Positions 1-64,000 of a DNA stretch of 64,000 nucleotides are shown piece after piece. Positions within the stretch are counted from its first letter, which is position 1. Every line of letters begins with the position of its first letter. Under the pieces are notes generated by a model that had not been told where the DNA came from, searched no databases, and was given only the letters and a program-made list of their open reading frames with translations. Origin of the DNA: Xestospongia bergquistia (Eukaryota; Porifera; Demospongiae; Haplosclerida; Petrosiidae); assembly GCA_963965975.1 (NCBI GenBank), contig OZ014417.1, positions 3,267,821-3,331,820 on the forward strand, given 5' to 3'. A program made the position numbers and the translations under genes.

Positions 1-3000
1 TTATGTCAACATTACATTAATTGAGACTGGTACAAGTGTGTATTACAATACTATACACACTACCTTTACAATCTCTGAATTAATTCCCTACACTTCATAC
101 TCCTGTATTGTAGCAGCAGCAACTAGTATTGGACGTGGACCATTTACTACTTTCTTCACTATTACAACACCAGAGGATGGTATGATAACTAATAATGAAC
201 AATGAATTTTAGTATTCTCTTCTCAGCTCCCAATAGTCCTCCAGTTATTATTACACATTATGCAATTGACTCCAGGACAGTGGCTTTTCAATGGGATCCT
301 CCTCCACCACAAGATCATAATGGCATTATAAGAGAGTATGTAGTAACAATCTCAATAGTAGGAAGTAATGAAACTCAGACACAAACATTTACTGGCACTA
401 CTGCTATCATTGGGTCACTGATCCCATCATTTACATATCAGTTTACAGTAGCAGCTTACACTATAGCAACTGGACCATACAGTACTAGTGTTAATATTAC
501 TTTACCAGAAGATGGTTAGTTACTTCAATTGACAAGTATCTTTGTCATTTTTAAATATATTCTTCATAGTTCCAAGTGGATTCCCACAAGATGTGTCTGT
601 TAACAATACAACACCCTATTCTATTTCTCTTATGTGGAGTTCACTTCCACCAAATCAACAGAATGGGGACATCATACGCTATGTAATCAATGTAACTCAT
701 GCTGATACTTTAGAAAACATACAGTATTACAGTACTATGACTAGTATTACTATAACTGGACTAGATCCATATACTACATATGTATGTGTAGTAGCTGCTG
801 AGACAACTATTGGAGTTGGACCATTTAGTCACTTGTTCTTTGTACAAACAAAGGAAGCAGGTACTGTAACTAGTAAACATCTTAAATTTACTTCAAATCT
901 TTCAACAGCACCTGATAGTCCTCCTCAACATCCCAGTGCTATAGCTCTTAGTCCAACTAGTATCCACATTACTTGGGATCCTCCAATTCTACAATATCAT
1001 AATGGTGTCATTAGAGAATATCGTATCAATATAACAGAGGCATTGACAGGTCTTCAAATACAAGAGATCACCAATCAAACTCAAATAATCATTGATGGAC
1101 TAAAACCTTACCACATATATCACTGTTATATTGTAGCTGTCACAGTAGATGAAGGACCTTACACAGTGGCTGTGTCTGTTCTAACTAAAGAAGCTGGTAT
1201 GTATGCTAACAATGATTTATTTCATCTTATTCTTAAAATATAGCACCATCTGCACCACCTCAGTCATTGGTTGTGTCAGTAACCAGTTCTACTTCAATGT
1301 TCATTTCATGGGATCAACCTCCTGCACTTACACAAAATGGAATTATTAGAGAATATTCTGTTATAATACATAATGTAAAGTCTGGAGTGGACCTAACATT
1401 CTTTACATTCCACACTCAGTTAAATATATCTGTTCTCAGTCCATATACTACATATAGTGTAAAGGTAACTGCTATCACTGTTGGTTCTGGTCCATTTACT
1501 AATACCTTCAATATCACCACTCTTCAAGATGGTATGTACATAAAATGCAAATTGTTGTTCTAATGTCTTGTTACAGTACCCATAAGTCCTCCAGAACAGT
1601 TCAATGCATCAGCAGTAAATGGAGTTAGTCTTCAATTACAGTGGTCACCTCCCAATCCATCTGGAACTAATGGGATTATTCAATACTACAATATAACTAT
1701 TGTAGAACAAGAAACTGGCACTGTTTTCTACAGTACAACAACATCTATGTCTATAGTAGTTTCAACCCTTCATCCTTATTACACATATAAGTGTGCAGTG
1801 TCAGCAGTGACTGTAGGGAATGGACCAGTGGCTAGTTTTGTCATACAAATGCCAGAAGAAGGTTTGTAATACAATTATTGAATTTATTGATATCTTTATA
1901 TATAGGTCCTGCTAGTGGTCCAGATAATGTAATATCTACACATATAACATCTACAGTCATTACTATTATGTGGGATGAGTTACCCAGTGAAGATTCAAAT
2001 GGTATCATTAGATACTACCTAGTGAATGTAACAGAGACAAATACTGGATACCATTATCAAACTACATCAACTACTACAGACATTGCTCTTACTATTCTAC
2101 ATCCATATTATACATACAGTATAACTGTAGCAGCTTACACTATAGAAGAAGGACCTTTCTCTGCTCCTGTGACTTTTACTACATTACAAGATGGTGTGTC
2201 TATCATTGGTATCACATTTGTCAACAATCTTTTTTAAATATAGTACCCTCTAGTCCTCCTATAAGTTTAAGTGTCACTGTAGAGAGCTCATCACTTATTT
2301 ATATTGAATGGTCTCCACCTCCATCATCTGAACATAATGGAGTGATAACTGGTTATAATATATCTCTTATTGACACTACAACTGGACATGAGATCTATTT
2401 AGTATCTCATAATATATCCATCTCTGTTGATTCACTCCACCCATATACTATATATCAATACAGAATTGCTGCTTTCACATCAGTTGGACTAGGACCATAT
2501 TCCAATCTATTAACATTTCAAACACAAGAATCAGGTATATGATAATGACACTGATCACATCTTTTTAGTGCTACTTCATATACAGCACCTTCTTCATCTC
2601 CTAACAATGTATCAATAGTAACTGTAACATCAACTACAATAATACTATCTTGGCTACCTCCACCACCCAACAGTCATAATGGTATTATCAGAAATTATGT
2701 GATAACACTTCAAGAGATCAACACTGGCACAACACTATATTACAATGTTACAGATACAGAAATCACTGTATCTTCTCTTCATCCATATTATATGTATGAG
2801 TGTAGAATAGCTGCAGTTACTGTGTCAACAGGACCATTTAGTACTGTACTTACTGTAATAACAAAACAAGCTGGTAAGAAAACATGATATATTATTAAAT
2901 ACTGATTACCATTTACTTTAGCTCCAAGTAGTCCACCAACTGCAGTAACTGTGATAGCAGTAGACTCATTCACTCTTAATATTACCTGGGGACAGCCTCC

Positions 3001-6000
3001 CATTGATCAGATCAATGGAATTATCCAAAGTTATGCTATTTCAGTGTCTGTTATGGAAGCATTAGATCATTATCAGTACACCAGTTATAGTACAAGTCTA
3101 CTACTTACTGATCTTCATCCATATTACACATATACTGTATTAGTTGCTGCAGTTACTGTAGATACTGGACCCTATTCAATTGGATACACTATCAAAACAC
3201 CATCTAATGGTAAGATTTTTAAATTGTTCTTCTAGTAAACATATTTTAACTATAAGTATGCATGGTTATTTTTAGTCAAATAATGACAACATTTTGTTAA
3301 AAATTTATTATTGAAGTGTTGAATTGATTTACTACATGTTTATTGTTTATAGCTCCTAGTGGTCCACCTCAATATATTAGTGGCATTGCAGTGAGCTCAA
3401 CTAAAATACAGTTATCATGGGAACCTCCTTTATCTCATCATCAAAATGGAGTGATACAATCATACACTATCACTGTATTTGAAGTGAACACTAACACTAC
3501 TCATGAAGTCCATCAAGACATCTTAAATACTAGTATCACTTTAACTGGACTCCATCCTTATTATGAATATAAATTATCAGTAGCAGCATACACTGTTGGA
3601 TTAGGTCCATCTTCATTTGTTTATGTGACAACATTACAAGATGGTCAGTACTCACATATTAATGACTAAACTGTTATTGGTCTATTCTATAGTTCCTACT
3701 GGATCTCCAAGATATTTGACTGTCAATATTACTAGCTCCTCTACTGTGGTACTACATTGGAGTCCTCCAGATTCTCATCTCTTAAATGGTTTTATCCAAC
3801 ATTATATTATCACGCTAATCAACAGTGAAACTGGAGAGTCAACATTGTTGACATCAGAAAATACAACTTTCTATATCACTAACTTACATCCATTTTATAC
3901 ATACAGTTGTAGTGTTGTTGGTGTAACAGTTGGTTCTAGTCCTGCTATTAACATCTCATTTCAAATGCCTGAAGATGGTAAGTGATGAAGTTTAGACATA
4001 TATACAATTCTTTAAACCCAATACAGTACCATCAGCTTCACCAAATGCTCTTGTTGTATCTTTTATAACTTCAACCAGTGCACTACTCTCTTGGAGTCCA
4101 CTGTTAGCTCCTGAACATAATGGTGTTATAACAGGATATTCAGTTACAGTTGTTAAGATCACCTCTTCAGAGACAGTGACATATACAACCACTAACCACA
4201 CACTGACTGTAACTGCTCTACTTCCATATACTAACTACAAATTTACAGTAGCAGCAAGTACTAATGAAGGACTAGGACCAAACTCAGATTTTTTATCATT
4301 TCAAACTTTACAAGATGGTAAGTTTTCATCATATATATGCTATATTTGTTATCTTTTATATCAGCACCTTCTGCTTCTCCTTCATATGTAATGGCAAATA
4401 ATTTGTCATCAAATTCATTCACATTGAGCTGGCAGCCACCACCTCAAAATACTCATAATGGAATAATAATTGGCTATGATATTACTACACTAGAAATAAA
4501 CTCTGGCACAACATACACTAACTTTACATCACATACTTTTATTGTCCTCAATTTCTTACATCCTTACTATCAATACAACTGTACAGTAGCTGCTATGACT
4601 GTATCAGTGGGTCCTACCAGTGACATAGTAACTATACAAACATTACAAGCAGGTATGTTTTTTAAATGTTACTACTAGTTAATTTGTTGTATTTTTCTAT
4701 TGTAGCTCCTAGTAGTCCACCAAGGTTATTGGTTGTCACTGCTATGAACTCTCACTCAATCAACATATCTTGGAGTCCTCCTCCTGTGAATAAAGTCAAT
4801 GGAATTATCCAGTATTATTTTGTCATTATATCTGTAATGGAGACCTCACAGACTCTTTACTTTCAAACTAGTGATACATCTGTCTCATTAAATGATGTTC
4901 ATCCTCACTACACATACACTGTTGTAGTGGCTGCTGTTACAATAGCAATTGGACCATTCTCAACAGAGCAGTCCATTACTACTCCACAAGATGGTAATTA
5001 TCTATAATAGTTTGATGTTATAGTTTATTCACTTATTTACTTAGTACCATCTGGACAACCTCAAAATGTATCTGCTGTTGTTTTAAATGCTACAGCTATT
5101 CAATTATATTGGAGTCCTCCATTGGAACATGAACAAAATGGAATTATCACATCATACACAGTTGTAGTATTTGAAGTCAATACCAATAATACCATTGGAA
5201 GTTGGAGTGATAACTTAAAGTCAAATGTGATTATAAGCAATCTTCATCCATATTATGAATACAGGTTGTTAGTGGGAGCAGCAACAGTTATTGGATTAGG
5301 TCCATTCTATGAAGTACAAGTACAGACTGATCAAGCAGGTACATTTAGAAAGAAAGAAATTTCAATAAAAATTACTATTATTTTTCACAGCACCTAGTGT
5401 TGCACCACAGAATGTACTAGTTAATGTAACAAGTTCATCTTCTGTCACTATACAATGGAGCCCTCCAGATTTGGATGAACAAAATGGAGTTATTATTCAC
5501 TACATTGTCACTATTTTAGACACACAGAGTGATACTACAATGATTTATAATGTTACTGAACTGGTCCTTTATATCAATGATCTACATCCATTTTACATTT
5601 ATAAATGTAGTGTAACAGCAATAACAATTGATCCCAGTCCTGAGGCTGTTAAACTCTTTCAAATGCTAGAAGATGGTTAGATACATCTACTATTATTTAG
5701 CATAAAAATCATTTTCCTTTATCTTTAGTTTCATCTGGACCACCAACTAATGTTACAATTACAGTATTGAGTTACAATTCTCTTATAATCACCTGGTTTC
5801 CACCTATAATGTCCTTACAAAATGGTATCATCAGAGAATATACTGTCATTATTAATGATGTTAACACAAAATCATCTCAAACTGTTTCAGTGATCAATAA
5901 AACCAACATTATAATATCTGATTTGAAATCATTTCATACTTATAGTATGCTAGTGTCTGCATCTACTGTTGGGTTAGGACCATTTGCTGAACCAGTAACT

Positions 6001-8393
6001 ATACAAATGCCTGAATCAAGTAAATTAATAGATATATTGTCTGGCTGGCTACACTAGTACTTTTTAATTTACAGGTCCTGGATCATCTCCATCTAACTTT
6101 TTGGCTGAAAAAGAAAGTAATTTGACATTACATCTCTCTTGGGTGTCTCCTCCTAAAGAAGATCATAATGGTATTATATTGGGCTATGAATTAACCTGTT
6201 CTGGACAAAATAACCACACTATATCTATAAAAATATCAGGAACAAGTGTCTCATTATTTGATTATCAAAACAATACACACTATGCTTGTACAGTATGTGC
6301 TTATACATCTGCTGGATGTGGACCATATGCTGTGACTTATGTCAGTACATATACAAATTGTAAGTTTCTTGACATGCATATGAATGTTATGATTGAATCA
6401 TTTACAGCTCCAGTTGGTCCTCCTCACTCACTGACTGCCAGCACTACAGCTACAGAGATACACTTACAATGGCAAACTCCATTTGATCCTGAGTCTGTAA
6501 TCCAAAGCTTTGCTATCACATATCAATTGATAGACACAGTATTTCCTATCACAACACCTCGTCCAGAAGTGACTATCGCTGACATCACAAATACTACATA
6601 TGTAGTTCAACCACTATTGGTTTCATCAACTTACAAGCTAGTAATATTTGCAGTGACTCCTGAAGGTACTGGACCAGTTAGTGAAAAGATAGTGGTAACA
6701 ACAAATGAACCAGGTATAACTTATTTTAATGCTTGCCAATATACATCATTGATGATGTTTTTATTTGTAGCTCTACATGCACCACAAAATCTTAAATGTC
6801 TTCCAACAAGTTCAAAGAATCTCTTTTGTACTTGGGAAGCTCCTTCACTATCTGATTATCAAGTGACCAGTTATGAACTAAGTTATAAACTAGTAGATGG
6901 ATTTGACTACTACCCTGGATATGGGGAGATGTTGGGTGTATTTACCTTGTCATCTGAGACACAGCAGTATGACATCAGTGATCTGTTACCTTATGGTGGT
7001 TATCAAGTTGAGGTAAAAGTTCATCTCTCTTCAGTTACTAAAGGGATAGGATATTCAGGTGATTCAGGTTTATTGACACCAGGAGACCTAGTTGTTGAAA
7101 GTTCAACAACTGTCAATATTACATATGCTGAAGGTAAATATGAAGTTATTGTGATATGGTGTATTTAACTTTATTACAACAGCTCCTACAGTTCCAGTGA
7201 AAGACACTTCTCTTGAGGTAGTGTCTCCAACATCTGTAAGAGTATCTTGGAAACCTCCAAACAAGAAAGAATGGAAGGGCAAAATTAATACATACAAGAT
7301 AACTGCTATTCGTCTGGGTCCTAACCAAGGAATTGAGAAGAGAGCTGAACGACTAAACAATATTATTACTCTGTTACCTCAAGCTAACAATCCTGATCCT
7401 AGTTTGGCAATGGAACCATTGCAATCAGAACATTATTTAATTCAAAGATTAGAAGAGAATTATGAATACACCTTTTCAATTAATATTATCAATGCTGGTG
7501 GAAGTGGATTGCCTTCTACTCCAATATCACAAATAATGCCTCAAGCAGGTCAGTAGCTAGACAATATGTACATACATATTGTTGTTATTATAGCTCCTTC
7601 TGGACCTCCTGTCAATATAACACTTGTTAGTGTTAGTATTTCCTCTATCAATATAACATGGTTACCACCTCATCCTTTGGACGCTAATGGAATAATCACT
7701 GGATATAGAGTATTGTTTACAAGAATAGAAATCAAAGAGACTGCAGAGTATATCTTACAACCTGAGGAGACTTCATTCTTTAAAAGTGGTCTGTGTAATT
7801 TAATTAATAAGACATATTAGTTGTCATATTATATATAGGACTACACTACTATGAACATGTTAGTATACAAATAGCAGCTAAAACTGTTGTTGGTTGGGGA
7901 CCTTTATCATCTGAACATTATTTCTTTACAAGTGAAGACAGTAAGTTACTTTCTAAATTCCACAATCTGTTCTATAAATACAATTTATAGGATCAAGTCC
8001 TCCTCAATCTTTAAAAGCTACTATTATAAATGATACTACAATTCTATTGACTTGGAAACCACCAGTTGATGCTAAAGGAGTTATAGTTGGATATCAAGTG
8101 ATTTACTCTGGATATGGAGGATCAACAGTAAAATATTAATATTAATTGATTGTGTGTATACAGTAGTTGATACTATCATAGGTTGAACGTGATGGACCTT
8201 ATTTAAGAAATGTGCCTATTTCAGAAAATTTACAAGTAGTAATTACAACTTTAGTTCCTGGACTATTCTATGAGTTTAAGGTAAATGATCACTTAAATGA
8301 GGTAATATTCAACATCAGTACAGATTCGAGCAATAAATAGTGCAGGAACTGGAAATAATGCAAGTGTTGTTATAGCATTGCCTAAAACAGATA
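1..8393 (+). other. Gene A FN3 array, exon map
   Basis: Inferred exons: 1-179 (partial), 227-514, 570-860, 909-1196, 1244-1531, 1577-1861, 1906-2193, 2244-2534, 2586-2873, 2922-3209, 3353-3643, 3693-3977, 4027-4317, 4365-4652, 4706-4993, 5045-5338, 5391-5675, 5729-6019, 6075-6359, 6408-6713, 6771-7133, 7183-7548, then split FN3s 7594-7788+7839-7940 and 7991-8127+8182-8280+8324-8393. Each domain shows the FN3 signature: an early W in strand B, a W-x-P-P turn, an NG-x-I-x-x-Y motif, then an L-x-P-Y-x-x-Y segment and a V-A-A-x-T run before a G-P. The last membrane-proximal FN3s are longer (306-366 nt) and more divergent. The array holds one copy of the five-domain block that is present three times in gene B, so it probably reflects the simpler ancestral order. 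Confidence 0.85.
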
Positions 8394-9066
8394 GTAAGTA
8401 ACTGTATTTGTTTAGTCGACAATGTATGGACTCATAATGGTTTGAATCAACTTGGCTATTTGTGTTTCATTTTGACTTTAAATTATAGCAACTAGTGTAA
8501 TCACTGATTCTCACGAAGGAATTCGTAGAGATACTATTTTATCAATTGTTATACCTGTTGGATCAATTCTAGCTGTCTTAATTGTACTTGTGCTTTTAGT
8601 TTTATATATTGTGAGGAGTATGAAGAAAAACAGAAAACAGAAGTAAATTATAACTTGTATTATTAGTGTAATTGTTGTATTACTGTAATTAGACAAGATT
8701 TGAATTGTGATGAGCCATTTATAGTTATAAATCCTTCAACTCAATCACCGACTCTTGACAGAGCTCAAACTGTTTCACTGAGGTCATTTACATTGAGGGT
8801 TGTGGATGAAGAAGGTGTAAGACCTGCTGAGAATGAATATGACATTGGAACAACTCAGATGAATTTTGTTGATGAGGTCAGTATGTATAGGTCTACCTTG
8901 TGATAATAATATATACTAACTTGTGTAGATTGAAGATCCCAAGTTAACTGATGATAGAAATGGTAATTGCAACATTCACATAATTATGCATTAACGTTTT
9001 AGTATAGAACATAATGACTCTGATGATGAAGAGGCCAAAGTAGAAAACGAGCTGAGATATATCTAA
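1..9066 (+). CDS. Gene A (5'-truncated): giant FN3-repeat single-pass membrane protein
   Basis: This is the 3' portion of a multi-exon gene whose start lies left of the window. About 31 exons can be read, giving about 2479 residues in one frame with no stop; the first base is the third position of a codon. It encodes about 24 tandem FN3 domains, one transmembrane helix and a cytoplasmic tail ending at the TAA at 9064-9066. Nearly every FN3 is one phase-1/phase-1 exon. From the second exon on it runs parallel to gene B at an offset of 18,285 bp until gene B's internal block expansion. By analogy with animal FN3 receptors it is probably a type I cell-surface adhesion or recognition protein. The head is unknown because it is outside the window. 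N-glycosylation sequons are abundant. Confidence is high for the FN3/TM architecture and low for function. Confidence 0.9.
8489..9066 (+). other. Gene A transmembrane exon and cytoplasmic tail
   Basis: Exons 8489-8642, 8693-8876, 8929-8962 and 9008-9066. The first encodes a hydrophobic segment of about 25 residues rich in I/L/V, followed by a basic stop-transfer run (R-S-M-K-K-N-R-K-Q-K), so the FN3 side is extracellular. The tail is acidic near its end (D-D-E-E) and finishes in L-R-Y-I. It shares an E-Y-D-I-G-T-T-Q-M-N-F segment with gene B. The 8693-8876 exon corresponds to two exons in gene B (30489-30593 and 30648-30714), so an intron is missing here. Confidence 0.85.
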
Positions 9067-12000
9067 AACTAGACACCTTTGATTATATATTATATAGTTT
9101 TAAATATATTAGCTTGACTTTATTGCTAGTTGCTGATTGCTAACTTTGCTGACAGTTATTAATTTGTAGTGTATTGTCCAGATAACAGTTTTGTTTTTAA
9201 TATGTCATTGTTTTCAACCTTACAATTGTATGCTTTTAATTCTGGGTCCTGTGTGTAATTAGCAAACCTTGGCTTAAATCTGAAAAACACCCTAAGTCAA
9301 GAAAAGCTGGTTTGTCAATGAATCAACTATCTAGATTCATTCATCTATATACAGAGGTATATGTAACCAGTAAAGTTGTACAAATATGTATTGGGTTCTT
9401 CACTCTATTGCAACAATGATGCTTCAAGAAAAGGATGACTATCAAGCCATTTTTTGGTGTTTATCTTTTAACAGAAATTTGAACTATCCAATTTTCATTT
9501 TCAATCTGCCATAAAATGAATTAGTTATAATACTTGTTTTTTAAATGTGCTTTTGATTATGTAAACATATCATAATGAGGGTTGTGATGATAATATTTTT
9601 AAAAAGTGGGACTAATAACAACTTTTAGTAATATCAATAATTATTGTGGTTTACACCATGTATGATAAGTAGTAACATTAATATATAGGATGCAAAGCCC
9701 CTCTACCACCACAAAGTGTTACTCATGATATTAAATATCCTATATGCTCCTTTATTAATGTCAATTACCTGATAATTTACATAAAAAGTGATAACACTGC
9801 TAAACAGGTGATACAGAGAAAGCTGTGAAGCATTTTAAGTGTGCTTAGTGATGAAAGGGTTAAAGATCAAAAGGTAGACGGTATGTAGATCTGGTACGCC
9901 AAGAAGTCTGGGTCAAAGTCCAAGACCATCATCAATTTTCAAGTTGTGTTATACCACTACCATGTATGTAGCAGTTGTAGTTGAATAATTCGAATTGAAC
10001 CCCCTCCCCCCAATCCAATATTGCCTGAGCCACCTTTGATGTACTAGAGTACTCTTAGGAATTATTTTTACATAGAAGATTGTGATTTTACATACAAATA
10101 ACGTATCCATTTTATGAAGTCTTCCACTTGAGTGCATGTTTTAATAATAATATAGTAGTTTTATATTGAATGCCAATGACATTGCAACATATAGTATTTT
10201 GATATAAACATCACACAAATTAAATCATTATAATATTTCAATGAAAGAGTTATGAAGTCATCTCAAAGGGCAAAGTCAATGCCCCTAATAATAGTAGCTA
10301 GCTCTTTTATTGCATAGTATCCAGTACTATTAGATATCAATTCAAGTTCCATCTTGCTGCTTCAAGCATCACACGAGTCATTATTATCAAATGCCAGTCT
10401 CACCAATCTGCGTTACAGAATATATACTTCTCTATTATGATTCCCCAGATCTTTCTACATCCCTCCTTCAATTGCAGTGTCTGTCTTGCTTCAACTGCTG
10501 TGAAGACCTTCCTGGGCCTCTATAAGCCCTTAACAAGTAATGAGCAGTCATTTGGTCACTGAGCAATTCCTATTGCAGAGTGGAAGTGACAGATTGTGGT
10601 GATTTTGACAATTCTGTTATCTCAGAACTCTGTTACCTTCAACAGGTACTTTCATCCTTCTGTTGTCTTTTAAAATATTTTGTCAGTGCTTATAAATTTT
10701 GTCATAGGTTGGCTCAATTTCTTTTTTTGAAGTACTTTGGGTCAGCCTTATTACATTGATTTAGTATCGATCCTTGGTTGAGTGTAAACACAGCACAATG
10801 TATAAGACATTCACAATTTATATACATATATTACTTCTATGTATGTACTATCTATAGTAGTAATATAAATGATGTAGTGGAATAAAAAGTATAGCTAACA
10901 AATTTAAAGAATTCCTGTCAATAAGTGACTTGAATAATGAATTAGGTGATCATAATTTCAAAGTCAACTGTTGAATACAGACATAATGTGAGAAACAATA
11001 CATATTCTTTCCTTACCTCTAAGCTCATCATTTGAACTGTCTAGTTATGCGTTATTACTTTCATCTTTATTTGAATGATTGTTTCTAATATATTATGTAA
11101 TTGTAATTGGCATCATTAAGACATTGTATCAATCATAAAGTTACTTGAGTTGCCTCTGCTCTGTTAACGCAGGTTATATGTTTACTAAATGAGCATCCTG
11201 GTTTACAATGATGTCCTAACTTATATCTGGCTGTCCCACATCAAGTCTTGCATCCATATCCATGTGTCAAGAAGGCTATACTCTCTCCTTCACTGCTTAA
11301 GTATTTTCAGGTGAGTCCCAATATACAGACAAATTCACAACATGTCTAGTCCATCCAAAGAAATCTACAGGTAGATGGGTGATTTAAGAAACATTTTAAA
11401 TGTCCATACTCTTCACCTTCAAGCAGTAGAAACTTGTTATTCTTAGAGGTGTTGAACCTCTTCATCTGAGCTAGCGATTGAAGATTGACACCTCTTCAAA
11501 ATGATAGAGTAGAAGCTATTAAATACTCTATAATCATGTGTAAAGCTTAAATCACTACTATAGTGTATAGGTAATGTTCTAATTGGCTTAGAGTTTGGGC
11601 ATTTTCAAGCTGTATCACATTTTATGCTAGCATTACATGTATAGCACTTTATAGACTTAATGCCTACATACATGTTATCATTGCTATGTAATCAGTGATG
11701 GATGTTGGTATATGAGTGTAATTAGGCAGTTGTGTGTCATGTGTTGACTACTGTATATGTGTTGATAGGTTTAATTAATGTGTCTCATACTAGCTCTTCC
11801 TTCTTGTCCTTCCCTTAACCATCTCTTTGTTTATTGTGTTTTTTTGCTATATTTTTTGCTTGGGTCTTTGTCCTTATGACTTGAGGCTCTGCTCTTTTCA
11901 GTTTTGTATTTAAGTAGGGCCTTATCTGATTTGTGTATTCTATATTTTGATCCTTAAAAATAATTGATTTCCTGTGAGTCTATTGAGATATCTCAGTGAT

Positions 12001-12648
12001 GGATTTACAAACACGCCTGTGAACAATGGACCTGTCTTTAGTGTGACTTATGTACAAAGCATCACTGCCTGAGTATCAGTCATAAAGCCTAACATAGTAG
12101 CTACCTCAATAGCTGTACAAATATTTGTTGTTGTAATATTAAAAACATTTTGTAACTGTATACATTTATTCTTGATAATAACATTTTCTTTTTTTCTGCA
12201 TGGTAGATATGACGGATTGTTAATACTATTTTTAATGTCCTTCTTGCAATTCCAACCTATATAGCTAGCTATTTACGTCAATATTCTCAAGAGCAAGAAA
12301 ATTCTCTTTTAGGCTATCACTCCAGTGGATTGGACTAGTAGCTGGTCTGACCACACAAGACACAGGGTCCACAGTTTCATTCAGGGTTAATTTTCTTTCT
12401 TGGCATAGAGTCTGTTATTTAAGTGTAAATATCCATAATACATATTATTTATCACTTCATACATACTGTATAGTGCAAATATCCTTTGTATTCAATTACA
12501 CTTCTGTCGTTCATTCATACAGTCCTTTCTTTAATTTTATTGTATTGTATTTACTAAGACATTGCATCCATTATTTCTAGTTATGTTAAAGTACTTTAAC
12601 TTTTAAATAAAGTGCTGGACACTTACAATACTACTGCAAAAGAAAAAC
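9067..12648. other. Non-coding interval downstream of gene A
   Basis: No exon series or recognisable domain was found on either strand. About 9067-9365 aligns with the 3' flank of gene B (30909-31215), including a shared stretch reading gctggtttgtcaat, so it is probably 3' UTR or flank copied with the gene. The remainder is A+T-rich unique-looking sequence; a C-run lies near 10000-10013. I saw no tRNA, rRNA or obvious transposon ORF. Confidence 0.6.
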
Positions 12649-13214
12649 TCATATATCTGGTCGATTATAGTAACCAACCCTATACCATGTAGCAATGACA
12701 ACACTAGTGGCATAGAATGGTGACTGAGATGGAAAAGCATTAGACACATGACTTGCTACTGTTGATATAATTGATGCATTAGATGTTTCTCTGTAATAGA
12801 CAGACCCAGTACCACGTGTATCAACATCAGCCCAATAAGGAGCTATTATAGCATAATTCAGAGGAAATGGTGAAGAGGTAAAGGATGATAGAGCAGCAAG
12901 ATATGACAAATCACCATTGTTGTTTATCTATAGTGATGATTATATTCTATTTTTGATAACATATCACGGTCTTACATATACTTGTCCGTAGGACTGGTTG
13001 TAGAAAATGAAATTTGTAGCCAAGTCAATGTATGTAGAAGAATCATCATTTGGACAAAATGAGCTATCACCGTTTGACATACCATGGGGATGAAAGGAAT
13101 TCAAAGTTGCAGAAAATGCTAATTTAAAGTAAGAAATATAACGAGATTATATTTATTTATCTCACCAATATAATATTGACCAAAAAAGAGTAAAATACAC
13201 AAGGTGGTAGTCAT
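12649..13214 (-). CDS. Truncated NIDO-domain secreted protein (possible pseudogene)
   Basis: Three minus-strand exons are inferred: 13214-13166, 13118-12976 and 12927-12649, giving 156 residues. Exon lengths (49, 143 and 279 nt) match the first three exons of gene C exactly. The protein begins M-T-T-T-L-C-I-L-L-F-F, a good signal peptide, and continues into the first half of a NIDO domain with the Y-W-A-D-V-D-T-R-G-T-G-S-V-Y-Y-R motif and I-A-T-W-Y-R-V-G-Y-Y. At the position where gene C has a splice donor (37595) this copy has lost the GT and runs into TGA, so the second half of NIDO (N-T-F-Q onward) is absent. The frame before that is open. It is either a recently truncated copy or a small decoy-like secreted protein. 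It lies head-to-head with gene B. Confidence 0.65.
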
Positions 13215-13637
13215 TTTAATTTGAAAGAAGTGTTTTTACATTACACAAAGCATTTCAAAAAAAATTATAATAAAATTCATCTATCATTGGAATTTGCTGT
13301 GCATCATTGCAGTAAAAACAAATGCATTCATTAAAGTTATGATTACTTTTGTTGGGAGATCAAATGTCTACATTGGATTATCTTGCCATGCAACCTAATT
13401 ATATTCATAATTTCAACACAGATTTTTATACTTAATGTAGAAACAAATACAACTAAAATAATATGCTAAATGTCTTTTATAACTGTTCATTACATGTGAA
13501 GCAAAACGAATGGTTTTCCATACATAATTACGGGTTGTACTATTATGAATACAATTATAACAGGAAGGGCTGAAGCGTATTAAACAATGAATATTATTTA
13601 ATAAAAAGAAAATTAAGTAGGCTAAAATTTTGTTGCA
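13215..13637. promoter_or_regulatory. Divergent 5' region between truncated NIDO gene and gene B
   Basis: 423 bp separate the two start codons on opposite strands, so any promoter elements of both lie here or overlap. A+T-rich; a TATA-like ttaataaaaag run lies about 40 bp before the gene B start. No specific factor site can be assigned with confidence. Confidence 0.4.
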
Positions 13638-14202
13638 ATGGAGACTAAGACGATAATGTTGGCGATTTTCTTACTAATCCTTTTGTCTCTACTGCAGCAG
13701 GTGAAGTCAGTAGTTGATCTCACTTTGCAACCAGAAGCTAATGGAACATTAGTAGTACAAGCATGTCTTGCTAAGATATCTCAATCATCTATCTTCTCAA
13801 CCAATGACCAGCAGATGTTGCGTCGAATAGCATATGTTGAAACGCACGATGGAGCAGATCCTGATACTTACACTAACACGAGCAATGGAGGAATCTGGCA
13901 GTTAAGTGAAGCAAAATATACAGCTACCAAAAACACAGGTTTAAACACTCAGTTACAGCAGCAAGTTCAAGGCATTTCAACTAGTTTTAGTATAAACTGG
14001 TTGACTACTCAATGGGTAGATTTACGAAAACCATTCTATTCAGCATTAGCTGCACGACTTTATATGCAAGTTATCACTGCCTCCATACCTCTTGCTTCTG
14101 ATGTAAGTTCTCAAGGAACTTATTGGGCAAACTACTATACGAGTTCTGGTGGCAGTCAATCACAATATGTTACAGCAGTCAATCAACTGCAATCAATTGA
14201 AG
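13638..14202 (+). other. Gene B exon 1: signal peptide plus lysozyme-like module
   Basis: Residues 1-24 are a typical signal peptide (hydrophobic I-F-L-L-I-L-L-S-L-L core). The following ~160 residues carry R-I-A-Y-V-E-T-H-D-G at about 63-72 and N-G-G-I-W-Q at about 83-88. That spacing resembles the catalytic Glu region and G-x-x-Q motif of the lysozyme/lytic transglycosylase fold, with Glu68 as candidate catalytic residue. This is a motif resemblance seen by eye, not a proven homology; activity may be absent. The donor is at 14203. Confidence 0.5.
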
Positions 14203-17200
14203 GTATACATATTATATATTAGTTTAATTCAGACTAGCACGCAACTTTCATTGTTCAATCGGTGCGTTTTTAATACCGGTGTTGCTGATATACAAAACAG
14301 TCATCCTTTACGTCCCAATATCCATACCAAAGGGCGTGTCATGCTATGGACATTCCCAGTATGGAAATTGGCCCGGGGAGCCACTTACGGCGTGTAGCAC
14401 ACGAATGAGACTTTATTTTGCGTATTAATCCCTAAATAAAATGTCTTGTGTACTAGCAACCTGGTAGTACTGATGAGCAATTTTGCCTGCTCATCTTGAT
14501 CTCTGGTTTTCTTCTGTTTTATAAGTAATCAAAGTATGAATGTAAAACGTATTTATTCACTCAATATCATACAAAGGGACTAATACGCCACTTTTAATGA
14601 GCAATTAAGGCATTACAGCCTCCATGCCCCTGTTTTCACCTAGTATGCACTGCAATATTTTTAATTTTTATCAAGATGGGTTTGCCAATGACTGGCAACC
14701 TCTCCAATTAAGGAACTAGGAAAATCGTTTTTTAGACTAAATTATAACACATATCTATTGTTGTCTTATTATACTAATAGTATCACCAGCAATATATAGC
14801 TAGTGAGACATACTGATTAGTCTTAGAATTAAATAGTACTAGCATATAACTCAGAGTTACTACAAAGGGAAACAGGAAACTCATTTCATTTTTTGAATAG
14901 AAATCTCTATACAATTTGAAGCATTAAATTTTACGATAAACACATGGCCTTTTCTTATTGCAGTGTATGAGAATGTGACTGCTGCTAGCTACATCTGCAC
15001 AATTGAGCAAAGCAATTAAATCTACTACAATAGATGAGAAGTTCCTGTTAATTATATCTATTTATTTGTACAGGTTGTGATGTTAGTGCATTGGATCTTT
15101 TCTTTGTGATGGATGCTTCAGGAAGTGTTGGTTACTCTGACTTTCAAATAATGAAGACTTTTGTACGTGATATTGCTAATAGCTTTGAAATAGGACCAAA
15201 TGATGTACAGGTTGGAGTTATGTCTTATGGATCATCTAATTCATTTCATTTCTACCTAAACACATATTCCACAAAATCTGCTGTGCTGTCAGCAATAAAT
15301 GCAATTCCATTCAGCTCAGGAGGTACTGACACAGCTGGGGCACTTAATGCAGTTCGAACAACAGGATTTTCCCAATCTAATGGAGCTCGTCCAGCTAGTG
15401 AAGGAATCCCACGTGTTGCTGTAGTGATTACTGATGGATATTCTAACAGTTACTCAGCAACAGTCACTGCAGCTAATGCACTGCATAATGCTGGAATAAT
15501 AGCATTTGCTATAGGAATTGCAGGAGCAAACCAGAATGAACTTAATGCTATTGCATCTCAGGCCTCTTATGTTTCATTTATTTCCACTTTTAATGTGGCT
15601 CAACTAAGTGCCTTGCAAATATCCATTAGTCAAGAGGCTTGTGTAGGTAAGTTAGTTTTTTAGTGTTTACATTAAATATACATATTTTACAGCTTCGTCT
15701 GACCTTTCTATTGATCAAGTTGTGTCTGATATCATTGATCAGGGTCAAGCCAAGTATATCAATTATCCACTTCCAGCTAATGATGAAGGCATTACAATTG
15801 TACTTAATGTTTCAAATGGATCTGCAGTAGTTTATGCATCTACAGTTCTGTCAACTCCTAATGAAGCATTCTATGATGTCAAAATTGAGTCAAGCCAATT
15901 TGAAGATGTTTATATTGATCCAAACAACATAACCAATCCAGACACTGCCAATAAGGTATATATTGCAATCATAGGGCAAGGTGTATCTAATATGATCCAA
16001 ATAAGTGCATCTCAAGGGGACATCTCAACTGGTGCGTTATGAAATAAATTTGATGATATATTACTGGATTCCTTTTTCTCTATAGAACCAGTCACAGTGA
16101 GTAACTTGCCAGATATTGTGTCTGAATATTATGGGCAAACTGTAAGTGTTTATTGTACAGTTACAGGTAAACCTCAACCCACTGTAACATGGTACAAAGA
16201 TAGTGTTCTGATTAATTCACTAACATATCCTGATATACAAATAACAACTACAGTAGTAGATAACACTACTGTACAAAGTGGAATAACTATAACTTCTATA
16301 ACTGATACTGATGAAGGCACCTATACATGTTCAGGATCAAATATTCTTCCAAATGGAACAGTAACAAACAATAGATCATTCACTTTAGAAATGAATGGAA
16401 GTAAGATTTAAAACATTAATCATGCATATTTACCAATGTGCATATTGTTGACAGTTATACCAATCAATTTCACTGGAATTGCTGTGAGTTCAACAGCTAT
16501 ATATCTTTCGTGGTCATTGCCTGTAGTACAAGGAGTCAATGTTCAACACTACATTGTAGAAGTAGATGAGTTAGAGACTAGTCGAGATTGGACATTTTAT
16601 GCTGTGGAGACTCATGCCAATGTCATATCTCTACATCCATACTATATATATGTTTGCAAAGTTGCTGCGGTTGAAAATATCACTTATCTCTATACAAGTC
16701 CAATTACTGTTATAACATATCAAGCAGGTATTTATTTCAATTAGTATAGAAAATAAATTATTTTTCATATAGCTCCCACTGGTACACCTCAAAATCCAAT
16801 ACATACTTTTATATCATCAACTACACTTAATTTAACTTGGTATCCACCACCAGTCAGTCAACAGAATGGTATCATAAACTATTACATAATACAATCAACT
16901 GAAGTGGAGACTGGCATAACTCGTCAATATACATCTAACAATGTATGGATCTATTTGACTAATCTTCATGCATATTACAGCTATATATTTAAATTTGCTG
17001 CTGTCACAATTGCACAAGGTCCTTTTAGTACTGGAACAAACATCACTATGCCTGAAGATGGTAAGTGGTATTTGCATTAATAAATTTATGCCATTTTGAT
17101 CTAATATAGTTCCTTCTTCACCACCAACAAATGTATCAGTATCAATAATAAATTCTAGATCTATTTTTATAACTTGGTTTCCACCACCTTTTGATCAACA

Positions 17201-20200
17201 AAATGGACTAATAAGAGAATATGAAATAATTATTGAAGAGATTGAGACTGGTATAATTTACAATGTTACATCTCTGAATCTGTATATTCAGATTGACTAC
17301 ATTCATCCACACTATACCTATAACATTTCAATCAGTGCTGTAACAATAGCATCAGGACCACACTCAACTGCAGTCACAATTCAGACACCTCAAGATGGTA
17401 AGTCAAAAGCCACTTATTTCAAAATTAAAATAATATAATTTATACAGCACCCAGTGGATCACCAGATAATTTCAATGCAACAGTTACCTCCCCTTACTCT
17501 GCTGTACTCACTTGGGCTCCACCTCCTCCTGATCAACAAAATGGCATTATTATTGGTTATATCATCAATGTCACAATATTAGAGACCAATGAAACCTTTC
17601 TTCTCTTTTCCAACACTACTTTACTAGCAGTTAATGGTCTAAGACCTTTTAGGAACTATGTATGTATTATTGCTGCTCAAACAAGTGTTGGTATTGGACC
17701 ATACAGTGCTGTCTTTATAATCACCACTCCACAAGATGGTATTTACATTATGTCCTGTAAAATAACCAGCATATCTGCACATTAATATTGCAGTGTTGTA
17801 ATTCTCTCTCTCTCTCTCTCTTTCTCTACCCACTCTTTTTAGCTCCTTCAGCTCCACCCATTATGTCCCTCACTTCATCGATAACTTCAAATGGATTTAC
17901 CATTAGTTGGAATCCACCAGGATATAATGATCAAAATGGAGTCATTACTTACTATAATGTATCTATAGTAGAAGTTGAGACTGGCACTATTTTCCAGTAT
18001 ATTTCCTACACTACAACATTTACTACACAATCTCTTCATCCAGCTTATACTTACCAATATAGAATTGCTGCATACACTATAGGATTGGGACCATACTCTG
18101 ATCCAATCAATATTACAACAGCTGAGGAAGGTAAACCATTATGTCCTTTAAATGTTGTAATTTTTTTCTGTAGCTCCAAGTCAAGCTCCTCAAAGTTTAT
18201 CTGGTATTGCACCTTCATCAACTTCTATTACTTTATCATGGAGCCCACCACTTCCTGAATATAGGAATGGACTGATTATCTCATATTATGTCAACATTAC
18301 ATTACTTGATACTGGTACTAGTGCTTATTACAATACTACACACACTACCATTGCAATCACTGGATTAATTCCCTACACTTCATACTCCTGTATTGTAGCA
18401 GCAGAGACTAGTATTGGACGTGGACCATTTACTACTTTCTTCACTATTACAACACCAGAGGATGGTATGATAACTAATAATGAACAATGAAATTTAGTAT
18501 TCTCTTCTCAGCTCCCAATAGTCCTCCAGTTATTATTACACATTATGCAATTGACTCCAGGACAGTGGCTTTTCAATGGGATCCTCCTCCACCACAAGAT
18601 CATAATGGCATTATAAGAGAGTATATAGTAACAATCTCAATAGTAGGAAGTAATGAAACACAAACAAGAACATTTACTGGCACTACTGCTATCATTGGAT
18701 CACTGATCCCATCATTTACATATCAGTTTACAGTAGCAGCTTACACTATAGCAAGTGGACCATACAGTACTAGTGTTAATATTACTTTACCAGAAGATGG
18801 TTAGTTATTTCAATTGACAAGTATCTTTGTCATTTTTAAATATATTCTTCATAGTTCCAAGTGGATTCCCACACGATGTGTCTGTTAACAATACAACACC
18901 CTATTCTGTTTCTCTCAAGTGGAATCCACCTCCTCAAAGCCAGCAAAATGGAGCTATCATTCGTTATGTCGTCAATGTAACTCATGCTGATACTTTAGAA
19001 ACCATACAATATTATAGCACTGTAACTAGTATTACAATAACTGGACTAGATCCATATACTACATATGTATGTGTAGTAGCTGCTGAGACAACCATTGGAG
19101 TTGGACCATTTACTCATTTGTTCTTTGTACAAACAAAAGAAGCAGGTACCATACTTTTTTTTGCTTTAATTATTCATTTATTGATCAGCACCTGACAGTC
19201 CTCCTCAACATCCCAGTGGTTTAGCTCTTAGTCCAACTAGTATCCACATTACTTGGGATCCTCCAATTCTAAAAGATCATAATGGTGTCATTAGAGAATA
19301 TCGTATCAATATAACAGAGGCATTGACAGGTCTTCAAATACAAGAGATCACCAATCAAACTCAAATAATCATTGATGGACTAAAACCTTACCACATATAT
19401 CACTGTTATATTGTAGCTGTCACAGTAGATGAAGGACCTTACACAGTGGCTGTGTCTGTTCTAACTGAAGAAGCTGGTAAGTATGCTAACAATGATTTAT
19501 TCATCTTATTTTTAAAATATAGCACCATCTGCACCACCTCAGTCATTGGTTGTGACAGTAACCAGTTCTACTTCAATGTTTATTTCATGGGATCCACCTC
19601 CTGCACTTACACAAAATGGAATTATTAGAGAATATTCTGTTATAATACATAATGTAAAGTCTGGAGTGGACCTAACATTCTTTACATTCCACACTCAGTT
19701 AAATATATCTGTTCTCAGTCCATATACTACATATAGTGTAAAGGTAACTGCTATCACTGTTGCTTCTGGTCCATTTACTAATACCTTCAATATCACCACT
19801 CTTCAAGATGGTATGTACATAAAATGCTAATTGTTGTTGCAATGTCTTGTTACAGTACCCACAAGTCCTCCAGAACAGTTCAATGCATCAGCAGTAAATG
19901 GAGTTATTCTTCAATTACAGTGGTCACCTCCCAATCCATCTGGAACTAATGGAATTATTCAATACTACAATATAACTATTGTAGAACAAGAAACTGGCAC
20001 TCTTTTCTATAGTATAACACCATCTATGTCTATAGTAGTTTCAACCCTTCATCCTTATTACACATACAAGTGTACAGTGTCAGCAGTGACTATAGGAAAT
20101 GGACCAGTGGCTAGTCTTGTCATACAAATGCCAGAAGAAGGTTGTGATACAATAATAATTATTATTTAATTTATTAATATCTTTCTGCCTATAGCTCCTG

Positions 20201-23200
20201 CTAGTGCTCCAGATAATGTAATATCTACACATATAACATCTACAGTCATTACTATTATGTGGGATGAGTTACCCAGTGAAGATGAAAATGGTATCATTAG
20301 ATACTACCTAGTGAATGTAACAGAGACAAATACTGGATACCATTATCAAATTATATCAACTACTACAGACATTGCTCTTAGTAATCTACATCCATACTAT
20401 ACATACAGTATATCTGTAGCAGCTTACACTATAGAAGAGGGACCTTTCTCTACTCCTATGTCTTTTACTACATTACAAGATGGTATGTCTATCATTGGTA
20501 TCACTTGTGTTATTTTCTTTTTTAAACTTAGTGCCTTCTAGTTCACCTACAAGCTTAAGTGTCACAGTACAGAGCCCATCAGTTGTTTATATTGAGTGGT
20601 CTCCACCTCCATCATCTGAACATAATGGAGTGATAACTGGTTATAACATATCTCTTATTGACATTACAAATGGATATGAGTTCTATCTAGTATCTCATAA
20701 TATATCCATCTCTGTTGATTCACTCCACCCATATACTATATATCAATACAGAATTGCTGGTTTCACATCAGTTGGACTAGGACCATATTCCAATCTAGTA
20801 ACATTTCAAACACAAGAATCAGGTATATGATAATAACACTGATCAAATTTTTTTAGTATTACTTCATATACAGCACCTTCTTCATCTCCTAAGAATGTAT
20901 CAATAGTAACTATAACATCAACTACAATAAAGCTATCTTGGCTACCTCCACCACCCAACAGTCATAATGGTATTATCAGAAGTTATGTGGTAAAACTTCA
21001 AGAGATCAACACTGGCACAATACTATATTACAATGTTACAGATACAGAAATCACTGTATCTTCTCTTCATCCATATTATATGTATGAGTTTAGAATAGCT
21101 GCAGTTACTGTGTCAACAGGACCATTTAGTACTGTACTTACTGTAATAACAAAACAAGCTGGTAAGAAAACATGATATATTATTAAATACTGATTACCAT
21201 TTACTTTAGCTCCAAGTGGTCCACCAACTGCTGTAACCGTGATAGCAGTAGATTCATTCACTCTTAATATTACCTGGGGACAGCCTCCCATTGATCAGAT
21301 CAATGGAATTATCCAAAGTTATGCTATTTCAGTGTCTGTTATGGAAGCATTAGATCATTATCAGTACATCAGCTATAGTACAAGTCTACTACTTACTGAA
21401 CTTCATCCATATTACACATATACTGTATTAGTTGCTGCAGTTACTGTAGATACTGGACCCTATTCAATTGGATACACTATCAAAACACCACCTAGTGGTA
21501 AGATTATTAAAGTGTCCTTCTAGTTTCAAATACTATTAATTATAATATGAGTTGGAAATTAAAACAAACATGACAAAATCTAGTTAAAATGTATCATTTA
21601 TGTATTGAATTGATTTACTACATGTTCATTGTTTATAGCTCCTAGTGGTCCACCTCAATATATTAGTGGCATTGCAGTGAGCTCAACTAAAATACAGTTA
21701 TCATGGGAACCTCCTTTATCTCATCATCAAAATGGAATGATACAATCATACACTGTCACTGTATTTGAAGTGAACACTAACACTACTCATGAAGTCCATC
21801 AAGACATCTTAAATACCAGTATCACTTTAACTGGACTCCATCCTAATTATGAATATAAATTATCAGTAGCAGCATACACTGTTGGATTAGGTCCATCTTC
21901 ATTTGCTTATGTAACCACATTACAAGATAGTCAGTACTCATATATTAATGAATAAAATGTTATTGGTCTATTCTATAGTTCCTACTGGATCTCCAAGATA
22001 TTTGACTGTCAATATTACTAGCTCCTCTACTGTGACACTACATTGGAGTCCTCCAGATTCTCATCTCTTAAATGGTGTTATCCAACATTATATTATCACG
22101 CTAATCAACAGTGAAACTGGAGAGTCAACATTGTTGACATCAGAAAATACAACTTTCTATATCACTAACTTACATCCATTTTATACATACAGTTGTAGTG
22201 TTGTTGCTGTAACAGTTGGTTCTAGTCCTGCTATTAACATCTCATTTCAAATGCCTGAAGATGGTAAGTGACATTGGTTAATGATTGTAAAGTTTCACTC
22301 TTGTATAGTGCCTTCTGCTTCACCAAATGCTCTCAATGTATCTTTTATAACTTCAACAAGTGCATTACTGACTTGGATTCAACCTTTACAATCTGAACAA
22401 AATGGAGTGATAACTGGTTATAATATATCTCTTATTGACACTACAACTGGACATGAGATCTATTTAGTATCTCATAATATATCCATCTCTGTTGATTCAC
22501 TCCACCCATATACTATATATCAATACAGAATTGCTGCTTTCACATCAGTTGGACTAGGACCATATTCCAATCTAGTAACATTTCAAACACAAGAATCAGG
22601 TATATGATAATAACACTGATCAATTTTTTTTAGTATTGCTTCATATACAGCACCTTCTTCATCTCCTAACAATGTATCAATAGTAACTATAACATCAACT
22701 ACAATAAAGCTATCTTGGCTACCTCCACCACCCAACAGTCATAATGGTATTATCAGAAGTTATGTAGTAACACTTCAAGAGACCAACACTGGCACAATAC
22801 TATATTACAATGTTACAGATATAGAAATCACTGTATCTTCTCTTCATCCATATTATATGTATGAGTGTAGAATAGCTGCAGTTACTGTGTCAACAGGACC
22901 ATTTAGTACTACACTTACTGTAATAACAAAACAAGCTGGTAAGAAAACATGATATATTATTAAATACTGATTACCATTTACTTTAGCTCCAATTGGTTCA
23001 CCTACTGATATAGTTGTGATAGCAGTAGATTCATTCACTCTTAATATTACCTGGGGACAACCTCCTATAGATCAGATCAATGGAATTATCCAACATTATA
23101 TTGTTTTAGTGTCTGTTTTGGAAACATCAAATCACTTTCAGTACAATAGTTCTGATACAAGTCTTCTTCTCACTAAACTTCATCCATATTACACATATAC

Positions 23201-26200
23201 TGTATTCGTTGCTGCAGTTACTGTGGGTACAGGACCCTATTCAATTGGATACACTATCAAAACACCACCTAGTGGTAAGATATTCATTTTCTTTTATCTA
23301 TAAAATGAAAGAAAATTGTAAATACATATAAACTTTTTAACATCTATTTATCATCGACTTACTAGTATTTATCATTAATATCTAGCTCCTAGTGGTCCAC
23401 CTAAAAATATTAGTATCACTGCAGTGGGTTCAACTAAAATACAGTTATCATGGGAACCTCCTTTATCTCATCATCAAAATGGAATGATACAATCATACAC
23501 TGTCACTGTCTTTGAAGTGAACACTAACACTACTCATGAAGTCCATCAAGACATCTTAAATACCAGTATCACTTTAACTGGGCTCCATCCTTATTATGAA
23601 TATAAATTATCAATAGCAGCATACACTGTTGGATTAGGTCCATCTTCATTTGTTTATGTAACCACATTACAAGATGGTAAGTACTCATATATTAATGACT
23701 AAACTGTTTTTGGTCTATTATAGTTCCTACTGGATCTCCAAGATATTTGACTGTCAATATTACTAGCTCCTCTACTGTGACACTACATTGGAGTCCTCCA
23801 GATTCTCATCTCTTAAATGGTGTTATCCAACATTATATTATTACGCTAATCAACAGTGAAACTGGAGAGTCAACATTGTTGACATCAGAAAATACAACTT
23901 TCTATATCACTAACTTACATCCATTTTATACATACAGTTGTAGTGTTGTTGCTGTAACAGTTGGTTCTAGTCCTGCTATTAACATCTCATTTCAAATGCC
24001 TGAAGATGGTAAGTGACATTGGTTAATGATTGTAAAGTTTCACTCTTGTATAGTGCCTTCTGCTTCACCAAATGCTCTCAATGTATCTTTTATAACTTCA
24101 ACAAGTGCATTACTGACTTGGATTCAACCTTTACAATCTGAACAAAATGGAGTGATAACTGGTTATAACATATCTCTTATTGACACTACAACTGGACATG
24201 AGATCCATTTAGTGTCTTATAATATATCCATCTCTGTTGATTCACTCCACCCATATACTATATATCAATACAGAATTGCTGGTTTCACATCAGTTGGACT
24301 AGGACCATATTCCAATCTAGTAACACTTCAAACACAAGAATCAGGTATATGATAATAACACTGATCAATTTTTTTTAGTATTACTTCATATACAGCACCT
24401 TCTTCATCTCCTAACAATGTATCAATAGTAACTATAACATCAACTACAATAAAGCTATCTTGGCTACCTCCACCACCCAACAGTCATAATGGTATTATCA
24501 GAAGTTATGTGGTAACACTTCAAGAGACCAACACTGGCACAACACTATATTACAATGTTACAGATACAGAAATCACTGTATCTTCTCTTCATCCATATTA
24601 TATGTATGAGTGTAGAATAGCTGCAGTTACTGTGTCAACAGGACCATTTAGTACTGCACTTACTGTAATAACAAAACAAGCTGGTAAGAAAACATGATAT
24701 ATTATTAAATACTGATTACCATTTACTTTAGCTCCAAGTGGTCCACCAACTGCAGTAACTGTGATAGCAGTAGATTCATTCACTCTTAATATTACCTGGG
24801 GACAGCCTCCCATTGATCAGATCAATGGAATTATCCAAAGTTATGCTATTTCAGTGTCTGTTATGGAAGCATTAGATCATTATCAGTACATCAGCTATAG
24901 TACAAGTCTACTACTTACTGAACTTCATCCATATTACACATATACTGTATTAGTTGCTGCAGTTACTGTAGATACTGGACCCTATTCAATTGGATACACT
25001 ATCAAAACACCGCCTAGTGGTAAGATTATTAAAGTGTTCTTCTAGTTTCAAATACTATTAATTATAATATGAGTTGGAAATTAAAACAAACATGACACAG
25101 TTTTTTTAAAATGTATCATTTATGTATTGAATTGATTTACTACATGTTCATTGTTTATAGCTCCTAGTGGTCCACCTCAAAACGTTAGTGGCATTGCAGT
25201 GAGCTCAACTAAAATACAGTTATCATGGGAACCTCCTTTATCTCATCATCAAAATGGAATGATACAATCATACACTGTCACTGTATTTGAAGTGAACACT
25301 AACACTACTCATGAAGTCCATCAAGACATTTATCATAGTAGTATCACTTTAACTGGACTCCATCCTTATTATGAATATAAATTATCAGTAGCAGCATACA
25401 CTGTTGGATTAGGTCCATCTTCATTTGTTTATGTAACCACATTACAAGATGGTAAGTACTCATATATTAATGACTAAACTGTTATTGGTCTATTCTATAG
25501 TTCCTACTGAATCTCCAAGATATTTGACTGTCAATATTACTAGTTCCTCTACTGTGACACTACATTGGAGTCCTCCAGAATCTCATCTCTTAAATGGTGT
25601 TATCCAACATTATATTATCACGCTAATCAACAGTGAAACTGGAGACTCAACATTGTTGACATCAGAAAATACAACTTTCTATATCACTAACTTACATCCA
25701 TTTTATACATACAGTTGTAGTGTTGTTGCTGTAACAGTTGGTTCTAGTCCTGCTATTAACATCTCATTTCAAATGCCTGAAGATGGTAAGTGATGACGTT
25801 TAGACCTATATATAATTCTTTAAACCCAATACAGTACCATCAGCTTCACCAAATGCTCTTGTTGTATCTTTTATAACTTCAACCAGTGCACTACTCTCTT
25901 GGAGTCCACCATTAGCTCCTGAACATAATGGTGTTATAACAGGATATTCAGTTACAGTTGTTAAGATCACCTCTTCAGAGACAGTGACATATACAACCAC
26001 TAACCACACACTGACTGTAACTGCTCTACTTCCATATACTAACTACAAATTTACAGTAGCAGCAAGTACTAATGAAGGACTAGGACCAAACTCAGACTTT
26101 TTAACTTTTCAAACTTTACAAGATGGTAAGTTTTCATCATATATATGCTATATTTGTTATCTTTTATATCAGCACCTTCTGCTGCTCCTTCAAATGTAAT

Positions 26201-29200
26201 GGCAAATAATGTGTCATCAAATTCATTCACATTGAACTGGCAGCCACCACCTCAAAATACTCATAATGGAATAATAATTGGCTATGATATTACTACACTA
26301 GAAATAAACTCTGGCATAACATATACTAACTTTACATCACATACATCTATTGTCCTCAATTTCTTACATCCTTACTATCAATACAACTGTACAGTAGCTG
26401 CTATGACTGTATCAGTAGGTCCTACCAGTGACATAGTAACTATACAAACATTACAAGCAGGTATGTTTTTTAAATAATACTGCTAGTTAAATTGTTGTAT
26501 TTTCTATTGTAGCTCCCAGTAGTCCACCAAGGTTATTGGTTGTCACTGCTATGAACTCTCACTCAATCAACATATCTTGGAGTCCTCCTCCTGTGAATAA
26601 AGTTAATGGAATTATCCAGTATTATTTTGTCAATATATCTGTAATGGAGACCTCACAGACTCTTTACTTTCAAATCAGTGATACATCTGTCTCATTAAAT
26701 GATGTTCATCCTCACTACACATACACTGTTGTAGTGGCTGCTGTTACAATAGCAATTGGACCATTCTCAACAGAGCAGTCCATTACTACTCCACAAGATG
26801 GTAATTATCTATAATAGTTTGATGTTATAGTTTATTCACTTATTTACTTAGTACCATCTGGACAACCTCAAAATGTATCTGCTGTTGTTTTAAATGCTAC
26901 AGCTATTCAATTATATTGGAGTCCTCCACTGGAACATGAACAAAATGGAATTATTACATCATACACAGTTGTAGTATTCGAAGTCAATACCAATAATACC
27001 ATTGGAAGTTGGAGTGATAACTTAAAGTCAAATGTGATTATAAGCAATCTTCATCCATATTATGAATACAGGTTGTTAGTGGGAGCAGCAACAATTATTG
27101 GATTAGGTCCATTCTATGAAGTACAAGTACAGACTGATCAAGCAGGTACATTTAGAAAGAAAGAAATTTCAATAAAAATTACTATTATTTTTCACAGCAC
27201 CTAGTGTTGCACCACAGAATGTACTAGTTAATGTAACAAGTTCAACTTCTGTCACTATACAATGGAGCCCTCCAGATTTGGATGAACAAAATGGAGTTAT
27301 TGTTCACTACATAGTCACTATTTTAGACACACAGAGTGATACTACAATGATTTATAATATTACTGAACTGGTCCTTTATATCAATGATCTACATCCATTT
27401 TACATTTATAAATGTAGTGTAACAGCAATAACAATTGATGCCAGTCCTGAGGCTGTTAAACTCTTTCAAATGCTAGAAGATGGTTAGATACATCTACTAT
27501 TATTTAGCACAAAAATTATTTCCTTTAGTTCCATCTGGACCACCAACTAATGTTACAATCACAGTATTGAGTTATAATTCTCTTATAGTCACCTGGTTTC
27601 CACCTATGTTGTCCTTACAAAATGGTGTCATCAGAGAATATACTGTCATCATTAATGATGTTAACACAAAATCATCTCAAACTGTTTCAGTGATCAATAA
27701 AACTAACATTATAATATCTGATTTGAAATCATTCTATACTTATAGTATACTAGTGTCTGCATCTACTGTAGGGTTGGGACCATTTGCTGAACTAGTAACT
27801 ATACAAATGCCTGAATCAAGTATGTCAATAGATATATTGTCTGGCTGGCTACACAGCTACTTCTTAATTTAAAGGTCCTGGATCATCTCCATCTAACTTT
27901 TTGGCTGAAAAAGAAAGTAATTTGACATTACATCTCTCTTGGGTGTCTCCTCCTAAAGAAGATCATAATGGTATTATATTGGGCTATGAATTAACCTGTT
28001 CTGGACAAAATAACCACACTATATTTATAAAAATATCAGGAACAAGTGTCTCATTATTTGATCTTCAAAACAATACACACTATACTTGTACAGTATGTGC
28101 TTATACATCTGCTGGATGTGGACCATATGCTGTGACTTATGTCAGTACATATACAAATTGTGAGTTTCTTGACAGTTATATGAATAATATGATTGAATCT
28201 TTTACAGCTCCAGTTGGTCCTCCTCACTCACTGATTGCTATCACTACAGCTACAGAGATACACTTACAATGGCAATCTCCATTTGATCCTGAGTCTGTAA
28301 TCCAAAGCTTTGCTATCATATATCAACTGATAGACACAGTATTTCCTATCACAACACCTCGTGTAGAAGTGACTATAGCTGACATCAACAATACTACATA
28401 TGTAGTTCAACCACTATTGGTTTCATCAACTTACAAGGTAGTAGTATTTGCAGTGACTACTGAAGGTACTGGACCAGCTAGTGAAATGATAGTGGTAACA
28501 ACAAGTGCACCAGGTATGACTTATATTAATGCTTGCCAATATACATCATTGATGATGTTTTTATTTGTAGCTCTACATGCACCACAAAATCTTAACTGTC
28601 TTCCAACAAGCTCAAAAAATCTCTTATGTACTTGGAAAGCTCCTTCAGTATCTTATTATCAAGTGACCAGTTATGAACTAAGTTATAAACTAGTGGATGG
28701 ATTTGACTACTACCCTGGATATGGAGAGGTGTTGGGTGTATTTACATTGTCATCTGAGACACAGCAGTATGACATCAGTGATCTGTTACCTTATGGTGGT
28801 TATCAAGTTGCAGTGAAAGTTCATCTTTCTCCAGTTATTAAGGGGTCAGGATATTCAGATAATTCTGGTTTTTTGGCACAAGTTGGTCTAGCAGTTGGAA
28901 GTTCAACAACAGTCAATATTACATATGCTGAAGGTAATCATATTATTGTGATATGATGTATTTAACTTTATTACAACAGCTCCATCTGTTGCAATCAAAA
29001 ACATTTCTCTTGAGATAGAGTCTCCAACATCTGTACGAGTATCTTGGAAACCTCCAAACAAGAAGGAATGGAAGGGCAAAATTAATACTTACAAGATAAC
29101 TGCTATTCGTCTGGGTCCTAACCAAGGAATTGAGAAGAGAGCAGAACCACTAAGCAATATTATTACTGTGGTACCTCATGCTAACAATCCTGACCCTAGT

Positions 29201-30908
29201 TTGGCAATGGAGCCATTACAACCAGAATATTTTCTAATTGAAGGATTAGAAGAGAATTATGAGTACACCTTCTCAATCAGTATTATTAATGCTGGTGGAA
29301 GTGGATTGCCTTCTACTCCAATATCACAAATAATGCCTCAAGCAGGTCAGTAGCTAGATAATATGTACATACATGTAATTGTTATTATAGCTCCTTCTGG
29401 ACCTCCTGTCAATATAACACTTGTTAGTGTTAGTATTTCCTCTATCAATATAACATGGTTACCACCTCATCCTTTGGACGCTAATGGAATTATCACTGGA
29501 TATAGAGTATTGTTTACAAGAATAGAAATTAAAGAGACTACAGAGTATATCTTACAACCAGAGGAGACTTCATTCTTTAAAAGCGGTCTGTGTAATTTTA
29601 ATTAATAAGTCATAATGATTGTCACATCATATACAGGACTTCATTACTACGAACATGTTAGTATACAAATAGCAGCTAAAACTGTTGTTGGTTGGGGACC
29701 TTTATCATCTGAACATTATTTCTTTACAAGTGAAGACAGTCAGTTACTTTCTGTATTCCACAACCTGTTCTATAAATACAATTTATAGGATCAAGTCCTC
29801 CTCAATCTTTAAAAGCTACTATTATAAATGATACTACAATTCTATTGACTTGGAAACCACCAGTTGATGCTAAAGGAGTTATAGTTGGATATCAAGTGAT
29901 TTACTCTGGATATCGACAATCTACAGTAAAATATTAATATTAATTGATTGTGTGTATATTAGTTGATACTATCATAGGTTGAACGTGATGGACCTTACTT
30001 AAGAAATGTGCCTATTTTAGAAAATTTACAAGTAGTAATTACTGGTTTAGTACCTGGACTATTCTATGAGTTTAAGGTAAATGATCACTTAAAGGAAGTA
30101 ATAATCAACATCAGTACAGGTTCGAGCACTAAATGGTGCAGGAAATGGAAATAATGCCAGTGTTGTTATAGCATTGTCTAAAACAGATAGTAAGTAAACT
30201 ATGTATTTGTTTAGTTGACAATGTATGGACTCATAATGGTTTGAATCAACTTGGCTATTTACATTTCATTTTGACTTTAAATTATAGCAACTAGTGGAAC
30301 TGATTCTGTTGAGGGAGAACTTGGTAGAGACACCATTTTATCAATTGCTATACCTGTTGGATCAACTCTAGTTATCATAATTGTATTAGTGCTTTTAGTT
30401 TTATGCATTATGAGGACTATAAAGAGAAATAAAAAACAGAAGTAAACTATAACTTATATTAGTATAATTATTGTATTACTGCAATTAGACAAGATTTGAT
30501 TTATGATGAGCCAGTTTTTGCTATAAATCCTTTGACTCAATTACCAATTCATGATACAGCTCCAGATGTTCCTCTAAGATCATTTACATTGAGGTTTGAA
30601 TATATTGTATGGAACATATGATTGGTTAATATATATTATACTCACAGAGAAGATGTAAGAACTGTTGAGAATGAATATGACATTGGAACAACTCAGATGA
30701 ATTTTGCTGATGAGGTCAGTATATATAGGATCTACTTTGTGATAATGATATACACTAACTTGTGTAGATTGAAGATCCCAAGTTAACTGGTGACAGGAAT
30801 GGTAACTACAATACAATCATATAATTATATAATGAGTATTTTAATATAGAACATAATAAATCTGATGATGAAGAGGGTGAAGGCGAAAATGAGTTGAGCT
30901 ACATGTAA
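13638..30908 (+). CDS. Gene B: lysozyme-like/VWA/Ig/FN3(~39) single-pass receptor
   Basis: A complete gene of 51 inferred exons. Exon lengths sum to 13,647 nt (4549 codons with stop), and all internal FN3 exons have lengths divisible by three with phase-1 borders. Order: signal peptide (residues 1-~24), lysozyme-like module (to ~188), VWA (~190-378), uncharacterised module (~380-491), Ig (~493-596), ~39 FN3, TM (~4425-4450), ~98-residue tail ending L-S-Y-M. VWA+FN3 combinations occur in animal matrix and adhesion proteins, so a cell-surface adhesion or recognition role is likely; ligand and pathway are unknown. The start is the ATG at 13638, followed directly by a hydrophobic signal sequence. 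The FN3 array and tail are paralogous to genes A and C; the head is not shared with gene C. It contains a recently triplicated five-exon block at about 20.6-25.9 kb. Confidence 0.88.
14203..15073 (+). other. Gene B intron 1 (871 bp)
   Basis: This is the largest intron in gene B, against ~45-60 bp for most others. It contains a locally G+C-richer patch around 14330-14400 and a short hairpin (gatgagca at 14472-14479 with tgctcatc at 14488-14495), which may mark a small insertion. An AG at 14961 could be an alternative acceptor, but its frame soon reaches a stop at about 15018, so 15074 was preferred. Confidence 0.55.
15074..15646 (+). other. Gene B exon 2: VWA domain with intact MIDAS
   Basis: One 573-nt exon encodes a complete VWA domain. 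The metal-ion-dependent adhesion site is present: D-A-S-G-S at about residues 202-206, G-G-T-D-T-A-G-A as the Thr loop, and V-V-I-T-D-G-Y as the Asp loop. Intact MIDAS residues imply divalent-cation-dependent ligand binding, as known for integrin I-domains and matrilins. Cys residues near both ends (E-G-C-D and E-A-C-V) could form the closing disulfide. Confidence 0.92.
15693..16031 (+). other. Gene B exon 3: uncharacterised extracellular module
   Basis: This exon gives 113 residues with no cysteine and a predicted beta-rich pattern (I-T-I-V-L-N-V, A-V-V-Y-A-S, V-Y-I-A-I-I-G). The sequence loosely resembles small beta-sandwich domains of the pre-peptidase C-terminal type, but no diagnostic motif is visible. 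I do not assign a family. It is a phase-1/phase-1 symmetric exon like its neighbours, so it could move as a module. Confidence 0.6.
16086..16400 (+). other. Gene B exon 4: Ig (I-set-like) domain
   Basis: The exon contains the Ig hallmarks: Y-C-T-V-T-G-K-P-Q-P-T-V-T-W-Y-K (strand B Cys, strand C Trp), then T-D-T-D-E-G-T-Y-T-C-S-G (strand F D-x-G-x-Y-x-C). One complete domain, linking the VWA head to the FN3 stalk. Confidence 0.92.
17804..17827 (+). repeat. CT microsatellite forming a polypyrimidine tract
   Basis: A (CT)n tract lies in the intron before the FN3 exon at 17843 and serves as its polypyrimidine tract. The homologous introns in gene C carry the same tract with differing lengths. 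Confidence 0.85.
20630..25920 (+). repeat. Three-copy five-exon FN3 block inside gene B
   Basis: A block of five FN3 exons is present three times with a period of 1745-1777 bp: exon starts 20874/22651/24396, 21210/22987/24732, 21639/23386/25161 and 21979/23724/25501 correspond. The fifth member is chimeric: exons 22309 and 24054 begin like the 25835 exon (P-S-A-S-P-N-A-L) and, after the N-G-V-I-T-G-Y motif, continue like the 20532 exon (N-I-S-L-I-D, ending Q-E-S-G). Gene A has this block once. Unequal crossing-over inside an FN3 exon explains the pattern. Confidence 0.85.
30288..30908 (+). other. Gene B transmembrane exon and cytoplasmic tail
   Basis: Exons 30288-30441, 30489-30593, 30648-30714, 30768-30801 and 30850-30908. 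The first holds a ~26-residue hydrophobic helix (I-L-S-I-A-I-P-V-G start) followed by R-T-I-K-R-N-K-K-Q-K. The tail has an N-E-Y-D-I-G motif and an acidic end. An intron at 30594-30647 separates two tail exons that are fused in gene A. Confidence 0.85.
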
Positions 30909-31409
30909 AAAAAACATTTCTTTAACTATCTATCTAGATTTATAGTTTTTAATATATTAGCATGACTTTGTTGTTAGTTTCAGAATGCTAACTTTACCGA
31001 CAGTTATTAATGTAGTATATTTTCTATACAACATTCTTTTTAAAGATGTCATTTGTTTTTAAACTTGCAATTGTATGCTTTTAATTTTGAGTTTTGTATG
31101 TATTAGTAAACCATGGCCAATTTTCACTTGAAAATGACCCTAGGTCAAGAAAGCTGGTTTGTCAATCAATCAACTACATAGACTCATTCATCATTTACTT
31201 ATCTATGTACAGAGATAAGTGAATGATCAGTAATGTAGAACAAGTAGATATTAAGGTTTTGGCTCTGTTGTATATAATAAGAAATGTTGAATGAATGGAC
31301 AATTATATGAAAAGGAAAACAATGAAAGAATCAAGTCGAAATACTGTAAATACGAACTAACAACATTACAATTGAGAGTGTAGTGGTATGGATACATTTA
31401 TTGTTAAGA
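30909..31409. other. Gene B 3' flank
   Basis: No coding signal. About 30909-31215 aligns with the flank of gene A at 9067-9365, indicating that the duplication producing A and B included this flank. Probably 3' UTR plus spacer; no canonical AATAAA could be assigned close to the stop. Confidence 0.55.
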
Positions 31410-31830
31410 GCGTTTCTGTTGTGAGCTGGTTAAACATGGAACCTTTAGGACTAGCTGTCAATTATAACAACACTATTGTAAACAGTACTGCTACATACTC
31501 ATTTAACAGTATTGGTTATCAACTCATTGGAAAAGCTACATCAATTTGTTCAGTAAATGGTGCTTGGACAGGAACAGTACCTTCATGTCAATGTGAGTTA
31601 AGACTGTGGATGATGACTATATTGAAGTTAATTATTTCAGTGATTAGTTGTGGAGTGCCTGATTTACCACTTGTTAATTCAAGTGGATTGATTGCCATTT
31701 ATATCGACCTTGACTTATGGTAGTACAGTCACCTACAGTTGTAATGTAGGATATAATCTGGTTGGAAGTCCAAATCAAAGATGTACTGCAAGTGGGAGTT
31801 GGAGTGGCAACAATAAAATAATCGTACAAA
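31410..31830 (+). pseudogene. Degenerate pair of Sushi exons (copy from gene C type)
   Basis: This stretch matches gene C Sushi exons 4-5 (38703-39116), including the intervening intron (donor after 31595, acceptor near 31641). In the first exon the initial C is lost and the second C is replaced (S-F-N instead of S-C-K). In the second exon a small indel near 31700-31715 shifts frame, and the terminal P-P-Q-C segment is missing. It has no start, no signal peptide and no continuing exons, so it is a dead partial duplicate. Confidence 0.75.
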
Positions 31831-32059
31831 TCTATTACAATTTCTTATACAGTTGTTGCTGAACACAACAATAGTGATCTGAAGAGAAGCTTATTTGTAA
31901 ATCCTTCCTGTTTATACCCAATGTTCTTACTATCAGTAGCATTTAAATACTGTTTGATTAATATACAAATTAATATACAATTTATATGTGTACTTTATAT
32001 TAATGTAAAGAAGACATCATTATGTAATAAACTACTGCTATAAACCATGAGCCTATTCT
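31831..32059. other. Short non-coding interval
   Basis: A+T-rich sequence between the Sushi pseudogene and the palindromic element. I see no gene or repeat in it. Confidence 0.5.
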
Positions 32060-33030
32060 TGCTGAAAAATAAAAAGTAAACATGATAATTGACTAACTTC
32101 TTATCTGTAATCTTACTCTCTGAAAATATACATTGACAAAGAATTGAACAATATTAAATGTAATAGATTCTTACAACATATTTAAATTCCAGGCTTTTCC
32201 TACTGAGACAGACATTCCGCTAACCACTTTTACAATCTCATTACAAACCTGTGATACACAGTGAGAGAACACAAGATTAAATGTACAGCAGTCTTACGTA
32301 TTCTTCATTATAAAGGAGTTAGCATATAAACCTGACTATATATTCTACTTCATTAATACCTGTTAACTAGAAACATATCAATCTTGTAAGATAGCACAAC
32401 CAACCTGTAATCCTTCATTTCTTGCAGCTGCAATGTCAGTAATTCCGTATTTTGGCAGCAAACTCAAATGAATTGTAGTATACTGAAGTAGTGTACTGAT
32501 TCAGTATACTACAACTCTAGATCTGACCTGTAGTATACTGAGTCAGTATACTACAACTCACGTGAACATGTACAGTTTGCCGCCATAATATTAAAATACT
32601 CACATTGTTGCTGCAAGAATCAAAGAAGGATTGAAGGTCTTTCATTCTACCTTACAAGATTGATATGTTCCAGTTCACCAGGTGTTAATGGAGCATAATA
32701 GATAGTCAGGTTTATGCGCTTACTCCTGGATAATAAAGAATATGTAAGACTGTGTTATAATTAATATTGTGTTTTCTCTCTGTGTGTCACTGATCTATAT
32801 TGAGTTTGTACAATTGGTACGCCAAAACTTCATTCCTTCTATGTCACTAGGAACAGACTGGGGGTTTATATACTGGCACTTGTCAGTGGAGTATTTGTCA
32901 GAGTCTAGTTTGTAAAATGTTGTGCAATATTCTATCAATATTATAGGTTGTAATCGTCTGTAGATTGCAGATAATAGGTCAGTCAACTTAAATCTTACTC
33001 CTTGATTTATTTCTGTCTGTTGTTCACACT
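32060..33030. repeat. ~1-kb imperfect palindrome (foldback/MITE-like element)
   Basis: The two halves are inverted copies around position ~32520. Examples: cagtcttacgtattctt at 32289-32305 pairs with the reverse complement of 32737-32753; catatcaatcttgtaag (from 32370) pairs with 32655-32671; ttggcagcaaact pairs with agtttgccgcc. Matches continue outward with gaps to about 32090 and 32990. At the centre a nested palindrome gtagtatactga-g-tcagtatactac spans 32530-32554, with an imperfect copy in the left arm. Identity by eye is about 75-85%. No ORF. This structure suits a non-autonomous foldback or MITE element; termini and target-site duplication are not certain. Confidence 0.75.
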
Positions 33031-33599
33031 ATTTATGAACACATCATTCTATTCAATGATATCTCATATTACTATATCTACATGTAATACTACATATATA
33101 GATTGTGGATTAAGTTGTACACTATATTTTTATTTATCACTGTGACGTAGGTTGACATTTAAGAAAGTAAACATTTCTTACATACTACTGTTGTGTTCCT
33201 TTTCTTTACAGAGCTAGTCCTACCTCCTGAATAATAGTGAAAGGTTAAATAAATATTCTTGTTTATATTCAGGTTTATATATACAACATACTAGATAATG
33301 ACCAGTTTTTACCAAGCTTTGTGTTATGGCATATCAACATCACATGGTAACATAATTTATTACATAGTTATAGATTCAATTATAATCACTGATAATATGA
33401 TTTCTTCTCCTTCAAGATATATAGCTTGGATATCAGTATAATGGTACATATATTTAATATTATATTGTATAATTTAACAATATTACTTTTATTTTGTATG
33501 TCACACATACACACACTCAAATACATGCAGATGAAGCACTTAATAATTGGTAAGTATATTAATAAAAAATGTGTAAATGTTAACTGTTACTTTGACATT

Positions 33600-33655
33600 A
33601 CTACCAAATGTAATACTCCAAAATGTAATACTGCCAAATGTAATATTGTCAATAT
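33600..33655. repeat. Short tandem repeat
   Basis: Three imperfect units of about 16 bp containing ccaaatgtaatact follow each other. The ORF that crosses them is repeat-derived and not supported as a gene. Confidence 0.6.
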
Positions 33656-33703
33656 AATGTTGTAACGTTAGTGTATAATGCGTTATTACTTCTCATTTAT
33701 GTA

Positions 33704-33960
33704 TTATTTCTATAGTGTTGTTGGACATCAGGATCAAGGCTCAACACATTTAACTATCTCAAAGAGTCTGCAATGTAAGTTAACTACATACACTACTATT
33801 TTGCATTAATTCAAATACATCATTAATCTTATTTTCTGTTTTATTTCTATAGCATCATTGGAGGTCAGGATCACGACCCAAAACATTCATCTATCTCAAA
33901 GAATCAGAAGTATAAGTTAACAGCATACACTACTAGTTTACATTAATTCATAATACATCA
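33704..33960. repeat. 137-bp tandem duplication with exon-like units
   Basis: Two copies start with ttatttctatag at about 33704 and 33841. Both share a catcag/gtcaggatca core, an atctcaaaga segment, and then a taagttaac-catacactacta tail. In copy 1 a tattctatag-like acceptor and a gtaagt donor bracket ~59 bp; copy 2 has ataagt instead of the donor. They could be non-coding exons or a minisatellite remnant. No protein can be read. Confidence 0.55.
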
Positions 33961-34695
33961 AATGTAGTCAGAGTGAGGGTCAAGATAGCTGGCAACTCTA
34001 CACAAGTAAGTATAGTAAGACTGTAAGGAATCTATAACTACTAATTGTTCAGTAGATCTGTTAGTGATGATTTGACCAGATTTCAGGTCTTTAATTTCAA
34101 TTATGTAATACTTAATATAATCTGTGATGTTATTTGGTTGAAGTGGTAGAGTCCATGATAGCTGAATAGATGAAGCACTTGTAGCATTTCCCAAAACATT
34201 TTGAGGAACAGCTTTATGTGAAAAGTTATGTACATTATATAATAAGAGAGTTTACTTACCACAACACTTTGGTTGATTGCTAGACCAGCTTCCATTGGCG
34301 TTACAAACTCTTGTAGATTCTCTCACAAGTCTATATCTACTGTCAATACAAATACTCATGGCTGTACTATTGGGTGTAGTGGAAGGGAAGTTTACAGTTA
34401 AATTTCCATAGTAACCAGACACTATTCTCAAGTCACCGCAATCTGCAACAGTTGACAATTAAGGAAGCAACAATAATTAAATATTAAATTTAATATCATT
34501 TTTGTTTACTTTGACACTGTGCAGGTTGTTCATTCCAACTTCCATTAACCTGGCATGCTCTCTGAGATATACCTACTATGTTATATCCTTTACAATATCT
34601 ATAGACAGTGCTGTGGTTATTTGTAGTGGTTATATATGATATTGACATTGTTGTAAAATTAACTGCATGTACCATTTGAATACTACTGTTCACAA
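33958..34695 (-). pseudogene. Inverted Sushi-Sushi-FN3 gene fragment
   Basis: On the minus strand three exon-like pieces follow each other: Sushi 34695-34510 (first Cys missing), Sushi 34442-34260 (V-A-D-C-G-D-L start, ends P-K-C-C-G) and FN3 34211-33958. The last two match gene C exons 39510-39698 and 39747-40028. The FN3 copy breaks off after H-S-D-Y-I and lacks the Q-A-G end and splice donor. It lacks a signal peptide, start and membrane segment, so it is best read as a truncated inverted duplicate. Splice sites remain good, which implies a recent origin. Confidence 0.7.
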
Positions 34696-36899
34696 CTATA
34701 GTGTAAGTGATTTAATAAGCTTTAACTAATTACTTTTATTACCCTTAATTAATAAATTTTATTTCTTTAATTAACTAGTTTAGTTATTTAATATATTTCA
34801 ATGTGATCCTCCTAATAAACATGTTCATAAATGTTCTACTCATACTCATAAGCCCTCTGTTCAATTGGACCCAAGCTACACCTAAGTGAGCATTTACCTG
34901 AAATATTTGTTTTGTAAAGTTTGGTTTAATATCCTGGTTAATTGTGTTTTCTTACTATTTTGGACTTCATGTGCATATATCTACATAGGCAGAGGGGGAT
35001 GTGGTAATTATGATATCATTGCAGTGTTGTTAACTTTGCAATGGAATTTTTATGGTGAATAAGTTCTGTTTTATCTTCTTGTGTTGTTTTCTGTATCCAA
35101 ACTAATCCAAGAATGCCACTCATAGTTAGCATTAAGCAAACATACCACTAAGTGATGATTTGGTTGTTTAAAGTCTTTGATGTCAATTGTAGCGATATGT
35201 TTGTTCACCTCAAAGTTATATTATATTGATAGCAAACTTGAACAAAGATGGGGGAAATACATTTAAATTTGGTAAATTAAGTACTTCAGGGTAAGCACCC
35301 TACTCATTATGTGTTAATAATCACTTGTATTATCATATTGACAGTATAATATTGTATAATATTCTTGTTGTCATTATATCTTTTCCTAACAATATAATAG
35401 TATACATGGTATTCCTTTATATTCTAATTATCTGAATAAGTGGTCTGCATTTGCTTAACTAGCCATATCATTCTGGCTCTACATAGGATATAAAAATCAT
35501 CTATGATTAATTAATATACAACGAACATGTATGAATATGTATATTAATACTAAATATACAAATAGAAAACTACCATGGCAACCAATATGGTATAGATGTC
35601 ATGATTCTTTACATACAATGTACACATATATAACATGTAACATTAGTCAGTTTGAGTTCTAGACTAGTGAATGTCAGTACTTACCATAGTCATCAACTAA
35701 GATAGCCATTATTTTAGTAAACACTATCTAGATAAATCAACTACCACAGTGACCCATTATAATGAATTCAAAAAAATTGTACCAGGCTTACACATATATA
35801 CAATGTAAAAGCAGCTTAAACTAAATGGTAATTATCTATGCGTTTATTTGTGAAAAGCATTACAGTTAGCACCCCAACTATAAAATCTGAGACCCTAGAC
35901 AACACCATGAAGGTTGCACTGCATTTTTACCCATGTCTCATTCACTCTGTCTCATTACACACATTTATTTCTCTATTAGCAATGTTTCCATGCACCAGCT
36001 GTTCCCAACACAAATGCAAAGTATTATATATTGAGGTTCACAAAGAGATATGAACATGTGTACATTACCAATGTTTACTGGTTGTTTACAATACAAATGA
36101 ACACATTGATCATGCATAGCTCGTCTATGAACCAAGCTAAAGTTTATAATGTATTATTATGATGAAAAAAGAGAACTCAGTACTTACTCCATTATTCATA
36201 TAGTAATCATCTCTCAAAGAACAGTACAACTAAATTTTGTGGTCAGCTGTGAACAGAAACTACGACCATTTATCTGGAAAATTAGTATTTATCTGATCTT
36301 CAGGTAAATATTGTTGTGTAGTTCACCCTTCAAACTTTCATTTGGTATATACATAAAGGGAATAAACAGTATTATATAAAGAGTCATATTATGATTTATG
36401 AGAAACATTGAGCTTTTCTTCTTCTATAGTAAATTGTTGATGCTTGAACTTTTAGTTGTTTTAATCTATAGTCACTGTACATTCCTTTAGCTATTATTCT
36501 GGTATCTGAGTACTTGCCCATTCATAGCTGTTATGAGTAAACTTATGATAAAAGAACAAATCAAAGCTGTGAAACAATGTGTTCTCTCATGATGACACTA
36601 TATTTGGTTACATGACACAAAGCAATGTATGCTTTTATATTTCATAGCAAGTAATAATCAAGAATTGGACAAGTTGTTTAACCTTTGGAAACAATAAAAT
36701 GAGAGTTGTCCATGTCCATATTGTAATATAATAGAGCACATTATATACTTTTAGAGACAATGAAATTAAACATCAAAAATTTGAGTTTATGTATGATCAA
36801 AAGCTCCAGTATTGTCGATTAAAGTATGAATTCAGCGAAGTACTTAAAAAATATTACGACTTTAATAATAACAGTATTGCTTGCTACTATAATAGTCTT
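34696..36899. other. Non-coding interval upstream of gene C
   Basis: About 2.2 kb of A+T-rich sequence. I found no exon series, RNA gene or transposon ORF. The 71-codon ORF at 35838-36053 has no domain, signal or splice context and is not called. Confidence 0.55.
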
Positions 36900-37020
36900 G
36901 CGTAGGGGAGGAGTTTGGTAGCGGCAAACAAGCCACACCCCTAAGTTCGACTTTTAAGCATAAAAGAGCGCAACAAATCATTATGCATTTGAGTTTGACA
37001 AAATTCTAATTCTTGGTCCG
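36900..37020 (+). promoter_or_regulatory. Putative core promoter of gene C
   Basis: A locally G+C-richer stretch holds a CACCC-type box (gccacaccc near 36931-36939). A TATA-like gcataaaag follows at 36958-36966, about 55 bp before the start codon. The order is compatible with a core promoter; it is untested. Confidence 0.4.
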
Positions 37021-37931
37021 ATGTCTTCGTACCTATTTGTCTTGCTCTTTCTTGGAGGATGTTATTACGGTAAGATCCATAATGTCATGTAATATTACTA
37101 GCTTTACGCATTTAGCATTTTCTGTCCCACTGGATTCCTTTTATCCTTATGGTATATCAAATGGTGACACTCTATTTCGTCCAAATGATGATTTTTCAAC
37201 ATACATTAACATGTCAACGCCATTTATTTTCTACAACAAGTCTTACAGTGGAGTATATGTAAGTTAATGCAGTAAAACCCTCAATGACATTTAGTCCCAT
37301 TATTTGTATACATAGATAAACAACAATGGTGACTTGTCATATCATGATGCTGTATCAACCTATACATCATCACCATTTCCTCTAAGATATATAATAATAG
37401 CTCCTTATTGGGCTGATGTTGATACACGTGGTATTGGATCTGTCTATTACAGAGAAACATCTAATGCATCAATTATATCAACAGTAGCAAGTCATGTGTC
37501 TCATGCTTTTCCATCTCACTCACCATTCTATGCCACTAGTGTTGTCATTGCTACATGGTATAGGGTTGGTTACTATAATCAACATACTGACAAGGTATTT
37601 AAAATATCTATTATATTTTCATTATGCTGCGGATTTCAGACCAATACATTTCAATGTATTACTGCAACTGATGGCTCTAGATCCTATGTTATCTTTCTTT
37701 ATCTTGATAATGGTATTGAATGGACCACTGGTGATGCTAGTGGAGGCTCTAATGGTTTTGGAGGGACACCAGCACAAGTAGGGTTTAATGCTGGAGATAA
37801 CACAAACTACTATGCAGTTCCTGGATCACAAACATCTAGTATTATAAACATAGAAAATACTACTAATGTTGGTGTAGCTGGAATGTGGGTATTTCAAGTG
37901 AACAAAATTCAAGTGGATAGTGGAACTAATG
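37021..37931 (+). other. Gene C exons 1-4: signal peptide and NIDO domain
   Basis: Exons 37021-37069, 37116-37258, 37316-37594 and 37640-37931. The signal peptide lies in exon 1. The NIDO hallmarks are all present: A-P-Y-W-A-D-V-D-T-R-G, V-Y-Y-R, I-A-T-W-Y-R-V-G-Y-Y, N-T-F-Q-C, Y-V-I-F-L-Y, W-T-T-G-D-A-S-G-G, G-F-N-A-G-D, and N-V-G-V-A-G-M-W-V-F-Q-V. NIDO is known from nidogens, alpha-tectorin, MUC4 and SNED1. The first three exons have an inverted copy at 12649-13214. Confidence 0.92.
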
Positions 37932-40900
37932 GTTAGTATATTCTATAATCATACTGGTATAAAAGTAATAAAATGTTTTGTCAGATGTAAGTTGTAATCT
38001 TCTACAAGTCAGTCCAGATACTTATGGAGGACTTACTGTGACACTCAATGGAACTACTGTATACAGTATAGCAACCTACTCATGTAGTCAAAATGGTTAT
38101 ATATTAAATGAAACTACTAATAGAGTGTGTCAAGATGATGGTACTTGGACTGGAACAGTACCATCATGTCAATGTAAGATATAGATTATATATTTAGTAA
38201 TTGAATTATGTTTCCACATGACTAGTGGTTGATTGTGGATCTTTATCTTCACCTCCACCTCAACCTGGAGGTCTTTCATTAACAGTATCTAATACTATAT
38301 ATAACAGTATTGTCCAGTACTCATGTACTCAAGTAGGATATGAACTAATTGGGAACTCACAACGTGTTTGTACATCTAATGGTACCTGGGGAGGAACTAC
38401 ACCTTATTGTCAATGTATGTATTATCAGTCTACATAATATGTTATTATCTGGTTATTAATTGTAGTAATAAATTGTGGAAAGCCTGGTCTACCAGCAATC
38501 AATTCATATGGATTAAATCTTGTCTATTCCAATATGACTTATGGCAGTACAGTCACCTACAGTTGTATTAGTGGTTATAATATAGTGGGTAATCCATATC
38601 AAACATGTACTGTCAATGGAAAATGGAGTGACAATCCACCTCAATGCATAGGTTAGCAATAAATTTAAATTATTTTTTAAAGTTCTAATAATCATAATTT
38701 AGTTGTTGATTGTGGTAAACTTTATGTGCCTAAAGGAGCTTTGGGAGGACTAACTGTCATCTATTATAACACTATTGTAAACAGTATTGCTACATACTCA
38801 TGTAAAAGTATTGGTTATCAAATCATTGGAGAAGCTACATCAGTTTGTTCAGTAACTGGTACTTGGACAGGAAAAGTCCCTTCATGCAAATGTGAGTTAA
38901 GACTGTGGATGATAACTATATTGAACTTAATTCTTTCAGTAATTAGTTGTGGAGTGCCACTTGTTAATTCAAGTGGATTGACTGTCATTTATTCCACTGT
39001 GACTTATGGTAGTACTGTCACCTACAGTTGTAATGTAGGATATAATCTGGTTGGAAGTCTAAACCAAAAATGTACTGCTACTGGAAGTTGGAGTGGTAGT
39101 CCTCCACAATGTCAAGGTCAACAATCAAGTTAATAATTATCATTGTAAAATTGATTGAATCAATTAATTCATAGTTATTTAGGCTGCATGATATTAAAGT
39201 TAAACAGATTAAAAGTAGTAAATATCATACTGTCATTGATTATGATGAATAATGTATTCTAGACTTGATAGTTCATATAAAGGTTTGTTTAACCATAGAC
39301 ACAAAATATGTCTTATGCTATTGAATTTGTACTTCATATAAATCATTAAAGGTCATTAATAAACTATATGAAGTGTCAATTCCATAGTAATTAGTAAGCA
39401 AAATGGTATATGTTGTTAATGTTGTGTTACATAAGTATCATGTAATCCAAGTGAACGTGAACAAATCAAGTTTTACATTGATATAATTCTATTTCACTTT
39501 CTGTTACAGTTGTTGATTGTGGAATACCACATGTAATGTCTGGTTACTATGGAAATTTAACTGTAAAATTCCCTTCAACTACATACAATAGTACAGCCAT
39601 ATATATTTGCATGAACAATGGATATAGACTAGTTGGAGAATCTACAAGAGTTTGTAATGCCAATGGAAGCTGGTCTGGTAATCAACCAAAGTGTGGTGGT
39701 AAGTAAACTCTCTTATTATATAATGTGCATAACTTTTCACATGAAGCTGTTCCTCAAAATGTTTCGGGAAATGCTAAAAGTGCTTCATCTATTAAGCTAT
39801 CATGGACTCTACCACTTCAACCAAATAACATCACAGATTATATTAAGTATTACATAATTGAAATTAAAGACCTGAAATCTGGTCAAATCATCACTAACAG
39901 ATCTACTGAACAATTAGTAGTTATAGAATCCTTACATCCTTACTATACTTATTTGTGTAGAGTTGCTATTTTCACCAGCTATCTTAACCCTTACTCTGAT
40001 TACATTTCTATTGAAACACTTCAAGCAGGTATGTACAATTGATAACACTATTAATGTCATTACATTGTTTAAAGCACCCAACTCTTCACCACAAAATGTA
40101 TTAGTACAAGTTTATAACTCCACCTCCTTAAACTTATCCTGGATTGCACCACCAGTTGAGCATCATAATGGAATCATTCAATATTACATAATATGGATGA
40201 GAGTTATCAATACAGGATACAGTGAAAACTTCACTTCATACAATACATGGATTGTTCTTACCTCTTTACATCCATATTACACTTACATCTTCCAAATAGC
40301 TGCTGTCACTGTAGAACAAGGTCCATTTTCTACAAATATTTCTATCACAATGCCTGAAGCAAGTTAGTACAATGTTATGATATAGTAACTTTTACTTCAC
40401 TTTGTTCCATTCAGTTCCTTCTACTTCACCTCTTAAAATTTCTGGGCGTGTTATTGATTCAAATACAATATTTCTTTCGTGGTCTCCTCCATTACCTCAA
40501 AATCAAAATGGAATTATTAGACAATATATTATAAAGATTACTGAGATATTGAGTAATAGTACATCTACTAATTATTCCACTAACAACTCAATTACCATTA
40601 ATTCTCTACATCCTAACTATTATTACAATCTATCAGTTAGTGCTGTAACTATATCCTCTGGTCCTTTTTCACAACCAATTACCTTCAAAACAGATGAAGC
40701 TAGTAGGTTTCTATTATATGTTGTTATTAATTATTATAATAATAATTGTAGCACCCAGAAGTTCCCCAAAAGATATCAATGCAACAGTTACCTCCCCTTA
40801 CTCTGCTGTACTCACTTGGGCTCCACCTCTTCTAGATCAACAAAATGACAGTGTTATTGTTTACATCATCAATGTCACGATATTAGAGACCAATGAAACC

Positions 40901-43900
40901 TTTCTTCTCTTTTCCAACACTACTTCACTGACAGTTAATGGTCTCAGACCTTTTAGGAACTATATATTTATTATTGCTGCTCAAAACAGTATTGGTATTG
41001 GACCATACAGTGCTGTCTTCATAATCACCACTCCACAAGATGGTATTTACATTATGTCCTGTAAAATAACCTGTATATATTTAGTCTTCACATCAATATT
41101 ACTGTTCTCTCTCTCTCTTTCTCTTTCTCTTTCTCTCTCTCAGCTCCTTCAGCTCCACCTACTATGGCCCTCACTTCATCAATAACTTCAAAAGGATTTA
41201 CCATTAGTTGGAATCCACCAGGATATAACAATCAAAATGGAGTCATTATTTACTATTATGTTTCTATAGTAGAAGTTGAGACTGGTTCTATTTTCCAGTA
41301 TATTTCCTACACTACTACACTTACTATACAGTCTCTTCATCCAGCTTATACTTACCAATATAGAATTGCTGCATACACTATAGGATTGGGACCATACTCT
41401 GATCCAATTAATATTACAACAGCTGAGGAAGGTAAACCGTTATATCCTTTAAATGTTGTAATTTTTTTCTGTAGCTCCAAGTCAAGCTCCTCAACGTTTA
41501 TCTGGTATTGCATCTTCATCAACTTCTATTACTTTTTCATGGAGTCCACCACTTCCTGAATATAGGAATGGACTGATTATCTCATATTATGTCAACATTA
41601 CATTTATTCAGACTGGTATATATGTGTGTTACACAACTAAAGACACTACCTTTACAATCACTGGATTAATTCCCTACACTTCATACTCCTGTATTGTAGC
41701 AGCAGCAACTAGTATTGGACGTGGACCATTTACTACTTTGTTAACTATTACAACACCAGAGGATGGTATGATAACTAATAATATTATCAATGAATTATAC
41801 TTGTCTCTTTAGCTCCAAAAAGTCCTCCAATTATTACTACATATTATGCAATTGACTCCAGGACAGTGGCTTTTCAATGGGCTCCTCCTCCACCACAAGA
41901 TCATAATGGCATTATAAGAGAGTATGTAGTAACAATCTCAATAGTAGGAAGTAATGAAACTCAGACACAAACATTTACTGGCACTACTGCTATCATTGGG
42001 TCACTGATCCCATCATTTACATATCAGTTTACAGTAGCAGCTTACACTATAGCAAGTGGACCATACAGTACTAGTGTTAATATTACTTTACCAGAAGATG
42101 GTTAGTTACTTTAAGGGACAAGCATCTTTGTCATTTTAAAATATATATTCTTCATAGTTCCAAGTGGATTCCCACAAGATGTGTCTGTTAACAACACAAC
42201 ACCCTATTCTATTTCTCTGAAGTGGAATCCGCCTCCTTCAAAACAACAAAATGGAGCTATCATTCGTTACATTGTCAATGTCACTAATATCGATACTTTA
42301 GAAACCATACAGTATTATAGTACTGTAACTAGTATTACTATAATTGGACTAGATCCATATACTACGTATGTATGTGTAGTAGCTGCTGAGACAACCATTG
42401 GAGTTGGACCATTTACTCACTCATCCTTCACAATTCAAACAAAAGAAGCAGGTACTATTTGTACTAGTTATTAATAAACCTTAATTTAATATAACCTTCC
42501 ACAGCACCTGATAGCTCTCCTCAACATCCCAGTGCTATAGCTCTTAGTCCAACTAGTATTAACATTACTTGGGATCCTCCAATTCTAAAAGATCACAATG
42601 GTGTCATTAGAGAATATCGTATCAATATAACAGAGGCATTGACAGGTCTTCAAATACAAGAGATCACCAATCAAACTCAAATAATCATTGATGGACTAAA
42701 ACCTTACCACATATATCACTGTTATATTGTAGCTGTCACAGTAGATGAAGGACCTTATACAGTGGCTGTGTCTGTTCTAACTGAAGAAGCTGGTAAGTAT
42801 GCTGACAATGATTTATTTCATCTTGTTCTTAAAATATAGCACCATCTGCACCACCTCAGTCATTGGTTGTGACAGTAACCAGTTCTACTTCTGTGTTTAT
42901 TTCATGGAATCCACCTCCTGCACTTACACAAAATGGAATTATTAGAGAATATTCTGTTATAGTACATAATGTAAAGTCTGGAGTGGACCTAACATTCTTT
43001 ACACTCCATACTCAGTTAAATATATCTGTTCTCAGTCCATATACTACATATAGTGTAAAAGTAGCTGCTATCACTGTTGCTTCTGGTCCATTTACTAATA
43101 CCTTCAATATCACCACTCTTCAAGATGGTATGTACATAAAATGCAAAAAATGCAAATTGTTATTCTAATGTCTTGTTACAGTACCCACAAGTCCTCCAGA
43201 ACAGTTCAATGCATCAGCAATAAATGGAGTTAGTCTTCAATTACAGTGGTCACCTCCTAATCCATCTGGAAGTAATGGAATTATTCAATACTACAATATA
43301 ACTATTGTGGAACAAGAAACTGGCACTGTTTTCTACAATATAACAACATCTATCTCTATAATTATTTCAAATCTTCATCCTTATTACACATACAAGTGTA
43401 CAGTGTCAGCAGTGACTATAGGGAATGGACCAGTGGCTAGTCTTGTCATACAAATGCCAGAAGAAGGTTTGTGATACAACTATTTAATTTATAAATATCT
43501 TTCTGCCTATAGCTCCTGCTAGTGGTCCAGATAACATAATATCTACACATATAACATCTACAGTCATTACTATTATGTGGGATGAGTTACCCAGTGAAGA
43601 TGAAAATGGTATCATTAGATACTACCTAGTGAATGTAACAGAGACAAATACTGGATACTATTATCAAACTACATCAACTACTACAGACATTACTCTTAGT
43701 AATCTACATCCATATTATACATACAGTGTAACTGTAGCAGCTTATACTATAGAAGAGGGACCTTTCTCTACTCCTTTGTTTATTACTACATTACAAGATG
43801 GTATGTCTATCATTGGTATCATATGTATTATAAATCTCTTTAAAATACAGTGCCTTCTAGTTCTCCTATAAGATTAAGGGTCACTATAGAGAGCTCATCA

Positions 43901-46900
43901 CTTATTTATATTGAATGGTCTCCACCTCCATCATCTGAACATAATGGAGTGATAACTGGCTATAATATATCTCTTATTGACACTACAACTGGTCATGAGA
44001 TCTATTTAGTATCTCATAATATATCCATCTCTGTTGATTCACTCCACCCATATACTATTTATCAATACAGAATTGCTGCATTCACATCAGTTGGACTAGG
44101 ACCATATTCCAATTTATTGACATTTCAAACACAAGAATCAGGTATATGATAATGACATTGATCAAATCTTTTTAGTATTACTTCATATACAGCACCTTCT
44201 TCATCTCCTAAGAATGTATCAATAGTAACTATAACATCAACTACAATAAAGCTATCTTGGCTACCTCCACCACCCAACAGTCATAATGGTATTATCAAAA
44301 GTTATGTGGTAAAACTTCAAGAGATCAACACTGGCACAATACTATATTACAATGTTACAGATACAAAAATCACTGTATCTTCTCTTCATCCATATTATAT
44401 GTATGAGTGTAGAATAGCTGCAGTTACTGTGTCAACAGGACCATTTAGTACTGTACTTACTGTAATAACAAAACAAGCTGGTAAGAAAACATGATATATT
44501 ATTAAATACTGATTACCATTTACTTTAGCTCCAATTGGTTCACCTACTGATATAGTTGTGATAGCAGTAGATTCATTCACTCTTAATATTACCTGGGGAC
44601 AACCACCTATTGATCAGATCAATGGAATTATCCAATATTATATTGTTTTAGTGTCTGTTTTGGAAACATCAAATCACTTTCAGTACAATAGTTCTGATAC
44701 AAGTCTTCTTCTTACTAAACTTCATCCATATTACACATATACTGTATTAGTTGCTGCAGTTACTGTGGGTACAGGACCCTATTCAATTAGTGACGCTATC
44801 AAAACCCCATCTAGTGGTAAGATTATGTTCTTTTTTTCAACTATAATAATAAAGAAGTTGTAAATATATATAAACCTTTTAACATCTATGAATCATTGAC
44901 TTACTAGTATTCATCATTTATATTTAGCTCCTAGTGGTCCACCTCAATATATTAGTGGCATTGCATTGAGTTCTACTAAAATACATTTATCATGGGAACC
45001 TCCTTTATCTCATCATCAAAATGGAGTGATACAATCATACACTGTCACTGTATTTGAAGTGAACACTAACACTACTCATGAAGTCCATCAAGACATCTTA
45101 AATACCAGTATCACTTTAACTCGACTCCATCCTAATTATGAATATAAATTATCAGTAGCAGCATACACTGTTGGATTAGGTCCATCTTCATTTGTTTATG
45201 TAACCACATTACAAGATGGTAAGTACTCATATTCAAATTAATAATTATCATTGCAAAATTGATTAAATCAATCAATTCACAGTGATTCAGGTTGCATTGT
45301 ATGATATTTAAGTTAACTGATTCAAAGTACATTCATTGATTATTACTAATAATATCCTCTATAACTTGATAGTTCATATGAAGATTTTCTTTTATTCCTA
45401 GACACAAAATAGGTCTAATGCTATGGAATTTGTACCTAACATAAATCATTAAAAAACTATATGAAGTGTCAATTCCATAGTAGTTAGTAAGCAAAACAGT
45501 ATAGGTTGTTAATGCTGTGCTTATAAGTATCATGTAATCCAAGCAAACATGACATGAAATGACTATTAATTGGTTGATTCAACCAATTAATATTTAATTT
45601 GATATAATTTTATTTCACTTTCTGTTACAGTTGTTGATTGTGGAGTACCACATGTAATGTCTGGTTACTATGGAAATTTAACTGTAAAATTCCCTTCAAC
45701 TACATACAATAGTACAGCCATATATATTTGCATGAACAATGGATATAGACTAGTTGGAGAATCTACAAGAGTTTGTAATGCCAATGGAAGCTGGTCTGGT
45801 AATCAACCAAAGTGTGGTGGTAAGTAAACTTTCTTATTACATAATGTGCATAACTTTTCACATAAAGCTGTTCCTCAAAATGTTTCGGGAAATGCTACAA
45901 GTGCTTCATCTATTCAGCTATCATGGACTCTACCACTTCAACCAAATAACATCACAGATTATATTAAGTATTACATAATTGAAATTAAAGACCTGAAATC
46001 TGGTCAAATCATCACTAACAGATCTACTGAACAATTAGTAGTTATAGAATCCTTACATCCTTACTATACTTATTTGTGTAGAGTTGCTATTTTCACCAGC
46101 TATCTTAACCCTTACTCTGATTACATTTCTATTGAAACACTTCAAGCAGGTATGTACAATTGATTACACTATTAATGTCATTACATTGTTTAAAGCACCC
46201 AACTCTTCACCACAAAATGTATCAATACAAGTTTATAACTCCACCTCCTTAAACTTATCCTGGATTGTACCACCAGTTGAGCATCATAATGGAATCATTC
46301 AATATTACATAATATGGATGAGAGTTATCAATACAGGATACAGTGAAAACTTCACTTCATACAATACATGGATTGTTCTTACCTCTTTACATCCATATTA
46401 CACTTACATCTTCCAAATAGCTGCTGTCACTGTAGAACAAGGTCCATTTTCAACAAATATTTCTATCACAATGCCTGAAGCAAGTTAGTACAATGTTATG
46501 ATATAGTAACTATTACTTCACTTTGTTCCATTCAGTTCCTTCTACTTCACCTCTTAAAATTTCTGGGCGTGTTATTGATTCAAATACAATATTTCTTTCA
46601 TGGTCTCCTCCATTACCTCAAAATCAAAATGGAATTATTAGACAATACATTATAAAGATTACTGAGATATTGAGTAATAGTACATCTACTAATTATTCCA
46701 CTAACAACTCAATTACCATTAATTCTCTACATCCTAACTATTATTACAATCTATCAGTTAGTGCTGTAACTATATCCTCTGGTCCTTTTTCACAACCAAT
46801 TACCTTCAAAACAGATGAAGCTAGTATGTTTCTATTATATGCTGTTATTAATTATTATAATAATAATTGTAGCACCCAGAAGTTCCCCAAAAGATATCAA

Positions 46901-49900
46901 TGCAACAGTTACCTCCCCTTACTCTGCTGTACTCACTTGGGCTCCACCTCTTCTAGATCAACAACTTGACAGTGTTATTGTTTACATCATCAATGTCACG
47001 ATATTAGAGACCAATGAAACCTTTCTTCTCTTTTCCAACACTACTTCACTGACAGTTAATGGTCTCAGACCTTTTAGGAACTATATATTTATTATTGCTG
47101 CTCAAAACAGTATTGGTATTGGACCATACAGTGCTGTCTTCATAATCACCACTCCACAAGATGGTATTTACATTATGTCCTGTAAAATAACCTGTATATA
47201 TTTAGTCTTCACATCAATATTACTGTTCTCTCTCTCTCTTTCTCTTTCTCTCTCTCAGCTCCTTCAGCTCCACCTACTATGTCCCTCACTTCATCAATAA
47301 CTTCAAAAGGATTTACCATTAGTTGGAATCCACCAGGATATAACAATCAAAATGGAGTCATTATTTACTATTATGTTTCTATAGTAGAAGTTGAGACTGG
47401 TTCTATTTTCCAGTATATTTCCTACACTACTACACTTACTATACAATCTCTTCATCCAGCTTATACTTACCAATATAGAATTGCTGCATACACTATAGGA
47501 TTGGGACCATACTCTGATCCAATCAATATTACAACAGCTGAGGAAGGTAAACCGTTATGTCCTTTAAATGTTGTAATTTTTTTCTGTAGCTCCAAGTCAA
47601 GCTCCTCAAAGTTTATCTGGTATTGCATCTTCATCAACTTCTATTACTTTTTCATGGAGTCCACCACTTCCTGAATATAGGAATGGACTGATTATCTCAT
47701 ATTATGTCAACATTACATTTATTCAGACTGGTATATATGTGTGTTACACAACTAAAGACACTACCTTTACAATCACTGGATTAATTCCCTACACTTCATA
47801 CTCCTGTATTGTAGCAGCAGCAACTAGTATTGGACGTGGACCATTTACTACTTTGTTAACTATTACAACACCAGAGGATGGTATGATAACTAATAATATT
47901 ATCAATGAATTATACTTGTCTCTTTAGCTCCAAAAAGTCCTCCAATTATTACTACATATTATGCAATTGACTCCAGGACAGTGGCTTTTCAATGGGATCC
48001 TCCTCCACCACAAGATCATAATGGCATTATAAGAGAGTATGTAGTAACAATCTCAATAGTAGGAAGTAATGAAACTCAGACACAAACATTTACTGGCACT
48101 ACTGCTATCATTGGGTCACTGATCCCATCATTTACATATCAGTTTACAGTAGCAGCTTACACTATAGCAAGTGGACCATACAGTACTAGTGTTAATATTA
48201 CTTTACCAGAAGATGGTTAGTTACTTTAAGGGACAAGCATCTTTGTCATTTTAAAATATATATTCTTCATAGTTCCAAGTGGATTCCCACAAGATGTGTC
48301 TGTTAACAACACAACACCCTATTCTATTTCTCTGAAGTGGAATCCGCCTCCTTCAAAACAACAAAATGGAGCTATCATTCGTTACATTGTCAATGTCACT
48401 AATATCGATACTTTAGAAACCATACAGTATTATAGTACTGTAACTAGTATTACTATAATTGGACTAGATCCATATACTACGTATGTATGTGTAGTAGCTG
48501 CTGAGACAACCATTGGAGTTGGACCATTTACTCACTCATCCTTCACAATTCAAACAAAAGAAGCAGGTACTATTTGTACTAGTTATTAATAAACCTTAAT
48601 TTAATATAACCTTCCACAGCACCTGATAGCTCTCCTCAACATCCCAGTGCTATAGCTCTTAGTCCAACTAGTATTAACATTACTTGGGATCCTCCAATTC
48701 TAAAAGATCACAATGGTGTCATTAGAGAATATCGTATCAATATAACAGAGGCATTGACAGGTCTTCAAATACAAGAGATCACCAATCAAACTCAAATAAT
48801 CATTGATGGACTAAAACCTTACCACATATATCACTGTTATATTGTAGCTGTCACAGTAGATGAAGGACCTTATACAGTGGCTGTGTCTGTTTTAACTAAA
48901 GAAGCTGGTAAGTATGCTGACAATGATTTATTTCATCTTGTTCTTAAAATATAGCACCATCTGCACCACCTCAGTCATTGGTTGTGACAGTAACCAGTTC
49001 TACTTCTGTGTTTATTTCATGGAATCCACCTCCTGCACTTACACAAAATGGAATTATTAGAGAATATTCTGTTATAGTACATAATGTAAAGTCTGGAGTG
49101 GACCTAACATTCTTTACACTCCATACTCAGTTAAATATATCTGTTCTCAGTCCATATACTACATATAGTGTAAAAGTAGCTGCTATCACTGTTGCTTCTG
49201 GTCCATTTACTAATACCTTCAATATCACCACTCTTCAAGATGGTATGTACATAAAATGCAAAAAATGCAAATTGTTATTCTAATGTCTTGTTACAGTACC
49301 CACAAGTCCTCCAGAACAGTTCAATGCATCAGCAATAAATGGAGTTAGTCTTCAATTACAGTGGTCACCTCCTAATCCATCTGGAAGTAATGGAATTATT
49401 CAATACTACAATATAACTATTGTGGAACAAGAAACTGGCACTGTTTTCTACAATATAACAACATCTATCTCTATAATTATTTCAAATCTTCATCCTTATT
49501 ACACATACAAGTGTACAGTGTCAGCAGTGACTATAGGGAATGGACCAGTGGCTAGTCTTGTCATACAAATGCCAGAAGAAGGTTTGTGATACAACTATTT
49601 AATTTATAAATATCTTTCTGCCTATAGCTCCTGCTAGTGGTCCAGATAACATAATATCTACACATATAACATCTACAGTCATTACTATTATGTGGGATGA
49701 GTTACCCAGTGAAGATGAAAATGGTATCATTAGATACTACCTAGTGAATGTAACAGAGACAAATACTGGATACTATTATCAAACTACATCAACTACTACA
49801 GACATTACTCTTAGTAATCTACATCCATATTATACATACAGTGTAACTGTAGCAGCTTATACTATAGAAGAGGGACCTTTCTCTACTCCTTTGTTTATTA

Positions 49901-52900
49901 CTACATTACAAGATGGTATGTCTATCATTGGTATCATATGTATTATAAATCTCTTTAAAATACAGTGCCTTCTAGTTCTCCTATAAGATTAAGGGTCACT
50001 GTAGAGAGCTCATCACTTATTTATATTGAATGGTCTCCACCTCCATCATCTGAACATAATGGAGTGATAACTGGCTATAATATATCTCTTATTGACACTA
50101 CAACTGGTCATGAGATCTATTTAGTATCTCATAATATATCCATCTCTGTTGATTCACTCCATCCATATACTATATATCAATACAGAATTGCTGCTTTCAC
50201 ATCAGTTGGACTAGGACCATATTCCAATCTAGTAACATTTCAAACACAAGAATCAGGTATATGATAATGACATTGATCAAATTGTTTTAGTATTACTTCA
50301 TATACAGCACCTTCTTCATCTCCTAAGAATGTATCAGTAGTAACTGTAACATCAACTACAATAAAGCTATCTTGGCTACCTCCACCACCCAACAGTCATA
50401 ATGGTATTATCAGAAGTTATGTGGTATTACTTCAAGAGATCAACACTGGCACAATACTATATTACAATGTTACAGATACAGAAATCACTGTATCTTCTCT
50501 TCATCCATATTATATGTATGAGTGTAGAATAGCTGCAGTTACTGTGTCAACAGGACCATTTAGTACTGTACTTACTGTAATAACAAAACAAGCTGGTAAG
50601 AAAACATGATATATTATTAAATACTGATTACCATTTACTTTAGCTCCAATTGGTTCACCTACTGATATAGTTGTGATAGCAGTAGATTCATTCACTCTTA
50701 ATATTACCTGGGGACAACCACCTATTGATCAGATCAATGGAATTATCCGATATTATATTGTTTTAGTGTCTGTTTTGGAAACATCAAATCACTTTCAGTA
50801 CAATAGTTCTGATACAAGTCTTCTTCTCACTAAACTTCATCCATATTACACATATACTGTATTAGTTGCTGCAGTTACTGTGGGTACAGGACCCTATTCA
50901 ATTAGTGACGCTATCAAAACCCCATCTAGTGGTAAGATTATGTTCTTTTTTTCAACTATAATAATAAAGAAGTTGTAAATATATATAAACCTTTTAACAT
51001 CTATGAATCATTGACTTACTAATATTCATCATTTATATTTAGCTCCTAGTGGTCCACCTCAATATATTAGTGGCATTGCATTGAGTTCTACTAAAATACA
51101 TTTATCATGGGAACCTCCTTTATCTCATCATCAAAATGGAGTGATACAATCATACACTGTCACTGTATTTGAAGTGAACACTAACACTACTCATGAAGTC
51201 CATCAAGACATCTTAAATACCAGTATCACTTTAACTGGACTCCATCCTAATTATGAATATAAATTATCAGTAGCAGCATACACTGTTGGATTAGGTCCAT
51301 CTTCATTTGTTTATGTAACCACATTACAAGATGGTAAGTACTCATATTCAAATTAATAATTATCATTGCAAAATTGATTAAATCAATCAATTCACAGTGA
51401 TTCAGGTTGCATTGTATGATATTTAAGTTAACTGATTCAAAGTACATTCATTGATTATTACTAATAATATCCTCTATAACTTGAGAGTTCATATGAAGAT
51501 TTTCTTTTATTCCTAGACACAAAATAGGTCTAATGCTATGGAATTTGTACCTAACATAAATCATTAAAAAACAATATGAAGTATCAATTCCATAGTAGTT
51601 AGTAAGCAAAACAGTATAGGTTGTTAATGCTGTGCTTATAAGTATCATGTAATCCAAGCAAACATGACATGAAATGACTATTAATTGGTTGATTCAACCA
51701 ATTAATATTTAATTTGATATAATTTTATTTCACTTTCTGTTACAGTTGTTGATTGTGGAGTACCACATGTAATGTCTGGTTACTATGGAAATTTAACTGT
51801 AAAATTCCCTTCAACTACATACAATAGTACAGCCATATATATTTGCATGAACAATGGATATAGACTAGTTGGAGAATCTACAAGAGTTTGTAATGCCAAT
51901 GGAAGCTGGTCTGGTAATCAACCAAAGTGTGGTGGTAAGTAAACTTTCTTATTACATAATGTGCATAACTTTTCACATAAAGCTGTTCCTCAAAATGTTT
52001 CGGGAAATGCTACAAGTGCTTCATCTATTAAGCTATCATGGACTCTACCACTTCAACCAAATAACATCACAGATTATATTAAGTATTACATAACTGAAAT
52101 TAAAGACCTGAAATCTGGTCAAATCATCACTAACAGATCTACTGAACAATTAGTAGTTATAGAATCCTTACATCCTTACTATACTTATTTGTGTAGAGTT
52201 GCTATTTTCACCAGCTATCTTAACCCTTACTCTGATTACATTTCTATTGAAACACTTCAAGCAGGTATGTACAATTGATTACACTATTAATGTCATTACA
52301 TTGTTTAAAGCACCCAACTCTTCACCACAAAATGTATCAATACAAGTTTATAACTCCACCTCCTTAAACTTATCCTGGATTGTACCACCAGTTGAGCATC
52401 ATAATGGAATCATTCAATATTACATAATATGGATGAGAGTTATCAATACAGGATACAGTGAAAACTTCACTTCATACAATACATGGATTGTTCTTACCTC
52501 TTTACATCCATATTACACTTACATCTTCCAAATAGCTGCTGTCACTGTAGAACAAGGTCCATTTTCAACAAATATTTCTATCACAATGCCTGAAGCAAGT
52601 TAGTACAATGTTATGATATAGTAACTATTACTTCACTTTGTTCCATTCAGTTCCTTCTACTTCACCTCTTAAAATTTCTGGGCGTGTTATTGATTCAAAT
52701 ACAATATTTCTTTCATGGTCTCCTCCATTACCTCAAAATCAAAATGGAATTATTAGACAATATATTATAAAGATTACTGAGATATTGAGTAATAGTACAT
52801 CTACTAATTATTCCACTAACAATTCAATTACCATTAATTCTCTACATCCTAACTATTATTACAATCTATCAGTTAGTGCTGTAACTATATCCTCTGGTCC

Positions 52901-55900
52901 TTTTTCACAACCAATTACCTTCAAAACAGATGAAGCTAGTATGTTTCTATTATATGCTGTTATTAATTATTATAATAATAATTGTAGCACCCAGAAGTTC
53001 CCCAAAAGATATCAATGCAACAGTTACCTCCCCTTACTCTGCTGTACTCACTTGGGCTCCACCTCTTCTAGATCAACAACTTGACAGTGTTATTGTTTAC
53101 ATCATCAATGTCACGATATTAGAGACCAATGAAACCTTTCTTCTCTTTTCCAACACTACTTCACTGACAGTTAATGGTCTCAGACCTTTTAGGAACTATA
53201 TATTTATTATTGCTGCTCAAAACAGTATTGGTATTGGACCATACAGTGCTGTCTTCATAATCACCACTCCACAAGATGGTATTTACATTATGTCCTGTAA
53301 AATAACCTGTATATATTTAGTCTTCACATCAATATTACTGTTCTCTCTCTCTCTTTCTCTTTCTCTCTCTCAGCTCCTTCAGCTCCACCTACTATGGCCC
53401 TCACTTCATCAATAACTTCAAAAGGATTTACCATTAGTTGGAATCCACCAGGATATAACAATCAAAATGGAGTCATTATTTACTATTATGTTTCTATAGT
53501 AGAAGTTGAGACTGGTTCTATTTTCCAGTATATTTCCTACACTACTACACTTACTATACAATCTCTTCATCCAGCTTATACTTACCAATATAGAATTGCT
53601 GCATACACTATAGGATTGGGACCATACTCTGATCCAATCAATATTACAACAGCTGAGGAAGGTAAACCGTTATGTCCTTTAAATGTTGTAATTTTTTTCT
53701 GTAGCTCCAAGTCAAGCTCCTCAAAGTTTATCTGGTATTGCATCTTCATCAACTTCTATTACTTTTTCATGGAGTCCACCACTTCCTGAATATAGGAATG
53801 GACTGATTATCTCATATTATGTCAACATTACATTTATTCAGACTGGTATATATGTGTGTTACACAACTAAAGACACTACCTTTACAATCACTGGATTAAT
53901 TCCCTACACTTCATACTCCTGTATTGTAGCAGCAGCAACTAGTATTGGACGTGGACCATTTACTACTTTGTTAACTATTACAACACCAGAGGATGGTATG
54001 ATAACTAATAATATTATCAATGAATTATACTTGTCTCTTTAGCTCCAAAAAGTCCTCCAATTATTACTACATATTATGCAATTGACTCCAGGACAGTGGC
54101 TTTTCAATGGGATCCTCCTCCACCACAAGATCATAATGGCATTATAAGAGAGTATGTAGTAACAATCTCAATAGTAGGAAGTAATGAAACTCAGACACAA
54201 ACATTTACTGGCACTACTGCTATCATTGGGTCACTGATCCCATCATTTACATATCAGTTTACAGTAGCAGCTTACACTATAGCAAGTGGACCATACAGTA
54301 CTAGTGTTAATATTACTTTACCAGAAGATGGTTAGTTACTTTAAGGGACAAGCATCTTTGTCATTTTAAAATATATATTCTTCATAGTTCCAAGTGGATT
54401 CCCACAAGATGTGTCTGTTAACAACACAACACCCTATTCTATTTCTCTGAAGTGGAATCCGCCTCCTTCAAAACAACAAAATGGAGCTATCATTCGTTAC
54501 ATTGTCAATGTCACTAATATCGATACTTTAGAAACCATACAGTATTATAGTACTGTAACTAGTATTACTATAATTGGACTAGATCCATATACTACGTATG
54601 TATGTGTAGTAGCTGCTGAGACAACCATTGGAGTTGGACCATTTACTCACTCATCCTTCACAATTCAAACAAAAGAAGCAGGTACTATTTGTACTAGTTA
54701 TTAATAAACCTTAATTTAATATAACCTTCCACAGCACCTGATAGCTCTCCTCAACATCCCAGTGCTATAGCTCTTAGTCCAACTAGTATTAACATTACTT
54801 GGGATCCTCCAATTCTAAAAGATCACAATGGTGTCATTAGAGAATATCGTATCAATATAACAGAGGCATTGACAGGTCTTCAAATACAAGAGATCACCAA
54901 TCAAACTCAAATAATTATTGATGGACTAAAACCTTACCACATATATCACTGTTATATTGTAGCTGTCACAGTAGATGAAGGACCTTATACAGTGGCTGTG
55001 TCTGTTCTAACTGAAGAAGCTGGTAAGTATGCTGACAATGATTTATTTCATCTTGTTCTTAAAATATAGCACCATCTGCACCACCTCAGTCATTGGTTGT
55101 GACAGTAACCAGTTCTACTTCTGTGTTTATTTCATGGAATCCACCTCCTGCACTTACACAAAATGGAATTATTAGAGAATATTCTGTTATAGTACATAAT
55201 GTAAAGTCTGGAGTGGACCTAACATTCTTTACACTCCATACTCAGTTAAATATATCTGTTCTCAGTCCATATACTACATATAGTGTAAAAGTAGCTGCTA
55301 TCACTGTTGCTTCTGGTCCATTTACTAATACCTTCAATATCACCACTCTTCAAGATGGTATGTACATAAAATGCAAAAAATGCAAATTGTTATTCTAATG
55401 TCTTGTTACAGTACCCACAAGTCCTCCAGAACAGTTCAATGCATCAGCAATAAATGGAGTTAGTCTTCAATTACAGTGGTCACCTCCTAATCCATCTGGA
55501 AGTAATGGAATTATTCAATACTACAATATAACTATTGTGGAACAAGAAACTGGCACTGTTTTCTACAATATAACAACATCTATCTCTATAATTATTTCAA
55601 ATCTTCATCCTTATTACACATACAAGTGTACAGTGTCAGCAGTGACTATAGGGAATGGACCAGTGGCTAGTCTTGTCATACAAATGCCAGAAGAAGGTTT
55701 GTGATACAACTATTTAATTTATAAATATCTTTCTGCCTATAGCTCCTGCTAGTGGTCCAGATAACATAATATCTACACATATAACATCTACAGTCATTAC
55801 TATTATGTGGGATGAGTTACCCAGTGAAGATGAAAATGGTATCATTAGATACTACCTAGTGAATGTAACAGAGACAAATACTGGATACCATTATCAAACT

Positions 55901-58900
55901 ACATCAACTACTACAGACATTACTCTTAGTAATCTACATCCATATTATACATACAGTGTAACTGTAGCAGCTTATACTATAGAAGAGGGACCTTTCTCTA
56001 CTCCTTTGTTTATTACTACATTACAAGATGGTATGTCTATCATTGGTATCATATGTATTATAAATCTCTTTAAAATACAGTGCCTTCTAGTTCTCCTATA
56101 AGATTAAGGGTCACTATAGAGAGCTCATCACTTATTTATATTGAATGGTCTCCACCTCCATCATCTGAACATAATGGAGTGATAACTGGCTATAATATAT
56201 CTCTTATTGACACTACAACTGGTCATGAGATCTATTTAGTATCTCATAATATATCCATCTCTGTTGATTCACTCCACCCATATACTATTTATCAATACAG
56301 AATTGCTGCATTCACATCAGTTGGACTAGGACCATATTCCAATTTATTGACATTTCAAACACAAGAATCAGGTATATGATAATGACATTGATCAAATCTT
56401 TTTAGTATTACTTCATATACAGCACCTTCTTCATCTCCTAAGAATGTATCAATAGTAACTATAACATCAACTACAATAAAGCTATCTTGGCTACCTCCAC
56501 CACCCAACAGTCATAATGGTATTATCAAAAGTTATGTGGTAAAACTTCAAGAGATCAACACTGGCACAATACTATATTACAATGTTACAGATACAGAAAT
56601 CACTGTATCTTCTCTTCATCCATATTATATGTATGAGTGTAGAATAGCTGCAGTTACTGTGTCAACAGGACCATTTAGTACTGTACTTACTGTAATAACA
56701 AAACAAGCTGGTAAGAAAACATGATATATTATTAAATACTGATTACCATTTACTTTAGCTCCAATTGGTTCACCTACTGATATAGTTGTGATAGCAGTAG
56801 ACTCATTCACTCTTAATATTACCTGGGGACAACCTCCTATTGATCAGATCAATGGAATTATCCAATATTATATTGTTTTAGTGTCTGTTTTGGAAACATC
56901 AAATCACTTTCAGTACAATAGTTCTGATACAAGTCTTCTTCTTACTAAACTTCATCCATATTACACATATACTGTATTAGTTGCTGCAGTTACTGTGGGT
57001 ACAGGACCCTATTCAATTAGTGACGCTATCAAAACCCCATCTAGTGGTAAGATTATGTTCTTTTTTTCAACTATAATAATAAAGAAGTTGTAAATATATA
57101 TAAACCTTTTAACATCTATGAATCATTGACTTACTAGTATTCATCATTTATATTTAGCTCCTAGTGGTCCACCTCAATATATTAGTGGCATTGCATTGAG
57201 TTCTACTAAAATACATTTATCATGGGAACCTCCTTTATCTCATCATCAAAATGGAGTGATACAATCATACACTGTCACTGTATTTGAAGTGAACACTAAC
57301 ACTACTCATGAAGTCCATCAAGACATCTTAAATACCAGTATCACTTTAACTGGACTCCATCCTAATTATGAATATAAATTATCAGTAGCAGCATACACTG
57401 TTGGATTAGGTCCATCTTCATTTGTTTATGTAACCACATTACAAGATGGTAAATATTCATTTGTTAATGACTAAACTACTATTGATCTATCCTATAGTTC
57501 CTAATGGATCTCCAAGATATTTGACTGTCAATATTACTAGCTCCTCTACTGTGACACTACATTGGAGTCCTCCAGATTCTCATCTCTTAAATGGTGCTAT
57601 CCAACATTATATTATCACACTAAGCAACACTGAAACTGGGCAGTCAACATTGTTGACATCAGAAAATACAACTTTCTATATAAATAACTTACATCCATTT
57701 TATACCTACAGTTGTAGTGTTGTTGCTGTAACAGTTGGTTCTAGTCCTGCCATTAACATCTCATTTCAAATGCCTGAAGATGGTAAGTGAGAAGGATCAG
57801 ACCAATATACAATTCTCTAAAGACTATACAGAGCTTTAAATTGGTTTTTAATTACTTATACTATAATTTTGTCTTCTATATATGTATATATATCAGCACC
57901 TTCTGCTGCTCCTTCAATTTTAATGGCAAATAATGTGTCATCAAATTCATTCACATTGAACTGGCAGCCACCACCTCAAAATACTCATAATGGAATAATA
58001 ATTGGCTATGATATTACTACACTAGAAATAAACTCTGGCACAACATACACTAACTTTACATCACATACATCTATTGTCCTCAATTTCTTACATCCTTACT
58101 ATCAATACAACTGTACAGTAGCTGCTGTGACTGTATCAGTAGGTCCTACCAGTGACATAGTAACTATACAAACATTACAAGCAGGTATGTTTTTTAAATG
58201 ATACTGCTAGTTAAATTGCTGTAATTTTCTATTGTAGCTCCCAGTAGTCCACCAATGTTATTGATTGTCTCTGCTATGAATTCTCACTCAATCAACATAT
58301 CTTGGAGTCCTCCTCCTGTGAATAAAGTCAATGGAATTATCCAGTATTATTTTGTCAATATATCTGTAATGGAGACCTCACAGACTCTTTACTTTCAAAC
58401 CAGTGATACATCTGTCTCATTAAATGATGTTCATCCTCACTACACATACACTGTTGTAGTGGCTGCTGTTACAATAGCAATTGGACCATTCTCTACAGAG
58501 CAGTCCATTACTACTCCACAAGATGGTAATTATCTATAATAATTTGACATTATAGTTTATTCACTTATATACTTAGTCCCATCCGGACAACCTCAAAATG
58601 TATCTGCTGTTGTTTTAAATGCTACAGCTATTCAATTATATTGGAGTCCTCCATTGGAACATGAACAAAATGGAATTATCACATCATACACAGTTGTAGT
58701 ATTTGAAGTCAATACCAATAGTACTATTGGAAGTTGGAGTGATAACTTAAAGTCAAATGTGATTATAAGCAATCTTCATCCATATTATGAATACAGGTTG
58801 TTAGTGGGAGCAGCAACAGTTATTGGATTAGGTCCATTCTATGAAGTACAAGTACAGACTGATCAAGCAGGTACATTTAGAAAGAAATATTTAAAAAAAT

Positions 58901-61900
58901 TACTATTGCTTTTCACAGCACCTAGTGTTGCACCACAGAATGTACTAGTTAATGTAACAAGTTCATCTTCTGCCACTATACAATGGAGCCCTCCAGATTT
59001 GGATGAACAAAATGGAGTTATTGTTCACTACATGGTCACTATTTTAGACACACAGAGTGATACTACAATGATTTATAATGTTACTGAACTGGTCCTTTAT
59101 ATCAATGATCTACATCCATTTTACATTTATAAATGTAGTGTAACAGCAATAACAATTGATGCCAGTCCTGAGGCTGTTACGTTCTTTCAAATGCTAGAAG
59201 ATGGTTAGATACATCTACTATTATTTAGCATAAAAATCATTTTCCTTTATCTTTAGTTCCATCTGGACCACCAACTAATGTTACAATCACAGTATTGAGT
59301 TATAATTCTCTTATAGTCAGCTGGTTTCCACCTATAATGTCCTTACAAAATGGTGTCATCAGAGAATACACTGTCATCATTAATGACATTAACACAAAAT
59401 CATCTCAAACTGTTTCAGTGATCAATAAAACTAACATTATAATATCTGATTTGAAGTTATTCCATACTTATAGTATACTAGTGTCTGCATCTACTGTTGG
59501 GTTAGGACCATTTGCTGAACCAGTAACTACACAAATCACTGAAGCAAGTAAGTTAATAGATATATTGTCTGGCTGGCTACATTAATACTTCTTAATGTAC
59601 AGGTCCTGGATCATCTCCATCTAACTTTTTGGCTAAAAAAGAAAGTAATTTGACATTACATCTCTCTTGGGTGTCTCCTCCTAAAGAAGATCATAATGGT
59701 ATTTTATTGGGTTATGAATTAACCTGTTCTGGACAAAATAACCACACTATATCTATAAAAATATCAGGAACAAGTGTCTCATTATTTGATCTTCAAAACA
59801 ATACACACTATACTTGTACAGTATGTGCTTATACATCAGCTGGATGTGGACCATATGCTGTGACTTATGTCAGTACATATACAAATTGTGAGTTTCTTGA
59901 CATGTATATGAATGTTGATTGAATCTTTTATAGCTCCAGTTGGTCCTCCTCACTCACTGACTGCCAGCACTACAGCTACAGATATACACTTACAATGGCA
60001 AACTCCATTTGATCCTGAGTCTGTAATCCAAAGCTTTGCTATCACATATCAATTGATAGACACAGTATTTCCTATCACAGCACCTCGTGTAGAAGTGACT
60101 ATAGCTGACATCACAAATACTACATATGTAGTTCAACCACTATTGGTTTCATCAACTTACAAGCTAGTAGTATTTGCAGTGACTCCTGAAGGTACTGGAC
60201 CAGCTAGTGAAAAGATAGTGGTAACAACAAGTGCACCAGGTATGACTTATATTAATGCTTGCCAATATACATCATTGATGATGTTTTTATTTGTAGCTCT
60301 ACATGCACCACAAAATCTTAAGTGTCTTCCAACAAGTTCAAAGAATCTCTTATGTACTTGGGAAGCTCCTTCAATATCTGATTATCAAGTGACCAGTTAT
60401 GAACTTAGTTATAAACTAGTAGATGGATTTGACTACTACCCTGGATATGGAGAGGTGTTGAGTATATTTACCTTGTCAACTGATACACAGCAGTATGACA
60501 TCAGTGATCTGTTACCTTATGGTGGTTATCAAGTTGAAGTAAAAGTTTATCTCACTGCAGTTATTAAGGGGTCAGGATATTCAGATGATTCAGGTTTACC
60601 AGTTGGAAGATCAACAACAGTCAATATTACATATGCTGAAGGTAATAATCATATTATTTGTTATACGGTATCTACAAATTTAATTCACTAGCTCCCACAG
60701 TTTCAGTGAAAAACATTTCTCTTGAGGTAGTGTCTCCAAAATCTGTAAGAGTATCTTGGAAACCTCCAAACAAGAGAGAATGGAAAGGCAAAATTAATGC
60801 TTACAAGATAACTGTTGTTTGTCTAGGTCCAAATGAAGGAATCACAAGCAGTTGTGAATTACAAGATAGCAACATTGCTGTGTTACCTCAAGCTAACAAT
60901 CCTGATCCTAGTTTGGCAATGGAACCATTACAACCAGAACAATATTTAATTAAAGGATTAGAAGAGAATTATGAATTCACCTTTTCAATCAATATTATCA
61001 ATGCTGGTGGAAGTGGATTGCCTTCTACTCCTATATCACAAATAATGCCTCAAGCAGGTCAGTAGCTAGATAATATGTACATACATCAATTTGTTATTAT
61101 AGCTCCTTCTGGACCTCCTGTCAATATAACACTTGTTAGTGTTAGTATTTCCTCTATCAATATAACATGGTTACCACCCGATCCTTTGGATGCTAATGGA
61201 ATAATCACTGGATATAGAGTATTGTTTACAAGAATAGAAATAAAAGAGACTACAAAATGTATTGTACCACCAGAGGAGACTTCATTCTTTAAAAGTGGTT
61301 TGTGTAATTTTAAAACAAGTCACATTGGTTATTGTATCATATAGGACTTCATTACTATGAAAATGTCAGTATACAAATAGCAGCTAAAACTGTTGTTGGT
61401 TGGGGACCTTGGTCATCTGAACATTACTTCTTAACAAGTGAAGACAGTAAGTTACTTTCTAAATTCCACAGTCTGTTCTATAAATACAATTTATAGGATC
61501 AAGTCCTCCTCAATCTTTGAAAGCTACTATTATAAATGATACTACAATTCTATTGACTTGGAAACCACCAGTTGATGCTAAAGGAGTTATAGTTGGATAT
61601 CAAGTTATTTACTCTGGATATGGACAATCTACAGCAGTAAGTTGTTCTCCTCATTGTATATAGTATTTGATACTGTCATAGACTGAATGTGATGGACCTT
61701 ATTTAAGAAATGTGGCAACATCAGAAAATTTACAAGTAGTAATCATTGGTTTAGTGCCTGGGCTATTCTATAAGTTCAAGGTAGACAATCACTTAAAGGA
61801 AGTAATATTCAACATCAGCACAGGTTCGAGCAATAGATGGAGCAGGAAATGGTAGAAATGCTTATGTGACATTATTATTGTCTATAAGTCCTACAATAGA

Positions 61901-62536
61901 TCGTAAGTGAATTAGTTTATATAAGTATGGAATCTTTAACTGTAGCAAAACAAATTTTATGTTTAAATGGATTTAATTTACATTTTAGCCGATACCACTC
62001 AAGCATCTGATAGATATAATATTTTTGTAATTGTCATACCCATTGGACTATTTCTAGCTGTCATAATTGCACTATTACTTTCAGTTGTCTGTATTATGGT
62101 AATTGTGAAGAGGTGTAAAAAACAAAAGTGAGCTACAATTGAAAGAAATTTTAATGATAAATAAATATGTTCAGATATAATAATGAACCAGTTACTATTG
62201 AAAATTCTTCATTGCAATTGCCACTTCGTGACACAAGGTCTGAACATATATCTACCAAAGTAGTCACATTAGATATTTGTCTTATACTCACAGACAAGAC
62301 AGAAGAACTGAAAATGACAGAGGAATAAGTCAGATTAATTTCACTGAAAATGTATGATATACTATAATTTTTAATGTTTGGTCAACAATTGTATATTACA
62401 GCCTGGAATAGAAGACTCCAAAGTTATAGTTAATAAAACAAATCAAATAACAGGCATTGGTAAGATTAAAATATAGTTCTTGTATGTGTGTGATTACAAT
62501 TTTACAGATGAAAGTCCTGAAGAGAGTGTGGTTTGA
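37021..62536 (+). CDS. Gene C: NIDO/Sushi(8)/FN3(~60) giant single-pass receptor
   Basis: A complete gene of 80 inferred exons. Exon lengths sum to 20,106 nt, giving about 6701 aa. Order: signal peptide (M-S-S-Y-L-F-V-L-L-F-L), NIDO (to ~254), five Sushi (~255-564), then three 1602-residue cassettes (each one Sushi plus 16 FN3; ~565-2166, 2167-3768, 3769-5370), 12 more FN3, TM (~6598-6626) and a ~75-residue tail ending E-S-V-V. NIDO+Sushi+FN3 is reminiscent of the matrix protein SNED1, but EGF repeats are absent and a TM is present. The likely role is cell-surface or matrix adhesion or recognition. The three cassettes are nearly identical, so copy number may vary between alleles or be affected by assembly. 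The stop is the TGA at 62534-62536. Confidence 0.87.
37985..39116 (+). other. Gene C exons 5-9: five Sushi/CCP domains
   Basis: Exons 37985-38173, 38226-38414, 38466-38651, 38703-38891 and 38940-39116 each encode one Sushi domain. Each has four Cys in the expected order, a Y-S-C or Y-G-S-T-V-T-Y-S-C centre and a G-x-W before the final P-x-C-Q. All borders are phase 1. The donor after exon 9 (CAAG|gtcaac) is weak; reading through gives a stop at about 39131. Confidence 0.9.
39125..45238 (+). repeat. Gene C cassette A (Sushi + 16 FN3)
   Basis: First of three tandem 6.1-kb units. Exons: Sushi 39510-39698; FN3 39747-40028, 40075-40362, 40415-40702, 40752-41042, 41144-41431, 41475-41765, 41813-42100, 42158-42451, 42505-42792, 42840-43127, 43182-43466, 43513-43800, 43851-44141, 44193-44480, 44529-44816 and 44928-45218. 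It differs from B and C by a 6-bp longer CT tract (41106-41140), a gtaggt donor at 40703 and scattered substitutions. The upstream junction lies in the intron after Sushi 5. Confidence 0.87.
41106..41140 (+). repeat. CT microsatellite in cassette A (variable length)
   Basis: A (CT)n/(CTTT)n tract directly before the AG acceptor of the FN3 exon at 41144. The counterparts near 47228-47255 and 53343-53370 are 6 bp shorter, which accounts for the offset change between cassettes. Confidence 0.85.
45239..51353 (+). repeat. Gene C cassette B (Sushi + 16 FN3)
   Basis: Second unit, 6121 bp (before the CT tract) or 6115 bp (after it) downstream of A. Exons: Sushi 45631-45819; FN3 45868-46149, 46196-46483, 46536-46823, 46873-47163, 47259-47546, 47590-47880, 47928-48215, 48273-48566, 48620-48907, 48955-49242, 49297-49581, 49628-49915, 49966-50256, 50308-50595, 50644-50931 and 51043-51333. 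The intron before its Sushi contains a 27-bp palindrome (45565-45591) that is absent from A and present in C. Some exons carry substitutions not shared by A or C. Confidence 0.87.
51354..57448 (+). repeat. Gene C cassette C (Sushi + 16 FN3)
   Basis: Third unit, constant 6115-bp offset from B. Exons: Sushi 51746-51934; FN3 51983-52264, 52311-52598, 52651-52938, 52988-53278, 53374-53661, 53705-53995, 54043-54330, 54388-54681, 54735-55022, 55070-55357, 55412-55696, 55743-56030, 56081-56371, 56423-56710, 56759-57046 and 57158-57448. After the last FN3 it continues into the gene-A-like order (57498 onward) rather than another Sushi, so this end is the original right flank of the duplication. Confidence 0.87.
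57498..61902 (+). other. Gene C membrane-proximal FN3 array
   Basis: FN3 exons 57498-57782, 57897-58184, 58238-58525, 58577-58870, 58919-59203, 59257-59547, 59603-59887, 59934-60239, 60297-60641 and 60692-61057. Split FN3s follow: 61103-61297+61345-61446 and 61497-61636+61682-61780+61824-61902. The order matches genes A and B, except that the P-S-A-S-P-N-A-L type FN3 expected between 57782 and 57897 is missing. The 60297 exon is 18 nt shorter than its paralogues (in frame). Confidence 0.85.
61989..62536 (+). other. Gene C transmembrane exon and cytoplasmic tail
   Basis: Exons 61989-62127, 62175-62237, 62294-62351, 62402-62459 and 62508-62536. The hydrophobic segment I-F-V-I-V-I-P-I-G to I-M-V-I-V is followed by K-R-C-K-K-Q-K. 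The tail is much diverged from genes A and B and ends E-S-V-V, which fits a class I PDZ-binding C-terminus (S/T-x-hydrophobic). Confidence 0.82.
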
Positions 62537-62718
62537 AAATAATTTTACAGAGTGTAGTCTTTAGGTTTTATGACTATCTACCAATTTATTAGTTTCATAA
62601 ACATTTAGAAATTTGTATAATTTTATTTCCTATTTGTTCCTTCATGGTTCCTCAATGTGCAAAAGTTTTTTTATAGATTTTGTTGTGCAACTATTACAAG
62701 AAATTCAGCAACAATACA
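62537..62718. other. Convergent 3' intergenic region
   Basis: 182 bp between the stop codons of gene C and the minus-strand GPCR gene; the 3' UTRs probably overlap or abut. A minus-strand AATAAA lies inside. Confidence 0.6.
62622..62627 (-). terminator. Putative polyadenylation signal (AATAAA) of the GPCR gene
   Basis: On the minus strand an exact AATAAA hexamer lies about 92 nt past the GPCR stop codon. Positioning is plausible for a short 3' UTR. Confidence 0.55.
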
Positions 62719-64000
62719 TTATAATGCTGTACCAGTAGTCTGTATTTTTGTATTGTTAGTCTTAGTATCAGCTGTAGTCTTGTGTTTGGATGGCATTGAT
62801 TGTCCTACACTAGTAGTGAACAAATATTTGCCTTCAGGGTCTCTATAAAGAGCTATCATCTATTAAAAAGGAAATAAACAATAGATTATAGAGATTGCAT
62901 ACTCACTTTCGGTATAAATGTAAACCCCATAAACACAATAACTATCGCCAACACTATTATTGACCAGAGAACAGCAAATTCATTGATAGTAACTGATGTG
63001 ATAGTGAAGATACCCCCAATCACAAAGATGAAGCTGGAGCAAAGTATTATTGCTGTTGTGTATTTGCCATCATTAAGGACATCAACTTCAATATTACGCG
63101 TAAGAAATGCCAGTACTAGTCCAATGATGTGAAGAATAAATTTATAAGAAAGATTTAAACCGATATACACAGCAAAATAAAGATCGGAACCACAGACAAC
63201 AGAACAGAAATTTTGCAACACACCTTGATTCTGATTTTTAAAACGCCATTAATTTAATCATAGGAATTGTTACATTGTACTTACATTTTTAATAGAAGGA
63301 AAATTGGCATCTTCTGATGTACCAAAACTTTCACTGATCCAACCATAAGTGAAGATGGGTATAAAAATAATGATGTCAATTGCTAATATACCAAATACGA
63401 TAAGGCATAGCTTCCAATCAGACAAAATCTAAAATTCAAATATTAATTTTGGTTTTAATCACTGATACTTACTTTTTTCTTAACTGAGGAAGTCTTGAAA
63501 ATATAATAAACTCTGAAGCTTTTCACTAATGCTACTCCTAAACATATGTCATATCCCCAACTAGATGCACTCTGATCAATCTATAAAAATGAATTATTAT
63601 TATGGAATAAATTATGATTACATAATTATACTTACGATACATTTTATAGCTGATACCAGGACAGAACTGGTACGTACAGGTAGACCTCCAATTGTAATAG
63701 CAGTTGCTCCAAATATTAAAATAAGGTTCAAATTTCGACTTGTTAATTTAACTATCCTATATTTGAAAAGTCAGTGGAGACTTGATATAATTTTCTGTTT
63801 AATTTACTTTGTGTTTCGGTATATAATGAGAAAACAGAAACATACAAAAATAAGTATTAAAGCTATGGCCATCAAAATCGAGGAAGCTACAACAACACCG
63901 ATTTGGTACCCAATTATAACTTTAATAGGAGTTCCATCAGGAGGAATACCATCTATGTATATAGAATAAATCAAGGTGATAGATAGTACGGCCTTATATC
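62719..64000 (-). CDS. GABA-B-like class C GPCR (3' part: 7TM region and tail)
   Basis: Six minus-strand exons are inferred: 64000-63808 (continues off the window), 63756-63636, 63580-63473, 63428-63285, 63230-62907 and 62859-62719, encoding ~342 residues in one frame. The start has D-G-I-P-P-D-G-T-P before TM1, as in GABA-B receptors. TM2 follows R-N-L-N-L-I-L-I-F-G-A; TM3 ends K-S-F-R-V-Y-Y-I-F-K; TM5-6 carry L-A-F-L-T-R-N-I-E and L-N-D-G-K-Y; TM7 ends F-T-F-I-P-K. The tail is a short, Thr/Lys-rich ~46 residues with no obvious coiled coil. These match class C family 3 GPCRs of the GABA-B-like type, G-protein-coupled receptors for small ligands. The extracellular ligand-binding domain is outside the window. 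Confidence 0.9.

Follow-up and report, generated by a model that had tools for sequence, protein, structure and literature searches.

Usherin (USH2A), a giant membrane protein of type I, is encoded by a single gene and has a laminin-type head, SNED1 is a secreted protein with EGF repeats and few FN3 domains, and the Geodia aggregation receptor is a sponge surface receptor of a modular kind comparable to the genes described here. Class 1-1 modular metazoan proteins, which arose by exon shuffling, carry FN3, Sushi, VWA and Ig modules with mostly phase-1 boundaries and gain or lose whole modules while keeping the frame (Patthy; PMC8001218). The Hydractinia Alr complex is a tandem transmembrane (TM) receptor family with exchange between loci, and Alr proteins have V-set and I-set Ig-like ectodomains, hypervariable domains and a known phenotype (PMC3276163 and PMC11999971). 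Sponge SRCR and other modular receptors combine Sushi and FN3 modules and undergo tandem duplication and changes in domain number (PMC8242945 and PMC10855680).

The window (the whole 64-kb stretch of DNA that we analysed, apparently from a sponge) contains three same-strand tandem genes, A, B and C, each with an FN3 stalk, a single TM helix and a short tail in our spliced models. Like usherin, these proteins have a very long FN3 stalk and a short tail, but they form a tandem cluster with different heads. They resemble the class 1-1 modular FN3 receptors in their phase-1 FN3 exons, signal-like start, one TM helix and tail (the last three by hydropathy only), and differ in the apparent recent homogenisation of the stalk between neighbours and in their hybrid exons. 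Gene C, like SNED1 (its expanded name is given in PMC5662763), joins NIDO, Sushi and FN3 modules in one protein; however, with 56 canonical FN3 domains, a TM helix and no EGF family detected in the head by Pfam, it was not assigned a SNED1-like identity. With Alr the genes share the tandem arrangement of TM receptors and the exchange between loci, yet Ig occurs only once, in B, C carries NIDO and Sushi instead, and all three genes are known from the sequence of one haplotype alone. Because Ig ectodomains are not family-wide, we did not file the genes as Alr members. Unlike the sponge SRCR receptors, they had no SRCR domain by Pfam in the pieces searched. The open-access literature searched did not name such a cluster; most subscription papers lie outside that scope, so unpublished status is not implied.

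The automatic gene finder, which split FN3 exons and called many spurious short exons, served only as a guide; final exons were taken from FN3 HMM matches with manual choice of splice sites, and 5 of the 110 FN3 borders were adjusted by hand (Table 1). FN3 modules form separate exons with phase-1 bounds, and AG/GT borders were found for all 110. Introns are mostly about 50 bp and in phase 1 (26/30 in A, 45/50 in B and 71/76 in C). The model of A likewise has no internal stops, and the gene is cut at its 5' side by the window, whose start aligns within the T6 exon of B. Since B and C are open throughout, pseudogenes were ruled out. The reading frame at the 3' end of C rests on the choice of splice sites, with no base altered, and its coding sequence ends at 62328 rather than at 62536 as given in the first-pass annotation. 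The signal-like stretches of B and C and the TM helices, which lie 76-124 residues from the C-terminus in all three proteins, are hydropathy maxima only. Each gene has its own stalk, TM helix and tail, which sets the cluster apart from a protocadherin-like arrangement of multiple heads with one common 3' part. Pfam detected four further fn3 domains in the membrane-proximal part of A (those of B and C were outside this search) and no family in five flanking ORFs. No enzyme domain was found in the tail.

Table 1. Coordinates of the genes, their modules and nearby relics in the window.
Feature	Position	Strand	Basis
Gene A, 3' part: partial T6, T7-T25, membrane-proximal FN3s, TM, tail; head beyond window	1..9066	+	Open model, 2479 aa, 31 exons
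Relic or partial gene, NIDO head start; homology stops mid-domain	12660..13193	-	80.4% to 37042-37583; Pfam NIDO 3.1e-27, profile 2-94/186
Gene B, complete	13638..30908	+	51 exons, 4548 aa, 0 internal stops
B head exon 1: hydrophobic signal-like start, phrog_3108-like domain	13638..14202	+	PHROG E 1.4e-9
B head VWA exon	15074..15646	+	Pfam VWA 1.1e-41
B head exon without recognised domain	15693..16031	+	Nothing above Pfam cut-off
B head Ig exon	16086..16400	+	Pfam Ig_3 6.6e-13
B FN3 #1-3 (T1-T3), without close similarity to C FN3 #1-3	16455..17397	+	36/55/44% aa; pS 0.77/0.62/0.71
B intron holding the start (17423) of close similarity between the B and C stalks	17398..17447	+	DNA alignment
B stalk T4-T25, T13-T17 three times	17448..28513	+	FN3 typing
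Hybrid FN3 exon B18: T18-like first third, T13-like remainder	22309..22599	+	123/142 informative sites fit one breakpoint; 0/20000 permutations
Hybrid FN3 exon B23, breakpoint as in B18	24054..24344	+	Site-pattern test
B membrane-proximal module (four FN3, several split exons)	28571..30189	+	Gene model; A's equivalent with four fn3
B TM exon	30288..30441	+	Model, hydropathy
B cytoplasmic tail exons	30489..30908	+	Model
Sushi relic, two Sushi-like pieces mutually out of frame	31447..31810	+	88.1% to 38746-39096
Inverted relic of Sushi6 and FN3 #1	33960..34424	-	91.4% to 39534-40007
Gene C, complete	37021..62328	+	77 exons, 6683 aa, 0 internal stops
C head: signal-like start, NIDO	37021..37931	+	Pfam NIDO 4.2e-63
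C head: six Sushi exons	37985..39698	+	Pfam Sushi, 6 stretches
C repeat unit 1 (Sushi6, T26-T28, T4-T16)	39125..45232	+	DNA self-similarity, FN3 types
C FN3 #1-3 (T26-T28), unit 1	39747..40702	+	FN3 typing
C repeat unit 2, intact Sushi6 exon 45631-45819	45233..51347	+	DNA self-similarity, model
C repeat unit 3, intact Sushi6 exon 51746-51934	51348..57460	+	DNA self-similarity, model
C stalk T17, T19-T25 (T18 absent), membrane-proximal module	57498..61902	+	FN3 types, model
C TM exon, short tail exon	61989..62328	+	Model, hydropathy

The full-length FN3 exons, 110 in all (19 in A, 35 in B and 56 in C), fell into 28 types by single linkage at 72% identity. Gene A runs from T7 to T25; B has T1-T3, then T4-T17 with T13-T17 three times, then T18-T25; and C has T26-T28 and T4-T16 as a block repeated three times, followed by T17 and T19-T25. 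The order T4-T25 is common to the stalks, except that T18 was lost between introns in C. These models bear out the first-pass annotation in its description of a tandem cluster of giant FN3 receptors, of an FN3 order and phases common to B and C, and of the same stalk in A with its head out of view. The last head exon is separated from the first FN3 exon by an ordinary GT-AG intron (54 bp in B, 48 bp in C), so we read head and stalk as one gene in both. The NIDO/Sushi head described for C was recovered, with one fn3 in addition by Pfam. For B, described as lysozyme-like/VWA/Ig, the VWA and Ig parts stood; an fn3 in its head region fell just below the Pfam cut-off (24.6 versus 25 bits).

The sequence shows at least three giant type I membrane-receptor genes in tandem, in which near-identical stalks connect far more diverged heads (seen for B and C) and FN3 #1-3 with TM and tail regions that are diverged to a smaller degree. 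We estimate a probability of roughly 0.6 (0.62) for the reading built on this, that A, B and C are old paralogs, that their stalks have undergone homogenisation and that the stalk is a spacer that holds the head. The stalk would be a long, N-glycosylation-rich spacer that keeps a putative ligand-binding head, with VWA and Ig in B or NIDO and Sushi in C, well away from the cell surface. Sequons outnumbered the shuffled mean in A (45 versus 28.7), B (94 versus 55.5) and C (170 versus 87.6), in shuffles that treat the domains as non-repeats. The head may serve adhesion or the capture of particles, microbes or matrix, and the tail may be a short adaptor or sorting tail.

A plainer account, to which we give slightly less than an even chance, is that these are ordinary structural adhesion or matrix receptors whose stalk is a mechanical spacer and whose repeat gains are near-neutral. 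Adhesion and matrix proteins frequently have long FN3 stalks and VWA, Ig, NIDO and Sushi domains, and a single FN3 was similar to domains in LAR-type phosphatases, contactins and integrin beta-4 (one FN3 exon had no relative in genome-contig and viral-contig collections). Stalk dN/dS between the paralogs of this one haplotype was 0.54-0.57, and the stalk appears to be under purifying selection on average, as this account would have it. Taken alone, however, it leaves the three different ends on a homogenised stalk unaccounted for, although it is compatible with them.

The first-pass annotation had placed the junction of head and array at a phase-1 intron before homologous first FN3 exons (16455 in B, 39747 in C). 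The phase-1 joining holds; the homology does not, as FN3 #1 of B and C share 36% aa identity, the FN3 background level (over all pairs, those of the same type among them, the median is 35% and the 95th percentile 46%), with 55% and 44% for FN3 #2 and #3. Close B/C DNA similarity begins at 17423 in B and 40729 in C, in the phase-1 intron between FN3 #3 and #4. By these identities, FN3 #1-3 belong with the head rather than with the common stalk. The comparisons support a shared, order-preserving FN3 stalk with unrelated N-terminal domain sets joined at phase-1 introns.

Recent head swapping by exon shuffling would have such a stalk gene duplicate recently and receive a new head through recombination in the intron before FN3 #4. 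It would explain why B/C exon identity drops sharply from 90% (FN3 #4) to 66-71% (FN3 #3) within a phase-1 intron and why head relics occur between the genes, including one that lies 445 bp upstream of the B start codon, and class 1-1 modules are classical shuffling material (PMC8001218). Nevertheless, we consider it unlikely. FN3 #2 of B and C are mutual best partners among different types (55%), as if the two genes had once shared an old part next to the head. No head type occurs on two stalks among the two heads visible in the window, so that 'interchangeable' was too strong a word for them. In addition, synonymous divergence in the TM and tail is above that of the stalk, A-B included.

Pooled stalk dS, from the first copy of each type per gene, was 0.054 for A-B (19 exon types), 0.080 for B-C (21) and 0.076 for A-C (18), with single stalk exons ranging from 0 to 0.37. 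For the same three pairs, dS was 0.196, 0.562 and 0.397 in the TM exon and 0.390, 0.694 and 0.835 in the first tail exon. These two exons hold only about 52-54 synonymous sites; TM and tail taken together differed from the stalk in each pair (Fisher, 2.9e-5, 3.1e-11 and 6.1e-10). On the other side of the stalk, pS between FN3 #1-3 of B and C is near saturation (Table 1), and the heads have no alignable homologs in each other. The membrane-proximal FN3s are intermediate (dS 0.07-0.22), which makes a gradient rather than a sharp edge, and the dS gradient as a whole could partly come from local mutation rate or alignment error. A and B remain alike (92.7% DNA identity) through the TM helix and the tail and for about 280 bp into the 3' flank, so it is chiefly in C that a 3' break is clear. 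Because synonymous divergence is higher to either side of the stalk than within it, a single head swap, the event implied by the first-pass 'swapped heads', is insufficient; old paralogs whose ends diverged while the stalk between them was homogenised would fit better.

Non-allelic recombination, in the form of gene conversion, unequal crossing over or block transfer, has probably homogenised the stalks of these paralogs. Recombination had been noted before and is visible, as judged from repeat structure and site patterns, in the triplicated unit of C, the hybrid exons of B and the nearby head relics. When A, B and unit 1 of C were compared, site patterns were clustered along the stalk (runs 174 versus 207.8, sd 8.3, and 168 versus 221.3, sd 8.4; 0/2000 permutations each). 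As almost every stalk intron is in phase 1, stalk blocks would be movable without a frame break, and the gain, loss or joining of blocks within introns would keep the frame, as in the C unit and the T18 loss. Crossovers within exons would yield hybrid FN3 domains, as in B, where T13-T17 occurs three times via a hybrid exon. The first three informative sites of B18 and B23, and 7/45 left-side sites, are T13-like and misfit the single breakpoint, and the upstream introns are not clear copies of that of T18. In the NIDO relic a stop codon lies past the end of homology.

The unit of one Sushi and 16 FN3 exons is present three times in C, with all unit boundaries intronic. The copies are so similar (97.6-98.4% over 6.1 kb; coding dS 0.007-0.011), and their two junctions so alike, that this unit, and perhaps other copies, might be a product of misassembly or collapsed haplotypes. 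We find this improbable: every pair of units differs at sites of its own (coding sd+nd 20-33), the reading frame is preserved across the junctions, the Sushi6 exon is intact in all three units, the B repeat blocks are only 91-95% identical, which is beyond ordinary haplotype error, and the B/C and A/B comparisons are independent of C copy number.

A hypervariable allorecognition or immune locus, in which heads and repeat number differ between individuals and decide self/non-self, would suit the tandem cluster, relics, unequal crossing over and near-identical recent units, as well as the large repertoires of Sushi-, FN3- and Ig-containing receptors that sponges use (PMC8242945), yet it is doubtful given a stalk dN/dS below 1 and same-type aa differences spread evenly across the FN3 fold in the three stalks, with no hotspot (10-column means 0.045-0.116). 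The likeness to Hydractinia Alr and Botryllus loci drawn in the first-pass annotation is a matter of style (tandem cluster, recombination, relics), and the stalk differences are not concentrated. Equally speculative is a receptor-building locus of an early-branching animal, where the stalk would be a recombination cassette kept alike by non-allelic exchange. Every head in the cluster, together with the first three FN3s that belong to it, could then in principle be combined in frame with every tail, and unequal crossing over would make individuals differ in stalk length and in the number of internal Sushi copies; the result would be a diversified repertoire for recognising microbes or for telling self from non-self. 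If individuals do differ in their heads or stalk lengths, this would be a candidate recognition locus of an early animal lineage; otherwise it still illustrates clearly how a spacer can evolve in concert between functional ends. Several rebuilding steps of modular receptors seem to be combined in one 64-kb stretch: intronic block duplication, hybrid exons, exon loss, a homogenised middle and freely diverging ends.

For the 'lysozyme-like' first domain of the B head, neither Pfam nor NCBIfam gave a family at E<=10, PDB gave no credible match, and viral contigs held no relative. AlphaFold models of two B head exons, including a single-sequence model of this domain, had mean pLDDT of 35.6 (this domain) and 48.9, and both were kept out of fold searches because of these low values. 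The domain matched a phage family whose annotation gives no function, phrog_3108, and is 30% identical to a huge-phage protein. ET and G-x-WQ residues are common to both proteins, and these are presumably reminiscent of transglycosylase motifs.

Searching both strands with an HMM trained on 89 seed exons gave 131 FN3 matches, weak and split ones included, and 110 full-length exons were retained, with borders adjusted by hand in five. Single-linkage clustering at 72% identity placed the FN3s in 28 types (T1-T28). In gene A, whose 5' part is cut by the window edge, the visible array opens with an incomplete exon that can be aligned with T6 of gene B and continues with T7-T25; gene B carries T1-T3, T4-T12, three copies of T13-T17 and T18-T25; gene C carries three copies of T26-T28 plus T4-T16, then T17 and T19-T25. 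This assignment bears out the common FN3 order proposed in the first-pass annotation and, because unlike types are mostly only ~35% identical, the order is no chance match.

The three genes have a common stalk (the long FN3 array) and unlike ends. Stalk dS (Nei-Gojobori, pooled from the first copy of each FN3 type) was 0.080 for B-C, 0.054 for A-B and 0.076 for A-C; single exons ranged from 0 to 0.37, with T8 high in all three gene pairs. The membrane-proximal part after the stalk, four atypical FN3s (Pfam evidence from A), gave 0.07-0.22, the transmembrane segment (TM) 0.196 (A-B), 0.562 (B-C) and 0.397 (A-C), and the first tail exon 0.390, 0.694 and 0.835, respectively. TM plus first tail exon differed from the stalk with Fisher p of 2.9e-5 (A-B), 3.1e-11 (B-C) and 6.1e-10 (A-C), from rounded counts. 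For FN3 #1-3, the first three after the head (the N-terminal domain set), pS was 0.62-0.77. Because synonymous change, little affected by protein constraint, is higher at both ends, we infer that A, B and C are old paralogs whose stalk was homogenised, which would have occurred via non-allelic recombination. Against this reading, TM and tail offer few sites, divergence is graded on the 3' side, and A-B similarity runs ~280 bp beyond the stop codons (92.7% DNA identity over a 7 kb alignment). Of the earlier proposal of a shared stalk with swapped heads, the common stalk and unlike ends stand, but the swapping is not supported, the divergence at both ends suggesting old genes with a homogenised stalk instead.

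Nor does the border between head and stalk lie just before homologous first FN3 exons. Length-normalised exon identity between B and C (unit 3 of its repeat) was 63, 72 and 66% for FN3 #1-3 and 86-99% from FN3 #4 through T25, and blastn similarity begins at 17423 in B and at 40729, 46850 and 52965 in C, every start within the FN3 #3-#4 intron. Protein identities for FN3 #1-3 were 36, 55 and 44%; FN3 #1 is at background, and distant homology is likely for FN3 #2, since it exceeds the all-pair 95th percentile (46%).

The recombination noted in the first pass is visible in several forms. Site patterns in A, B and C unit 1 cluster (174 runs versus 207.8, sd 8.3; 168 versus 221.3, sd 8.4; 0 of 2000 permutations each). 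The exons that open the later T13-T17 blocks of B (B18 in the second block, B23 in the third) are hybrids: among 142 sites separating T13 from T18, the left 45 comprise 33 T18-like, 7 T13-like and 5 neither, and the right part has 90 T13-like and 3 (B18) or 2 (B23) T18-like. The one-breakpoint fit was equalled in 0 of 20000 permutations; however, the left part begins with three T13-like informative sites, and the introns upstream of these exons do not clearly copy that of T18, so a single clean crossover does not describe the history. In C, the block of Sushi6, T26-T28 and T4-T16 is present three times with every border intronic (98.4% identity, units 1+2 versus 2+3; 97.6%, 1 versus 3). Sushi6 is intact in all three, so Sushi domains are predicted within the C stalk. 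T18 is absent from C, lost between two introns. Relics of head sequence also occur; the partial NIDO head, divergent to B and some 430 bp upstream of its start codon, has NIDO exons open up to the end of homology and may represent a relic or else encode a short secreted protein.

Coordinates of features in and around the gene cluster
Feature	Position	Strand	Details
Partial NIDO head (inverted NIDO start)	12660-13213	-	80.4% identity over 12660-13193, 135 codons, dS 0.241, dN 0.113
B first domain	13638-14202	+	phrog_3108 match
B intron 1	14203-15073		871 bp, between exons 1 and 2
B exon without recognised domain	15693-16031	+	between VWA and Ig
A tail	8693-9066		ENEYDIG, acidic C-terminus
B tail	30489-30908		ENEYDIG, acidic C-terminus
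C tail model	62175-62328		shorter, lacks both
Sushi pair relic	31447-31810		88.1% identity
Self-complementary inverted repeat	32223-32818		~600 bp, 75% over 608 columns
Tandem repeat	33696-33960		137 bp, 1.9 copies
Inverted Sushi6 + FN3 #1 relic	33960-34424		91.4% identity
C unit 1	39125-45232
C unit 2	45233-51347
C unit 3	51348-57460
Class C GPCR fragment	62889-63248	-	Pfam 7tm_3, 4.5e-11

The tandem repeat adjoins the inverted Sushi6/FN3 relic, and the self-complementary repeat is possibly a mobile element.

The first domain of B, previously labelled lysozyme-like, had no lysozyme family among its matches and no Pfam family. Its match is to a phage family with no assigned function, phrog_3108 (E 1.4e-9, profile 10-154 of 160), and across 118 residues it shares 30% identity with a protein of 203 aa from a huge uncultured phage (636 kb; L001 2848-3459); by these matches it appears to be a domain common to animal and phage. 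Next in the B head come VWA, the exon without a recognised domain and Ig. The C head comprises NIDO and six Sushi domains, each with four cysteines.

The stalk is under mild average constraint (dN/dS between genes 0.54-0.57), with differences spread along the FN3 fold. N-glycosylation sequons number 45 in A (composition shuffles 28.7, sd 4.8), 94 in B (55.5, sd 6.3) and 170 in C (87.6, sd 7.4), counts that are non-independent since the domains are repeats; no RGD was found. The stalk may serve as a spacer and the heads may bind ligands. Tandem layout and donor exchange are common to this cluster and Alr-type loci (PMC3276163), but the Ig-like ectodomains of the latter are not a feature of this cluster as a whole, so the likeness is one of style, not membership.

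Heads and 3' ends were spliced via GT-AG sites, and the models, predicted from sequence and without internal stops, comprise 2479 aa in 31 exons (A, 5' cut), 4548 aa in 51 (B) and 6683 aa in 77 (C). Predicted introns are in phase 1 in 26 of 30, 45 of 50 and 71 of 76 cases, with a median length of 49-50 bp; window GC is 33%. In the sponge Amphimedon queenslandica, GC is 36% for the genome and 31% for introns, and the median intron measures 81 bp genome-wide, against 68 bp for ribosomal protein genes (PMC3412847). On this comparison, the DNA is likely to come from a sponge. After intron 1, the next longest intron of B is 141 bp. The class C GPCR fragment belongs to a neighbouring gene on the opposite strand, downstream of the cluster.
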